Source of the DNA: Nakazawaea peltata
Taxonomy: Eukaryota; Ascomycota; Pichiomycetes; Alaninales; Pachysolenaceae
DNA length: 64,000 nucleotides
NCBI GenBank assembly: GCA_001599355.1
Contig: BCGQ01000006.1
Coordinates: 186,001-250,000, forward strand
Reading direction: 5' to 3'
Below the pieces are notes generated by a model that saw only the letters and a program-made list of their open reading frames with translations, had not been told where the DNA came from and searched no databases. Shown in pieces: positions 1 to 64,000 of this stretch. Each line of letters begins with the position of its first letter. The stretch's first letter is position 1. Position numbers and translations under genes: made by a program.

Positions 1-1448
1 GTGTCATGATTCAAAGGAATGGACTTGTTGAGGATCTCGCTAGTAGCAGAAGGTCAATGGAATCTCTTAAGGAATCCATTGTCACTCTTGAAAACAGTAT
101 TAATGAATATCAATCGGAGATGGGAAAGCCTTTCCAGAGATCGATTTATGAGGAGGAACTTGTTGAGTTGCGTGAATTAAATGATAAGATCCCTGGTCTC
201 GAACTGGAATTCAACGAGATTACCAATACATTAGTTGAGAAAGAGTTTAATCATTCCAAGATATGTTCTGAAATCGTTGATAATTTAAGACCTAAACAAC
301 AAAGACTTAGTCTCAGAATAGCTAGACTGCAGCATTCAGAAGAGACTGATGAGTCTATTGATGGTGCCCAAACTGATTTGGTCTCGTTGAACGAAACTTT
401 AGCTGAAATCACGGAAAGATCTGATTCATTGCAGTCCAAATTGGATAAATTAAATGATGAATTAAAAGATAAAGAGCAAGCTCTTCTGAAATCCAATGAA
501 AGACAGCAATCAATTTTGAATAAAATAGGACATCTCACCAAGAGTTCCGAGAAGAACTTGAATAAGAAGTCGATATTGACATCTAGAAGAGATCAAATTA
601 ACAAAAAGATCAGAGAATTAGGTGCTCTTCCTGAAGAAGCATTCTCTAACTATGTGAACGAGTCCTCCGACACATTATTGGTCGAGTTGAACAAAGTGAA
701 TGAAGATTTGAAGAAATATAATCATGTGAATAAGAAGGCATTAGAACAATCGATCACGTTTGCCAAACAAAGAGATGAGTTGGTGGAGAGAAGATCTGAA
801 TTGGATGAAGGCCGTCGGTCTATTGAGGAATTGATCAGCGTTCTTGAACAGAGAAAAGATAATGCTATTGTTACCACTTTTAAACAAGTGAGTGAAGGGT
901 TCAGTGAGATATTTGAGAAGTTGGTTCCAGCTGGAACAGGTAAATTAGTAATTCAGAAGAAACACACTGAGGCCGAGGATCAAGACGATGAAGAAGACTC
1001 AGGAAGTGAAGATGAAGATATGATGGATATTGATAGCAGTCCGGATATTGGCACCTCATCTTCTGTATTGGACAACTACAAAGGTGTATCTATCAAAGTG
1101 TCATTCAACTCAAAAGAAGATGAACAACAAAAGATTGAACAACTTTCAGGTGGTCAGAAGACTTTATGTGCTATTGCATTGATCTTAGCCATCCAGAAGT
1201 ACGATCCTGCTCCATTCTACTTATTTGACGAGATCGACGCTGCTTTGGATACTCAATACAGAACCAGTGTCGCCAAATTGATCAATGAATTGAGTAGAGA
1301 CGGCAAACAATTCATTTGTACTACATTCCGTCCGGAGATGCTCGCCGTTGCCGACAAGTTCTACGGAGTTTTATTCAACAACAAGGTCAGCAGTGTGTCT
1401 GAGATCGATCGCGACGATGCCATTGGCTTTATAGAAGGTCAAAAATGA
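1..1448 (+). CDS. SMC3: Cohesin ATPase subunit SMC3, C-terminal part (5' end outside window)
   Basis: Structural maintenance of chromosomes protein 3, one of the two SMC ATPases of the cohesin ring that holds sister chromatids together. The frame is open to the left edge of the window (codon GTC before the first visible ATG), so the hinge and N-terminal ATPase half lie upstream. The visible part is a long charged coiled coil (about residues 1-290), then the C-terminal head: an acidic insertion rich in D/E/S (about 320-350), the ABC signature LSGGQKT (about 380) and the Walker B stretch YLFDEIDAALD (about 400), followed by the FICTTFRPEML segment typical of SMC3. The acidic insertion in the head is notable. 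It is convergent with NET1, with only about 60 bp between the two stops, as in S. cerevisiae (YJL074C/YJL076W). Confidence 0.95.
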   Translation, partial: VMIQRNGLVEDLASSRRSMESLKESIVTLENSINEYQSEMGKPFQRSIYEEELVELRELNDKIPGLELEFNEITNTLVEKEFNHSKICSEIVDNLRPKQQRLSLRIARLQHSEETDESIDGAQTDLVSLNETLAEITERSDSLQSKLDKLNDELKDKEQALLKSNERQQSILNKIGHLTKSSEKNLNKKSILTSRRDQINKKIRELGALPEEAFSNYVNESSDTLLVELNKVNEDLKKYNHVNKKALEQSITFAKQRDELVERRSELDEGRRSIEELISVLEQRKDNAIVTTFKQVSEGFSEIFEKLVPAGTGKLVIQKKHTEAEDQDDEEDSGSEDEDMMDIDSSPDIGTSSSVLDNYKGVSIKVSFNSKEDEQQKIEQLSGGQKTLCAIALILAIQKYDPAPFYLFDEIDAALDTQYRTSVAKLINELSRDGKQFICTTFRPEMLAVADKFYGVLFNNKVSSVSEIDRDDAIGFIEGQK

Positions 1449-1511
1449 TTAATGAGATCTAAATAATGAATGTATTTTAGTTGCTTTATGCTATAAATGC
1501 GAAATTAAAAA

Positions 1512-4364
1512 TTAAACTTTTCTGAGGTCATTCATCAAGTCCAGGAAACCGCTTTTCTTCTTACGTTTCTTGTCTTGTTGAGAGATGGATGAGACAAGTT
1601 GTTTCAGGGCCTTTGCGTTCATGAAACCGTTGGATTTTTTGGATTTTTTGGGGGTTGAATCTGAAGATGAGTTGGAGGAGGAGTCGGAATCGGAATCAGA
1701 ATCGGAATCAGAGTCAGAATCAGAGTCAGAGTCAGAGTCAGAGTCGGAATCGGAATCAGACATCAATGCAGGGTCAATATTAGATGGAACAGATTGCTTC
1801 AGTTTTGAATCTACTGACGGTTTCATAGAAACATCTTTAACATCTGGTAATCCACGAGATGCCAATTCTAATAAAGATGGTAAAGCAGTTAAAGATGGGG
1901 GTTTGTTGGATGTTTTAGGGATTGACAGTTGATCTGATTGCACCTCCGATTGTGTGTCTGATTTGATTTCCGATGGGGTCTTTATCTTTGTCGATTTCAG
2001 AGATGGTGTTGCAGTTGAAGAAGAAGAAACTCTATCTCCCTTAGGAGCATTGACTACACGGAGTTTCTTTTTGGAACTTGATACGTTCCCTTCTTCATTT
2101 GTGTCACTCAGGTCTGAATCTGGATCCGAATCGGAGTCGGAGTCGGAGTCTGAACTTGACTCAGAATCTGAATCGGAGTCTGAATCGGAATTGGAATCTG
2201 AGCTAGGACTTGAGTTAGAACTTGAGACAGTTTTATTCAGATCACCATTCTTTGGAGTATCAGATTGCAGAGGTTGAGTAGGTGTTGGTTCTGCTTTAGA
2301 AGGTGTCTTAGCAGGCGTTTTAGCAGGTGTAGCCTTAGCTGGAGTAGCCTTAGCTGGAGTAGCCTTAGCTGGAGTAGCCTTAGCAGGTGTAGCCTTAGCA
2401 GTAGTCTTGGCCGGGGTTGCCTTAGTTGGGGTCTTGGCCGGAGTAGCCTTAACTGGAGTCTTAGCTGCTGTATCTTTCGAAGGTGTCTTCACTTGAGTTG
2501 CACTACCATTCTTTACTGGTGTCTCAACCTCCATATCATCAAAATCAACCTTCTTCTTAGGACTCTTCTTAGGACTATCATGTTTAGCAGGCTCATCTAC
2601 TTCCATCAGATCCTTATCAACTCCATTCACCTCAGTATCAACATCCATTTCTTCCTCTATATCTACAAGGTCCAATACCGGAGCTACAAAATCTTGTACA
2701 TCAGTAAGATACTGACCGGCTCTTCTCAATCTTCTTCTCAGATTATTTTGCTCAGATTTAAGCTTAGCAATCTCCTCAACTTCTGAATCAGCACGGTCTT
2801 TCTTTGGGATCAGACTCAATTTCAGAATCCTTTCACTCAATTCCATCTCAAGTCTCAGTTCGGTCTCCAATTGTTGACGTTTCTTTATGGAACTCTTCGT
2901 AGCTCTGATTTGGGTATCTAACAGGTTAATCAGATCAGTCAAGACTTTATGGTTTGGATGACCTGAGGGAGTAGAAGCAAGCTTCGTCTTCCATGATTCA
3001 ACTACATCTTGCTGCTTCTCTAAATTCTTAGCTAATTTCTCGGAAACAGCACTCAAATTAACATCTCTCTCTGCCAAAATATGAGACGAGTAACTGCTAT
3101 CAGAAACCTTGAGGAACTCTGGAGAGCTGGTGAGATTCAGAGTACTGTCTTGAGACTTAGTCTTCAAAATATTCATCACCTCGTGTTTAGTATATGAATT
3201 CTTGGTCTTCTTAGAAGGCAGATGATCCTCTGAGGAGTTCATTGGCGTCGAAATGTCCTCATCATCACTCATTTTGGATAAATCTGGTAAATCATCTTGT
3301 GGTAACATTCCAGAAGTGATTCTTTTCCCACTTGGTAACGGAGAAGAGGTGATTAAACCTTCAGATCTACTCTTGACTGGTTCCAACTTGTTCTCGTCAT
3401 TGTCAATTGGAGGAGGAAGAGAGAGATGGCTCTCATCACCCAGCAGCTCCATAACTTCGGCATCTTCTAATTCATCATGATAACTGTCTTCATGGTCAGT
3501 GACCAGTTCATGTAATGGTGATTCTTTTCTAGCATTACCATTAAGAGGTCTATAAATTACAGTTTCGTCAGAGACAGTAGCGGAGACTGGGGTTTGTGTC
3601 TCAGTAGAGACCCAAATAGACGTATTACTGCCAGATACTACCCTTCTACTGTCCCTATGCTTCTTGGTAGGTACCGGTTTCATGGTATCAAAGTAATCGG
3701 AGGTGGCTTTACGTTTGGTTTGTTGACCTGGAGCCTTCAAATTTGGAGTATCCTGTAAAGTCAATGAAGAAACTCTACTGGAATCGGGAGCCGAGGCAAC
3801 AGGTGTCGAATTCAACTCCAAAAGAGTCTCAGAAGATCCTTTCAGCAGTTGCAGGCTCTTGAATTCCCCAGTCAAGAGCAGAACCACAATATTACTCTGA
3901 TCAAATACGTCAGATACCAAATAATCCGGGTCCAAATCACACTCATTACAATCCTGTAAGCCTCCAATTTGAATTCCATCTTCATCAGGGTACAATTTCT
4001 TGAATTTATTGGTAATTTCTTGCAGAACATTCATCAAGGTGTTACTCAGCTTAGTAAGTAAGAGGAACTTCTTCTGTTGGAAGGGGTTGAATCTGGGTCT
4101 TGGGCCAGCTATAAAGGATGCCGAACGGCTAGCGCCATTGGAGACCGGCAGTCTCAGCATCATAGATCCGTTGGCGATCATCGTACTATGAAGTTGAAGA
4201 TGATTATTTTGCATCGGCGTTACCATACTTGGGGTCAGTAAAAAGGTACTATTCCCCGAGGGCGGCAAGAAAAAACTCGATTGCGGATCATATATCAGGT
4301 TCAGCTTTCCGGAGCCACCACCCATCCCACTTGGTGGCACCAATATCACCTGTAATTTGAACAT
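1512..4364 (-). CDS. NET1: Nucleolar RENT-complex protein NET1/CFI1-like
   Basis: NET1 anchors the RENT complex at rDNA in S. cerevisiae, holding Cdc14 phosphatase in the nucleolus and supporting rDNA silencing and Pol I transcription. The 950-aa product starts MFKLQVILVPPS, and its first 180 residues match the conserved Net1/Tof2 N-terminal domain as I recall it (FKKLYPDEDG, then QDCNECDLDPDYLVSDVF). The rest is low complexity: S/T-rich linkers, a short coiled coil near residues 450-560, tandem TPAK repeats (about 650-690), and two Ser/Asp tracts (about 735-755 and 868-892) that could be CK2 sites. A basic tail rich in KKRKKK closes the protein. The ATG at 4364 is the natural start. Convergence with SMC3 supports orthology. 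TOF2 is a paralogue in S. cerevisiae, so this single gene may represent the ancestral form. Confidence 0.85.
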   Translation of the reverse strand: MFKLQVILVPPSGMGGGSGKLNLIYDPQSSFFLPPSGNSTFLLTPSMVTPMQNNHLQLHSTMIANGSMMLRLPVSNGASRSASFIAGPRPRFNPFQQKKFLLLTKLSNTLMNVLQEITNKFKKLYPDEDGIQIGGLQDCNECDLDPDYLVSDVFDQSNIVVLLLTGEFKSLQLLKGSSETLLELNSTPVASAPDSSRVSSLTLQDTPNLKAPGQQTKRKATSDYFDTMKPVPTKKHRDSRRVVSGSNTSIWVSTETQTPVSATVSDETVIYRPLNGNARKESPLHELVTDHEDSYHDELEDAEVMELLGDESHLSLPPPIDNDENKLEPVKSRSEGLITSSPLPSGKRITSGMLPQDDLPDLSKMSDDEDISTPMNSSEDHLPSKKTKNSYTKHEVMNILKTKSQDSTLNLTSSPEFLKVSDSSYSSHILAERDVNLSAVSEKLAKNLEKQQDVVESWKTKLASTPSGHPNHKVLTDLINLLDTQIRATKSSIKKRQQLETELRLEMELSERILKLSLIPKKDRADSEVEEIAKLKSEQNNLRRRLRRAGQYLTDVQDFVAPVLDLVDIEEEMDVDTEVNGVDKDLMEVDEPAKHDSPKKSPKKKVDFDDMEVETPVKNGSATQVKTPSKDTAAKTPVKATPAKTPTKATPAKTTAKATPAKATPAKATPAKATPAKATPAKTPAKTPSKAEPTPTQPLQSDTPKNGDLNKTVSSSNSSPSSDSNSDSDSDSDSESSSDSDSDSDSDPDSDLSDTNEEGNVSSSKKKLRVVNAPKGDRVSSSSTATPSLKSTKIKTPSEIKSDTQSEVQSDQLSIPKTSNKPPSLTALPSLLELASRGLPDVKDVSMKPSVDSKLKQSVPSNIDPALMSDSDSDSDSDSDSDSDSDSDSDSDSDSSSNSSSDSTPKKSKKSNGFMNAKALKQLVSSISQQDKKRKKKSGFLDLMNDLRKV

Positions 4365-4664
4365 CTCACACGATATATTTGGTGGAAATTAGTGAAAAGG
4401 GTTAAATATTTTATTTTTGTAGAAGAAAAATTTTTAGCGCCAAAGGGGTGGAAAGTGATAATTTGCTGAGGATGTAAAGGGGTATTTAAGAGATTTATAG
4501 GATTTATAGGGAGAGATTGTGCGCCGCGCGCGATTGATATTTTCGTATTATGCTAGTTGAAAGGGGGTGATGGGATGAGGGAGGATGAGGGGGTAAGGAA
4601 AGGAGGGTGGGGGGTTGTGAGACAGGTCAGGTGGGTGTGAGACGGGTCAGTTGGGTGAAAGTTC
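4365..4664. promoter_or_regulatory. NET1 promoter / RAD28 3' flank, with RRPE-like element
   Basis: This 300-bp gap holds the upstream region of NET1 and the 3' flank of RAD28. An RRPE-like A/T element (GAAAAATTTTTA, about 4424-4435) lies 60 bp upstream of the NET1 ATG; such elements mark ribosome-biogenesis genes in yeasts, which fits a nucleolar protein. A GCGCCGCGCGCG block (about 4519) and purine-rich G runs lie further out. The string TTCGTATTATGCT (about 4534-4546) recurs at about 16364. Assigning a regulatory role is inference. Confidence 0.4.
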
Positions 4665-6080
4665 TCAAAATGGATTCTCACTAAGAATCTTCTTCAGTTC
4701 AATCTCATTATGAATATCATCCAAAACATTTCTATCACCCCCCTCTTCATCACTTTCTTCTTCTTCATACTTAATTTCCTCCCTTGTATCGGGCCCCCAT
4801 ATAGATATTTTCCCATCTAATGAAGCACTAAGATAAGTAGCTGAATGATGTCCACAATAGACAATAGAAGTGACACGATTATTGTTGAGAGTGTAATTTC
4901 TGGATCCTAAACGATTGGGTTGGTTAGAATTACGGCCATGCTGATTGAGTCTAGTAATTAATTCTCCTGAGTGAGAATTAAACACCAATATTTCCCCATT
5001 ATCGTTAGGAAACCATAAATATTCAAACTGGGTTTCAGATGATGGAGAAAGACAAGGAGTCAACCGTTGTGGATATTTATTTTTGACTACTGGACCAAAA
5101 TTCACCAATTTATTTTCTCCTCCTGAAGGTTTCAAGTCCCAAACTCGAATTTTTTCATCATTACCTGAAGATATGATCTGATCTCCCAAATCGTTGAAGA
5201 GAACAGAATTGATAGTACCATTGTGGGATTTTGATGACTCGTCATCTAATTTATAATTCACCGTTGCAATGTCTTCCAGTAATTTTCTTTTTTTCAGTGG
5301 AGATACAGTGATATTAGACGTCAATGAAGTATTATCAGACCCACTTTGAGTTTGAAATTGATCTAATGAACAAACACAACTATTGGCCCGTCTTATATCC
5401 CAGACTTTCAATTCCCCATCGATCCCACCGGATGCCAACACATACGGATTAGTTGGTGACCATTTCACCAGAAGAACTTTTCCCTTATGTCCTTTCAAGG
5501 TTTGTGAAGTCGAGGTAGAATTTAAATCACACAATCGGATCAACGAGGACTCGCTCAGTGTAGCCAATAATGCGTGACTTCCTGTTGGCGATACATCGAC
5601 ATCATAAATCTTGGAGTCAAGTCTGAAAGTGTAAGCATCTTTCATTTCTGCTGTATCCCATACTTTAACCGTTTGATCAAACGAGCTGCTCACAAACATC
5701 CCATTATCATGGGTCCACCATTTGATACTGGACACCCCAAATTCATGGACAAATTTCCTGGGCACCAGCAGTACACATTTTATAGTCTTTTTATCTTCGC
5801 TATCTAAACCTTCTTCAGTATCCTGATACTCGTCTATGGCCCAAAGCTTGATTGAGGAGTCAGAGCCCCCGGAAAGTAAGTATTTGTTTTCCAATTTCTC
5901 CATATCAAGGGTGTTGATTCCACTGGGATGGCATCGCTTGGGGAACAGCGCTTTGTATTCTGTGTATTCATCTGCCGAGAGCTCTGTAAGCCGAGAATAT
6001 AATAGCTCAGTGTTGACTCTTAGTATCTCGGCGTAATTGGTCTTTCCTCCAATCTTCTTGTCCCACAATAATGACTCCAT
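4665..6080 (-). CDS. RAD28: CSA/ERCC8-type WD40 protein, RAD28-like
   Basis: A 471-aa WD-repeat protein related to Cockayne syndrome A protein (ERCC8), the substrate receptor of a CUL4-DDB1-type ligase in transcription-coupled repair; the S. cerevisiae homologue is Rad28. Diagnostic stretches match human CSA as I recall it: GINTLDMEKLENKYLLSGGS, then HDNGMFVSSSFDQTVKVWDT, LKGHKGKVLLVKWSP, and ENKLVNFGPVVKNKYPQRL. About seven WD blades fill residues 50-440, followed by an acidic tail (EEEESDEEGGD). The ATG at 6080 (MESLLWDKK) is chosen; the frame extends six codons further only to a GTG. Two adjacent CTG codons (K-C-V-CTG-CTG-V-P) would read AA under the CUG-Ala code. Confidence 0.85.
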   Translation of the reverse strand: MESLLWDKKIGGKTNYAEILRVNTELLYSRLTELSADEYTEYKALFPKRCHPSGINTLDMEKLENKYLLSGGSDSSIKLWAIDEYQDTEEGLDSEDKKTIKCVLLVPRKFVHEFGVSSIKWWTHDNGMFVSSSFDQTVKVWDTAEMKDAYTFRLDSKIYDVDVSPTGSHALLATLSESSLIRLCDLNSTSTSQTLKGHKGKVLLVKWSPTNPYVLASGGIDGELKVWDIRRANSCVCSLDQFQTQSGSDNTSLTSNITVSPLKKRKLLEDIATVNYKLDDESSKSHNGTINSVLFNDLGDQIISSGNDEKIRVWDLKPSGGENKLVNFGPVVKNKYPQRLTPCLSPSSETQFEYLWFPNDNGEILVFNSHSGELITRLNQHGRNSNQPNRLGSRNYTLNNNRVTSIVYCGHHSATYLSASLDGKISIWGPDTREEIKYEEEESDEEGGDRNVLDDIHNEIELKKILSENPF

Positions 6081-6521
6081 TCCTATGGCTTCTATCACCT
6101 CTTCTCATCTTGACAAATCTAGATTTAAACTTCGAGGTAAAGTTAATAAATTGCTGAAATGTGATAGAATTACGGGGGATGGGGGTTAATATAAATAAGC
6201 AAAGGATTCATTGGATGATCATAGGAGATCGAGAATAACAGAATATCAGGAACCAAGTCCTTCACTGCTGAAGATATGTATCTTTATATATTAAGTTAGC
6301 GGCTTGGACTTCTTTGCACTTAGTACATCAATAATCAATATCAGTATCCGCATCTGTATAGACAAATTGTTATATAAGTCATATATTATACTCGAGTCAC
6401 CAAAAGTCACCACGAATCACAACAAGTCACCACTAGGTTAAACCACCTCATATACCTTTCATGAAGTCATCACATCATCATTGGTTCAATTATTAAAAAA
6501 TAGAAATCGTACCCCCTCTGT
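6081..6521. other. Intergenic: RAD28 promoter and 3' flank of the SPT small subunit
   Basis: AT-rich non-coding stretch. An imperfect repeat of AGTCACCA occurs three times near 6395-6436. I see no RNA gene and no further ORF worth reporting. Confidence 0.4.
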
Positions 6522-6923
6522 CTAATAAGCAGAACCATTTCCTGGTATTAACCCATCAGCCAGATTGGTCAACATAGAAGGAATTATCGATGGATTGGAG
6601 TATGAGGAGAAGATCTTGGATCCAAAAAACAGATACACCTGGAAATATCCCAACATGTAATGCATATTAACGAGTGACAGATACAATGAATACACGACTA
6701 GCCCCCCGAAGAAAAGGAATAACAGGTTCAAAAATAATTGCTCTCCTGGAGTCATTAAACAGTAAGGACACATGTAATAAAACCAGTTTCTAGCTTGGTT
6801 GGTCTTCTTCTGTAAATAGGGAACTAATCCCAGCTGATCTTTTTTTGGGGGTTCAAAGGTTAAAAAGGTGCTCATTTCGGTGATGAGGATAGGATAAAAA
6901 TTGACAAGAGAAGTTGGATTCAT
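6522..6923 (-). CDS. TSC3: Small activating subunit of serine palmitoyltransferase (ssSPT/TSC3 family)
   Basis: A predicted 133-aa membrane protein. The core, about residues 45-100, has the ssSPT pattern: RNWFYYMCPYCLMTPGEQLF, then a hydrophobic membrane helix (LNLLFLFFGGLVVYSLYLSL) and HYMLGYFQVYLFF. Human ssSPTa has a similar WFYYQY..LEP.E....N layout and a C-terminal HYFE, so this matches the animal-type family more openly than the very divergent S. cerevisiae Tsc3. The family binds the Lcb1/Lcb2 dimer in the ER, stimulates sphingoid-base synthesis and influences acyl-CoA choice. The start is uncertain: ATG 6923 gives the full form, while ATG 6875 (MSTFLTFEPP) would shorten it by 16 residues and looks equally likely. 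The tail after the core is longer than usual for the family. Confidence 0.7.
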   Translation of the reverse strand: MNPTSLVNFYPILITEMSTFLTFEPPKKDQLGLVPYLQKKTNQARNWFYYMCPYCLMTPGEQLFLNLLFLFFGGLVVYSLYLSLVNMHYMLGYFQVYLFFGSKIFSSYSNPSIIPSMLTNLADGLIPGNGSAY

Positions 6924-7536
6924 TTATATATTCTCACATTATTACTAATGTTTGAGATGATCTTTGGTATTCCCGCTGCATATCCGCAATTGCCCCGTCA
7001 ATCAGTTCACCTTTTACTAAGGCATTTTTTTGAACTGACGGAATCTGCAGGGAAAGAAGGGCATCTCTTAGGAAAAAAAGAAACTCTTCCGAGGCTTCCG
7101 TTCAACTTAAATAGCCGCGAGAATTTCTTGGAAGAAAAGAGGGGAGTAGGCAAGTGGCTGGGCAGGTAGGTGGGCGCATAGGTGGCAGGTAGGTGGGCAA
7201 ATGATAGGGCAAGTTACTGAGAGAGGCCAAAGCACTGAACAAATTAACGCACCTAAAGCTTATTCCTAAGCATCCCTATTAATATCCAGAATTAGATTTT
7301 CTTCGTATCCCCACTCAATTCCTCTCCATATTTATTTGCTCATGAACCAACCCACATATTCCACGTCCCATTCACACTTCACCCAGTAAACTCTACATTC
7401 TAAATACGAAATGAATATATCGACTATCAAATTAGTACATGGCTAGTTAAAAATACACAATATTAAGAAAGTAACATACAAAGGTAACCCAGGACGTAAA
7501 GCATACGTGAAAATCATCAATTTAAATTGGATACGA
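6924..7536. other. Intergenic with G-rich tandem repeat and short inverted repeat
   Basis: Shared upstream region of the SPT small subunit and 3' flank of the gene at 7537-8625. It holds an inverted repeat TCAGTTCA/TGAACTGA (7002-7009 and 7031-7038, 21-nt loop, flanked by CCG/CGG) and a degenerate repeat of GGCAGGTAGGTGGGC (about 7160-7200). A 73-codon ORF at 6948-7169 crosses these repeats and shows no family features. Confidence 0.4.
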
Positions 7537-8625
7537 TTATTTCTTGATTTGCAGAGGCAGTTTTTTGCCTGATTGATCTTTAGTTGGAAGGGCTTTAGTG
7601 AGTGGTTGATCTTTCTTTTTAGAAGAAGTAACCCTCAGTTGGAGTTTTTTCTTGGGATCCACAATCCTGAATCTATCCAAACCATCTTGCATGATTCTAC
7701 TCTCATCCAGTTTTGAAGTGACTAATCTGGAGTTTTGAGCAGATCTTGCCAGTGCCGCAAAATTTTTATAACCTTTCTTCAGCTTAAGAATATCCAGTGC
7801 GTTTTCTTTATCTTTTTCCTCCTGTTGACTCTCAGGTTTAGAGTTTACTGTGTTCAATAAATGTGCGTGGCCGGGCATTTCCATTACCATTTTGAGCCCA
7901 TTAGAACTATACACGATCTTTCTTTTCTTCGATCTTAAATTTCCATCCACCATAGTCACCTCTGATACTTCATCGGTACCATTGGCAGATGCACGGTTAC
8001 TCTTAGAATTCATAATCTGTTTGTAAGTCATCTCTGAGGAAAGTTCTCCCCTAGCAGTCATAACTTGCTGAGAAGAAGCAAACCCACTACTACCTCCATT
8101 ATTACCTGGATTTTGGAATCTGAATTTGGAAATCGTCAGTTCTTCAGAATTGCTTAAAGACATATGTTGGGGGGAGTTCAGAGATTTGAGTAAATGCCTA
8201 GGACGACCCAATCTCTTACTTAAACCTTTCTTAGTAGAAGGATCCATCATTACAAAACTCAATTCTGGCTCATCATCGATACTATTTGAAAGAATCTTAG
8301 TTCTTGAAGTCTTCTTGTTATTAATATTTGATGATCCAGATCCAGTTGAACTTGTAGACACGAGCTTGGATCCTTTATCTTTCTTTCCCTTTTCTTGCAG
8401 AACCAGCACCAGCAGTACCAGCAGTACCAGGTTCTCTTTGCCCTCATCAAGTGAGGACATGCCTTCCAACAGTTTTAATGCACTGCTGGCAGTGAACATG
8501 GCGGCAGCTTCATCATCGTCCAGAGGACCATGACTACCCGTCCTCGGTGTCGCATATGTAGACTCGCCATTACCAGTCGTAGTCAATGACACATGGTCAA
8601 TTTCTGGGTCTATATTGGAGTCCAT
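7537..8625 (-). CDS. Uncharacterised low-complexity protein with an Ala/Val (CTG-coded) repeat
   Basis: I do not recognise this 362-aa product. It begins MDSNIDPEIDHVSLTTTGN, has a possibly helical segment DEAAAMFTASSAL (about residues 38-50), Ser/Thr/Lys-rich disordered regions, basic patches (SKKRKIVYSSNG near 235; KKKLQLRVTSSKKK near 325) and a Lys-rich end, all suggesting a nuclear protein. The striking piece is residues 66-76: eleven codons, seven of them CTG interrupted by Val codons. Under the standard code this reads as a false membrane-like Leu/Val run; with CUG=Ala it becomes AVAAVAAVAVA, an ordinary low-complexity linker. The start ATG at 8625 is well placed. It could be a chromatin or cell-cycle regulator, but nothing specific supports that. 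Confidence 0.7.
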   Translation of the reverse strand: MDSNIDPEIDHVSLTTTGNGESTYATPRTGSHGPLDDDEAAAMFTASSALKLLEGMSSLDEGKENLVLLVLLVLVLQEKGKKDKGSKLVSTSSTGSGSSNINNKKTSRTKILSNSIDDEPELSFVMMDPSTKKGLSKRLGRPRHLLKSLNSPQHMSLSNSEELTISKFRFQNPGNNGGSSGFASSQQVMTARGELSSEMTYKQIMNSKSNRASANGTDEVSEVTMVDGNLRSKKRKIVYSSNGLKMVMEMPGHAHLLNTVNSKPESQQEEKDKENALDILKLKKGYKNFAALARSAQNSRLVTSKLDESRIMQDGLDRFRIVDPKKKLQLRVTSSKKKDQPLTKALPTKDQSGKKLPLQIKK

Positions 8626-9051
8626 AATAAATAGATGTTTGTTATAACCACCAATCGGATAAATTCTATTCGTCTACCTCTCCAGTAAGTTCAAATCTTG
8701 TCAAACACCCGAATTCCAGCTCAAATGTCCACTCAATTTAATCCAAATCAATCTAAACAAAGCCGCTAATTAGAATAATAATCGAAAAAACAGCGAAAAA
8801 ACAAGTAAACAAAAATTACGTACTGAAGACAAAGAGGGAGAGGGAAGCGAAAAGGAGTAGTGACAGGGGTTTTACCTGATTGGGAAAGTGTCCCAAATAG
8901 GAAGGAGGATACGAGGCCACCTAGGGCATATTGACGATAGGGGCAGGAAGCGGAGGGCATGGGATGGGCATGGGATGGGCACTGGCTTCTGAATCGTGGA
9001 GATTAGTTGAACAGAGTACTCACTGGGTTAAAGAGTCCCGAACTAATACAG
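8626..9051. other. Divergent intergenic region
   Basis: Lies between the unknown gene transcribed leftwards and the CxxC-repeat gene transcribed rightwards. It holds a direct repeat of GCATGGGATGG (about 8957-8978). I see no RNA gene; a 64-codon reverse ORF here has no supporting features. Confidence 0.3.
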
Positions 9052-9759
9052 ATGAACGGAACATCTTCCACACCCACTTGTACTCGTTGTGGAAGGGAAC
9101 CTTCATTATCACCTCAAGGGAAACCATACAAACTATGTGACCATTGTAGAGAGATGCAAAGGCAGCGGTCAAGACGCTGGCAAACAAGGAATAAAACAAA
9201 GGACTACCTGTGCCGAAGATGTGGGACTGAGATCTTGGAAGAAGATAGACTGTTTGTACTTTGTCCCAAATGTAGGTCCCTGCTCCGATTTAAGAAAATC
9301 AATAGATCTATGAAAGGGCTATGTCTTCACTGTTCCCACCGGTTGGACCAAGATCTGGAGGCCACCGGATTCAAAGTGTGCACAGATTGTCGGCGCAGGA
9401 GCAAGAATAAGCGAGATTCTCTCAAAGAGAAAGGATCTTGCTTGAGATGTGCGAAACCATTGGAAATAGGTTATTCTTATAAGACTTGTGGGGAATGTCG
9501 AGTGAAGAGATCTGGTATCCGTCAACGAAGTGATCTTGGATCTGGAATTCAAGTTGCTGGAGACGGAGATATTCTCAATGAGGCTCAATTGATCATACCC
9601 AATTATGATTCACATCTCACTACGGAAACAGTTACACCTCCTAACTATGATTCGCATCTTACAAATGAAGCCGTCACAGCGACTCTGCTGCTGGTGATAG
9701 ATTTAGCACATGAAAATGATTTATTAGAGCATGATTATTTCGAATTAGATAAGCATTAG
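9052..9759 (+). CDS. Orphan protein with four CxxC...CxxC zinc-binding units
   Basis: A 235-aa protein from the ATG at 9052 (MNGTSSTPTCTRCG). Upstream in-frame sequence has only a TTG. Four consecutive units each have two CxxC knuckles: CTRC-x15-CDHC, CRRC-x13-CPKC, CLHC-x15-CTDC and CLRC-x12-CGEC (about residues 10-145). Each second knuckle is followed by an Arg/Lys-rich patch (REMQRQRSRRW, RSLLRFKK, RRRSKNKRDS, RVKRSGIRQR). This looks like a tandem zinc-ribbon module that probably binds nucleic acid. The C-terminal part has two copies of PNYDSHLT followed by an acidic tail ending LLEHDYFELDKH. I recall similar unnamed Cys-rich proteins in other yeasts but cannot name the family. It converges on ZTA1, with only 11 bp between the stops. 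Confidence 0.7.
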   Translation: MNGTSSTPTCTRCGREPSLSPQGKPYKLCDHCREMQRQRSRRWQTRNKTKDYLCRRCGTEILEEDRLFVLCPKCRSLLRFKKINRSMKGLCLHCSHRLDQDLEATGFKVCTDCRRRSKNKRDSLKEKGSCLRCAKPLEIGYSYKTCGECRVKRSGIRQRSDLGSGIQVAGDGDILNEAQLIIPNYDSHLTTETVTPPNYDSHLTNEAVTATLLLVIDLAHENDLLEHDYFELDKH

Positions 9760-9770
9760 ACAATATATAC

Positions 9771-10868
9771 TTATTGAGGGATCTCCAAAACTAATTTACC
9801 GGTAGTCTTTCTACCTTCCAATCTAGTGGTCAGAGTCTTGTAGTCACTTAATGGATAAGTCTCGGTAATGTTGACCTTTAATCCATTCTTAATAATAGTC
9901 AACATCTTGTCAGCGTAGAATTGCCATTCCTCAGGAGTAGCAACGTAAGCATACAATTGAGGTCTTGCAATTTTGACGTTCTTTGGCGACAATCTATTGA
10001 TCAGAAGAGGTGGAACAGGACCAGAAGCGTTACCGAAGGAAATGATAGTTCCCTTTCTGGCAACAGCAGCCAAAGCTGCCTCGAAAGTATCCTTTCCAAC
10101 ACCGTCAAAGACAGCTTGAACTCCCTTACCGTCGGTGATTTTCATAACCTCGGCTACAACGTCGTCACTACTCTTAATTACGTAATCGGCACCATATTCC
10201 TTTCCAAGCAGCAATTTCTCATCGGTGGAAGCAGTACCAATGACAATAGCACCCAATTGCTTCAAAAGTTGAGCGTAAACTAAACCACATCCACCGGCAA
10301 TGGCTGGAACCAAGATGTAATCACCCTTCTTAACTGGGTAAGCCTCGGTAATGAAAGTGAGTACGGTGAACCCATTGACAATAACACCAGCCAATTTCTT
10401 CATAGTGGCATCGTCAGCGTCTTCTGGTAACTTGATAATTCTTCCGGTAGCCAGGTCTTGCTTGGTGTATTGAGCAAAAGTAGCTGGGCTCATATAAGCA
10501 ACTTTGTCACCTACTTTATAGTCTGTGACGTTATCGCCAACAGCGACGACGACACCGGATGCCTCTCTTCCCAAAACATAAGGAGTTTCAGCTGGATACA
10601 ATCCAGTTCTGAAATAAGACTCGATGAAATTGACACCAGCATACTTGTTCTTAATCAAAATCTCACCAGCACCAATCTCAGGGACAGGGTAATCTTCATA
10701 ACGAAGAACTTCTGGGCCTCCGGTTTCTCTGAATAAAACGACTTTTTGAGTTTTTGGAATTGACATTGCTGTGTAGTAGCGGTGGTTGTAGAAACGACTG
10801 TTGGCGTATCTAGACTGGGTCAATGGGCTTTTAACCAAGTTATATATGGAATTAAATCTTCTGAACAT
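9771..10868 (-). CDS. ZTA1: Zeta-crystallin-type NADPH:quinone oxidoreductase
   Basis: A 365-aa medium-chain dehydrogenase/reductase of the quinone oxidoreductase branch (S. cerevisiae Zta1), which reduces quinones with NADPH and responds to oxidative stress. The first 34 residues are Arg/Tyr-rich without acidic residues (MFRRFNSIYNL...), a good mitochondrial presequence, and a second ATG at MSIPKTQKVVLF would give a cytosolic form with the usual family length. The N-terminal GroES-like domain (about 45-160) includes ETPYVLGREASGVV; the nucleotide-binding fold (about 165-300) has VPAIAGGCGLVYAQLLKQLGA in place of the common GGVG motif, and DGVGKDTFEAAL. No zinc ligands are apparent, as expected for this branch. 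Two alternative starts suggest dual localisation, which is inference. Confidence 0.85.
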   Translation of the reverse strand: MFRRFNSIYNLVKSPLTQSRYANSRFYNHRYYTAMSIPKTQKVVLFRETGGPEVLRYEDYPVPEIGAGEILIKNKYAGVNFIESYFRTGLYPAETPYVLGREASGVVVAVGDNVTDYKVGDKVAYMSPATFAQYTKQDLATGRIIKLPEDADDATMKKLAGVIVNGFTVLTFITEAYPVKKGDYILVPAIAGGCGLVYAQLLKQLGAIVIGTASTDEKLLLGKEYGADYVIKSSDDVVAEVMKITDGKGVQAVFDGVGKDTFEAALAAVARKGTIISFGNASGPVPPLLINRLSPKNVKIARPQLYAYVATPEEWQFYADKMLTIIKNGLKVNITETYPLSDYKTLTTRLEGRKTTGKLVLEIPQ

Positions 10869-11067
10869 TAGTAATCAGCGGTGTAAAACCACCTTTAGAT
10901 TTTTCGGCGCACTAAACCCGTTTTAAACGAAAAACTGGGGAGGATGCGGCGGTTAAGTGAAAAGCTTGATTAGGAACGAGGAGAAACTTGCATTATTCGG
11001 TTTATACAGGAGGTCAGATTTAGATTATTAAGGAGATTCAGTTATACAATCTCGGTTATGGAAGGGA

Positions 11068-12342
11068 TTAGTTATCTTTTTCCTTATAACTAGAGACTCT
11101 ATCTTTGTTAGCCGCGGCTGTAACAAAAATTTGATGTAACAGATCTACGCGATTCGGCTTTGGACTGTTATCGGAGGAATCCAGGGATTTGGAATCTGAT
11201 AATTTCATATCTTTAATGATTTTAGATAAGCCACCACCGCTAGAAGAGTTCGGCAAAGATTCCAGGGATCCATGGAGATTAATTTCCGATTTATCATCAT
11301 CGTCATCTGACATAAATTCTTGTAATTTCTTGATTCTGTTGTTTAATCTTACAATTTCGATAACTTGTCTGAATTTCTGTCTGGCATCGAAACCTTCCTT
11401 GATTGTTGGTAACAAGTCGACGGTTGTATGTTTGCTGGCCTCGAGTAACCACTTATCTTGTAACAATTCTTTAGCTGTATAACGATCCAGGGGGTTTGTT
11501 TGTAACATTTTCAAGATGAATTTTCTTGCGTCTTCTGTCACATGTGACCAATATTTCTCATGGAAAATTACAGGGTTATTTTGCTGAATTTCTTCTAAGA
11601 AATCTTGAACGTTTTCCAGTCTAAAGGGGGAATATCCACATAATAAAGTGTACGTTACGACACCAGCTGACCAAATATCACATGGTTTACCATGCCCGAC
11701 TCCTTGTAACACTTCCGGGGCAACATACCCGAAGGATCCAGCCATAGAGGTAAGCATTTCACCTGGGGAATTCAATTTTTTTGCAATCCCGAAATCCAGT
11801 AAAACGATATCACTGTCATCAGCAGGAGATAAATATATTACATTCTCTGGTTTAACATCTCTGTGGACAATATCTTTGGCATGCAAGTATTCTAATGCGG
11901 TCAATAATTGGAAAATCACATTAGCGGCATCTTCTTCAGTAAAAGATCCTTTCTCGATGATCCTGTCAAATAATTCACCCCCAAGCAGTAATTGCGTCAC
12001 AATGTAAATCTTATCTTTAGATTCAAATGAATCAATAAACTGGACAATGTTCGGATGGTGCAATTGGGACAACAATTGGATCTCATCTTGGACTACCTTC
12101 AAGTTACCTTTCAAAGCATTTTTCAAAATGATCTTAATAGCCACTTCCTTCTTAGTTCTATTGTCTCTAGCATGCCTTACGATACCAAAAGTTCCGGCTC
12201 CTAAAGTTCTTCCGAAGGTGTAATTCTGTTTGCGGATGTAGGAGTCTGGTTGACCAGAAAGTTTGTTCACGATTTTGGATAATCCGTGACCGGAGCTCAT
12301 TTCTTCACTTTGAGATGAATTGGAGGGTGGAATGTATACCAT
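11068..12342 (-). CDS. CMK2: Ca2+/calmodulin-dependent protein kinase (CMK1/CMK2-like)
   Basis: A 424-aa Ser/Thr kinase. The catalytic domain spans about residues 42-300: glycine loop GRTLGAGTFGIV, catalytic loop HRDVKPEN, LLDFGIAKKL, then MAGSFGYVAPEVL in the activation segment and DIWSAGVVTYTLLCGYSPF. After the kinase domain, FDARQKFRQVIEIVRLNNRIKKL (about 320-343) has the basic amphipathic character of the autoinhibitory and calmodulin-binding helix of CaM kinases. An acidic DDDDDK stretch and a Ser-rich tail follow. S. cerevisiae has two paralogues, CMK1 and CMK2; I cannot tell which this matches best. Start ATG 12342 (MVYIPPSNSS). Confidence 0.85.
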   Translation of the reverse strand: MVYIPPSNSSQSEEMSSGHGLSKIVNKLSGQPDSYIRKQNYTFGRTLGAGTFGIVRHARDNRTKKEVAIKIILKNALKGNLKVVQDEIQLLSQLHHPNIVQFIDSFESKDKIYIVTQLLLGGELFDRIIEKGSFTEEDAANVIFQLLTALEYLHAKDIVHRDVKPENVIYLSPADDSDIVLLDFGIAKKLNSPGEMLTSMAGSFGYVAPEVLQGVGHGKPCDIWSAGVVTYTLLCGYSPFRLENVQDFLEEIQQNNPVIFHEKYWSHVTEDARKFILKMLQTNPLDRYTAKELLQDKWLLEASKHTTVDLLPTIKEGFDARQKFRQVIEIVRLNNRIKKLQEFMSDDDDDKSEINLHGSLESLPNSSSGGGLSKIIKDMKLSDSKSLDSSDNSPKPNRVDLLHQIFVTAAANKDRVSSYKEKDN

Positions 12343-12655
12343 TTCAGTAGTTAGACAAGTGGTTGTTTTACTGAAGAGGCTGAGGTGGTGACTATTTTTA
12401 TCACGTTTTTTCTTTATTTGCTGAGGTTGCTAAATTGAGGGAGAAGGGGAAGAGAAGAGAAGCGCAGAGAAAGAGAGAAGACAAGAAAAGCGCAGAGAAA
12501 ATGAGGGAAGATGAGCGTAGATAAGGGAAGTGAGGGGTAGAGGGGTAGTAGAGTAAAGGAGCAGCAGAGAGGGAGCAGCAGAGAGGGAGCAGCAGAGTAA
12601 AGGTTATATACATCGGGGGAGGTAGATGAAGATAGTCTATATATCATCTCATTGT
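12343..12655. repeat. Intergenic with purine-rich repeat
   Basis: The CMK promoter and AME1-like 3' flank. The reverse strand is pyrimidine-rich; on the plus strand a unit close to GAGCAGCAGAGAGG is repeated about three times at 12558-12598, preceded by GAGAAG/AGCGCAGAGAAA repeats from about 12440. The reverse ORFs crossing it are composition artefacts. Confidence 0.5.
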
Positions 12656-13756
12656 CTATACACTTACAAACTGAAGTAAATCATTAACAATCTGTACCTT
12701 ATCATTCAAAGTCTTCAACTCCTGAATATTATTATCAATACTGCCAAGATGTTTGTTTAATTTTTCAAGCACCAGATCAAATTTCTCATCCTTTGTGTCA
12801 ATTGGTTTCACATTTTTCAATTTGATCAAAGTATGATCAACATTTTCTGAAGAAGGAATCCCCTTAATAAGATCATCGCGCGCGATCGATTTAGAGAGTT
12901 CTTTGAAATAAGCGAGATCGTTTTCGTATAATTGTTGGAACCTAACTAATTCTTTCTCCAAGATATCTATTTGTTCCATATTAGACGACAATACTGACTC
13001 CAAATACAATTTCTTAGTTAAAACGGTTTCCAAATTGAGGAATTGAGGGTCCTTAACGGGAGGTAATTTAACAGCATCAAGCTTAGATATCAATTCCAGT
13101 ACTAATTGATCGAGTAAATGTCTCAATCTTTCTCTAACTTTCTCACTTCTGGTTGTTTGATGGACTACAGGTTCAATATACAAATTAAGAATATCATCAC
13201 GTATCGTGTCCAATACTTGAGGATTAAGTTGCTGCCAAAGATGTAACAGCAATTTCTTAGAAATCTTTTCATTTAATGTGACAACAGAAACAGTTGTAGG
13301 GTCCAATTCTTCATCGGAAGCTTCTGCCACTGTTTCCTGTGTAAACTCATTATCATTATCATTATCTTCGTTATCCACTTCTTCCTCATTATCATCACTA
13401 TCTCCACCTATTTCTCTTGTATAAGATCGAGATAAAATCGATTCATCTCCTAGCACAGATGCAGCGATCGATTCTAATTCAGTATCCAGTAAAGAGGTAT
13501 CAGCTACTCTCAGCAGGCTTTTCCTTCTCTTATTTGATCCACCAGAGCTCCTTCCTCGAATAGGTTTCCTCACTTTAGATTTCACCACTGGAGCACGTCT
13601 TCTTCTAACCGATGGAGAAATAATACCACTCTGGTCACGGCTCTGATCACCACTAGGGTTTATATTTGTTTGAGAAGACCCTGGAGATACAACAAAAAGC
13701 CCAGTATTCTCTCCATCATCCAATATACTATTAATCTTCAGACCTCGTCTATACAT
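12656..13756 (-). CDS. Probable inner-kinetochore protein, AME1/CENP-U-like
   Basis: A 366-aa protein from ATG 13756 (MYRRGLKINSILDDG); the frame runs further upstream only to a TTG. Layout: a basic N-terminus (VRRRRAPVVKSKVRKPIRGR, SNKRRKSLLR), an acidic middle (DSDDNEEEVDNEDNDNDNE, about 120-140), then a predicted all-helical, coiled-coil C-terminal half (about 170-366) with repeated Leu heptads such as EKVRERLRHLLDQLVLELI and LEKELVRFQQLYENDL. This architecture, a basic/acidic disordered N-terminus plus coiled coil, resembles Ame1 (CENP-U) and Okp1 (CENP-Q) of the COMA complex, and I lean to Ame1, though similarity at this level is weak. It is divergent from SEC6 with a 278-bp shared upstream region. 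Confidence 0.45.
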   Translation of the reverse strand: MYRRGLKINSILDDGENTGLFVVSPGSSQTNINPSGDQSRDQSGIISPSVRRRRAPVVKSKVRKPIRGRSSGGSNKRRKSLLRVADTSLLDTELESIAASVLGDESILSRSYTREIGGDSDDNEEEVDNEDNDNDNEFTQETVAEASDEELDPTTVSVVTLNEKISKKLLLHLWQQLNPQVLDTIRDDILNLYIEPVVHQTTRSEKVRERLRHLLDQLVLELISKLDAVKLPPVKDPQFLNLETVLTKKLYLESVLSSNMEQIDILEKELVRFQQLYENDLAYFKELSKSIARDDLIKGIPSSENVDHTLIKLKNVKPIDTKDEKFDLVLEKLNKHLGSIDNNIQELKTLNDKVQIVNDLLQFVSV

Positions 13757-14034
13757 CTTCTGTCTTGAACACTGTCTTAACCTGAATAGTTCTCTTGTGA
13801 TCAACCTTTTGTTTACCTTTTGTACGCGATCCAGGGCTGCGCGGGCCTTGACAGATCTTTGCCCTGGCTCAGGCTTTTCTGCCCCCTCTCAAGCCTGTCC
13901 TGCCCGCCCTCTCCCTTCTCTGCGCGCTCTCTGCCCCTCTTCCTTACAAGGAAAATCAAATCAAGAATAAAATACGTGACAAAAACAAGGGGAACCAGAA
14001 GTGAAGGCGACGGCGGTAGACATTCAAGTCGACA

Positions 14035-16290
14035 ATGAGTGACATAACAAGCTCTGTGCTATCGAAAATCGGAGACTACATCAGGACCGAAGATGATCTC
14101 CTGAAATTGACTAATATTAAGAAAACTTTCACCAAGGAATATGACAGTATAAATAACACCTTGTCTATAGAGAACGACAAGAATATGGCCACTGTATTGG
14201 GGGGATTGAAAAGCTTGAGCGTGTCACAAGAGAACTTTGAGTTATTGCAGACCCAAATGTTGAGTTTGAAGCAATACAAAACCCAGATCAATGACTCTAT
14301 AGATAGGTACGATCTTATCAAGAAGTTACTGAAATTGAATGAGAATTTTGCCGAGGTGACGTCGATTTATAATCAGTTCAATTCTTTCCAGGATGATTTG
14401 CTGATGGTATCGCAGATGATCACTGATCAATTGCATGACACCATTTATCCTGATTCTCCGGTGCCTGATTTGTTGATGATCCATTATAAATTGAACAAGT
14501 TAAGAGATTTTAAGGACAAATTGACCCTTCATCTGAAGAAATCCAACCTTGATAACCAGAGGACCATTCTGAAATTCTTTGGTAACTTGGAGTCGGTGGT
14601 GGAGAACTTTGATTATATCATAAAGGAAGTGTCTAGTGTCATGGTCGAGGCTATAGGTGAGGGAAATACTTCATTGGTGATTAGATTGGTCAAGATTATA
14701 GAATATGAGGAGAAGGAGGATTTAAAGTTATCAATTATTCAGAATTTAATCAAGGAGAAAGGTGACCAAAATGCTGTATTGTTGAAGCATTGTGAAAGAA
14801 CCTCTCTCAGAAACTATAAAGAGACTTTCTTGACCTCGGTGGAGGAAAATATCAAAGAGACTTTCAATAATTGTATACAACTGTACCAAGAGGATCGTTT
14901 TGAGATTCTTAATAACTTGGAATGGGTATATGGAGATTTGGCCAAGATTAATCAATTTGAGAAGCTGTTATTCCCGGAAAGATGGAATATGTTCCAAGTA
15001 TTTTATGCTTGGTATTATAAATATCTCAACCAAATTATCACAGGATTGATCGATTTAGAACCAGAGTCTATTATAATATTGGATATCTTGAACTTTGATA
15101 GAGAACATCGTCAAAAGATGAAACAACATTTCCAATTATCAAAGGAACAGAATAAATCGATTATTGGTGAGGAAAATAAAGACCAATTATTGAAGGATTA
15201 CTTGAATTTGATCACCTCTAAGACCGATTCATGGATGCTGCTGGTATTAGATGCCGAGTCGAAGTTGTTCTTAAGCAGATCTATACCTCCTGGATCCGAT
15301 GGAGATGGGTTATTTTATCTTCAAGATTCGAAAACAGTATTCCAAATGTTTTCACAAGAGGCAGATTTCGCTGCCGGTGCAGGTGAACTGAAGATTTTGA
15401 TAGGTGTGATCGACCATTTTGTGAAATTATTGGTCGACAGAAGTGAATTCTGGCAAAAGATGATCAAATCAGAGTTAGACAAGTACATGTTATCTACTCA
15501 ACAACCAGATGTAGAGATAAATGGTGGGTTGATCGAGTATTTGATTGCTGTGGGTAATGATCAAATCAACGGATGTGATATTGTCGAATCTCTTAGTAGT
15601 AAGTTCTCGAATTACGTTCATGCGAAATTCAAAGATCAAATCCGTTCCAATATGAACTTCGTGATAGAGAAATCGATCGACGTTAGTGAAGTCGTTAAGA
15701 ATACTTTATTATTATTAGTGGAGACAGATATTTCGCCTATATTTGATAAGATTTTCACCAAGGTTTGGTATTCTACCGGAGATGATTTGATCAAACAATT
15801 GACAAGCACATTGAAGGAATATTTTGAAGAATTCAAGATTGAAATGCACAAGGAGATCTATGAACTGATCATTGAAGACTGTTTCACCAATGTGGTAGTG
15901 CTCAAATATTTACAACAATTGAAAAAGATTCCAAAATTCAATAGCAAAAAGATTAATGATTGTCTTAGACGTGATTTGGGAGAGTTATACGAGTTTTTCC
16001 TGAGTTATGTTGCTAACGACTTGATTATGTACAATTTCCGTATCTTTGAGATCATTTTCGAGATCTTGGATGACTTGAAAGATGAACGTTTGATCATCGA
16101 TAAATTCAACGAAATTTATATTAAGGATTATAATGATTTCAGTATTGATTTGTTGTCAGATATTTTGAAGAATGGAGGTATGAGTGATAAGAAAGTGATG
16201 TTAGTTACTAATGAATGTGAATTGAACAAGCAGAACTTTTTAAAGTTGATTGAAGACGATGTGAATACTTCATTTATGTCCCGTTATTAG
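14035..16290 (+). CDS. SEC6: Exocyst subunit SEC6
   Basis: A 751-aa subunit of the exocyst, the octameric tether of secretory vesicles at sites of polarised growth. Agreement with S. cerevisiae Sec6, as I recall it, runs along the whole length: IVIRLVKI-like SLVIRLVKIIEYEEKEDL, NLEWVYGDL, PESIIILDILNFDREH, then IPPGSDGDGLFYLQDSKTVF, FAAGAGELKILIGVIDHF and GGLIEYLIAVGNDQINGCD. The protein is helical throughout with an N-terminal coiled coil, as expected. Length is close to the family's 750-800 residues. ATG 14035 (MSDITSSVL) is preceded by no other in-frame ATG. CTG codons such as W-M-CTG-CTG-V-L fall at weakly conserved positions. Confidence 0.93.
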   Translation: MSDITSSVLSKIGDYIRTEDDLLKLTNIKKTFTKEYDSINNTLSIENDKNMATVLGGLKSLSVSQENFELLQTQMLSLKQYKTQINDSIDRYDLIKKLLKLNENFAEVTSIYNQFNSFQDDLLMVSQMITDQLHDTIYPDSPVPDLLMIHYKLNKLRDFKDKLTLHLKKSNLDNQRTILKFFGNLESVVENFDYIIKEVSSVMVEAIGEGNTSLVIRLVKIIEYEEKEDLKLSIIQNLIKEKGDQNAVLLKHCERTSLRNYKETFLTSVEENIKETFNNCIQLYQEDRFEILNNLEWVYGDLAKINQFEKLLFPERWNMFQVFYAWYYKYLNQIITGLIDLEPESIIILDILNFDREHRQKMKQHFQLSKEQNKSIIGEENKDQLLKDYLNLITSKTDSWMLLVLDAESKLFLSRSIPPGSDGDGLFYLQDSKTVFQMFSQEADFAAGAGELKILIGVIDHFVKLLVDRSEFWQKMIKSELDKYMLSTQQPDVEINGGLIEYLIAVGNDQINGCDIVESLSSKFSNYVHAKFKDQIRSNMNFVIEKSIDVSEVVKNTLLLLVETDISPIFDKIFTKVWYSTGDDLIKQLTSTLKEYFEEFKIEMHKEIYELIIEDCFTNVVVLKYLQQLKKIPKFNSKKINDCLRRDLGELYEFFLSYVANDLIMYNFRIFEIIFEILDDLKDERLIIDKFNEIYIKDYNDFSIDLLSDILKNGGMSDKKVMLVTNECELNKQNFLKLIEDDVNTSFMSRY

Positions 16291-16733
16291 GGGTGATGGA
16301 AATTCGTAATGTGCTGTGATGGAAATTCATATTATGCTAAGATAAGATTGATATGAATATTCGTATTATGCTGTGCTGCATAATGCCTAGTACTGGAAAA
16401 TTATTAATAAATGCACTAGACAATATCTGATGTAGAAATGTGGGCATGAAGTTTATGGGGACCTTTGTAGTCGAGGATCTCTCCTGTTATCCACATTCAT
16501 GTTCCGATCTCTTCTGCTTCTGTTCCCTTCTCCCTAACCACCTCCCTCCCCTGCCTGCCTTTCCCTACCTTCCTCTCCCTTCCCTTCGTTCTTTTAAGTA
16601 ACTGCGCACACGTGGGTTGTTGCATAACCAGGGAAATTCTACGGAGATGGAGAAAGAAAAATTACAATTTATTTAATGAGATGAAATATACAGTTTACTA
16701 AGTCTTGGTGAACTGTGAATCAGATTGTTCAAG
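16291..16733. repeat. SEC6 3' flank with GGAAATTC/TATTATGCT repeats; VTC1 promoter
   Basis: Directly after the SEC6 stop, the motif GATGGAAATTCRTAATGTGC-like is repeated (about 16298-16375): GATGGAAATTCGTAATGTGCT, GATGGAAATTCATATTATGCT and GAATATTCGTATTATGCT. A C/T-rich tract follows at 16530-16590 in the VTC1 promoter. Confidence 0.5.
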
Positions 16734-17096
16734 ATGTCTTCTGCCCCGTTATTACAATCGCTGCCAGGTAAAAGAATTGCATTGCCTACCAGAGTAGAGC
16801 CAAAGGTTTTCTTTGCCAATGAGAGAACTTTCTTGTCTTGGTTAAACTTCACCGTCATCTTGGGATCTTTGGGTGTCGGTTTGTTGAACTTTGGTGATAA
16901 GATTGGTAGAATTAGTGCCGGTATTTTCACTTTGATTAGTATGGGAACTATGTTTTATGCTTTGGTCACATATCATTGGAGAGCTAGTGCTATTAGAAGA
17001 CGTGGAAGTGGTCCTTACGATGACAGATTTGGTCCTACAATGTTATCTATCTTCTTGTTGGTTGCCGTCATCATAAATTTCATCTTAAGGGTTTAA
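16734..17096 (+). CDS. VTC1: Vacuolar transporter chaperone subunit VTC1
   Basis: A 120-aa three-helix membrane protein, the small subunit of the VTC polyphosphate polymerase complex in the vacuole membrane. It is nearly identical to S. cerevisiae Vtc1 through [56 protein letters not shown] and [13 protein letters not shown], with the DUF202 helices at about 34-52, 62-82 and 100-118. The ATG at 16734 (MSSAPLLQS) is the family start; the frame opens three codons earlier at a TTG. The CTG at residue 10 ([14 protein letters not shown]) aligns with Thr in S. cerevisiae, which suits Ala better than Leu. It lacks the short hydrophilic tail of the S. cerevisiae protein. Gene order VTC1, ALD5, RPS24 matches S. 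cerevisiae. Confidence 0.97.
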
Positions 17097-17193
17097 ATAT
17101 ACCTTGTGTATATACTAATAATAAAACAACGATTGAGAAATAATTTGAGAAGTCAAAGAAGGTCTACCATATTTAGGGTTGAATCTTATAGTA

Positions 17194-17249
17194 GTCAATG
17201 ATAGAGTCAATGATAGAGTCAATGATAGGGTCAATGATAGGGTCAATGG
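17194..17249. repeat. 12-bp tandem repeat GTCAATGATAG(A/G)
   Basis: About 4.6 copies of GTCAATGATAGR in perfect register, between the convergent VTC1 and dynein light chain genes. Confidence 0.9.
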
Positions 17250-17328
17250 ATTAATTGGGGAATGCTAAACCATTAAAAAGACCTTATAAACTTGCTCTCC
17301 TCTTTCTAACAATTCTATTTCATAATCA

Positions 17329-17713
17329 TTACCCCACATAGATCCAATTGTAACTAATAATCAGCGTCGATGACTCTACTCCGGTCTCCGCCTTAACAAT
17401 AAAATATCCATCCTTCTCAGAATCCCATACATTGCCTACAATATTCTTAATGTCTTGATCAGTATCTTTTATGATGGTCACCGAAACAAAAAACTTGTGT
17501 TTGGACGAGATTCCAATTGACTCCTCTAATATCGGCTTGATAATGCTGTTGTCATCTAGCGAGAAATCCAATCCTCCTATAATCTTTAAGAGCTGATCCT
17601 TGGAAAGTGGCTAGGTAATTGGAGTTAGTATACGATCGGTTCTAGACAATTTCTAACGTATAACATACCGATGATTCATGGCTCTGGGAGCTGCTAACTA
17701 TGTAAACGGACAT
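17329..17713 (-). CDS. Tctex-type dynein light chain, two exons
   Basis: A spliced gene that is invisible as one ORF. Exon 1 is 17669-17713 (ATG at 17713, MSVYIVSSSQSHESS); the intron 17611-17668 (58 nt) has donor GTATGT, branch site TACTAAC and acceptor TAG; exon 2 is 17329-17610. The join is phase 0 and gives 108 residues, about the size of Tctex1/DYNLT light chains (about 110). Family pattern: an N-terminal helix region (PLSKDQLLKIIGGL, SIIKPILEESI), then strands KHKFFVSVTII, IVGNVWDSEKDGYFIVKAE and LIISYNWIYVG, matching the Tctex W-D..-D.Y layout. This light chain binds dynein intermediate chain; S. cerevisiae is known for the LC8-type Dyn2 but not this type, so retention here is of interest. 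It is convergent with VTC1 and divergent from ALD5. Confidence 0.75.
17611..17668 (-). other. Spliceosomal intron, dynein light chain gene
   Basis: 58 nt, GTATGT donor, perfect TACTAAC branch site 16 nt before the TAG acceptor. Its removal joins two open segments in phase. Confidence 0.85.
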
Positions 17714-18600
17714 GATCTCAATGGATATCAATTGGATCCTCTTATTGCCACAACCTTTTAAGCCATAAGAACCAACTTCGCGTGTTTGATAAAATTGTAT
17801 GGTTACCTATTTGGGTATTGGTGTAATATACACGACCTTGTGTTAAATGGTGATATCAGATTTACTTCATTATGAAGCTTGACAGGGGTGTGATGAAGAT
17901 GACTGAATATTCAGGAGAGCTCAATCAGTGAACTGAAGATGAATTTGACATCCAACGTACTTCCAATTACGCGAGCAGTGCATAGGAAGAAATCGTGAAT
18001 TATCCGTACGGCTGAGATGCAAAAGGAGCAGTTTACATAGTAAATAACGTAGAGCCGAGGTACGATTATGAGTGAACTCTGTCATTGTGGTATTATCGAC
18101 TCAAGTTAAACAGATCACCTAATTGCATACCACCTATTTTCGATCTCGGAATACCAAGCTTTTTTACAAAATTTACACCCCTTGACCATGCATTTTTTCT
18201 TGGGCTCGGGAGGTGTTTGTACCACAAACAACTTTGAAGAAGAGGTCATAATTTTGTGGAGGGGGTGGGTTCTTTATAGAGTAAACCTATTAGAAAAAAT
18301 GTTTTTACAAAGAGGGGGTGAATTTATGAAGCTGGTCGAATGGAAGTTTTTCGTTTATGATCTCTAGTTGCTCCATCGATGATTTGGAGTGGAATAAAAA
18401 AGGTGCAGTTGACGATTTTGAGTCCTATCTAGTAAGTTGAATATATTACTAGCTAACAATATCTCGATGGGAACCACCTCCCGAATAACGTCTCTACATA
18501 TCTATCTATTAACCCGTAACTAGTTGTTGATTAATAATACTCCGTTGTTTCCCGCATAAATTACCATGATTTCAGCCTTGCGATCTCGGACAACGCTCTT
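17714..18600. other. Long divergent intergenic region, distal part
   Basis: Between the dynein light chain and ALD5. No convincing ORF or RNA gene. A CCCCT motif occurs near 18177 and poly-G tracts at 18260 and 18315. A 61-codon ORF (18182-18367) is not supported. Confidence 0.3.
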
Positions 18601-19106
18601 AACAGTTTTCTGACACCCCCTATTTGCAGCCTAAAAGGAAAATTTTTACCAAATGTACTGCAAATTGAGGGGTAACTCGAGCGGGACATGTGTGAAAAAG
18701 AGGGGTTGTTTTCAGATTTTTGTTAACAAAAAGGTGTAATCGGCACAAAAGAGGGGTAACCAAAGTGGAAAAAAAGAAACGAAAGTAAACGAAGAGGGCA
18801 TTTATACCGGAATATTCTCTATTTTCTACCTTATTGGACAGAACGAAGAGGGGTCGCATCTTTATCACGTAGTTATGAAGCTGCGATTTCTCGGCTTTTT
18901 TATTCCTATCACCCAAAATTAATAACACCCCCTCTTTTGCCATAGTAAAGTTGCATAAAGATTACAAAGATGAGGAACACGGGCGAGATAGAGGGGGCCC
19001 GAGCCACTTCCCCTCTTGATTTCAGGATGTTATATTTAAGCATCGAAGCTCCCCTTATTCGATTTTAGTAGCCTTCTCTTCCTCAACGCTATATATCTAA
19101 GTCAAT
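18601..19106 (+). promoter_or_regulatory. ALD5 upstream region with a cluster of STRE-like AGGGG/CCCCT motifs
   Basis: AGGGG cores at about 18668, 18701, 18752, 18849 and 18992, and CCCCT cores at about 18929, 19010 and 19051, so eight copies in 390 bp directly upstream of the aldehyde dehydrogenase start. This is the core of the stress response element bound by Msn2/Msn4-type factors, and also resembles Adr1/Mig1-type G-rich sites. A TATATAT lies just before the ATG and TATATTTAAG at about 19029. The clustering is seen in the sequence; stress control is inference. The reverse ORF at 18620-18943 overlaps this cluster and is probably spurious. Confidence 0.5.
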
Positions 19107-20678
19107 ATGTACACAGCTTTCAGAGCCGTTCCAAATCTCACTAGACAAAGTGTTAGATTCTCTGCTATTAGATTGTACTCTCAAATTCCTTTGAGTGTAC
19201 CAATCACCTTACCAAATGGTATTGTTTATGAGCAACCAACCGGTTTGTTCATTAACAATGAATTTGTTCAAGGTCATGAGCACAAATCCTTCGAGGTTAT
19301 CAACCCATCCACTGAAGAGACTATTTGTCATGTTGCCGAAGCTAGAGCTTCTGATATTGATGATGCTGTCGATGCTGCCCACAATGCTTTCGAAAACAGC
19401 AACTGGGCTACCCAGGATCCTATTGAAAGAGGTAAGGTTTTGTACAAGTTGGCTGATTTGATCGAAGCCAACCACGAGTTGTTATCTGGAATTGAAAGTT
19501 TGGACAACGGTAAGTCTTTGCTTTGTGCCAGAAACGATGTCACTTTAGTTGCCAACTACATCAGATCCTGTGCTGGTTGGTGTGACAAGGTTAACGGTTC
19601 TTTGATTGAGACCGGTAACACCCATTTCAACTACACCAAGAGAGAACCTCTCGGTGTTTGTGGTCAAATCATTCCTTGGAACTTCCCATTGTTAATGTGG
19701 TCTTGGAAAATTGGTCCAGCTTTGGCTACCGGTAACACTGTTGTCTTGAAGACTGCTGAGCTGACTCCATTGAGTGCTCTTTACCTGGCCAAATTGTGTG
19801 TTGAAGCTGGTGTCCCTCTGGGTGTTGTTAACATTGTTAGTGGTTTCGGTAAAATCTGTGGTGAAGCTATTTCTACTCATCCAAAGATCAAGAAGATTGC
19901 ATTCACTGGTTCTACTCTGACTGGTGTTCATATCATGAAACTGGCTGCCGAATCTAACTTGAAGAAGGTTACTTTGGAGTTGGGTGGTAAGTCGCCAAAC
20001 ATGATTTTCAACGATGCTGATATCAAGAAGCTGGTTCAAAGCATTGCCCTCGGTATTTTCTACAACTCTGGTGAAGTTTGTTGTGCTGGTTCCAGAGTCT
20101 ACGTCCAAAGCGGTGTCTACGAGCAAGTATTGGAAGAGTTCACTAAGTTCACCAACGAGTTGAAGGTCGGTAACCCATTCGAAGAGGGTACCTTCCAAGG
20201 TGCTCAAACTTCTCAAATGCAATTGGACAAGATTTTAGGTTACGTTGATATTGGTAAATCTGAAGGTGCTAGATTAGTTGCTGGTGGTGAGAGACTTGGA
20301 GACAAGGGTTTCTTCATCAAGCCAACTATTTTCGCCGATGTTAAGGAAGATATGAGAATTGTTAAGGAAGAAATCTTTGGTCCTATTGTCACTGTCTCCA
20401 AGTTTGAGACCGTCGATGAGGTTGTCAAGATGGCTAATGACTCCGAGTACGGTTTAGCCGCTGGTATTCACACCGAAGATATTAACAAGGCTATCGATGT
20501 TGCCAACAGAGTCAAGGCTGGTACCGTCTGGGTTAACACCTACAACGACTTCCACCAATCTGTTCCATTCGGTGGTTTCAACCAATCCGGTATCGGTAGA
20601 GAAATGGGTTCCGAAGCTTTGGATAACTATACCCAAACCAAGGCTGTTAGAGTTGGAATCCAAAAGAAGCAATATTAA
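19107..20678 (+). CDS. ALD5: Mitochondrial aldehyde dehydrogenase ALD5-like
   Basis: A 523-aa NAD(P)-dependent aldehyde dehydrogenase that oxidises acetaldehyde to acetate. The first 25 residues ([22 protein letters not shown]) form an Arg-rich presequence without acidic residues, so mitochondrial import is likely. Landmarks: [20 protein letters not shown] (about 190), FTGST NAD-binding loop (about 268), [14 protein letters not shown] with the general base Glu, and the catalytic Cys in [14 protein letters not shown] (about 322). CTG codons at residues 271 (ST-CTG-TG) and 309 (KK-CTG-VQ) align with Ala in S. cerevisiae Ald4 as I recall it. Codon use is strongly biased (TTG, GGT, AAG), suggesting high expression. 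Position between VTC1 and RPS24 matches S. cerevisiae ALD5. Confidence 0.93.
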
Positions 20679-21320
20679 GAGTAGATCTTTATTGATTCTT
20701 TGAGGTTCGCCGACCTATAACCTGTAATATTTATGATGAGATTGGTTTATACATATATATTGACATTTAAATAGTCAAGAGACACATAATATTCGATCTA
20801 AGATTTATGAGAATCCAAGTAGTATTTTAAATATCCCTTTTTGTATTCCCCTGTATCCCTTTTGTTTTAGTATAATAAGAGCACTGTGTAAGGGGATTTC
20901 CAGAGCATTTGAGTAAAGTTTTTGCGTATAGCATTTCGTACTGGATTCCATTTCCAGTCAGCTCAGCTTGTCTCTACCTTTGCTCACCAAGTACGAAACT
21001 ACCCATTAATTCCAGTCTCATTTTTTGTGACTGTGTTTTCTCAATTTGGAATTTCCGTTCTTCATATTACGCAGCCAGTCCTAAATTTACCCATACCCCT
21101 CCAACTGCGCGAAAACAAACTTTATCTTGTGTACACTACCTTTCCCAACTTATTGCGTCGTCTTAACAAAAAAACATAGAGAAACTAAAAGAATCGCACT
21201 GTGAGAGAAAAAATTTTTGAGTCCTTGAAAAAAATTAAGAAAAAGTTCATATAGATTTTTTATGTTATAAAATTTTTTCACTTATTTGATACAGAAGTTA
21301 ATCATTGATCATCATACAAA
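20679..21320 (+). promoter_or_regulatory. ALD5 3' flank and RPS24 promoter with Rap1-like site and poly-A/T tracts
   Basis: A Rap1-like string ACCCATACCC sits at about 21089, 230 bp upstream of the RPS24 start, a distance usual for yeast ribosomal protein genes. Downstream are an RRPE-like GAAAAAATTTTTGA (about 21206-21219) and T/A-rich runs up to the 5' UTR. Overlapping short ORFs at 20909-21179 are not supported. The factor assignment is inference. Confidence 0.4.
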
Positions 21321-22139
21321 ATGGTATGTAGAAATAGATAGAGGATACTCGAGAGTTTTGATATTGGAATCATCATGGGGATAATAGATTGGTTATTGGA
21401 TGAATGTATTCGATAGCTGTTTTCACTGATTATTCAGGACGTTGAATGAGGTTGGAGGAATAGAAAATGGGAATTAATTTGGGTGACAAAACATGAAGAG
21501 AAGATGAAGTTATGGATTATATTAAAGTGGGGATCAGTGTCACCAAAGCAATCAGAGGTATTTCCGAGGCTACCGGAGTACCAGAACAACCAGAAGTACC
21601 ATCCATTGAAATTTACAAGAATATGAAATGAACTCAGTGAGCGTTTGTCCTTGGAATAATACAATGAAGAATCCACATATGATATCCAATATCACTTAAT
21701 CCAATTTGAAGACTTAATACTAACAAATTTATAGAGCGACGCCGTTACCATCAGAACAAGAAAGGTTATTTCCAACCCATTATTAGCCAGACGTCAATTT
21801 GTCATTGATGTTTTGCACCCAAACAGAGCTAACGTCTCCAAGGATGAGTTGAGAGAGAAGTTGGCCGAGATCTACAAGGCTGAGAAGGATGCCGTCTCCG
21901 TCTTCGGTTTCAGAACTCAATACGGTGGTGGTAAATCAACCGGTTTTGGTTTAATCTACAACTCTGCTGCTGACGCTAAGAAGTTCGAGCCAGCTTACAG
22001 ATTGGTTAGATACGGTTTGGCCGAGAAGGTTGAGAAGCCATCCAGACAACAAAGAAAGCAAAAGAAGAACAGAGAAAAGAAGATCTTCGGTACTATTGCC
22101 AAGCACCAAAAGAAGGTCAACAAGAGAAACCAAGATTAA
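21321..22139 (+). CDS. RPS24: 40S ribosomal protein eS24 (RPS24), intron after the ATG
   Basis: A 135-aa small-subunit ribosomal protein. Exon 1 is only the ATG at 21321-21323; the intron 21324-21734 (411 nt) has donor GTATGT, branch site TACTAAC (21718-21724) and acceptor ATAG; exon 2 runs 21735-22139 and begins [20 protein letters not shown]. The product is nearly identical to S. cerevisiae Rps24 ([57 protein letters not shown]). The S. cerevisiae genes also carry an intron immediately after the start codon, so position is conserved. Codon use is strongly biased and the exon has no in-frame CTG that I can see, fitting avoidance of a reassigned codon in highly expressed genes. An internal ATG at 21813 is not the start. 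Confidence 0.96.
21324..21734 (+). other. Spliceosomal intron of RPS24
   Basis: 411 nt; GTATGT donor, TACTAAC branch site 10 nt before the TAG. I looked for snoRNA boxes inside and found no convincing C/D pair with a terminal stem. Confidence 0.95.
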
Positions 22140-22359
22140 GCTGTTTGAAAATAATGGTCTTTTTAACGTTTTGTTCAAGTTAGCACTTTTTATAATAATA
22201 TATACATAATCTTTGGCTAGATTATAAAAAATGAAAATTTTAAACCAGTGTAGAGATGATGATGACTACGGAGGGGTATTGAAAGTAATGTATTTAGATA
22301 TCCAAACGTTTTTTTTTTTAGTGTTTTTATAGTGTTGTGTGTTATGATGTAGAGCAGGA

Positions 22360-23487
22360 TTATGCTGTAAGTCTTTGAACTTCCATGTCCAATTTCTTGA
22401 ACTTCTTCTCCAACTCAGCTAAATCTTTATTCAACTTTGCTCTTTCATCTTGTATATTCTTAGCCCATTGTTTGAATCTGTCTTCTTCATTCTTAACTTG
22501 TTCGGCAAAGTATTGCTTCAAAGCCTTCTCTTCTTCCAAGAACTTTGGATTAGTAGTTCTTCTCTCCAAAAGCATCGAGCTTCTCTTGTTATCATCGGAA
22601 TCTCCCTTGTCCAACTTAGCAGTTCTATAAGTCTCGTAATGTAATTCCTCAGTGGATAATACCAAATCTAACATATTAGTTCTCAATAACAAGGATCTCA
22701 ACTTTCTGAAATCACAATGTTGATCATTCTCAACTTCGACAATACCCCAAGGATATTTTCTACCTTTTACAAAGTTTCCTGGAGTGATTTCGACGTCATC
22801 TTCGGATCCAATAACGGCAAATGGCATACTCTCGATCAATTGTTTAGCGTGTTCGGAGGCAGCAGCATCATCGGTCTCAATTGGAGGAGAATATATACGG
22901 ATATCTTGCAGTTCAATGACGGCTCTTATTCTGTTCTTGAACTCCAACATTTCACTTGGAGCCAAGGTATCAGCCTTGGCAATGACTGGAACCAAATTAA
23001 CTCTAGAACCTAATCTCTTCATGACTTCAACATCCAATGGTTTCAAAGAATGACCTGTAGGTCTAATGAAGTACAAACAGACATGAACTCTCAAGTCACG
23101 TTTATGAGCTCTAGAAGGTTGTTGTTCTTGTCTCATGAAAGAGTCATGTTGGTCATCGATGAAATCGATAATTTGTTGCCATGAGTTTCTATTATTGACA
23201 TTATCACCAAAACCAGGGGTATCGATCACGTTCAATCTCAATTTAAAGTTCTTCTCCTCCAATTCGGCTCTGGTGATATCAATCTCAACAGTCTTACGAA
23301 CACCGTTCTTATGTCTTAAGGAATGGTCTCTCTGTTGCTTCAAAGTAGTCTGGAATAAAGTGTTAACAAATGTCGTCTTACCCAACCCGCTCTCTCCGGC
23401 TACCATGATGGTAAAATTAGCGCCGTTTTGAGATACAATCTTGTATCTTTGGTTAGGAAGGTTAGCAATACCGATTGGTTCGACCAT
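22360..23487 (-). CDS. CDC12: Septin CDC12
   Basis: A 375-aa septin, a GTP-binding filament protein of the bud-neck ring. It matches S. cerevisiae Cdc12 from the start: GIANLPNQRYKIVSQ, P-loop GESGLGKTTFVNTLFQ (about 30-45), IDTPGFGDNVNN (G3), the LRVHVCLYFIRPTGHSLKP stretch, AKADTL (G4), and RKYPWGIVEVEN with HCDFRKLRSLLLRTN. A C-terminal coiled coil (about 315-375) follows. ATG 23487 (MVEPIGIANL) is chosen, the frame continuing upstream only to a TTG. The CTG at residue 193 (VIE-CTG-QDIRIYSPP) falls on the Ala of the conserved VIEAQ.IRI motif. It is divergent from TRP4, sharing a 360-bp upstream region. Confidence 0.95.
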   Translation of the reverse strand: MVEPIGIANLPNQRYKIVSQNGANFTIMVAGESGLGKTTFVNTLFQTTLKQQRDHSLRHKNGVRKTVEIDITRAELEEKNFKLRLNVIDTPGFGDNVNNRNSWQQIIDFIDDQHDSFMRQEQQPSRAHKRDLRVHVCLYFIRPTGHSLKPLDVEVMKRLGSRVNLVPVIAKADTLAPSEMLEFKNRIRAVIELQDIRIYSPPIETDDAAASEHAKQLIESMPFAVIGSEDDVEITPGNFVKGRKYPWGIVEVENDQHCDFRKLRSLLLRTNMLDLVLSTEELHYETYRTAKLDKGDSDDNKRSSMLLERRTTNPKFLEEEKALKQYFAEQVKNEEDRFKQWAKNIQDERAKLNKDLAELEKKFKKLDMEVQRLTA

Positions 23488-23847
23488 TGTGATAGTATTG
23501 TAGATTATATCGATGCTCAAAATTCAAGGAAACAAGGAATATATATATGGATATTTATCAAGGATTAACCCTTTACCGCCATTAAATGATTTGTTTTGCT
23601 TTTTTTTTCTCTCTTTAAGGACAACAAGAGTAAAAAAATTACGCGTCTTACCCCTGTCGGTGGCTAATAACTTGCACCGCCTCAATATTTCCTATTTAGT
23701 TCCTTGTAAAAAAGGAGAAATTCAATTTTCAGATTGGGGATGAAATGGTCGTGTATCGTGTGCTAATTACCCAAAGGACAATCAACACTCAAGTGAAGGC
23801 AGATGAGTCAAGGTTGGTCAAGGTTGACGAGTAGACTCGAGATCATA
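23488..23847. other. Divergent promoter region CDC12 / TRP4
   Basis: A 360-bp AT-rich region with a long T run at about 23598. The upstream ATG at 23803 is in frame with TRP4 but the 15 residues it adds do not look like the family. GGTCGTGTATCGTGTG (about 23748) carries the TCGTGTAT motif that recurs downstream of TRP4. Confidence 0.35.
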
Positions 23848-24927
23848 ATGCTGACTGTTTTATCACCTTATATTAAGGCGCTTTTGTCGAAACCTCCAAC
23901 TCTTTCGACTGTTGAGTTGGGAGACCTGTTAAGGTTGATCGTTGAAGGTAAGGCATCTGAGATTCAAATTGGATCTTTCCTTACACTGTTAAGAGGATCT
24001 GGATTAGACCATGATCCTAAATATATTCTGGTTGCGGCTTCGACTTTCTTGGAATACAGTAAAGTGATCACTCCAGAAGCAGTTAATGGTAAAGGATACA
24101 TTGATATTGTGGGTACCGGTGGAGATGGACAGAACACTTTCAATGTCAGTACCTCTTCTGCCATTGTTGGTGCCGGAATGGGGTTGGATATTTGTAAGCA
24201 TGGAGGTAAGCTGGCTACTTCATCTTCTGGAGCTGGTGATTTGATGACTCATTTAGGTGTCGATTTGTTCAAAGTCACCGACAAGACTACACCTTCGATT
24301 GTTTCTTATACTAATTTCTGTTTCCTCTTTGCTCCAAGTTTCCATCCAGGAATGCGTGCTGTAGCTCCAGTTAGATCCGCATTGGGAATACCTACAATAT
24401 TCAATATTTTGGGGCCATTATTGAACCCAATGCCATTAAAGGCTAGAATTATTGGTGTCTACACCGAACTGTTGGGTCAAGTCTTTGCTGAGGCTGTTTT
24501 ACAGATGGATAAAATGAGAGGAAGAGGAATAGGTAACACTTTTATCGTTTGGGGTGAAGTTGGACTCGATGAAATCGCTCCTATTGGAAAGACTAAAGTC
24601 TGGAAAGTATCACCTGAGACAGGAGATATCACCCATTTCGAAATCCAACCTTCTGATTTCGGTTTAAAAGAACATTCCTTAGATTTGGTTAAGAGTGGAA
24701 CCCCTCTGGAAAATGCTGCTCTTCTTAAGAGAATATTAAGTGGAGAATTCTCAAAGGGAGACCCATTGTTGGATTATATTTTGATGAACAGTTCAGCTTT
24801 GGCAGTTGTTGGGGGTATTGCCAAAGATTGGAAGCATGGTGTCGAGTTGGCTGAACTGGCTATTTCTTCGGGTAAACTGTCGGAAGAATTGGCTAAATTT
24901 GTGGCCCGTGTAGATAAACTTGAATAG
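23848..24927 (+). CDS. TRP4: Anthranilate phosphoribosyltransferase (tryptophan synthesis)
   Basis: Catalyses transfer of the phosphoribosyl group from PRPP to anthranilate, the second step of the tryptophan branch. The 359-aa product from ATG 23848 shows the family landmarks: DIVGTGGDGQNTFNVSTSS (PRPP loop, about 85-105), CKHGGK, SSSGAGDLMTHLGV, FAPSFHPGMRAVAPVR, LGIPTIFNILGPLLNP and FIVWGEVGLDEIAPIGKTKV. The start at 23803 would add 15 residues (MSQGWSRLTSRLEII) with no counterpart. The CTG at residue 122 (HGGK-CTG-ATSSSGAGD) aligns with Ala in S. cerevisiae HGGKASTS. It is followed in tandem by SPC110, as in S. cerevisiae (YDR354W, YDR356W). Confidence 0.94.
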   Translation: MLTVLSPYIKALLSKPPTLSTVELGDLLRLIVEGKASEIQIGSFLTLLRGSGLDHDPKYILVAASTFLEYSKVITPEAVNGKGYIDIVGTGGDGQNTFNVSTSSAIVGAGMGLDICKHGGKLATSSSGAGDLMTHLGVDLFKVTDKTTPSIVSYTNFCFLFAPSFHPGMRAVAPVRSALGIPTIFNILGPLLNPMPLKARIIGVYTELLGQVFAEAVLQMDKMRGRGIGNTFIVWGEVGLDEIAPIGKTKVWKVSPETGDITHFEIQPSDFGLKEHSLDLVKSGTPLENAALLKRILSGEFSKGDPLLDYILMNSSALAVVGGIAKDWKHGVELAELAISSGKLSEELAKFVARVDKLE

Positions 24928-25171
24928 TCGTGTATGATTTACAATTTATAGAATACAGTACTTGTGAAAGGTCGTGTACATCTAAAATTTCACTAGTTGT
25001 CACTTGTTAGTGAGCGAAAAGTCGTGTATATCCAAAAAATAACCATGCTTTGTGTGTTTCGTATTCTGCTCGTGTATCCCTCTGTGTAAACATAAAAAAT
25101 AAACAAACTTCGCGTTATTTCTAATGATTTGATCATAAAGATTGAAGTCAATTTACACCATAGGCGCTGCC
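24928..25171. repeat. TRP4 3' flank with dispersed TCGTGTAT motifs
   Basis: AGTCGTGTATGA (at the stop), GGTCGTGTACAT (about 24970), AGTCGTGTATAT (about 25019) and GCTCGTGTATCC (about 25069) are four copies of one 8-9 nt core in 150 bp between TRP4 and SPC110. Confidence 0.6.
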
Positions 25172-28108
25172 ATGTTCGGAGCTGGAAGACTCATAGGAAC
25201 GCCTCAGGGTGATAAACGCGACAAAAATGACGAAATGGAATTCACTCCAGTAGGTGAGGAACTCTCTCATATCTCATCTATTAGAGAAGACAATAATTTA
25301 ACGCCAGTGAGACGTAAAATATGGGACCGCCAGTCTATATCGTTGACTCCATTGGCTGCTGACAATACTTTTGACAATACTTCGCATAGCTTTGATACAA
25401 TCGACTCTGAATCTCGTCAACTGCATTGGAATCCTGATCCTAATTTCCTCAATGAGTTGAGACAGAATGATCTGTTCAAGGCTGGATCTCTGACCATGAG
25501 GGATGAACATTTGTTAGTTGGCTCTAATGGTAGTAATGCTTTGAAGCAACAACATGATAATTATGCCAAATTACAGGAAGAAAATATCAACTTGAAGGTG
25601 AGATTACTGGCCTTGACTAGGTATTTTGGTAATGAACCTCAGGACACCAGAGAGTTGGTGGATCATAATATTGAGTTGAAACAAAGTTTACTTCAAATGA
25701 ATGGTAAATTGGAGAATTTGAATGCGTATATAAAGGAATTAGAGCAATCACAGAATGAATATGAAAGGTTACTGAGATTTGAGGGAGAAAGAGAGGCTCT
25801 TCAGAAAGAAAATCGACAATTAAAGAGTGAATTTGAGTCGACACTTCAACGTCTTCGTAATTATGAGAATCATTGTCTGGAATTGGAGTCTCAGATTGAA
25901 TCTTTGAATTCTCAGAAGGAATCTTTGAGCTCTCAGAAGGAATCTTTACATGGGAAAATTGAGGAATTGAACGAGAAAATCGAAGAATTGAATGATCGTG
26001 ACCTCAATATTCACACTTATCAACCACAAACTCAAAAATATGTAGAAGAGATCCGTGATTTAGAAGGTGAAATTTCCGATTTACAAATGTTATTACGTCA
26101 AAAAGACGATCAAATTCTCGATATCAAAGAAGAGTTGACTCACTTGAAAAACGATAACGAGCAATTGAAGGATGAAGTTGATGAATTGAAGCATGCTCTG
26201 AGCTCAGTAGACTTACAGGGAGAACTCGAGAGAGCTAGAGAACAACTGAAAGCTAATAAAGAGTTAGAAGAAGAGATTCATGATTTAAGACATAAATTAA
26301 AGAGTCTCAATCATTCTTCTGAGCAGACTGATATTTATAAAGCTAATCTGGATTCTTTAGATAGAGAAAATCATGAGTTGAGGGGTGAAGTGAATCTGTT
26401 GACCAATGAACTTGAAGACCTGAAATCCAAAATATCACAATTACAACATGGAGAAGAAGGATTAATCGAAGAACTTGAAAGAACAGAGAATAATTTACAT
26501 GAAATCAGAGCAGCTTTGTCGGATGAGAAATCTAGAAACAGGATATTGGAACAAAGATTGGAGCAAATTCGTAATGAACGTAGTCAAAATGATGATGAAT
26601 TAATTCGCTCCATTGAACAAGAGAGAGAAAGGTTGTATGATCAAGTATTGCATAGCCAAGATAAGATTTCTCACTTGGAAAAGCAATTGAGGGATACCAC
26701 TGCTCAGCTCAAAGACCTGTCTAGAAGACATGATAGTGCTGATAGTGGAATCATCAAGTTGAGACAACATAATGACGAGTTGCAAGATCATATTCAAAGG
26801 TTAGAACGTAATTTGAGAAGCAAGGATGAAGAACTTCAAAGTGCTTTGGCTTCCAAGAGTGAGCCTGTAAAATCAGTAAATCCATATTTAGAAGAAGAGA
26901 TTAAGAGACTCTCTGCTAAGAATAATGAATTACAACATGTTGTGAACTCGATGAAATTCACTGATGATGGGAAACTCGATGATCTTGTCCGGAACAATAA
27001 CACTTTGAAGAGAGACATTAATGAGAAGGATAGAGAAATTGAGAAATTGACTTCAAAGATTCATGATTTGTCCAGACAAAGTAAAATGACATTGATTAAT
27101 GAGGATGATGAGAAATTATCAATGATGCAAGAAATCAGTAAATTGAAATCTAAATTGAACTTGTTGAATATCGAGAAAGAGAATTTGAAAGAGGAATATT
27201 CTTTGAAATTATCGATTGTCAAGAAGAAGTTACAGAAAGACTTCTCTTCTGGGTCATTAGTTGATGAGATGGAATATAAATTGAATAAGTCCATCAAATT
27301 GAAGGATGAATTGTTGTTGAAGTTGACTCAGAAACAACATGATTATGAGGAGGTTTTACTGCGTAATGATAAGTTAAGTAAAGATAATCGTGAATTGGAG
27401 CATATCATGTTTGCTTTAGAGGAGACCGAGTCGAGATTGACGAGGGAAAATAAACAATACTCCAGAGATGTTCTGAAATTGAGACAAACATGTCAAAAAT
27501 TGGTACTGAAATTGAAATCTGGCACAGAATCTAATGATTCTAATTTGAAGATTCAATTGACAAATGCTAATGAAGAGATAGATATTTTGACTCAAAAGTA
27601 TATTAAGTTACGGTCTGATCTCACTGCGAAGATCGATAATTTGGAAAATTCAAAACAGAAATTGAAATCTAAGTTGTTGGAAGTGGCAGAGTCTAACGAG
27701 AAGTTGCAAAGCCAAAGACAACTGTATCCAACACCATCAGCATCTCCTAAATTATCTAGTTCCGATCAACAGTTACGTGATGCGGAATTGAAGTTGATCA
27801 AACTGAAATATTTGGAACAACAAGAAGTTATCCACGACTTACAAGTTTATAATGTGATTTTGAATAAGAGTTTACTGAACTCGAATCAAATGCTGAAACA
27901 AAATATCCTCTCAGTTGAAGAAGCCATGGGAGTATTGTCACTTGGTCATTCCAAACAGCCTATTCGGAAACTCACATTTAGGGCATTAGCCAAGTTTGTC
28001 CTTCTGGGGGTGCGCATCAAAAATAGGCTGCAACAGAGAGAAAGGGATCAGATTTATATCAATGGGTTGAAGAAACAAATAAGAATGGAGAGGTTAGCTC
28101 TTATATGA
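25172..28108 (+). CDS. SPC110: Spindle pole body protein SPC110 (pericentrin/Pcp1-like)
   Basis: A 978-aa coiled-coil protein linking the nuclear face of the spindle pole body to gamma-tubulin complexes. ATG 25172 (MFGAGRLIG); only a TTG lies further upstream. The N-terminus contains MEFTPVG, also present in S. cerevisiae Spc110, and a basic TPVRRK patch. At about residues 130-180 is a CM1-type gamma-tubulin-complex-binding motif (LQEENINLKVRLLALTRYFG, then ELVDHNIELKQSL). Residues 190-900 are almost entirely heptad-rich coiled coil. The end (about 930-978), RKLTFRALAKFVLLGVRIKN plus basic residues, resembles the calmodulin-binding PACT region. Order TRP4-SPC110 in tandem matches S. cerevisiae. 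Rapid divergence is usual in this family, so domain order and synteny carry the call. Confidence 0.85.
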   Translation: MFGAGRLIGTPQGDKRDKNDEMEFTPVGEELSHISSIREDNNLTPVRRKIWDRQSISLTPLAADNTFDNTSHSFDTIDSESRQLHWNPDPNFLNELRQNDLFKAGSLTMRDEHLLVGSNGSNALKQQHDNYAKLQEENINLKVRLLALTRYFGNEPQDTRELVDHNIELKQSLLQMNGKLENLNAYIKELEQSQNEYERLLRFEGEREALQKENRQLKSEFESTLQRLRNYENHCLELESQIESLNSQKESLSSQKESLHGKIEELNEKIEELNDRDLNIHTYQPQTQKYVEEIRDLEGEISDLQMLLRQKDDQILDIKEELTHLKNDNEQLKDEVDELKHALSSVDLQGELERAREQLKANKELEEEIHDLRHKLKSLNHSSEQTDIYKANLDSLDRENHELRGEVNLLTNELEDLKSKISQLQHGEEGLIEELERTENNLHEIRAALSDEKSRNRILEQRLEQIRNERSQNDDELIRSIEQERERLYDQVLHSQDKISHLEKQLRDTTAQLKDLSRRHDSADSGIIKLRQHNDELQDHIQRLERNLRSKDEELQSALASKSEPVKSVNPYLEEEIKRLSAKNNELQHVVNSMKFTDDGKLDDLVRNNNTLKRDINEKDREIEKLTSKIHDLSRQSKMTLINEDDEKLSMMQEISKLKSKLNLLNIEKENLKEEYSLKLSIVKKKLQKDFSSGSLVDEMEYKLNKSIKLKDELLLKLTQKQHDYEEVLLRNDKLSKDNRELEHIMFALEETESRLTRENKQYSRDVLKLRQTCQKLVLKLKSGTESNDSNLKIQLTNANEEIDILTQKYIKLRSDLTAKIDNLENSKQKLKSKLLEVAESNEKLQSQRQLYPTPSASPKLSSSDQQLRDAELKLIKLKYLEQQEVIHDLQVYNVILNKSLLNSNQMLKQNILSVEEAMGVLSLGHSKQPIRKLTFRALAKFVLLGVRIKNRLQQRERDQIYINGLKKQIRMERLALI

Positions 28109-29085
28109 TGAGGGGTAAGAATACTATTGGGGGGGGTTATGATGAATGGGGGTTGGCTAAATAACAATTGAGATTAGATCTCGTTGGTGTATATTAATTT
28201 GTATAATAGATAATTGAAGGATTATTAATGTTCGAGTAGATGCTAGAGTTGGGTTACAGTCTTCACCTTATTCTTTCTACTTCGTCCCCTCTTTGACCCC
28301 TCTTTCACCCCTCCTTAATTATAAGTTAAATAACTTATTTATTAGGAAAATCTAAATGAAAGAGTAGAGATTTAGTCTCTGATTACTATGAGAGGGAGAT
28401 TTAGAGACGATATTCTTAAGGGTTGAGAGATTTATACAGGTTGCATTGGGTAATTCCGTCATGCTTCCATGATGTCTAACATCTTCCCATGGCCATCCAT
28501 CCATGGTGGTCATCTCGGTTCTACCCCCATTCCACCCCCAATTCTATCATTTCTTGCTATGAAATTACTAATATTCACCCGCGCCGCCTCCCACGCTATG
28601 TGCGCGATAAAGATCAGAGGCAAAGAGGCGAAGGATTACAAATGAGGAGGGTAAAGGAGGGGACTCGGAAACAATAGGAACAACAGATATTATCCGTAAA
28701 TTCTACGTACCATTACACTGTACCAACGAAGTTCTCTACTTGTAAAAACCGGTACCGAAAATGATCTACACTACCGATGGGAGAGAGCCTCAGTTTGCCT
28801 CCCGAAATAGCTTTTCGCTTGAGTTTCGGACAATTTTTAAGGTGTTAAAGGGGGGCTACAAAAACAATTAGATGAAGAGCTTTATTACTAATACTGAATG
28901 AGCATCACATCGATCTCGGGTGAGTCAATATCGACAATATCTCACATCCATAGACACTATAAATGTAGACAGTATGATAGACCCGTAAAAGATGGGGAAA
29001 ATTTTTGTAGGGGCAAAAATTTTTTCCTCTTGTGCCTTCGAAATCAATGGACGAGTTTAGGCTGATGACAATTATTTGAATACAC
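28109..29085. other. Intergenic between convergent SPC110 and UBC4
   Basis: About 980 bp. A G run (GGGGGGGG near 28126), a CCATGGCCATCCATCCATGG near-palindrome (about 28485-28504), and paired GAAAATTTTTG/CAAAAATTTTTT elements (about 28998-29025). The ORF at 28489-28677 has no family features. No RNA gene recognised. Confidence 0.3.
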
Positions 29086-32016
<2,931 letters not shown>

Positions 32017-35000
32017 ATGGATTATAACTACAATTTCGGGGACGCCATGTCCTTGTTGGGGTCTTTAAATAGCGCCAACATGGCTAGCGCCGATATGACC
32101 AACGACGCCAATAGCTCCGGTTACATGAACAGCGATAACGTGTGGTCCAACAACGGATCCAACTATGAACAACAAGGCGGTATGCAACTCAAACAGGAAT
32201 ACGTCTCTCCAGCCGCCTTCAGTAGTAGCTCTTATGTGTCTAACACCTCACCAGAAGACGACAAATTATTCGATGAAATGGTGGATTTTGGTAGCCGACT
32301 GGACCAAGTCGGGATTGATAATGGAGACGATCTTTTGAATGAGTTGGATGATGGTGTTGATAGCCAATTAGATGAACTTATACAGTCAGCTACTCAGGTA
32401 CCAACACCGGAATCGAATGTTTCTAGATCTCCTCAACAGATGAGACTTAAAGAAGAACAAACACAAGGACAGCCGATACTTCAGCTGCCGACTCTTCAAC
32501 ACCAGTACTCATATGATGAGGAAAATGAAGATCTGTCTACTAAATCCAAGCCTAAAGTTAACAGTAAAGTTACCAAGCCAAAGAAACCAAGATCCTCTCA
32601 TAATCTGATCGAAAAAAAGTATAGAACCAACATTAATTCGAGAATTTTGGAGTTAAGAGATGCTGTTCCTTCGTTGAGAATCGCTGCTGATGACAACCAA
32701 TCCACTACTATTGATGATTTGGAGGGTCTTACACCACTGCTGAAGTTAAACAAGGCCAGTATTTTAACTAAGGCTACAGAATATATTAAACATTTGGAAC
32801 ATAAAAATGAGATTCTCTCTACTGAGGTATTCCATTTGAGGAATATCTTATCACAATTTCAACAGGTATTACCTCCTCTGCAGGTACCTCTGAGTCTGCT
32901 GGGGATGATGGTTCAACAACCAGCTCAAAGTCAGCTGTCTCATAAACTGATTCCTCAACAACAACAGACTCCACAGTCTCAGGTATCCAATTTCTCGCCT
33001 CAGCAACTGGCTCAAATCCCAGGTAATGTTCCACCACAACGTTCCATCATTTCGCCTAGCCAACTGTCTTTCACTGACCAAGTCAATATGGGATTAAATG
33101 GGTTTGTTCCAACTTTACACCAGGTAGAAGTTGCTAGATTACAATTACAGAACTTCCAACAAAATGCTGCCAACCAACAAGGTTACAATTTAGGGCCACA
33201 GCAAGTTCCAAGAGGCGCTGGCGTTTCGGGACACACTTCTTCGGCTTCTACTGCCGGCGTCACACCAAATGTAGGTCAACAACAACAAGATTCTTCCATG
33301 TCTTTTGGCAATAAAATGCTTGTTGGAGGAATGACTCTGTTACTTGGGACTCAGATGTTCTCAGATGCCGACTCTTTCGATATGAAGGGTTTGGCTTTCT
33401 TGCCAATCCATAAATTGTTCCCTCTTTTGAAGACCGAATCCGGTGAGATGTTTTTCAGTATCTTGAGGATTCTTTTGGTCTTGTTTGGGGTCTTGACAGT
33501 ATTGGAACCGGTGTTTATATTGATTTTGACTTCGGTATTCCATGATCCTAAGGGAAAGAAACCGGCTGAAGTTCAACAAGACAATTGGGTATCGATTCTG
33601 AAGATGATTCCAGAAGTGGTGTCTATAAAATTGGGTCTCAGGGACTCCAAGAAAGGTGATTGTTTCAAGAATTTCAACACTAAATTCACCTCCGATCTTA
33701 CTCTGTGCTTAAATGGCACATTATCTCAAAGTTGGTCTCATTTATTGATCAATTTCTTAGAAATCGAGACCTTTTCCATCCCAGACTCAGTCTCCGACTC
33801 TAAAGAATTGTCTCTTATAATTGAGACTTTGTTCACCAAGTTGATCCTCACTAAACTTCTCTCGATGAAGGTTGGCAATGTTGTACTGAGCTGTATTGGA
33901 TTACCTAAATCGGTCGATGCCACAATGTTGAAGATCATCAAGTTAATGAAGAATCTGAATCTCAAAGAATTGGAATCTGAAGATGCTCTTCAAATTCACC
34001 ATTTGGTCAACTCTGATATCGAGTTTATCGATCTGTCATCCAATTTATACGAATCTCTTTGTGAATGCTTGGGAATATCCAAGGTTGGATTGTTCAAGAC
34101 CTTATTCCAGGCCAATGTTGACTCCAATTATGATGGACTGTCATTCCAACTGGAAGCCAAACTCAATAATCTCAGTGATTTGGTCAACTCTTCCGATAAG
34201 GTGTCACTTATCAGTCTTGTAGCTACAATCAGATGTCAAGAAGTATTCGATTATGCATTGGGACGTTATATCGAGGTAGCAGTTGAGATGGAGGATGAGA
34301 ACGACGATGATCAGGACAGTGAATCGGATGCTTCCAAAAGCGATACCAGTGAATCCACTGACACCGAACCTACCTCGGACTCGGAGCGTGATATCAAGAA
34401 CATTTATGATCAATTGGTCAAATATGAGAAATTCATTCCACGTTGCTCGTTCAAATTGGCTAAGAGTTACAAATTTTTCAAGTCTACTCTCATTCCTGAT
34501 ATCGAAGACTTGAATGAGATCGTAGATATCGTGAAGAATGAACTGTGTGATTTGATCGACTATTCATACCTTGAACTTGGAATCGAAACCGAGAAGGAGA
34601 AGCAGAACGGTGACAGAGATCTGAAAATTGATAAAATGATCAAGTACAGATCGATCAGGTCCAAAGTCTCAGCTCATCAGTCCAGCAATGTCACTTCATT
34701 GATCACGGAGGACAATTATTTGTTGTTGACGTGTTGTTTCATTGTTTACTACGACTCTATTGGTAAAGTAGATGAACTGACCAAGTTGATCAGGTTCTTG
34801 GATATCAAGGGTGAGTTGTCTTTGTTATCATTTGTGACATTATTTAGGACTTGTGGTTTGTTGATCAAGGAACTTTTGAAGAAGGAAGATCTGATAACTC
34901 GTGCATTGAATGTTGATGGTGCATCTAAGAAGGAAGCTCAAGACGAGGATGATAGTGATTCGTCGACTTTGAATTTGGATTCGACTAATATTTTGGAATC

Positions 35001-35178
35001 TAAATTACACTCTGTTGAACTGGATAAACTGATCATTGAGCAGTCGATTTTGAAGTTGAGAATTCTTATTTCGCAGTCGGGACCGGTAAATAGGTTTAAG
35101 AAGTTGGGATTGGACTTACAGAGTGATGTGAGTGATCAATTAGTTAAGATGGGGAAAAAGATAAATGGGTACGAATAG
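32017..35178 (+). CDS. SREBP-type membrane-bound bHLH transcription factor (SRE1/CPH2/HMS1-like)
   Basis: A 1053-aa protein. The N-terminal 185 residues are Gln/Asn/Ser-rich and acidic (activation-like). The bHLH-zipper covers about 189-285: KPRSSHNLIEKKYRTNINSR has the Tyr in EKKYR that marks SREBP-family proteins in place of Arg, with an elongated loop (DDNQSTTIDDLEGLTP), helix 2 LNKASILTKATEYIKHLEHK and a zipper. After a Q-rich linker come two hydrophobic segments, about 430-448 (MLVGGMTLLLGTQMF) and 479-508 (ILRILLVLFGVLTVLEPVFI), and a roughly 550-residue C-terminal region like the fungal SREBP regulatory domain (DUF2014). An acidic DDDQDSESDAS stretch near 765 interrupts it. Such factors sit in the ER and are released by proteolysis; targets in sterol, glycolytic or filamentation genes cannot be read from the sequence. 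Confidence 0.8.
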   Translation: MDYNYNFGDAMSLLGSLNSANMASADMTNDANSSGYMNSDNVWSNNGSNYEQQGGMQLKQEYVSPAAFSSSSYVSNTSPEDDKLFDEMVDFGSRLDQVGIDNGDDLLNELDDGVDSQLDELIQSATQVPTPESNVSRSPQQMRLKEEQTQGQPILQLPTLQHQYSYDEENEDLSTKSKPKVNSKVTKPKKPRSSHNLIEKKYRTNINSRILELRDAVPSLRIAADDNQSTTIDDLEGLTPLLKLNKASILTKATEYIKHLEHKNEILSTEVFHLRNILSQFQQVLPPLQVPLSLLGMMVQQPAQSQLSHKLIPQQQQTPQSQVSNFSPQQLAQIPGNVPPQRSIISPSQLSFTDQVNMGLNGFVPTLHQVEVARLQLQNFQQNAANQQGYNLGPQQVPRGAGVSGHTSSASTAGVTPNVGQQQQDSSMSFGNKMLVGGMTLLLGTQMFSDADSFDMKGLAFLPIHKLFPLLKTESGEMFFSILRILLVLFGVLTVLEPVFILILTSVFHDPKGKKPAEVQQDNWVSILKMIPEVVSIKLGLRDSKKGDCFKNFNTKFTSDLTLCLNGTLSQSWSHLLINFLEIETFSIPDSVSDSKELSLIIETLFTKLILTKLLSMKVGNVVLSCIGLPKSVDATMLKIIKLMKNLNLKELESEDALQIHHLVNSDIEFIDLSSNLYESLCECLGISKVGLFKTLFQANVDSNYDGLSFQLEAKLNNLSDLVNSSDKVSLISLVATIRCQEVFDYALGRYIEVAVEMEDENDDDQDSESDASKSDTSESTDTEPTSDSERDIKNIYDQLVKYEKFIPRCSFKLAKSYKFFKSTLIPDIEDLNEIVDIVKNELCDLIDYSYLELGIETEKEKQNGDRDLKIDKMIKYRSIRSKVSAHQSSNVTSLITEDNYLLLTCCFIVYYDSIGKVDELTKLIRFLDIKGELSLLSFVTLFRTCGLLIKELLKKEDLITRALNVDGASKKEAQDEDDSDSSTLNLDSTNILESKLHSVELDKLIIEQSILKLRILISQSGPVNRFKKLGLDLQSDVSDQLVKMGKKINGYE

Positions 35179-35481
35179 TTTGATAAATATATTATTTGAA
35201 TCTAGAGATTGTAGTGTGCCCGGTAATGTGCCGTAACTTGTGCCCGGCTACTCCTAAGAATATACTCTATCATCGGGCAAATCGTAACTTGTGCCCGGCT
35301 ACTTATAACAATATACTCCTCCCTCTGATAAACCGTAAACTTGCAGTCGGCAAAGTTCAAGCATGCCCTCTTCCCTCGGGCAAACCGTAATCTATCGCGT
35401 AGACATCGGGCAAACAGCGACTATCATACAAAAAGTAAACATTGAGATGAGCTCAAACTATATGGGGTTATTAGTATTAAG
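35179..35481. repeat. 3' flank of the SREBP-type gene with GTGCCCGGCTAC and TCGGGCAAA repeats
   Basis: Two near-identical blocks containing GTAACTTGTGCCCGGCTACT (about 35233-35252 and 35284-35303, 51-bp period), a preceding partial GTGCCCGGTAATGTGCC (about 35216), and TCGGGCAAA copies near 35273, 35386 and 35407. The GTGCCCGGCTAC core recurs downstream of VPS4. Confidence 0.7.
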
Positions 35482-35937
35482 ATGAGACGAAGAAATGAGT
35501 CTGAAATACAGGCTACAACTCCTCGTAGTAGAAGTGTCTCACCGTTGAAGAAACGGTTTTCCCAATTAATACCCCAAAAAATCAAATTAGAACCAACTTC
35601 TACACGATGGTGCCTAAATAAAAGGGCACAAAACACACAACAGATGACAGATCACGACCAGACAAGTCACGAGACCAGCAAACACCACCAAATTTCGTTC
35701 CATTTCGCACATTCGGTCCTTTCAAATGACATACTATTCAAAAGACTCTGCATTTTCATCATCATGCTTTCATTGTTGATCTATATACTAATCCACTTAC
35801 TCACGCCCCTACTAGAAAGAATGATGGACACTATAGTGAGTGTTTCAAGGTGGTACGGTATTGGAAGTATATTTGGGTCATCTACTACCTCATCAGGACT
35901 ATCTACACAGATACTAAGGTTTTTTCATGTGATATAG
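35482..35937 (+). CDS. Hypothetical small membrane protein
   Basis: A 151-aa ORF of uncertain status with no family I recognise. ATG 35482 (MRRRNESEIQATTPRSRSV). The first 100 residues are basic and Ser/Thr/Gln/His-rich; a single strong hydrophobic helix follows at about 92-113 (RLCIFIIMLSLLIYILIHLL), then a 38-residue Ser/Gly tail. The arrangement would suit a single-pass organelle or nuclear-envelope protein with a cytoplasmic N-terminus. It lies between two well-supported genes in a slot otherwise too long for an intergenic region in this stretch, and its codon use is ordinary. It may be a rapidly evolving gene or a chance ORF. Confidence 0.45.
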   Translation: MRRRNESEIQATTPRSRSVSPLKKRFSQLIPQKIKLEPTSTRWCLNKRAQNTQQMTDHDQTSHETSKHHQISFHFAHSVLSNDILFKRLCIFIIMLSLLIYILIHLLTPLLERMMDTIVSVSRWYGIGSIFGSSTTSSGLSTQILRFFHVI

Positions 35938-36117
35938 CCTGTGTCATCCCCCCCATTCTTCCCATCCACCCCTCATCGTCAACTTGACCTCGGGCAGATC
36001 CAACTTTTGATATTTCGCTCACCTGACTAATTTGCTTAGAAATCTTCTTTTCTTTGCTTAGTTATAACATGATCAAGATACCCTCGAGGAAGACCAAACT
36101 GAAACCCAATTCATATC

Positions 36118-36663
36118 ATGTCAGTTCATTCAGGTAGTGGCCCATTGCCCCATCAAGTCAAATCATTGTTGGAATCCAACACATTTGTTCATCTCGGTAC
36201 GTCTTACCAAGACATTCCTCACGTGTCCTTGATGAACTACACTTTTATTCAAGAAAATGAATCCGACTACTACATCTTCTTGACAAGTCCTAAAGATACA
36301 CAGAAGTTTTCGAATATCACCAAGAATAAGAACGTGTCGATCTTGGTTCACGATTGGACTACTTCCAAGAGCACTGCTGCTACCAAGAGCACCGACTCTG
36401 CCGCCCCAGATTCGGCCTCCCTCTTACAATTCTTACAAAATTTGAACCAAAATGAGTTGGGCCAATTCAGTGCTACATTATGTGGTGAGGCCGAGATCTT
36501 GGATAACACAAACTCTAAATTGGATTCGTATAAGAAAAAGCTTTTGGAATCTAATCCTGATGCTAAAGCTTATATTGATGGAAAAAATGTCGGATATATT
36601 TTAGTTAAGATTATTAGTTCTAAGGTGGCTGATAGTTATAACAATGTTGATGAATATGTTTAA
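36118..36663 (+). CDS. Pyridoxamine-phosphate-oxidase-like (FMN split-barrel) protein, YPR172W/YLR456W type
   Basis: A 181-aa protein of the PPOX-like flavin-binding split-barrel family, similar to the S. cerevisiae paralogues YPR172W and YLR456W, whose substrate is unknown. The barrel starts with LPHQVKSLLESNTFVHLGTS, then HVSLMNYTFI, DYYIFLTSPKDTQKFSNITK and VSILVHDWTTSK, features of the family's cofactor-binding strands; ATLCGEAEIL and YILVKIISSKVADSYNNVDEYV close it. A Ser/Ala-rich loop (about 83-102) interrupts the barrel. ATG 36118 fits the family start. It lies immediately upstream of VPS4; in S. cerevisiae YPR172W is next to VPS4 (YPR173C) but convergent, so one gene of the pair has inverted. 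Confidence 0.8.
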   Translation: MSVHSGSGPLPHQVKSLLESNTFVHLGTSYQDIPHVSLMNYTFIQENESDYYIFLTSPKDTQKFSNITKNKNVSILVHDWTTSKSTAATKSTDSAAPDSASLLQFLQNLNQNELGQFSATLCGEAEILDNTNSKLDSYKKKLLESNPDAKAYIDGKNVGYILVKIISSKVADSYNNVDEYV

Positions 36664-37148
36664 TAAAGTGTGAGATAGAATGGTGTAGAGATAGGATGAT
36701 GTAGAGATAGTGTAGGAATGAATAAGGAGAGGGTTCAATTGGGGGCGTTTTTAGTCATTCAGATATCTTGCCTGAGCTATACCATGAGCTATACCACTGA
36801 GCCCCCTCCCCCTTCAAGCTCCCCTTCCCTGTCTAATCGCCCCTCCTCTTCTTGCCTCTTCTTGCCTCCTTTTGCCTCCCTTTAGTTATCCTTTTATTTT
36901 CTCTTCCCTCTGCCCTCTCTCTCCTGCCCTTCTCTTCCACTAGTCCTATTTTTCCTTCACTTTTCCTTCACTTTCCCTGCCCTTTCCCTTTCTTCCCCTT
37001 CACTTTCGCTTATTTTCCCTTCACTTTCCTGCCTTTTCCCTCCCTCTCCCATCCTGCCCTCACCTACTTTTTCTCACAACCCTCAAATTGAGCCGCCGCC
37101 GCCTAATTAATACCCTCCCTTCATCCACAACCCACCCCATCAATCATC
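36664..37148. repeat. PPOX-like 3' flank repeat and C/T-rich VPS4 promoter
   Basis: GATGTAGAGATAG-like units repeat at about 36677-36715 after the stop. The VPS4 side (36790-37090) is strongly pyrimidine-rich with repeats of TTCACTTTCCCT-type units (about 36957-37032). The duplicated TGAGCTATACCA (about 36774-36797) gives a tRNA-like look on the reverse strand but no tRNA folds. Confidence 0.5.
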
Positions 37149-38474
37149 ATGTCAAGCTCAGATTTCACAGAGAAAGGAATCCTGTTAGTGAAGAAGGCCA
37201 TTGAAGCCGATAGCGCCTCCCGTTACGAAGAGGCCTACAAATTGTACTTTAATGCATTGGATTATTTGATGTTGGGGATCAAATATGAGAAGAATCCTAA
37301 TACTAAACTGATGCTCCGGTCGAGATTCACCGATTATTTGACTAGAGCCGAACAGTTGAAAGAACATCTTGAGAAGCAGAAACTGGCTAGTCTGGATCTG
37401 ACCCCAGGAAATGGAGGAGGCGCTAACGCTCTGAAGACTAACGGCACTGGTGCTGGTGGTAACGGCGACGATGATGATGCCGAAACTAAACGTTTGCGTG
37501 GAGCTTTGAGTGGATCGATCGTTTCCGAGAAACCTAATGTCAAATGGGAGGATATCGCCGGTTTAGAAGGAGCCAAGGAAGCTTTAAAAGAGGCTGTCAT
37601 TTTACCTGTCAAATTTCCCCATTTATTCACGGGGAAGAGAAAGCCAACGGCTGGAATTTTATTATATGGACCTCCTGGTACTGGTAAGTCTTATTTGGCC
37701 AAGGCAGTCGCCACTGAGGCCAATTCCACCTTCTTCTCCGTTTCTTCGTCTGATTTAGTATCGAAATGGCAAGGTGAGTCCGAAAGATTGGTGAAGCAAC
37801 TTTTCAATATGGCTAGAGAGAATAGACCTTCTATTATTTTCATCGATGAGATCGATGCTATTTGTTCGGCTAGAGGTTCAGAAGATTCGGAATCTTCTCG
37901 TAGAATCAAAACTGAGATTTTAGTCCAGATGCAAGGTGTAGGAAATGATGCTCAAGGTGTCTTAGTATTAGGAGCCACCAATTTACCATGGAATATCGAT
38001 AGTGCCGTCAGAAGAAGATTCGAAAAGAGAATTTATATACCATTACCTGAATTGGAGGCAAGAAAAGAGTTGTTCACGTTGAATATCGGTACGACTCCAT
38101 GCTCATTACAACAAAGTGACTTGAAAGTATTGGCCGAGATGACCGATGGGTATTCTGGATCGGATGTTGCCGTTGCCGTTAGAGAAGCGTTAATGCAGCC
38201 TATTAGAAAGATCCAAAGTGCTACTCATTTCAAGAAGGTTGAGTGTACTGCAGAAGATGGTTCTACTAAAGTTAAATATACACCTTGTTCTCCCGGAGAT
38301 CCTGAACTGGAGGAGATTAATTGGATGAATCTTGAAAGTGATGAGTTACAAGAACCGGAATTGACGTTGAAAGATTTCATTAAGCTGGTGAAATCAACAA
38401 GACCAACAGTCAATCAAGATGATATACAGAAACAGATCGATTTTACCAATGATTTTGGACAAGAGGGAGGTTAG
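37149..38474 (+). CDS. VPS4: ESCRT-III disassembly AAA ATPase VPS4
   Basis: A 441-aa AAA ATPase that recycles ESCRT-III in multivesicular-body sorting. N-terminal MIT domain (about 1-80; [20 protein letters not shown]), a Gly/Asp-rich linker, then the AAA core: [20 protein letters not shown], Walker [16 protein letters not shown] (about 174), [15 protein letters not shown], Walker [11 protein letters not shown] (about 230), sensor [20 protein letters not shown] with the arginine fingers, the beta domain, and C-terminal helix ending [10 protein letters not shown]. The CTG at residue 413 ([16 protein letters not shown]) aligns with Ala in S. cerevisiae ([14 protein letters not shown]). BRO1, another ESCRT-pathway protein, lies 18 kb downstream. 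Confidence 0.97.
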
Positions 38475-38916
38475 ATATTTGAATAAAGTGTGTTCCCGGC
38501 GAACTGTAGTACTGTAGTGCCCGGCTACCTGTAGTGCTCGGCTACCTGTAGTGCTCGGCTACCTGTAGTGCTCGGCTACCTGTAATGACATCTGGTCTAC
38601 TTGTCTACTGCTCTGCTTCTCTCAGCACTTTCTGCCCCTGCCCCCCCTTCACCTGCCCTTCCAATACACAGCAAAATACTAAATCTCCATTCAGCAATTT
38701 ACAACTTTTCACCACCTCGATTGAAAAAAATCCACACCTCCTTCACATCTAACGGCGCTTAACAAACCAAGTTCTCCATCACTTTAATCCATCAAAAAAC
38801 CGACCAAAACCGAGTCAAAAACCCCACAACTCTGGGATTATCACACGACTAGCACTCATTTCGTCATTTTTACCCCATTTCAGTCCCATACTTAAAGTGA
38901 TCTGGACGTGTATATT
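38475..38916. repeat. VPS4 3' flank with 17-bp tandem repeat CTGTAGTGCTCGGCTAC
   Basis: Four 17-bp units at 38512-38579 (the first has CCC for CTC), then a partial fifth. The remainder to 38916 is the SPT7 promoter, AT-rich with ACCGACCAAAACCGAGTC at about 38799. Confidence 0.9.
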
Positions 38917-41900
38917 ATGGATTCCAAGCTTGAGACGTTCATCTCCAACAATCCAAAGAGATTGTTGAATCTCACGAAAAAATTGTTTGACACGGGATAC
39001 TTCAACTGTTTCCTTTCACCCCAGCAATTCAACTTGTTGAATTTGATCTTATATAACCCTCAGGTGGCTAACACTGAAGACAAGTTGAGGATATGGGAAG
39101 AGTTCATGAACGGGAATCTTCACGTGAATTTCTCACAGATATCCCCGTTCTCCAATGGAGACAAGACAGAGGAAGATAAAATGGAAATAGACGAGAAAAA
39201 AGACACCCCCGACCCGGATTCTACACAGCGCCCATATCAAGACATGGAGGAAGATATTGAATTGAATTTGAAGAAAGGCATCAAATCATCCAGGAAACTT
39301 CTGTTTAAAGTGAGATATTTGCTTTGGGAGAAGCTGTTGGATTATTATTTTGCATCTGAAGATAGGAATGTGGATGAGTATGAGATTCTTGAGGTTGACG
39401 AAGAGGTAGGGGGTGAGAACCCTGCGGAGGATAAGACCGAGGGAGAGGCAGGCAATGGGACGGAGACAGCGACTAAGGTGACTGAATCAAAGACAGTACG
39501 AGACGAAGAAGATGATTATGATGACGATGATGATGAGGAGGAACCGGAAGAGGAACCAGAAAAGGCAGAGGACGGGGGGGAAACTGGGGCAGATCCAGAA
39601 ACCGATACCGAAAAAGTAGTGCAAAATTCACCAAATCCCCAAACCCTTCTGTTTAATGAAAACAAAGAACTTCTCTTTGACGTTCCAATCTCTTTCATTA
39701 CGTCCCCTCCAACATATCCCAAAGTAAAAGATGACCCAGCTGACAAGTTAAGTGTGGCTCCAAGTTTATTGGGTCCTCAATCGGTGATAGAATCCGATTT
39801 CGAGAAACAAAATGAGCTCAAATTGATCAAAAATTTCAACAAAATCTATCACAGTTTTGAGAATGATCGTAAAAACTTGATCAAGAGACGTAAATTAGAG
39901 GAAAGTGATAAGAAATTGGCGGCCATTAATGGTAATGACAGTGATTCTAAAGCCGTAGAAGGTGAAGAGAATGAACAAAATAATGCCGATGTTAACAAAT
40001 TGATCAATTTCGGAGGTGCTGCTAACTTATCATTGAAGAATTTATTAGGAAGAATCGATCGTAGCCGTGATAAATTGAATTTGACCGATTTGGAATTGCG
40101 GAATTTGATTCTTGACGTAAGGAAGAACCGTTCTAAATGGGCTAGTGATGATAAAATCGGCCAAGAAGAATTATATGAAGCATGTGAGAGAGTGGTGTTG
40201 GAGTTAAGAGGATACACCGAGCATTCGACCGCTTTCTTGAATAAAGTATCCAAGAGAGAAGCTCCTAATTACTACCAGATCATCAAGAATCCTATGGATT
40301 TGAATACTGTGATGAAGAAATTGAAGGCATTCCAATATAAGAGTAAACAGGAGTTTGTGGATGATTTGATGTTGATTTGGAAGAACTGTTTGACTTACAA
40401 TTCTGACCCGGCTCATTTCATTAGAGGACATGCTATTGCCATGCAGAAGAAGACCATGAGTTTGAGTCCATTAATACCTGACATTACGATCAGAGATCGT
40501 GCTGAAGTTGAAAGAGAGGAGGCTGAATTGCATAAAGATGATGAGAAGGAGGCTGAAGAGCCTGCTCTGACATCTACTAGAGGAGCCATGAGTTCAATTT
40601 CCGGCAAGGGACAATCCAAGAAGGGTCAAAAGAGACAAAGAGATAGTATCGTCGAGGAAGGTACACCGGCTGGAGAAACGTCGGTATCAAATACACCAGC
40701 TCCTGGGGAACAATTACCAGAGACACCTAATCCTGAGGTTAAAGTAGAGGATCAGAGTAATGTAGAATCGGAGGAGAAGAAACCTGATGCGGAGACTGCA
40801 GCCACTGACTCTACCGTAGAGACTGGAGCTGATGCTACAGTTACTCTGGATGGAACAGTCGCTCTGGATGGTGCAGCTTCTCTGGATGGTAAGACTCTGG
40901 ATGGTACAGTGGACGGTACAGTGGACGGTACTACAGATGCTGCCGATGACAATGAAGTCTCAGATGACGAAAACGATCAACTGCCCGCTGCCGAAGAAGA
41001 TGAAGGCTCAGAAGATGAAGATCTCGAATACCAAACATGGACTAACCTCACCTCCAATACAAGATTCAAAATCTGTCTGGACAGATCCGAACTTTTCAGC
41101 AACAATAAGCTTCAATTAGACCATGAAGCACTCTCTAGAAGTGTTCATCAAATGTCTAATTTCAGTCATTACTTGGGAGATGAAGAAGGGATCATTTTCA
41201 ACAGCAATAAACTCGACTACTTGGAAAGAAATGGTCATGACGAACCTTATTTGATCGAGTATGATGTCACTGGAGGTATCCCAACGATCCCATATCAAGG
41301 AGTTAACATTGAACAAGAAGAACAAGAAGAAAATGAATTGGTTTCCAAGTTTTTATCTGAGGGAAATGACGTGAATAATCTCGAACCTTCCAAGTTTGTA
41401 CCTAATCCAAAGGGTTTGAATAAAGTATACCATGAGAACATTGGTTTAATGCAAGAAGTGAGGAGGATTTGTTTCAAGATCTCTCTTATCAGACAAATGA
41501 AATCACAAGCCTTTGTTCACCATACTCAAATGAAAGCTCCAGAGACCATTCCAATTCAAGATGTGGATATTGACCCCATCTCAAGGTTGGAGAATAAAGA
41601 TCTGTTCAATAGTGAGGTTTGTTATAACTCTCTCAAACGTAATGTGTCAAAGATCTTGATGGCCAATGGATTTGAGGCAGCTAATCCGTACTGTGTGGAT
41701 GTTATGACTCAGATCGCTGAAGATTACATGGGCAACCTCATCAATTCGATCAAATTGCATTCCGAGTCACAGTCTATTAACAAATTATCGGAGAACCGTC
41801 TTAAACCTAGTCAAATCTTGCTTTTATCATTGTTGGAGAATGGAATATCAAAACCAGACGTGCTCCATACGTATGTTGTAGAAGGACTTTACAAACAATG

Positions 41901-42693
41901 TGAGAAGCTCAAAGATATCAAGAACAACTTGACCTCATTATTGAAGGATATGTTACGTCCTGGGTTCACCGAAACTCTTAACGAGAAAGCTTTCAACGAA
42001 GATAGTGAGCAATATCTTACTGGAGATTTCGCCAATGAAGTAGGAGACGATTTCTTCGGGTTCAGAGAGTTGGGATTAGACAAAGAGTTTGGATTATTGA
42101 GTCAAACTATTCCTCTTCATTTATTACATGCTCGTTTACATAATTCTACATTAGGAGAAGGCCAGCAAATCAACACAGTCAGATATGAGGATATCGTATC
42201 GTTGGAGTATCCTCCACTTGAAGCTCTGGATGTTCCTAAACAGATTGGATTATTAAGACCATTCTACGAGAAGTTGGTTGATAAGTCGAAGGTGTTCTAT
42301 TCTAAGCTTCGGAAGAAGGAAGAGGAAGCTAAATTGGAAGGAGATGATAAGAAGGTGTCTATTCATAGTGAGGATATTGACAGGTTGGTGGAAGATGAGG
42401 AATTGCCTAATAAGCAAAGGAACAATCGACCAAAAGTACCACCTACTGGTAAGATTCCTGGGATCAAAAAGAAATCGATTGAGGCAGGGTTCTTTTTGGA
42501 ACGTGAGCCTGAACCGGTACCGGAGCCGGCCCTGGCCCTGGAACACACCAACTCGGATCTCGATCTCTCTCAATCGGTCGATCCAAATTTGATCTCTGGA
42601 GATTTAGATGAGTCGAATCTCATGTCAGCTTTTGATGATGAGGAGTTGATGTCAAATTCTTTACAATTCCCTATGAATGGGTCAATTAGTTAA
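38917..42693 (+). CDS. SPT7: SAGA transcription coactivator subunit SPT7
   Basis: A 1258-aa scaffold of the SAGA histone acetyltransferase complex. ATG 38917 (MDSKLETFI) is preferred over an in-frame GTG three codons earlier. The N-terminus (LLNLTKKLFDTGYFNCFLSP) is typical of Spt7. The bromodomain spans about 416-515 (ELYEACERVVLELRGYTEHS, then NYYQIIKNPMDLNTVMKKLK and NCLTYNSDPAHFIRGHA). An acidic linker follows with a run of DG-type repeats (about 640-675) coded partly by CTG, which reads Ala-Asp-Gly under the inferred code. After it, YQTWTNLTSNTRFKICLDRS and a histone-fold-like region (about 900-1010; NGFEAANPYCVDVMTQIAED) match Spt7. The C-terminal tail is acidic with E-P repeats. UBC4, its immediate neighbour in S. 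cerevisiae, lies 9 kb away here. Confidence 0.93.
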   Translation: MDSKLETFISNNPKRLLNLTKKLFDTGYFNCFLSPQQFNLLNLILYNPQVANTEDKLRIWEEFMNGNLHVNFSQISPFSNGDKTEEDKMEIDEKKDTPDPDSTQRPYQDMEEDIELNLKKGIKSSRKLLFKVRYLLWEKLLDYYFASEDRNVDEYEILEVDEEVGGENPAEDKTEGEAGNGTETATKVTESKTVRDEEDDYDDDDDEEEPEEEPEKAEDGGETGADPETDTEKVVQNSPNPQTLLFNENKELLFDVPISFITSPPTYPKVKDDPADKLSVAPSLLGPQSVIESDFEKQNELKLIKNFNKIYHSFENDRKNLIKRRKLEESDKKLAAINGNDSDSKAVEGEENEQNNADVNKLINFGGAANLSLKNLLGRIDRSRDKLNLTDLELRNLILDVRKNRSKWASDDKIGQEELYEACERVVLELRGYTEHSTAFLNKVSKREAPNYYQIIKNPMDLNTVMKKLKAFQYKSKQEFVDDLMLIWKNCLTYNSDPAHFIRGHAIAMQKKTMSLSPLIPDITIRDRAEVEREEAELHKDDEKEAEEPALTSTRGAMSSISGKGQSKKGQKRQRDSIVEEGTPAGETSVSNTPAPGEQLPETPNPEVKVEDQSNVESEEKKPDAETAATDSTVETGADATVTLDGTVALDGAASLDGKTLDGTVDGTVDGTTDAADDNEVSDDENDQLPAAEEDEGSEDEDLEYQTWTNLTSNTRFKICLDRSELFSNNKLQLDHEALSRSVHQMSNFSHYLGDEEGIIFNSNKLDYLERNGHDEPYLIEYDVTGGIPTIPYQGVNIEQEEQEENELVSKFLSEGNDVNNLEPSKFVPNPKGLNKVYHENIGLMQEVRRICFKISLIRQMKSQAFVHHTQMKAPETIPIQDVDIDPISRLENKDLFNSEVCYNSLKRNVSKILMANGFEAANPYCVDVMTQIAEDYMGNLINSIKLHSESQSINKLSENRLKPSQILLLSLLENGISKPDVLHTYVVEGLYKQCEKLKDIKNNLTSLLKDMLRPGFTETLNEKAFNEDSEQYLTGDFANEVGDDFFGFRELGLDKEFGLLSQTIPLHLLHARLHNSTLGEGQQINTVRYEDIVSLEYPPLEALDVPKQIGLLRPFYEKLVDKSKVFYSKLRKKEEEAKLEGDDKKVSIHSEDIDRLVEDEELPNKQRNNRPKVPPTGKIPGIKKKSIEAGFFLEREPEPVPEPALALEHTNSDLDLSQSVDPNLISGDLDESNLMSAFDDEELMSNSLQFPMNGSIS

Positions 42694-42726
42694 CGTGTAT
42701 TATAGAGTAAGGTCGTGGATAATATT

Positions 42727-42762
42727 TAGAGAGATGTAGAGAGATGTAGAGAGATGTAGAAG
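42727..42762. repeat. 10-bp tandem repeat GAGATGTAGA after SPT7
   Basis: Three exact units of GAGATGTAGA at 42731-42760, in the 93-bp gap between the convergent SPT7 and YOS9 stops. Confidence 0.9.
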
Positions 42763-42786
42763 TAGACAGTAGAAGTATTCAGAAGG

Positions 42787-44139
42787 TCACTCGTCCACCT
42801 CCTCAACCTTCCATTTCAATCTAAACCCATTGAACAGAATAATATTCCCCTCGATAACCTCTCCCTCTTCTATTTCAGTCCCATACCATTCATGACGAGG
42901 CAAAGTATCGTCAACTTCTAATCCAAATGTCACTTCAGCACCCTCATCATAAACCACCTGGATATTATCTATAAACTCACCTTTGAAATTATATACTTTA
43001 CTTACGTAGGTGAAGGTATCGAGACTACTGATTGGACGGGTTTTCTCATCTTTGAAAACTCCAAGACCTGGGCCCCACATATTTCTCTCCTTCAACAAGG
43101 AAACAAAGTACTGTGGGATCTTGAAATGATTCATCAGGACAGCATTATTGATAGCCATTTCCAAATTACGTTTGAGAGTCGTCTTATCTTCATAGGAGTA
43201 AGAGCTTGTGAAGAGAGTGGTTACCTTGGAATTGGAGTTATCATTAAGACCCAAGAAGATCTGGAATCCCAATGGAGCCAAAGAGTGATCTTTTAATGAC
43301 ACTGTTGAGGGAGTGGTGGAATTCAGGTCTGAATAACATTGAATATCATGGACCTGAGTCTTGGATTGAAAGGCGTCCATCTCACATAGTTCACTCACTA
43401 AGATAATGATCTGGTATTGACATGATTTCAATTCGAATACTGTCTCAATTGTAGGATGTTTTAAACCTGGAGCACATTTGTATTGGACAAAAGTTGTTCT
43501 TGGGTTTCCGGTCAAATCACAGATCGACCCGTCGCCAATGAGTTGAGAAACGTAGGACACATCCTCATCCTCGGATATGTCACCTTGGACTACTTCAAGA
43601 TCTTCATCATTGATGGTTTTGGGGTTCCTTCCGAGCCTGTAAACGGGCATTCCCGGATCTCTTTTGATCTCGTTTGATCTTCCGTCACTGAGGTAGTGAA
43701 ATTGAAGGAAATCCCCATTGAAACAGAACTGATATGCCCAGTAATCTGATAAGTATACTGTGCAGAGATCGTCTTTAGCTAGACTTTGATGAAGATTTTT
43801 GATGGTGGTGATCACTTTCTGTCGGGTCTCTTTATCGGATAAACTTGCCAAAGACGAGTTCAGTTTCAATTGGTTGGAGAGTGGCTCCAAGTTTGGGATA
43901 TCACAAAGGTATTTGTGATCACCGTAATGGAATGTTTGAAGGTCATTGAGATTTGAGATGTGTTCTGGGGAGTATTGGTGGTGTAGCACTTGGAACTGAG
44001 GGTGTTAGTATGGTGTGGGTAGGTGGAAGGGGAGAGGGAAATGGAGGGCACTTACTTTAGGGGACAGTTCATCCCATGAACTTGCGGCATTGCAAGCTGA
44101 AAAAGCTAGAATGAGATTGAGTAGCGATGTGGGTTTCAT
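42787..44139 (-). CDS. YOS9: ER lectin YOS9 (OS-9 family), two exons
   Basis: An ERAD lectin of the ER lumen that recognises trimmed N-glycans on misfolded glycoproteins and hands them to the Hrd1 ligase. Exon 1 is 44056-44139 (MKPTSLLNLILAFSACNAAS, a signal peptide); the intron 43996-44055 (60 nt) has donor GTAAGT, branch site TACTAAC and CAG acceptor; exon 2 is 42787-43995. The join is phase 0 and gives 430 residues. Without exon 1 the protein would lack its signal sequence. The mannose-6-phosphate-receptor-homology domain is at about 120-270: YWAYQFCFNGDFLQFHYL, VYRLGR, LIGDGSICDLTGNPR, and Cys residues spaced as in the family. No HDEL-type tail; it ends acidic (VEEVDE), whereas S. cerevisiae Yos9 ends HDEL. 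It is divergent from EMC10, as in S. cerevisiae. Confidence 0.9.
43996..44055 (-). other. Spliceosomal intron of YOS9
   Basis: 60 nt, GTAAGT donor, perfect TACTAAC branch site 6 nt before CAG. It separates the signal peptide exon from the mature protein. Confidence 0.9.
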
Positions 44140-44497
44140 TTGGTGGTATTGAAGGGGTGGGGTTGGGAGGTTTTGATGGTTTTTAATGGGGGGTTCATTC
44201 TTGACACCTCATTGAGCAGATCATTAGATGGGGAGGGAGAGGGAGCGCGGAAGGTGAGCAGAACATGAAAATAAGAGGTGAGGGAAAAGGGCAGGTGGAG
44301 GGCAGGAGAGGGCAGGAGAGGGAGGTGGATTGCGCGGAAGTGGGTGGAAGATGGGCAGAGTGCGCAGAGAGTAGGCGGACACCAAACACTGAGATCAAAC
44401 TCAACTAAAACCTCATCACTTAACGACCTAACTATTAGAGATCACATAGGTGAAGTATACATATTGGCAATTGAACTACTAAAGAGTATATCCCAAT
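44140..44497. promoter_or_regulatory. Divergent YOS9/EMC10 promoter
   Basis: 358 bp between two ER protein genes. A G/A-rich block with GGGCAGGAGAGGGCAGG repeats at about 44289-44320. I looked for an unfolded-protein-response element (CAGCGTG-like) and saw none that is convincing. Confidence 0.35.
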
Positions 44498-45025
44498 ATG
44501 AATTTCATCGGATTATTCACCTTAATATCCCTAATCCAATGTCTCTCCTTATCCAAAGATAGAGTACACTCTTTAACTCTGAGCTCAATTGATGGTCAAT
44601 TTATCGATAAGATAGGAGAGTTGAGATTTAATGAGGAAAAATGGGAGTTCACAAAAAGAGATTTCGAAATTGATAACATTCCCCACTGCATTGGGATCCA
44701 AGACAACGAAGAATTACAATGCTTTAATTATATGAGTATAGATACGAATGATGATGTTGTGATCTATGTTGATGAGGGCCAAAATATCGAGCAAATCAGT
44801 GTTAATCATAGTAATAGAAAGACAGGAATGAAATTACAAGTGCGGAAAAGTCATTTGGCACCAGAACCTCGTCGGAAACAAAAAGTCGTGACGACTCAAG
44901 AAGATGGATCAACGGTAGTGGACGAGTCTAAAAAAGTGGAAAGTGAGAAGTCGTTTATTCAGAAGTATTGGATGTATATAGTGCCAGTGTTAGTTATATT
45001 TCTTCTTATTCCTGAGAGTAAGTGA
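44498..45025 (+). CDS. EMC10: ER membrane complex subunit EMC10
   Basis: A 175-aa type I membrane protein, subunit of the ER membrane protein insertase complex (EMC). Residues 1-20 (MNFIGLFTLISLIQCLSLSK) form a signal peptide; a luminal beta-rich domain follows (LTLSSIDGQFIDKIGELRF, IPHCIGIQDNEELQCFNYMS, KTGMKLQVRKSHLAPEP), then a charged linker and a single C-terminal membrane segment at about 152-171. The motif KYWMYIVPVLVIFLLIP strongly resembles the C-terminus of human EMC10 (KYWMYI.PVVLFL). S. cerevisiae Emc10 is YDR056C, adjacent to YOS9, and the pair is divergent here too. ATG 44498 fits a secretory start. Confidence 0.85.
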   Translation: MNFIGLFTLISLIQCLSLSKDRVHSLTLSSIDGQFIDKIGELRFNEEKWEFTKRDFEIDNIPHCIGIQDNEELQCFNYMSIDTNDDVVIYVDEGQNIEQISVNHSNRKTGMKLQVRKSHLAPEPRRKQKVVTTQEDGSTVVDESKKVESEKSFIQKYWMYIVPVLVIFLLIPESK

Positions 45026-45656
45026 GGATGAATAGAGTGATGAGTGTAGGAGAGAGTGTAGGAGAAATGTAGGAGAAGAGAGTGTAAGAGGAGAGAGTGA
45101 ACTGAGAATAGGGGTAAGAGAGAAGAGTAGTAGAGTAGTAGAGTAGTGGATGGGTAGAATAGTAGTGGAGGAGTAGGATAGTAGTGGAGCAGTTGAATAG
45201 TGGAGTGGAGTAGTAGAGTGGGGTGGGCGGTAGGGAATAGTATGGGTGAGTAGTAGAGCAACAGATGACTCAATTGATAGCCAGTACCACAATATCCCCA
45301 ACATACCTCCAGCTTCTTCCTCTAATAGTCTCCAGCAACCCCCAGTATCCTCCACAGCCAAACCCCTGGGTACCTGGAGGTACCTGGAGGTGCCTGGTGG
45401 TACCCCCTTTATCCCTAACTGCTCAGCTCTCCCAGCCTCTACGCGTCATCCAGAAGTACCAAATTTACCCTACTTTCTCCTCCCTCCCATACTTTCCCCC
45501 TCAGTAAATCTCATCCCCAAGAAAATTTTTAAATCGAAAATTTTGAGGAAAAAAATTTTCCTGTGAAAAAAAAAGGATCAACGAGGCAAAAAGAGACACC
45601 AAGAAGACCAAGAATTGAGTAGGCGGGAGACGTTAAATCATCTTAAACAGTGCAGA
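45026..45656. repeat. EMC10 3' flank repeats and NIP1 promoter with RRPE-like elements
   Basis: After the EMC10 stop, GAGTGTAGGAGA-type units repeat (45035-45100), then AGTAGTAGAGTAGT-type units (45127-45225). A repeat of GGTACCTGGAGGTGCC type lies at 45367-45404. Just upstream of NIP1 are three A/T elements GAAAATTTTT, CGAAAATTTTGAGG and AAAAAAATTTTCC (45521-45561), similar to the RRPE box of ribosome-biogenesis and translation genes. Confidence 0.5.
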
Positions 45657-48245
45657 ATGTCTCGTTTCTTTGCAAGCAGAGCAGTCGGATCCGATTCGGA
45701 CTCTGAATACTCGTCAAGCGACGAAGAATTATTAAGTTCATCCGAGGAAGAATTATTATCATCATCTGAAAGTGAAGAAGAAGTTGTCGGTGGCGATGAT
45801 GATGATGAAGAGGAGGATGACGACTCCATTTTCGGTTCAGATGAAGATGAAGATTCCTCTGATGATGACGATGCGCCAAGAGGTGCCTCCTACTTCTTGA
45901 AGAAATCCGCAATCAAAGACTCAGATGATGAAAGTGACGACGAAGGAAGAAAAGTAGTCAAGAGTGCTAAGGACAAGATATTGGAAGACATAGAAAATGG
46001 AATAGCAGCTATTGAGAATTACACTCAGATGAACAGTTGGGCCTCGATTTTGACCGAGTTTGAGAGTTTGAATAAAGTTTTACCAAAGGCTCTTAAGCAA
46101 AAGATTTCCATTCCTGTTAGTTATATCAAGGTACTTTCCGAGTTGGACGAGTCTATCCAAGAGCAAGATAAGGATGCCTCTACTAAGAAACAAATGAATG
46201 CTTCTACTGCTAAGGCATTCAACACTTTGAAACAAAGAGTTAAGAAACAGAGCAGAGAATTCCAAAGTAAAATCGACCTGTACCGTGCTAATCCTACCGA
46301 ATTTGGATCGAAACAAGACGAGACTGAACAACCAGAGATTTCATTGTTGAGCAATGCTCCAAGAAGCAAAGCTGCTCCAGCTTCAGCTAATTCTGTCTTC
46401 ATTTTCGACACCTTACGTTCGATTCAAGAGTCTCGTGGTAAGAAGAACGTTGATAAGAATGAGCAAATCAAGTCTACTGAGGAGCTTTTGGAGCTTACTG
46501 AGCTGCCATTCGAATTGATCTCCATATATTTGAACTTGATCCCACTGAAATTCGATCTCTATTCAAACGCATCTTACATGGCAGTTGAGCAATGGACTGG
46601 AGTGTACGATGATATCGCTGCATTGTTGAAGACTTTGGAAGAGAATGGATCTTATCGTGTATTGGAGACTGCTCATAGCACAGATGATGTTTCTATCGAG
46701 CCAGAAGCCAATGCTCAAGGTATTAAAGAGATCCAAGGTTCTGTTCCTTCCCTTGTAGAAAGATTAGACGATGAGTTGATCAAGTCTTTACAAATTATTG
46801 ATCCTCATTCTACCGAATATCTTGAAAGATTGAAGGCCGAGACCAAGATTTACGAGCTTATTGTAAGATGTCAATTGTACTGTGAGTCGGCTATTGCAAA
46901 GGAACAATATTCTCAAGTTGCCGGTGAACAATTGGCCAGAATTATCTTAAGAAGAGTCGATCACATTTACTATAAACCAACTAAATTGATTATCACAACA
47001 GAGAATACCACTTGGAACAGTTTGGCTCCTAAGAATTCTTCGATTTATGGTAAATACGATGGGAAATCCGACCAGCATGAATATTCCAACAACTTATTGG
47101 ACTCATTATGTTCGGTTCTTTATACTCAATCGAATTCTACATTCCGTAAGAAGGCCATGTTATGTCATATTTATTACTATGCTTTCAACGATGAGTTCTA
47201 CAAGGCACGTGATATGTTCTTGATGTCGCATTTGCAATCGACTATTGCAACCTCCGACCCAACTTTACAAGTATTATTCAACAGAGCTTTAGTTCAATTA
47301 GGATTATGTGCTTTCCGTTCAGGTTTAATCTCTGAATCTCAACAACTCTTGCAAGAGATTGCCACTTCTAGCAGATCTAAGGAACTTTTAGGACAAGTTG
47401 GCCAAAGATTCCAACAGCAACAATCTGTAGCCGATAGACAAAGATTATTGCCATTCCATATGCACATTAACTTGGAATTATTGGAGTGCTGTTTCTTGAC
47501 AGCTTCTTTATTATTAGAAGTTCCTCAAATTGCTGCCACTTCCAAGAATGAACAAAGACAATACAGTGGACAAAAGACTTTCAAGAGAGCTTTGGAATAC
47601 CATGACAGACTGTTCTTCCAAGGTCCACCTGAAAACACCAAAGAATATATCATGCATTCTGCTAAGGCTTTACAAAGAGGAGACTGGCAAAAGGCTGCCG
47701 AACTTTTATGTTCGATCAAGGTTTGGAATTTATTCAACAAGTCTGACGAGTTGAAGCAAATGTTGACTGCCCAATTGCAAGTCGAAGGTTTAAGAACTTA
47801 TTTGTTCTCTTTCAAAGCTCATTATGAAAAATTGTCCACCAGTCAATTGGCCAAGATTTTCGATCTTTCTGAGCAAAAAGTTAAATCGATCGTTGCCAAG
47901 ATGATTTTCGAAGAGGAAATCAGTGCCGCATTCGATCAAAAGAGCAATTCGATCAGTTTCATCCAAGGTGTCGAGCTGAGCAAATTACAAGAATTGGCCG
48001 TTACTCTTGCCGATAAGGTCAATCAATTAGCCGAGCGTAATGAGAGATTGGCTGCTGGAGGTCATCAATCTCATTCTTCTACGTTCCATTCTTCTCAGCA
48101 AGCCAATAACAATGGTACACAGCTGCATGGTAATAATCATAACATAAAATATGCACCAGTTACTGGGACTCAGAAGCCATCTGGGATTTCTGGAGGGGCA
48201 TTAAATGGTATGGATAGAAGAAGAAAGACAGTTGGAAGAAAGTGA
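45657..48245 (+). CDS. NIP1: Translation initiation factor eIF3 subunit c (NIP1)
   Basis: An 862-aa core subunit of eIF3, needed for preinitiation-complex assembly and start-site choice through contacts with eIF1 and eIF5. ATG 45657 (MSRFFASRAVGSDSDSEYS); only a TTG lies upstream. The acidic, Ser-rich N-terminus (SSSDEELLSSSEEELLSSSE) is the eIF1/eIF5-binding region. GRKVVKSAKDKILEDI, VERLDDELIKSL, IDPHSTEYLERL, HIYYKPTKL and QGPPENTKEYIMHSAKALQ match the family along its length, and a PCI domain occupies about 690-800 (FSFKAHYEKLSTSQLAKIFD). The basic tail MDRRRKTVGRK ends it. In-frame CTG codons are few; two sit where I would expect Leu or Ile, so they do not help the code inference. Confidence 0.95.
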   Translation: MSRFFASRAVGSDSDSEYSSSDEELLSSSEEELLSSSESEEEVVGGDDDDEEEDDDSIFGSDEDEDSSDDDDAPRGASYFLKKSAIKDSDDESDDEGRKVVKSAKDKILEDIENGIAAIENYTQMNSWASILTEFESLNKVLPKALKQKISIPVSYIKVLSELDESIQEQDKDASTKKQMNASTAKAFNTLKQRVKKQSREFQSKIDLYRANPTEFGSKQDETEQPEISLLSNAPRSKAAPASANSVFIFDTLRSIQESRGKKNVDKNEQIKSTEELLELTELPFELISIYLNLIPLKFDLYSNASYMAVEQWTGVYDDIAALLKTLEENGSYRVLETAHSTDDVSIEPEANAQGIKEIQGSVPSLVERLDDELIKSLQIIDPHSTEYLERLKAETKIYELIVRCQLYCESAIAKEQYSQVAGEQLARIILRRVDHIYYKPTKLIITTENTTWNSLAPKNSSIYGKYDGKSDQHEYSNNLLDSLCSVLYTQSNSTFRKKAMLCHIYYYAFNDEFYKARDMFLMSHLQSTIATSDPTLQVLFNRALVQLGLCAFRSGLISESQQLLQEIATSSRSKELLGQVGQRFQQQQSVADRQRLLPFHMHINLELLECCFLTASLLLEVPQIAATSKNEQRQYSGQKTFKRALEYHDRLFFQGPPENTKEYIMHSAKALQRGDWQKAAELLCSIKVWNLFNKSDELKQMLTAQLQVEGLRTYLFSFKAHYEKLSTSQLAKIFDLSEQKVKSIVAKMIFEEEISAAFDQKSNSISFIQGVELSKLQELAVTLADKVNQLAERNERLAAGGHQSHSSTFHSSQQANNNGTQLHGNNHNIKYAPVTGTQKPSGISGGALNGMDRRRKTVGRK

Positions 48246-48760
48246 TTTTAATAAATGTTAAGAATATGAAGTGTAGTAGTAGGGAAGTATGTTAAGTTAG
48301 TGTGTAGTAATTGGTAGAGTAAGTTACTGTTGTGTATAGTGAGCTATAGTAGGCTATAGTAGTATATAGTGCAGTATATAGTGAACTATGGTAGTGTATA
48401 GTGAGCTACTATAGTAGGCTATAGTCTACACTTGGTAGATTATCTACAGTACTCTACAGTAGTCGACAGTACTGTAGAGTGCTCTATAGTTTTAGCTTAA
48501 CGAATTGGAGAAGATGGAAATTGGAGAAGATTGATGGATGGAGAAGTTTGTTGGAGAAGTTTGCTGGAGAAGTTTGGAGAAATTTTTAGTGGAGAACTTT
48601 AAAAAATTCCGCCATTTGGAGAAAATCCATAGCAAAGAAAAACTTAAAATGACCCAATTTTATCTCAATTTTAACTAAAATTTGACCCAATTTTGAGGTT
48701 ATTCAAATAACCAAAGTCAGACCATACGATCTACAACTCGGTCAATTCGAGTTCAAATCA
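48246..48760. repeat. NIP1 3' flank with degenerate TATAGTAG/TATAGTGAG tandem repeats; ZRG8 promoter
   Basis: From about 48270 to 48490 the sequence is a degenerate array of GTATAGTGAGCTATAGTAGG and ACAGTACTCTACAGTAG units. From 48510 a second repeat GGAGAAGTTTG occurs four to five times (48510-48580). The ZRG8 start follows at 48761. Confidence 0.7.
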
Positions 48761-50941
48761 ATGAAATCACTCATAAAGACTCATAAAAAGTCTTCTTCCA
48801 ATGTTTCTGACCATGATACTTGGTCTCAACCGTCCACTCCAGTGCTACCTCAAGGCATCTCATTGAAACAAAAGACTCCAGTCTCATCTCCTGGACCTAC
48901 GAACCAATCTGCATTTCGGACATCTCCATTACCACATCCACCACCTGCTCCATTCTCACTAGGAGCGAGAGCGCTGCTAGACTCAAACCATTCACAAACA
49001 GCTGATCATCATGCCCATCAACAAGCACCAGAATCTCCTAATGGTAAACGGTCGCGTCTCAAAGGTCTTTTGAAACCGAAAAGTTCCAAGACATCGTTGA
49101 ATTCACTCTCTAAACCAAGTTCCCCAGTGGTGACAACCACCAAAAGTTTTGTCACTTTTGCTGACCCTTACAGTAATAGTACTAATCCCCAGTCAGAGTT
49201 TGTGGTACTAAGAGGCCATCATTCGAGTAGTTCAACGAAATTGACGACCGAACAAACCACAATAACCAATAAAAATCCACTCATAGAGATCCCTGAATCC
49301 ACCAAACTGTCCATTTTTAACAATAATAACGACTCAATCATCACTACTCTCTCAACAAATGCATCAAAAGAAGAAATCCCATTGGAATCCAAGTTGAATT
49401 CTCAACGTTCAAGTGCTTCTGTACCTGTTATGGAAGGTAAATCTGTTCTATTTGGAATTGTCGAGTCAGGAACACTGAATTTATCGCAATATTCCTTCCA
49501 AAGTTCTCATCTAGCTGAGGAACAACGACTGGAATACAATGAAGGAGAAGAAAAAGGTGAGAAAAGTGACTCTGTAGATAGTGATACTCATAGTGATGTA
49601 GTCTCACACGATTCCCTGTTTTCTTTCGAAGCAAATACAACCTACGGTAGAAGTACTTCCATCAAATACTACAAAAGTAAAGGTGAGTCCAGTAAGAGAA
49701 TTATCAACAGGAAGTATATTGAGAACAATATTGGGGATGATGTCGATATTGAGGAATTAGAAGAGGATTGTAATTTTGTAGACTCGGATGTTGAAGACGA
49801 TACTCATGATCTTTTCAATAGGAAGCTTTTCTCCAGTGATGAGGAATTAGATGAAGAGATTGGGGATGAGATTGGGGGTGAGGAGACAGACCCGGAAAAT
49901 TACGAGAAACATCAGGACACCAAACAATTTCACCCGGAAATTTACGATGGACAGAACCGAGAATTGGATTCAAAGGTGAACGACTTTGGTGTGGGGAATG
50001 ACCAGGAGTACGATGAAGAGTATGAAGAAGAGTACGACGATGAGTACGACGACGAGGATGGCCACTCCATCAATGAGCCAAGTAAAGATATTATCCAAGT
50101 AGACAATATCTCACTAATAGATGAAGAGTTCGAAGATCTCGATGATGGGGCCATTCCTCCAGTTTCCACCACCTCTGCTACCGAAGAAGAAACTGAAGAC
50201 AACATCAATACCGTAGACCACATCAAAGATGATCAGTTATTAAACAATATCAACAAAAGAATGTCACATTTGACTGTCGATACTTCTCCAGACTCGTCTA
50301 CGAAACCTCGACTGAATATGAGCTCGTCTCAACGTGAAAAACTCGGGCTTAATATAAGATCTCGTTCGATCAAATATCATCAATTCTCAGGAAATAACGA
50401 AGACGACTTGAAATTCTTAAATAATCGTTACTCTTGGTATGTTCGTGATGAAGATTCCATGACTGCATCACCTTCAAGAACCGACCTGAAAGAAATGTAT
50501 CTTGATGGTTTAGGTGACGTGACACCTTCTAGTGATCAATTTGATGACTCTTTATTAGACGAAATCAACCAACTTCCCGAAGATTTCGATTTCGAGAATC
50601 CTTCCTATGCAGACTCAGGAAGGAGATTGACTAATTCTCAAAAATTAAAACAGTTCAGACAAAACGGTAATAGTGGACTAATGAGCGAGTCCCTGGTGAC
50701 AGGAACTCGATTCGATAATAAAGGAAAGACCGTAACCTTATTCCGTTCTCCATCTCAGGAAGGTAAGGTGGACCAGTCCACCAAGAATAACCGTTTAAGT
50801 CTTCAATGGGTAGACCAAAGTGATGACGACGAAGAATTCATCAGAAGACCACCTAATTTACCCCTCCAGCTGCATGATTCTCCACTAACAACTATAAGTG
50901 AAGGTTCCTACGATAGTTCGGGACTCTCTCCTAAATTTTAA
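48761..50941 (+). CDS. ZRG8: ZRG8-like cell-polarity/RAM-associated protein
   Basis: A 726-aa mostly disordered protein. Orthology rests on three points: the N-terminus MKSLIKTHKKSSSNVS matches the start of S. cerevisiae Zrg8 (MRSFIKAHKKSTS) as I recall it; the middle has a shared element STSIKYYKSK followed by an acidic stretch; and it is convergent with FIR1, as ZRG8 (YER033C) is with FIR1 (YER032W). Zrg8 is a zinc-regulated, poorly understood protein linked to Ssd1 and polarised growth. Visible features: a Pro-rich segment (LPHPPPAPF), basic KRSRLKGLLKPKSSK, and highly acidic DEEY repeats (about 405-430). No catalytic domain. Confidence 0.7.
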   Translation: MKSLIKTHKKSSSNVSDHDTWSQPSTPVLPQGISLKQKTPVSSPGPTNQSAFRTSPLPHPPPAPFSLGARALLDSNHSQTADHHAHQQAPESPNGKRSRLKGLLKPKSSKTSLNSLSKPSSPVVTTTKSFVTFADPYSNSTNPQSEFVVLRGHHSSSSTKLTTEQTTITNKNPLIEIPESTKLSIFNNNNDSIITTLSTNASKEEIPLESKLNSQRSSASVPVMEGKSVLFGIVESGTLNLSQYSFQSSHLAEEQRLEYNEGEEKGEKSDSVDSDTHSDVVSHDSLFSFEANTTYGRSTSIKYYKSKGESSKRIINRKYIENNIGDDVDIEELEEDCNFVDSDVEDDTHDLFNRKLFSSDEELDEEIGDEIGGEETDPENYEKHQDTKQFHPEIYDGQNRELDSKVNDFGVGNDQEYDEEYEEEYDDEYDDEDGHSINEPSKDIIQVDNISLIDEEFEDLDDGAIPPVSTTSATEEETEDNINTVDHIKDDQLLNNINKRMSHLTVDTSPDSSTKPRLNMSSSQREKLGLNIRSRSIKYHQFSGNNEDDLKFLNNRYSWYVRDEDSMTASPSRTDLKEMYLDGLGDVTPSSDQFDDSLLDEINQLPEDFDFENPSYADSGRRLTNSQKLKQFRQNGNSGLMSESLVTGTRFDNKGKTVTLFRSPSQEGKVDQSTKNNRLSLQWVDQSDDDEEFIRRPPNLPLQLHDSPLTTISEGSYDSSGLSPKF

Positions 50942-50952
50942 ATGCATTAATT

Positions 50953-53349
50953 TCAATATTTAATTGTAGAAAACCCCTCTGTACGAGATCTTCTGTGACT
51001 ATATATGTTATTGACTGATGTTTGAGGGAGTGGAGGGTAGTGATACTTGGCGTAATCACTCTCCAGAGCCTTTTCAAACACACTATCTAATCTCGGTTGT
51101 TGTATAGACGATTTCCTTTCACCTAAACTACCTACTTTTAAGTTTTGTTCGTCACCAACCATGAAACTGTCCGTAGAGATAGCACTGATTTGACTGGAAA
51201 TTCTTTGAGGAAGTGGTTTACGAGGAGGCAGTAAGCTTGGTCTTTGCCATTTCTTCGATCCTCCATGTTGATAAGTAGAATAAAGTCTTTCGAGAGATCC
51301 GAAATCCACCTTGATTGTTTGCTGTCTTTTAATGGAGTCATGGACTTCGAAATCGGAGGCATATTGGTCGATCAAATCTATTTCATCGTCTTCACCAGCT
51401 GGGTCTGAAACTGTAGGTGGTTTATTATTGATGCTTCTGTATGATCTGATGGAACCATTCTTCTTATTACGGATTACAGTGACTTCCTGAGTATCGTCGG
51501 TCAAATCAATAAGAACATTTTCATCTGGAGTGACCGATGTACCCACAGAAGAATTTGTTCTGGCCAAACTCATTTCTGATTCGTAACTGGATTGACTAGT
51601 TATTGGGGATACTTGTCTTCTCTGTGGTTTCCGGTTCTTCCTTGTAGCTTGACCATAAGACTGGATCGTCTGTGGAGCCTTGTCTCTAATGGAGGTTCTA
51701 TCTATTTGATCTTTTAAGTAGAAATTCAATTTGTCATTTACTTTCTGCAGTTCAATTGGGGGTAACGGCTTATTGGACAATTCAGGAATGACAATCTCAT
51801 GAACAGGAGGCTTTTGTGAGTAAATTTTTGGATTTTGATTCTCTTTCTGAGGAGACATATCCAATCCGTGCATATCAGATTTCAGTCTACTATGACTTTT
51901 TTGAGACACATTCATATTTGCAAATTGTTCAAGAATATTAGATTGAGACATGCTTCTGACATGGTTGTGTCTTCTTGGACTTTGAGTAAGTTTAGGTGGT
52001 GGGTGATTTCCAAAGTTTGAATTGATAATGTAGTCATCTTTTGTGGCTTTAGAAGGAGATCTTTCCTGGGAGACAGAAATTGGGGGTGATATTTGTTGAG
52101 GGGAGTGACTTGGAGCCTGATGATCTGGATTAGTCTGAGGATGGAATTGGACTGAATGTTGCATCTGAGCCTGATTTCTTTCCATAGGAGTATATTGCTG
52201 TGCTGGAGGTGGAAGTACTGGCAGAGGAGCCACTTCAATTTCTCCTTGATCGAAATCACTAAAAACGTCATCAGGATAAGGCAGAGATGAAACTGGGGGA
52301 AATACATAAGAATTTTGTTGTTGGGGTTGCAGGTAGTGCGCTGGGGGCTGCATTGAGTTCTGTCCGGGATACTGTTGCTGTTGTTGGTACTGCTGATATA
52401 ACGGCAGATGGTGTTGACTTTGGGCTGACATGTTGTCAGGAGCGACTGGATATGGCAGACGCATGTCAAACAGAGACTTCGATCTGGAATGACCCAGAGC
52501 TTCCTTACGTCTCTGAGGTGAACCTTCTCCAGAAGAATCAGTAAGAATCTCCATAGGAGCAACACTCTTCTTAAGTGCAGATTTTAATGGCTTCTTAGGT
52601 GACTCATTACTATTTGTATTCTTATTCTTTGATGAGGTAAAAGATTTAATCCTAGCGATTGGAGTCTGTTTCAATGGCGATCCTGGTCTTGGTTTCAGTT
52701 CAATATTCTTTGGTTTAGTAGGAGAAGCCTGAAGGTCGATTTCTCTGATATCTGAATCAGCACTGTCGACAGTGTGGATCATCTCATAATCATTTCCATT
52801 GAAAATCATCTCTCTTCCCAATTTTGAATCACCTGGAGCACTCTTCCTGGATAATTTAGGAGGTGAACGGATCACCAAAGGAACTGAAATCTTGAAGTTT
52901 TCTTTATCCTTGGGTTCAATAAATATCTTATGAGAATCTTGGAATGGTCCAGTTGCCATCTGTGGCATAGGGAACAAAATACTTCCAGCGCTCTTACTTC
53001 TAGAATGATGTCCTATTGAAGCAGGAAGTGACAAGGTACTAAGGTTCTTGCGATGGTTACCTAATGAACTCTCTGAATGATTTAATGCCAGATAGTATAT
53101 ACTACTATGATGAGAGTGTCTCTTTGGTGAACCTGTACTGATCAGGGAGAAGACGGAAGAATCTGAAGACTCCACCGAGTAAACCTCCGGTGCCATTGGA
53201 CCTTCAACAGTTGTAGCGCTTAACACTTCATTAGCTGGCAACGAGAACCTAACCTTAGAGTTCCGTTTCCTTTGATTTCTTATTCTTTCCAGCTTTCTCT
53301 TAGCTCCTTCATCCTTAAAAACAGGAGCCGGTGGTTGTAGGCTGTTCAT
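50953..53349 (-). CDS. FIR1: FIR1-like protein (septation / mRNA 3'-end related)
   Basis: A 798-aa disordered protein, called FIR1 mainly from its position: convergent with ZRG8, with 11 bp between the stops, as in S. cerevisiae. Visible features are a basic N-terminus (AKRKLERIRNQRKRNSKVRF), an IKISVPLVIRSPPKLSRK-type element (about 150-168), several SPxK/SPR motifs that could be Cdk sites, a Gln-rich stretch (about 315-345), and an acidic DLTDD/EDDEIDLIDQYASDFEVH segment (about 620-670) reminiscent of SUMO-interaction motifs. S. cerevisiae Fir1 is linked to the abscission checkpoint and to poly(A) factors. Sequence divergence is large, so the call is moderate. Confidence 0.6.
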   Translation of the reverse strand: MNSLQPPAPVFKDEGAKRKLERIRNQRKRNSKVRFSLPANEVLSATTVEGPMAPEVYSVESSDSSVFSLISTGSPKRHSHHSSIYYLALNHSESSLGNHRKNLSTLSLPASIGHHSRSKSAGSILFPMPQMATGPFQDSHKIFIEPKDKENFKISVPLVIRSPPKLSRKSAPGDSKLGREMIFNGNDYEMIHTVDSADSDIREIDLQASPTKPKNIELKPRPGSPLKQTPIARIKSFTSSKNKNTNSNESPKKPLKSALKKSVAPMEILTDSSGEGSPQRRKEALGHSRSKSLFDMRLPYPVAPDNMSAQSQHHLPLYQQYQQQQQYPGQNSMQPPAHYLQPQQQNSYVFPPVSSLPYPDDVFSDFDQGEIEVAPLPVLPPPAQQYTPMERNQAQMQHSVQFHPQTNPDHQAPSHSPQQISPPISVSQERSPSKATKDDYIINSNFGNHPPPKLTQSPRRHNHVRSMSQSNILEQFANMNVSQKSHSRLKSDMHGLDMSPQKENQNPKIYSQKPPVHEIVIPELSNKPLPPIELQKVNDKLNFYLKDQIDRTSIRDKAPQTIQSYGQATRKNRKPQRRQVSPITSQSSYESEMSLARTNSSVGTSVTPDENVLIDLTDDTQEVTVIRNKKNGSIRSYRSINNKPPTVSDPAGEDDEIDLIDQYASDFEVHDSIKRQQTIKVDFGSLERLYSTYQHGGSKKWQRPSLLPPRKPLPQRISSQISAISTDSFMVGDEQNLKVGSLGERKSSIQQPRLDSVFEKALESDYAKYHYPPLPQTSVNNIYSHRRSRTEGFSTIKY

Positions 53350-53738
53350 CTTGGAGGGGTTAGATATTTTGAATGGCTTAATTCGGCTTGGTTTTCAAAT
53401 TTATAAATGAATAATGAAGCTGAAATTCCCAAATCAGGTTTAATTGAATCCAGGTGTCAAATATTTTTAGAATCTTTCACTCGTTTAAACTAAGCACTCA
53501 TGCACCAGCTTTATTCAGGTCTCGACTACTATTGAGGTCTTAACAATGGAAGAATATTTACTTTTATCCCTTTTAGGAAACATTATTACCACGGCAGAAA
53601 AAGGGGATAAGTGAGCAGTTTACGAATGTTTAGATGTGTGGCTTTACCGCAACATCATAACACCAAAGAACCTCCTAGATATAAAGATATTTTCGCTTAA
53701 TTCTCTCTGATTGTAGATAAGGCAGGGTAAGATTAGAT
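53350..53738. other. Divergent promoter region FIR1 / Rab5-like gene
   Basis: 389 bp, AT-rich, no repeats or RNA genes recognised. Confidence 0.3.
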
Positions 53739-54473
53739 ATGGAGTCTCCTAGAATACGGAATAAACTTTCTAGATCACAGCTTGCACTGGCACTGCTGCA
53801 AGTACAACGTGAGAATAATTCATCAATGGTTGCAGATTTGAAGCTTGTGCTTCTAGGAGAGAGCGCTGTTGGGAAGAGTTCATTGGCTCAGAGATTCACT
53901 ACAGATTCGTTTGATGAAAGTAAAGAGAGTACTATTGGAGCCCTGTTTATTACGAAGAAATTTTACTTGGAATCATCTCCTGGAAGTGATGAAGATCTCA
54001 AGTTGATCAATTTCCAGATCTGGGATACCGCTGGTCAAGAAAGATACAAAAGCTTAACCCCAATGTATTATAGAAATGCCAATATACTGATTGTGGTATT
54101 TGATGTGACAGATGTTGAAAGTGCCCGCAAACTGGATAATTGGTACAATGAGTTAAAGTATACCAACACGTATGACCTTGAAAATTTGAAAATTTATGTG
54201 GTGGGGAACAAATGTGACCTTGTAGATGGAGTGCCCAAGCTGGATTTATTAAGAGGTATGCAATTTATAGGAAAAGAAACCGAAGTGCTATATACGAGTG
54301 CCAAGACTGGTGAGGGGATAAGTGAACTATTCGAGGAGATTATCCGAAACATAGACGACTCATTGTTTGTTAAAGTAGATGAGATAGATAAAGATTTGAA
54401 GAGGAAGAAATCAAGCATAATTGACCTTACAGACTTTAATAATACATTGAACGGGTCAGGTTGTAACTGCTGA
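53739..54473 (+). CDS. Rab5-like endosomal GTPase (YPT52/YPT10-related)
   Basis: A 244-aa small GTPase. The G motifs are complete: GESAVGKSS (about 40), STIGALF (switch I), WDTAGQERYKSLTPMYYRNAN (G3/switch II), GNKCDL (G4) and TSAKTGEG (G5). The C-terminus GSGCNC is a CxC geranylgeranylation motif. DSFDESKESTIGALF and QERYKSLTPMYYRNAN are closest to Rab5-type proteins, especially S. cerevisiae Ypt52, which acts in endosome fusion. The gene starts with about 30 extra residues (MESPRIRNKLSRS); an inner ATG (MVADLKLVLLGES) would give a normal Rab length, so the start is uncertain. The extra segment holds three CTG codons in five (A-CTG-A-CTG-CTG), which read as Ala-rich here. Part of the loop after G4 is shorter than in Ypt52. 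Confidence 0.8.
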   Translation: MESPRIRNKLSRSQLALALLQVQRENNSSMVADLKLVLLGESAVGKSSLAQRFTTDSFDESKESTIGALFITKKFYLESSPGSDEDLKLINFQIWDTAGQERYKSLTPMYYRNANILIVVFDVTDVESARKLDNWYNELKYTNTYDLENLKIYVVGNKCDLVDGVPKLDLLRGMQFIGKETEVLYTSAKTGEGISELFEEIIRNIDDSLFVKVDEIDKDLKRKKSSIIDLTDFNNTLNGSGCNC

Positions 54474-54504
54474 CCTAATAAATTAGCAGTTAGATCTATA
54501 TAGT

Positions 54505-55484
54505 TTAATCCTTGTAATGAATCTTTCTGAAGAAATCCATACATCCGGTGAAAACCACCAATAAGATACCACCTCCTGGGCCCAATCTTAAAACCTTTGG
54601 CAAGAAACCCTTGTATAAGGCACTGAAACCTTCTTCTCTGTAGACAGTTACTAAAGATGGGAAAGTCCACTTGTATTTGGTAGAACCAGCTTGTACTCTG
54701 GACTTGACGACATCGAATGGAGTGTTCAAAATAGTACCTACAGTACCACCGATACTTCCACTAATCAAATCGTTGATGGTCTTTCTAGTTGGAGTCTCAG
54801 CCTTTGGTAACAATTGTCTGACTTGGAAAATGATACCAAAGTAACCGGCATTCCATGCAATATGTCTCCACAATGTAGCTTCTAAACCTTTGTACATACC
54901 AAGGACACCATCAGTCTTAACAATGTTCTTGACAACGTCGATTGGACTCGAGAATTTCGAAGATCTGTCTTGGACTCTGATCTTGACCAACTCAAATGGA
55001 ACAACGACGAACAGCTCGGTAGCACCAGCAGTAGCACCAGTCAAGACGGCGACTGGTTGAGTCATTTGCTCTAATTTGAATAACTTCTTATAAACCTTAG
55101 TATATTCGTCATTAGCAGCAAATTTGGTGGCTCTCTTTGGCAGCTCCATCAAGATTGGAGCACTAATACCTTTATAAAGAGTCTTTGGACCCTCGTTTTT
55201 GACGATCTTAGCCAAACAATCCACAATACCACTGTACTCAGCATTAGCACCGGTACCAACTTGTAATTGAATTCTAGTCTTGACAACATCTAATGGGTAC
55301 ATCACAAGAATCTCAGAGACTCCGGCAACGGCCCCGGAAAGGAATTGGTATACGAAAGGTAAAGCTATATAGTGGGGAGAGGGGTTAGTAAAGGGGACGA
55401 AGAAAAAAAAATCAAGAACAATTTCCAAGCATTATCACTCTCCTGTCCTTCAAACTACCTTCACTTACGTCTAGTATCTGACAT
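54505..55484 (-). CDS. ODC2: Mitochondrial 2-oxodicarboxylate carrier (ODC1/ODC2), two exons
   Basis: A mitochondrial inner-membrane carrier exchanging 2-oxoadipate and 2-oxoglutarate. Exon 1 is 16 nt, 55469-55484 (MSDTR plus one base); the intron 55365-55468 (104 nt) has donor GTAAGT, branch site TACTAAC and TAG acceptor; exon 2 is 54505-55364. The spliced product is 291 aa, starting MSDTRPLPFVYQFLSGAVAG, close to S. cerevisiae Odc2 (KPLPFIYQFISGAVAG). Three mitochondrial-carrier repeats are present: YPLDVVKTR, VPFELVKIR, TPFDVVKSR. CTG codons at 55143 (ME-CTG-PKRATKF) and 55014 (TE-CTG-FVVVPFEL) both align with Ala in Odc2 (MEAPKRATKF, TEAAVIVPFEL). The unspliced ATG upstream in the intron is not the start. 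Confidence 0.93.
55365..55468 (-). other. Spliceosomal intron of the ODC gene
   Basis: 104 nt, GTAAGT donor, TACTAAC branch site, TATATAG acceptor. It leaves a 16-nt first coding exon. Confidence 0.93.
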
Positions 55485-56116
55485 TTTGTTCAACTATGAT
55501 GAATATTATATGATTGATAAAACTGGAGAACGTTGAAAAATATAGGTGAAAAAAAAAAAAATCTACCAAAAAATCTTTAGGAGTGATGACAAAATTGCAG
55601 GTGAAAATCGGTCATTTTTACCGTGAGCGGGCAGCGATAACGGGGGGTAAGTGTGGGAATCGGTGGGATGGGAAAAAGTGATATGCAGGGGTCGTGATGC
55701 CGCGGATGTAGACTATTTCACTAACGATGACTACCGTGTCATCTTCTCCACCTTCTATTCGTCTCCTCATCGTGTCCCCCTTGTCTCCTCATCTCTCCTT
55801 CTCCTCATCATCGCTGAATTCTCTACCGCTCAAGCGTGATGCGTGAAAAAACTCAAAATAGCGCGAGGGGTTACCTTTTCTGCAGTGAAAATCCCTCATA
55901 AATTCCCGATTAAGAAATGATAATATGCTCCACGGTTGATTGTGTCTTTTTATCATAGTCGTGTATACTCTACTAAATACCCAAGATAGGTAATTGGGGC
56001 GCTCAGAACCGCCCAGCTGCCCCAGACAGCACATGAAGGGGGCGGCCAAAGATCTAAAAGAAGCTGGCGGTTAATCGAATCATATCGAATACATTGGCGT
56101 AAATTCAAAGTGCACT
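55485..56116. other. Divergent promoter region ODC / BRO1
   Basis: 632 bp. An A run (about 55548-55560), a GTCGTGTATACTC motif at about 55960, and a GC-rich patch ACCGCCCAGCTGCCCC (about 56008) with GGGGGCGGCC shortly after. No RNA gene or supported ORF. Confidence 0.35.
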
Positions 56117-58441
56117 ATGGAAACCCAATTGATTACCATCCCCTCCAAGAAGACTGACAACTTGGATTGGATCCTGCCTTTGAAGTCTTTCTTCTCCAAG
56201 AACTACGGCTCTTATCAAGAATTCACTGACGAAATTACCTTGTTCAATAAGCTCAGATCCGACTCCAAGAGCTGCAATAAAGACTCCATCGGAAGAGATA
56301 TATTGTACAGATACTATGGCCAGTTGGAATTGTTCGATTTGAGAATTCCTGTCAACGATCATGATGGTGTCCGTGTGAAATTCACATGGTACGATGCTTT
56401 TAAAGAATCTGTCAGTGTTTCTCAGAGCTCTATCGCATTTGAAAAGCTGTGTATCTTATTTAATTTGGCCAGTGTTTTGTCGGAAATAGCTTCTGCTTCA
56501 TTGGGAGACGAGAAAGATTACAAATTGAGCTACCAATGTCTCCAATATGCTGCTGGTATCTTTAAATTTATCTCTGAGAATTTTCTTAATGCTCCTTCTA
56601 AAGATTTAGAGCTGGAGACCATTAAAGCTTTAGAGGCATTGATGTTGGCTCAACTGCAGGAGGTGTTCTTGTTGAAAATCTTGAATGGAGATTCTATTAA
56701 AGATTCTCTTGCAGCCAAATTGGCTAAATCCGCCGCAACATTATACGCTAGTCTGCAAGAACTCCTAGAAACGACCAAACATATCGATTCCAAATGGGCC
56801 TCCTACTGTAAATGGAAGGGAAAGGTATTCAATAGTGTTCTGTATTATCACCAGGGAGTGCTGTTGAAGGAGACAAAAGTAGGAGAAGCAATTTCCTACA
56901 TGAAAGAAGCCATGCTGGTGGTGGAAGATTACAATTCTGATTACTCTCATATCAAATATCCAAGTATAGAGAACAATTGCAAGAGAATTATAGAATTACT
57001 GAAGGCAGAATTACCTTTGTTGGAAAAAGATAACGATTTTATTTACCATCAGACTATCCCTAATTTCAGCACGTTGACATTGAAGGGATTAGATAGTGTA
57101 AAGTCTATATCTATCAACTCTCAAGGAATAGAAAAAGTTGTTGGTAAGGATTTATTCGAGAAAATCATACCATATTCTGTTCAAGAACAAAATTCCAAGT
57201 ACACTGAGATGCTGGCTTCATTATTGAGATCAGAAGATGAAAGAATAGTGGTTTCTAATGAAGAGATGACTTCAATGTTGGAGTATTTGAATTTACCTTT
57301 AAAGATGAATGAGATCAAATTGCTTGCAACTAGTAATGGTATGAACAAAGAGGATGATACTAAGCTTCTGTCTCTTCGTTCTACTGATTTCAATTATGAA
57401 CTGAGATCAAATGAATTGAACTCTGTTAAGAAAACTTGTCATGACAAGTTGAACTCTTTGAGTAAGTTGATTGAGCTCAACAATTTGCAATATAATGATC
57501 GAATCCTTGATATTAGGGAGAACATCTCGAAGACAAGACAATCATTGATCGTGGCCAATGAGACCGATCAAAAAATTGAACATTTGGTGAAACAGAATGA
57601 AAACGAGATCAAAGTATTGGCCTCTGGTCAAGTTTCCTCTTATTTACTGAATGACAAAAGCTTGTTGGACGTTGATATCGATAACAATAGCTTAATGAAA
57701 GATATTGGAGTCGTCGATAGTATCTTATCTGACTTGAATAATTTGAAATACGAAAAAAATAAGACCTACAAAGCTCTCAGGGATGCAGTCCATGGGGATG
57801 ACATTTCCAAGATTTTGATTTTGAATAAAAATTCCTCCAATTTTGACGAGATTTTCAAGAATGAGCTTTTGAAATTTAAGCCTTATCAGGACAGAATCGA
57901 TTTGTTTTTGAGTAAACAACAGGATTTGATTGCCAATTTGAAAAAGAGCTTCAAAACTTTATTGACCAATCCAAATTACTTGACTCTTTCGAAAGAAAAG
58001 ACAGATTACGATAGCAATTACGGTAAGCTCTTGAAGGCTTCAGAGGCATTCCAAAAGTACGCCAATGGACATACACAGGCTTTGAAATTCTACAGAGATC
58101 TCTTAAATTTCATTGGAGGTATGGAAGTGGAAGTGAATCAAATCATCAGTACAAATCAAATGGGACTGTTATCTCTTAATCTGGAGCTGCCTCTGTTACC
58201 ACCACAACCTACTCCTTACAGACAGCCCTCGTTTGCTAGTAGTGTAGGAAGTCAACCACCTGCGTGGTCTCAAGATTATAGAGGGGGGTCTATAGGAAGC
58301 AACAATTACCAATATCAGCAGCCAGTTCAACAATCACAACCACCTCCTGTTCCCTCCTATCCTGGAAGACAAAACTCGTCTTCCATTTATGACCAACCTT
58401 CAAATTTCGATCCTTCTATGTATTCTAAATATTCAGGTTAA
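56117..58441 (+). CDS. BRO1: ESCRT-associated BRO1-domain protein BRO1
   Basis: A 774-aa protein acting with Snf7 and the deubiquitinase Doa4 at endosomes. The BRO1 domain fills about 1-370: WILPLKSFFSKNYGSYQEF, KFTWYDAFKESVSVSQSSIA, FEKLCILFNLASVLSEIA, then the typical VGEAISYMKEA and NDFIYHQTIPNFSTL. A V-shaped coiled-coil domain follows (about 380-700; HGDDISKILILNKNSSNFDE matches the S. cerevisiae Bro1 stretch). The Pro/Gln/Ser-rich tail (about 695-774) has PPQPTPYRQPSFAS, and YPGRQNSS near the end resembles the Doa4-binding YPxL site of S. cerevisiae Bro1 only loosely. RIM20 is the paralogue to consider, but length and the tail favour BRO1. ATG 56117. Confidence 0.9.
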   Translation: METQLITIPSKKTDNLDWILPLKSFFSKNYGSYQEFTDEITLFNKLRSDSKSCNKDSIGRDILYRYYGQLELFDLRIPVNDHDGVRVKFTWYDAFKESVSVSQSSIAFEKLCILFNLASVLSEIASASLGDEKDYKLSYQCLQYAAGIFKFISENFLNAPSKDLELETIKALEALMLAQLQEVFLLKILNGDSIKDSLAAKLAKSAATLYASLQELLETTKHIDSKWASYCKWKGKVFNSVLYYHQGVLLKETKVGEAISYMKEAMLVVEDYNSDYSHIKYPSIENNCKRIIELLKAELPLLEKDNDFIYHQTIPNFSTLTLKGLDSVKSISINSQGIEKVVGKDLFEKIIPYSVQEQNSKYTEMLASLLRSEDERIVVSNEEMTSMLEYLNLPLKMNEIKLLATSNGMNKEDDTKLLSLRSTDFNYELRSNELNSVKKTCHDKLNSLSKLIELNNLQYNDRILDIRENISKTRQSLIVANETDQKIEHLVKQNENEIKVLASGQVSSYLLNDKSLLDVDIDNNSLMKDIGVVDSILSDLNNLKYEKNKTYKALRDAVHGDDISKILILNKNSSNFDEIFKNELLKFKPYQDRIDLFLSKQQDLIANLKKSFKTLLTNPNYLTLSKEKTDYDSNYGKLLKASEAFQKYANGHTQALKFYRDLLNFIGGMEVEVNQIISTNQMGLLSLNLELPLLPPQPTPYRQPSFASSVGSQPPAWSQDYRGGSIGSNNYQYQQPVQQSQPPPVPSYPGRQNSSSIYDQPSNFDPSMYSKYSG

Positions 58442-59091
58442 ATAAATAAAGCATATTATGAATTATTACACTTAATGCCTATCCACGACTTGCAGTCCTA
58501 AAATCTCAAATCTTTAATTACATCTGTCCCAATCTTGGCAAAGTAGAAATTCGATCATCGTTATCTTCTAAGCCGAATAAGTATTTTTTGCAGCAGCAAA
58601 TTGCGCGATCGAGCGCAAATTCCGCCCTCCGCCTCCGCCAGCCGGATTTATTTTTTTCCGCCTGAAACCCGAAATGGAATCCGCGGAGGTCGGAATTAGT
58701 CGACACTCAAGGGTCGGATGAATTCAAAAAGCTAGTCCTCTGACCTACAATCTCCGAGTGCACACTATATGTCTTCTATGAGTCCCATATTACCTATTTC
58801 TCTCCCCATATACCCCTCACATCCCTGACCCACCAACCTCGTTACCATGTCAACTGCTCCCCCTCCGGATATAGTTTTCTTTTTTGTCGCAATTTATGCA
58901 AAAAAGTTAATCATGTAAATGCGAAAAAATTAAACAAAAGCGGGAATACTTCGCTTTTACGAGTCGAAAAAATAAAAGAAAAAAAATAGAAAGAATAGTG
59001 GTTTCTATACAGGTTTGACATATAATTTGTACCGACTAAACTGAAGAATCCTTAGACTTCATTGATATAGATTAGACCAGTTAGGCTCCTA
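58442..59091. promoter_or_regulatory. Zn2Cys6-factor upstream region with CCGCC-rich block and inverted repeat
   Basis: A perfect inverted repeat TTGCGC-GATCGA-GCGCAA lies at 58601-58618. Next to it, CCGCCCTCCGCCTCCGCC (58622-58639), CCGG, TTCCGCCTG and CCGCGGAGGTCGG (58680-58692) give several CGG/CCG half-sites of the type bound by Zn2Cys6 proteins. The gene downstream encodes one, so autoregulation is possible, but this is inference. Confidence 0.35.
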
Positions 59092-61608
59092 ATGAGTGAA
59101 GAGGTTCAGTTGTTAAAAGCTCATAAAGTGAGCAAAGCTTGTGACGCTTGTAAATCTCGAAAGAAGAAGGTACGTTTTCCGACAAGTTATTTTTTCTTCC
59201 ATACTTAAAAAATATGGAACGATGACAGGACGAAATGAAGTATTAAAGCTTGAGTATTCTGATGATCAAGATACTCCGTCCCTTCCCACGCGTATACTAA
59301 CATTATTTAGTGCAATGGTACTCAGCCGTGCCGTCCTTGCATACTGAGGGGAACTGTATGTCGTTACACAGTAGTCGATCGGAGAAAGACTCGGTACATT
59401 GAAGCAGGATACACACCACCAAAAGAACGTTCTTTCACCGTTGAACTGTATTCACCAGAATCACCTCAGTCAGATCATCCTACCGAATTTGTCCTTCCTC
59501 CGATTCAAACCCCACATCAGCCCCTTCCAAACTCCTCTCAAATCGCTACCGACGCTCAACATGCGCCAGTCCCGCCCTTACCTCCGCTCCGACACCCGGG
59601 TGCGCAACAAGCGCAAAATCAAAATGCGACCCCGCTCCAGCCAGAGATCATCGATCTTGATCCCCCATCTTATCAGTACCCATATCAACAACAGTTTGTC
59701 TCTTTTAAGGAGAAAAGAGATGCTTCCGCGGTTGCCAAGTCGTTGTCATCAATTTCCGCCTCAAATTCTACTACTTCCGAAATTATCGACCTGCATAATG
59801 TCCCGAATAGCTTAAGACATCTTTTGAATGACTCTTCAGCTACGGGGAAAAGGAAGCATGACGATGAGGAGGACTCTGCTGAATCGAATATCATTTTCCA
59901 AGTAGAACTCCCAAAGAGGAAATTCCCTAAGGAAGCCAATGTAAAGGGGGTACTAAACTGTACACCTTACGGTTATTACATGAACTGTGTATCGATTTGT
60001 CTGCAATCTCCGACAGCAAGCTTAAAAGAAACACCATTCGTGAAAAGTGCTAAACCTTTTGCCGGAGCCATCTTGGATATGTCCAAAATCAAACTGAGTG
60101 AACTTTTACCTCCTAAAAAGTACACCGAGTTTATTGCTCATAGATATTTCCAACGTAGTAATATCTTTCTTTACGTGGTGGATGAGAAATATTTCAATGA
60201 CTCCATTCTCAAACCCATATATGAGAACCCATTAGAAGCTGATCCGATATCTCTTAGTCTTCTATACTTTGTTTTGGCCATTGGCTCATTGTTCACCAGA
60301 TCACTTCTGCTGTTCTCCACTATAGAATTACCTGTCTCAAAGCTTGTGGATCCTGTGTGTTTTTTCAAGCGAGCTTACGAATTAAGAAACTCATTGCCTC
60401 ATGAGGTTGATCATAGGGGTCTCCAAATTCATCTTTTTGCTTCCATTTTCCATTTATTCTCGAGCAATCTCTTATTACTGGCTACGGAATTAGCAACCTC
60501 TATAACGTACGCCAAGCTTTTGGGACTAAATAAACCTGAAGTTAATGAGCTGTATACAGAATTAGGGGTTATCGTGCATCGTCAAAAACTTTGGCGTACA
60601 TTATTCATCGAAGAAAGAGTTCTTACCCCATTGATTGGACAGTCTCTTTTAATCGAAGAAGAAGAATCACAGAAAATTTATGACCAAATCTCTCCAATAA
60701 GAGACTACTCAGAGGAATGTATGATCCAAAGTGTGCGTATAAACACCATCACAGGTCTGACTTATAGATATGTATACTCAAAACCTCGTGATTTGGTCTT
60801 TTCCGAATTGAAAAGCTTAGCTTTACAAATGAGAGATTGGGAACTGAAATTACCTTACGAAGTTAAATTAGAGGCCCTGTTACAGCTTGATAACGTCTAC
60901 GGAGATGAGCTGCTCAGTGAGCTGAAGTATTCTTATTATCCTGTTTATGCTCTTTATTGGAACTACATCTTCACGATCTATTTGCTCGCCAAGCCATGTA
61001 TGGAATTCATGGTCGTTCAACAGTTATACAAGGCAAGTTCTAAAAACGGATTACACACGAAAGTCTCCGATACCTCTTTCATTAAAATCTTCGCTCAGAC
61101 TTGTTATAACCTGTCTAAATTTATCATCCAATACAACCTGCACAACATCAGTAAGGGATACAGTCCAGATAGAACTATTTCGTTTGTGAATATTCTGTTC
61201 TATTCGGGTATGACCATGGGATTAGCTTATTATGCTCAAGTAGTAAGTAAGATTAATAACCTTCCAGAAGATAAGAGTCAACCATACCTTCAAGAGAATA
61301 ATAGAGAACTCTTACTCAGTTGTATCTCCATTTTACGTTTCTACAAAAGAATGGACCCACATGGAGCAAAATATTGTGAAATATTGACCAATATGTTCGA
61401 ATCGATAAAAGCCTATGACCCGGACGATTCTTCTGAAGAACAACTCGACTTCAGTCATAACAACTTCGCTGACCTTATATCCTCGAAGACCGTATTTGCA
61501 GGCCTTGAAGAGCTCGGTGACGATTCTCAAGCCCCAGATATCGAAACTCTTAATAGATTTTTCAAGGGACAAAATGGGGGTTTATCCACGACTATTGTCC
61601 ATGGGTAA
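59092..61608 (+). CDS. Zn2Cys6 transcription factor, zinc cluster split by an intron
   Basis: A 791-aa fungal-specific transcription factor. Exon 1 is 59092-59169 (MSEEVQLLKAHKVSKACDAC plus KSRKKK); the intron 59170-59310 (141 nt) has donor GTACGT, branch site TACTAAC and TTTAG acceptor; exon 2 is 59311-61608. The phase-0 join creates the complete zinc cluster: CDAC-KSRKKK-C-NGTQP-C-RP-C-ILRGTV-C, six cysteines in canonical spacing (residues 17-42), with the basic KxK patch. No stop interrupts exon 2. A Pro/Gln/Ala-rich linker (about 60-160) leads to the fungal transcription-factor middle homology region (about 215-560; RYFQRSNIFLYVVDEKYF, LSLLYFVLAIGSLFTR, LYTELGVIVHRQKLWRTLF). I cannot match it to a named S. 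cerevisiae regulator. Regulation target unknown. Tail-to-tail with IKS1, with 20 bp between. Confidence 0.85.
59170..59310 (+). other. Spliceosomal intron inside the zinc-cluster coding region
   Basis: 141 nt, GTACGT donor, TACTAAC branch site 8 nt before TTTAG. If retained, translation would stop after about 13 extra residues, before the third cysteine. Confidence 0.88.
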
Positions 61609-61628
61609 CATCATTACACCAACACAAA

Positions 61629-63446
61629 TCACACAACCCATTTAGTCATCACCCCTAAACCAAAGCATAATAAATAAATGTAGCTATAATTGATTGAGAT
61701 GTAAATTATTGTCATGACTATAAGAAGCTGTAGGAATATTGTTATGTTAGGTGTAGTCACATTTGAGTCAACAGAAGCTTTTAGTGGTTCATCCTTTGCA
61801 ACTATAATCGTATCCACCGACGCTTTGTGGACCATAGGACTGTTATAAAGTTCCAATTTCTTCCAAATATCATCCACTAAGAAAACAATAATTTTATCAA
61901 CACTTGGTCTTTTAGTCGGATCCGGATCGCACATAGATAATATAAGATCTATAAAATCTCTTAGTAAACCATTAGCAAAATTGTCGTCATCGATACTATG
62001 CACTATTTCACGACCTAAATTTGAGACACCATTTGGGAATAAGAACCCCTCTGTATCACCATTTTTGAAGAATTGTTCAATTTCAATTTTAATGGTCTCG
62101 TCGCTATGTCCAGTATATGGGAGTTTGTTAAAACAGATGAAATATAGGATAAGACCCATTGAATAGACGTCACTCTTTTGATCGAAGTTTTTCAATATAT
62201 CATCTTCATACCTGAAAAGAATATCTGGAGGGGTGAATTCGAGTGTTCCTGTATACCCTGACGAAACTCTTTTAGTTCCTTCGAAGGCACTTTCACCAAA
62301 ATCACTTACTACGATATCGGGGAATCTCTCTAATTCATGAACTGAACGTAATATAAAATCATTGCCTAGTTTCTGCTTAAGTAAGCAGTTGGAGGGTTTT
62401 AAGTCCCGGTGGATTATATGAGAATTGTGGAGTTGATGTACTCCAAAGCAAATATCTTTGAAAATCTTGAAAATCTCAAAATTATTCAAGAATTGAGGAC
62501 TCAATTTAGGTTTCAACCCTCTTTTATGCAGTCTGAATCTTTCTTTTAATACCAGAGGATCATCATTATGAACTCTACCTTGAATAAATTTCTCTAAATC
62601 ACCCCCATCACAATATTCGAAGAGAATAAAAACACACGGGACTTTAGGTCCAAATGTAGACAGATGATCAACTTCGATCCAAACATGATTATATTTGATG
62701 AGATGTCTGGATCCATCCACTGCCATCAATAATTCCCTCGTATATTCATCCTCTATATTCGAATAAGCTGCTGAAGTGTTATCGTAAAGTTCACCATTTG
62801 TTAAGTTGTATAATAACTTGACTTCTGAGATTACACGTTCAAGGTTACTCAGATATTCTCCAATCGGTATCTTTTTGAGGGCAAATATTCCTATCGACAC
62901 ATCTTTAAGTGAATGCTCCACTTTGTACACTGATCCATTAGAACCGTTCCCAATTTTCTTTAAAGTCTTGAAAAATTTATTGAAATAACCTTGGTTGAAG
63001 AAAGCCTCGCTCAATCTGGCTGCTGATTCGCCAATTCCAGAAGCATTTGCAATATATTTGATATTCGAATGTTCTTGTTCCGATTTCAAATGCAATTGTA
63101 AAAGTTTGAAATAGTCATTATCAATATGATTTGGCAGATCAGTGCTTGCTATTGGGGATTCTGAACGTTGTGGTCTAAAACTTGGACTAAAAGCAAGCCC
63201 ACAATTCGGACACGTAGTAATTCCGGGATCTTCAGGATTCCTTTCCTCGAAATTAGAGGTATTTCCCGGTAATTCACCCCTCTTATTCCCACTTTGTAAG
63301 GGACTCCTTGTGTTCTTCCATCGTACGTTTCCAATCACTTGCAAAGAATTAGTATCTTGGTTGTATAAAACAAGGGAATCTTGTACTGGCAAAGACAGGA
63401 TGATTCTGTTCTCTCCGGTACTTCTTTCATATGGGACAATTGACAT
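61629..63446 (-). CDS. IKS1: Ser/Thr kinase IKS1
   Basis: A 605-aa protein kinase. Start MSIVPYERSTGENRIILSLP matches the unusual N-terminus of the S. cerevisiae Iks1 family as I recall it (MSLVPYEEGS), followed by a CPNCGLAF zinc-knuckle half (about 80). The kinase domain spans about 160-530: glycine loop KIGNGSNGSVYKVEH, VAIALKK-type FALKKIPIGEYL, catalytic HIIHRDLKPSNCLL (about 345), VVSDFGESAFEG, and SDVYSMGLILYFICFNKLPY. A large insert in the N-lobe (TNGELYDNTSAAYSNIEDEY) fits the family. A hydrophobic C-terminal segment (about 568-600, ITIFLQLLIVMTIIYISINY) suggests a tail anchor. The kinase's pathway is unclear; S. cerevisiae IKS1 affects drug and ion sensitivity. ATG 63446. Confidence 0.88.
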   Translation of the reverse strand: MSIVPYERSTGENRIILSLPVQDSLVLYNQDTNSLQVIGNVRWKNTRSPLQSGNKRGELPGNTSNFEERNPEDPGITTCPNCGLAFSPSFRPQRSESPIASTDLPNHIDNDYFKLLQLHLKSEQEHSNIKYIANASGIGESAARLSEAFFNQGYFNKFFKTLKKIGNGSNGSVYKVEHSLKDVSIGIFALKKIPIGEYLSNLERVISEVKLLYNLTNGELYDNTSAAYSNIEDEYTRELLMAVDGSRHLIKYNHVWIEVDHLSTFGPKVPCVFILFEYCDGGDLEKFIQGRVHNDDPLVLKERFRLHKRGLKPKLSPQFLNNFEIFKIFKDICFGVHQLHNSHIIHRDLKPSNCLLKQKLGNDFILRSVHELERFPDIVVSDFGESAFEGTKRVSSGYTGTLEFTPPDILFRYEDDILKNFDQKSDVYSMGLILYFICFNKLPYTGHSDETIKIEIEQFFKNGDTEGFLFPNGVSNLGREIVHSIDDDNFANGLLRDFIDLILSMCDPDPTKRPSVDKIIVFLVDDIWKKLELYNSPMVHKASVDTIIVAKDEPLKASVDSNVTTPNITIFLQLLIVMTIIYISINYSYIYLLCFGLGVMTKWVV

Positions 63447-64000
63447 TTTGGAGGTGAAATCATCTACTGGTCATCGACTAGTCATCAACTAAACCCCGTG
63501 TTTAAGTCGAATTTGCTAGATCATCTTGCATTGATTGCCTGATTTGGAAATGCCGGAAAGGGAAGGAAGGTAATCGAGAAAAAGTACCCAAAAGTTCAAT
63601 TAGCTCTGAGAAAAAGGGGGCAATTCGGGAAATAGAAGGAGGTAACGGGGGGGGGGAGGACGACGGGTAGGTAGAGGGCCACTACAATTAATCAAAATTA
63701 ATCAAGAAATACTATATCTGATGACATCATTTATGTAGATGCATAAAACCCAAACATGGGTAATTATGCCTGGCGAATTAGAATAATTAAATAGTAGGAA
63801 AATATAGCAGTATCGACAAACAAGCAAATGGACAAACTGTGTAAGTTCATCATCTATATCCACCTTGTAGAACGATCATCTTGTTTATGAATCTTTTAAT
63901 TTTAATGACAATCTTTTTTTTTTTGCGTTTATTGGTTTGGGTTGAAAACTTGAGCGAAACTCGAGTTCTTGTTGCCCGATTGTTGGAATTCGGAGACAAC
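63447..64000. other. IKS1 upstream region, right edge of window
   Basis: A purine-rich stretch with a 10-nt G run (about 63647) and a T run (63913-63922). A possible first exon of a rightward gene begins at 63828, described separately. Otherwise I see no gene. Confidence 0.3.
63828..63840 (+). CDS. Possible first mini-exon of a gene continuing beyond the window
   Basis: ATGGACAAACTGT is followed directly by GTAAGT, a consensus donor, in good start context (AAGCAAATGG). Unspliced, the frame closes after about 20 codons. Short ATG-proximal first exons occur in RPS24 and the ODC gene here, so this may be the start of a spliced gene whose branch site and exon 2 lie past position 64000. Nothing further supports it. 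Confidence 0.25.

Follow-up and report, generated by a model that had tools for sequence, protein, structure and literature searches.

CUG is almost certainly translated as alanine in the yeast Nakazawaea peltata (NCBI table 26; probability about 0.97), through a single-copy tRNA that carries the anticodon CAG and would be charged with alanine, the leucine tRNA with the same anticodon having probably disappeared. CTG codons in the window, which is the whole stretch of 64,000 nucleotides analyzed here, match alanine in homologous proteins, and a tRNA gene with anticodon CAG and alanine identity bases is present in the genome. The first-pass annotation had proposed the code of Pachysolen, Nakazawaea and Peterozyma, and the conserved CTG sites and this tRNA support that reading. 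The reassignment is real but already known: both the clade and the code are in print, and N. peltata has been assigned to the CUG-Ala clade (PMC6692504).

Aligned CTG sites were scored for alanine, leucine and serine in the three proteins TRP4, BRO1 and ALD5. Over 29 of their 32 CTG sites, with a homologue set from which close relatives were removed, the profile scores were +30.4 bits for alanine, +2.3 bits for serine and -37.5 bits for leucine. The alanine signal far exceeds that of every other residue: in 2000 bootstrap replicates the best residue was alanine 1995 times, lysine four times and serine once. The mixture weights at CTG were 0.83 for alanine, 0.16 for lysine and 0.01 for arginine. 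A single residue reached at least 70% in ten CTG columns, being alanine in nine and lysine in one, and no enrichment of leucine or serine was seen at the conserved CTG sites of these three proteins. As a control, with all homologues kept, the test recovered the standard residue for all 37 remaining codons that had 14 or more sites.

If CUG were leucine, the matches to alanine would be due to chance, which is barely conceivable. Some sites do look this way. The NIP1 exceptions, described earlier as Leu- or Ile-like, are real, since five of the six CTG sites correspond to K, K, S, L and I in the best-matching eIF3c chain, and three BRO1 sites have Leu- or Ile/Val-like homologue columns. However, the strongly negative leucine score of the profile test stands against this explanation, as does the Pfam scoring of 25 proteins, in which leucine was below alanine in 23 and tied with it in two (about 159 bits in total). 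Moreover, a leucine-type CAG tRNA was not found among the 16 Leu/Ser-type genes examined.

All nine CTG codons named in the first-pass annotation were correct in coordinates, reading frame and context, and seven of them (all but the two in the ODC carrier) were compared with homologues residue by residue (Table 1). Their placement on alanine positions held for UBC4 (both sites), VPS4, TRP4 and ALD5 (both sites), and for CDC12 in the best chain but not against septin-7. For ODC, the PDB matches were distant carriers only; in the two listed, alignments read by eye showed Phe and Met at the first position and Leu and Val at the second; yeast Odc1 presumably has alanine at both positions. In six proteins, ODC being left out, the best-matching PDB chain, with residues read by eye from the alignments, had alanine at 14, serine at three, leucine at one and other residues at 12 of the 30 CTG sites covered (32 in all).

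Table 1. CTG codons and CTG-containing genes of the window, with homologue residues and Pfam scores under the three readings of CUG
Feature	Position	Strand	Observation
CTG, UBC4 residue 35	29425..29427	-	In frame; Ala in 3/3 PDB chains among matches listed
CTG, UBC4 residue 96	29242..29244	-	In frame; Ala in 3/3 PDB chains among matches listed
CTG, TRP4 residue 137	24211..24213	+	Weighted Ala frequency 0.99 (n=120 homologues)
CTG, ALD5 residue 271	19917..19919	+	Weighted Ala frequency 0.86 (n=120 homologues)
CTG, ALD5 residue 309	20031..20033	+	Weighted Ala 0.70, Thr 0.28 (n=120 homologues)
CTG, VPS4 residue 413	38385..38387	+	Ala in 5/5 PDB chains among matches listed
CTG, CDC12 residue 193	22909..22911	-	Ala in best PDB chain (named CDC12); Glu in second listed (septin-7)
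CTG, ODC carrier, first site	55141..55143	-	In frame; PDB matches are distant carriers only
CTG, ODC carrier, second site	55012..55014	-	In frame; PDB matches are distant carriers only
TRP4 (anthranilate phosphoribosyltransferase), 9 CTG	23803..24927	+	Profile test; Pfam Leu 293.3, Ser 303.5, Ala 312.7 bits (sum of two domains)
BRO1, 17 CTG	56117..58441	+	Profile test; Pfam Leu 430.5, Ser 440.2, Ala 446.6 bits (sum of two domains)
ALD5-like aldehyde dehydrogenase, 6 CTG	19107..20678	+	Profile test; Pfam Leu 595.7, Ser 597.1, Ala 601.3 bits
VPS4, 8 CTG	37149..38474	+	Pfam Leu 358.2, Ser 368.6, Ala 371.4 bits (sum of four domains)
NIP1 (eIF3c), 6 CTG	45657..48245	+	Pfam Leu 524.2, Ser 529.9, Ala 529.3
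SEC6, 12 CTG	14035..16290	+	Pfam Leu 386.7, Ser 398.2, Ala 394.0

Serine, to which CUG is assigned in the Ser1 (Candida) and Ser2 (Saccharomycopsis, Ascoidea) clades, is chemically similar to alanine. Alanine was above serine in 17 of the 25 proteins and tied with it in four; in the other four (SEC6, NIP1, IKS1 and ZTA1) serine was slightly above alanine, the preference being strongest in SEC6. The ODC carrier as a whole scored 209.5 with leucine, 211.7 with serine and 211.9 with alanine. In total, however, serine lay about 47 bits below alanine over the 25 proteins and about 28 bits below it in the profile test. The seven Ser-type tRNA genes found have the anticodons AGA, GCT, CGA and TGA, and the CAG tRNA lacks a long variable arm. 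Thus, a serine code is highly improbable here.

One tRNA gene with anticodon CAG was found in the genome, outside the window at positions 81426-81498 of contig C4. This finding agrees with the expectation of the first-pass annotation that a CAG tRNA of alanine identity should exist: the gene has G3:U70, A73 and a short variable arm, and is followed by a T-run. A Leu- or Ser-type CAG tRNA, the finding that the first-pass annotation had set against its own reading, was absent from the 16 Leu/Ser-type genes found in the genome, which were the same 16 with two A-box patterns. The tRNA census combined sequence patterns with an Rfam scan that scored 63 of 608 candidates, leaving room for a second, highly divergent CAG tRNA; about the first 100 of the 210 matches to a looser CAG pattern were listed. 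Very probably, the window comes from the nuclear genome of a CUG-Ala clade yeast (order Alaninales) in which CUG codons of mRNA are decoded by this tRNA. Because G3:U70 and A73 are present and no particular anticodon bases are needed, the tRNA would be charged by alanyl-tRNA synthetase, an enzyme indifferent to the anticodon. The ancestral leucine tRNA with CAG would have been lost, and the remaining CUN codons would still be translated as leucine by tRNA-Leu(AAG) and tRNA-Leu(UAG), both of which are present.

A contaminated or mixed assembly would place the window and the tRNA in different organisms. Nothing was seen in favor of this, and we consider it hardly credible. Alanine was above leucine in Pfam scores both in the window (contig C6) and in proteins of contigs C3, C4, C5, C9 and C10, including one protein on the locus of the tRNA itself (L044, contig C4); in the sole protein scored from contig C2, alanine and leucine tied. 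The assembly size (11 contigs, 11.63 Mb) is also compatible with one yeast genome.

CUG may be mainly alanine with a measurable share of leucine, through mischarging of a tRNA with G37 or through wobble by tRNA-Leu(UAG), which this genome has. From anticodon loops read by eye, position 37 is G in the CAG tRNA and in the leucine tRNAs here, whereas it is A in the Ala and Val(UAC) tRNAs. In C. albicans, about 3% leucylation of tRNA-Ser(CAG) has been attributed to G37 (PMC5951914). The mixture estimate at CTG, which is blind to a few per cent, gave no weight to leucine. G37 may serve only the reading of codons that start with C, which also counts against a mixed alanine and leucine reading. We regard such mixing as unlikely.

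The CAG tRNA of the CUG-Ala clade has been stated to come from a tRNA-Ala gene (PMC5951914). Over its full length, the CAG tRNA found here is no closer to the Ala tRNAs than to Val(UAC), with identities of 49/73 to Ala(AGC) and 52/73 to Val(UAC). It appears as a mix of Ala-, Val/Gln- and Leu-like parts. The acceptor, variable and T parts are slightly closer to Ala, and the D arm and the anticodon stem are closer to Val; the D arm matches Val(UAC) and both Gln tRNAs at 15 of 16 positions and Ala at 10 of 16. The anticodon loop TTCAGGT is one base off the loop of tRNA-Leu(UAG), TTTAGGT. The U6:U67 mismatch was dropped as a tie to Val(UAC), because the Ala tRNAs of the genome also carry it. For tRNA-Val(CAC) as a candidate parent, no gene was seen in the pattern lists of the genome, and three candidate places (L093, L100 and L101) were without a tRNA. 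An intron-bearing tRNA at position 154352 of contig C7, labeled Val(CAC) by ARAGORN, was set aside and read as Leu(CAA). The CAG tRNA might conceivably be remodeled and not simply a tRNA-Ala with a mutated anticodon: an alanine acceptor stem and a leucine-type anticodon loop could, for example, have been acquired by a tRNA with a Val- or Gln-like body. The G37 of the CAG tRNA might permit a few per cent of leucine at CUG; we hold this reading only tentatively. The mixed make-up turns the origin of the alanine CAG tRNA into a question for comparison across clade members.

CTG at conserved alanine positions, a CAG tRNA with alanine identity bases and the failure to find a Leu- or Ser-type CAG tRNA are all features of the CUG-Ala clade (table 26; Pachysolen tannophilus, Nakazawaea and Peterozyma). 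As in the CUG-Ser1 and CUG-Ser2 codes, the same codon has been reassigned through a new CAG tRNA, but here with alanine, a short variable arm and no Ser-type CAG tRNA found. The leucine tRNAs AAG and UAG for the other CUN codons are shared with the Leu1 and Leu2 yeasts of the standard code, whereas the conserved CTG sites are not leucine and the searches revealed no CAG tRNA of leucine type. For TRP4 and BRO1, the nearest named homologues belong to Pachysolen tannophilus, with one other sequence closer in each case. Those of ALD5 are from Cyberlindnera and Wickerhamomyces, Pachysolen not being among the nearest named.

CUG is called relatively rare in clades with a changed code (PMC5951914). 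Here, in contrast, CTG is common, with 19.6 per 1000 codons, and a published sense-codon reassignment is confirmed in a genome in which the reassigned codon is frequent, even at conserved alanine sites. A reference-free test of whether CTG lies near GCN, Leu or Ser codons, against 60 shuffles, gave z values of 1.2 for Ala, 1.8 for Leu and -3.8 for Ser, and did not separate alanine from leucine. In its controls, three of the four GCN codons clustered as expected for alanine (z 3.7, 5.1 and 5.8; GCC 1.3), and leucine codons showed no self-clustering. Overall composition speaks for the alanine reading, under which leucine changes from 11.26% to 9.29% and alanine from 4.87% to 6.83%. Standard-code protein predictions from this genome would be wrong at about 2% of residues, with about 29% of alanines called leucine (934 CTG versus 2314 GCN codons).

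The first-pass annotation had read CUG as alanine in this genome, and we found this reading to be right and well supported by a profile test and, also beyond the window, by sums of Pfam scores. Its nine CTG codons, in UBC4, TRP4, ALD5, VPS4, CDC12 and the ODC carrier, were all correct in reading frame and coordinates (9/9). In the profile test, CTG was translated as X, TRP4, BRO1 and ALD5 were each aligned with their best 120 homologues, and every codon was scored against the 20 residues; the search queries had been translated with table 26, which introduces a slight bias. With all homologues included, CTG scored 30.2 bits for Ala and -3.9 bits for Ser (30 of 32 sites; two aligned poorly). As a codon control, the same set recovered the standard residue for 53 of 58 codons, the exceptions being CTG, GTG (13 sites), CGT (4), AGG (3) and CGA (1); apart from CTG, all 37 codons seen at 14 or more sites came out standard. 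Three CTG sites are contrary, since BRO1 295, 418 and 429 fall in Val/Ile/Leu columns.

Six sequences in which CUG may itself have been wrongly translated were then taken out: three that carry the name Pachysolen tannophilus and three other close ones. In this reduced set CTG scored 30.4 bits for Ala, 2.3 for Ser and -37.5 for Leu (29/32 sites). Ala was the best residue in 1995 of 2000 bootstraps (Lys 4, Ser 1), the mixture estimate at CTG sites was Ala 0.83, Lys 0.16 and Arg 0.01, and the ten CTG columns with one residue at 70% or more held Ala nine times and Lys once.

Leucine and serine were also weighed by scanning seventeen window proteins and nine from other contigs against Pfam with CTG translated as Leu (table 1), Ser (table 12) or Ala (table 26, the CUG-Ala code). 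Since one window protein matched no Pfam family, 25 proteins entered the sums; three others from the window, scanned with table 26 only, did not. The bits per protein are hand sums over one non-overlapping family set, overlapping families being dropped. Ala exceeded Leu by 98.8 bits over the window proteins and by 59.9 over those from other contigs (higher in 23/25 proteins, tied in 2/25), and Ser by 24.8 and 22.6 bits (higher in 17/25, lower in 4/25, tied in 4/25). The proteins favoring Ser were SEC6 (Ala minus Ser, -4.2 bits), IKS1 (-0.8), NIP1 (-0.6) and ZTA1 (-0.3). The non-window loci came out of tRNA and pattern searches, and their nine proteins were chosen by eye for likely known domains from 100 listed ORFs, some of which occur more than once because loci overlap. 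Gene names are our own assignments, based on Pfam family, PDB entry title and general background.

Single sites were compared with the best PDB chain for UBC4, ALD5, VPS4, TRP4, CDC12 and NIP1. Opposite the 30 of 32 CTG sites that align, partly weakly in the VPS4 linker, stand Ala 14, Ser 3, Leu 1 and 12 others (Lys 4, Glu 3, and Val, Pro, Asp, Gly and Ile 1 each). ODC, omitted from this tally, matched distant carriers only, with Phe/Met and Leu/Val at its two CTG sites among the nine.

The proposed search for a CAG-anticodon tRNA with alanine identity yielded one gene, on contig C4. It has G1:C72, G2:C71, G3:U70, C4:G69, A73 and G37, the last as in Leu tRNAs. Alanine identity in tRNAs depends chiefly on G3:U70. 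ARAGORN labels the gene Leu, from the anticodon alone; AlaRS and SerRS need no particular anticodon bases, according to passages of PMC5951914. A whole-genome search with its sequence returned the self-match and no second copy. Two Leu/Ser A-box patterns gave an identical set of 16 genes, comprising Leu tRNAs with CAA (5, one by reading of an intron), UAA (2), UAG (1) and AAG (1) and Ser tRNAs with AGA (3), GCT (2), CGA (1) and TGA (1); none of the 16 carries CAG. An Rfam scan scored 63 of 608 candidates, which do not include the CAG tRNA itself; for odd genes the census is therefore incomplete. The patterns used found five Val(AAC) matches, one Val(UAC) and no Val(CAC) in the whole genome, which makes Val(UAC) a possible reader of GTG codons.

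Passages of PMC5951914 derive CAG tRNAs from tRNA-Ser or tRNA-Ala by anticodon mutation. Among the tRNAs fetched, the closest to ours were Val(UAC) (52/73) and Ala(AGC) (49/73), or 49/66 and 46/66 without the anticodon loop. The acceptor stem with base 73 (11/15 vs 9/15) and the T arm (14/17 vs 12/17) are slightly nearer Ala, which also leads in the variable loop (5/5 vs 4/5), whereas Val leads in the D arm (15/16 vs 10/16; Gln(UUG) and Gln(CUG) are equally near) and the anticodon stem (7/10 vs 3/10); these 73 bases of one genome are too few to support or contradict the published derivation for the alanine tRNA.

Features located in the window, on contigs (C) and in loci fetched from the genome (L)
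Feature	Location	Strand	Remarks
CAG tRNA	C4:81426-81498		73 bases, five-base variable loop, T-run behind
tRNA-Leu(UAG)	L045:1489-1696 (about C4:804530-804718)		Sole one found; predicted 120-base intron, long for a tRNA
Rejected Val(CAC) (ARAGORN)	L071:1494-1599 (C7:154352)		By eye an intron-bearing Leu(CAA), Leu-type
Gene fragment	L019:2-1141		tRNA_SAD domain (PF07973), 9 CTG codons of its own; probably alanyl-tRNA synthetase
Repeat protein	window 1512-4364	-	950 residues, long Ser-Asp and ATPAK repeats, 31 CTG codons
Protein without Pfam match	window 59980-61608		
CTG run	L012 ORF, codon 159		Six consecutive
CTG run	L035 ORF, codon 343		Four consecutive

The CUG-Ala code is already known for the clade, and probably for Nakazawaea peltata itself; the original Pachysolen report dates from 2016. 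In the passages concerned, the Ala clade comprises Pachysolen, Nakazawaea and Peterozyma (PMC5951914, which also gives mass-spectrometric results for a total of 18 species), Pachysolen and Nakazawaea are named CUG-Ala (PMC8178436), and the CUG-Ala clade includes N. peltata (PMC6692504). NCBI taxonomy places the species in Alaninales, for which a passage of PMC11540330 counts CTG as alanine. The best named homologue was P. tannophilus for TRP4 (66%, behind one sequence at 75%) and BRO1 (44%, behind one at 63%), and Cyberlindnera for ALD5 (78%; P. tannophilus lower, 72%).

CUG is relatively rare in clades with a changed code, according to passages of PMC5951914, whereas CTG is common here: 272 of 15,447 codons in the window (17.6 per 1000; 31 ORFs, stops included) and 934 of 47,560 with the other loci (19.6 per 1000; 101 ORFs). 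If read as Ala, CTG makes up about 29% of the alanine codons in the latter set.
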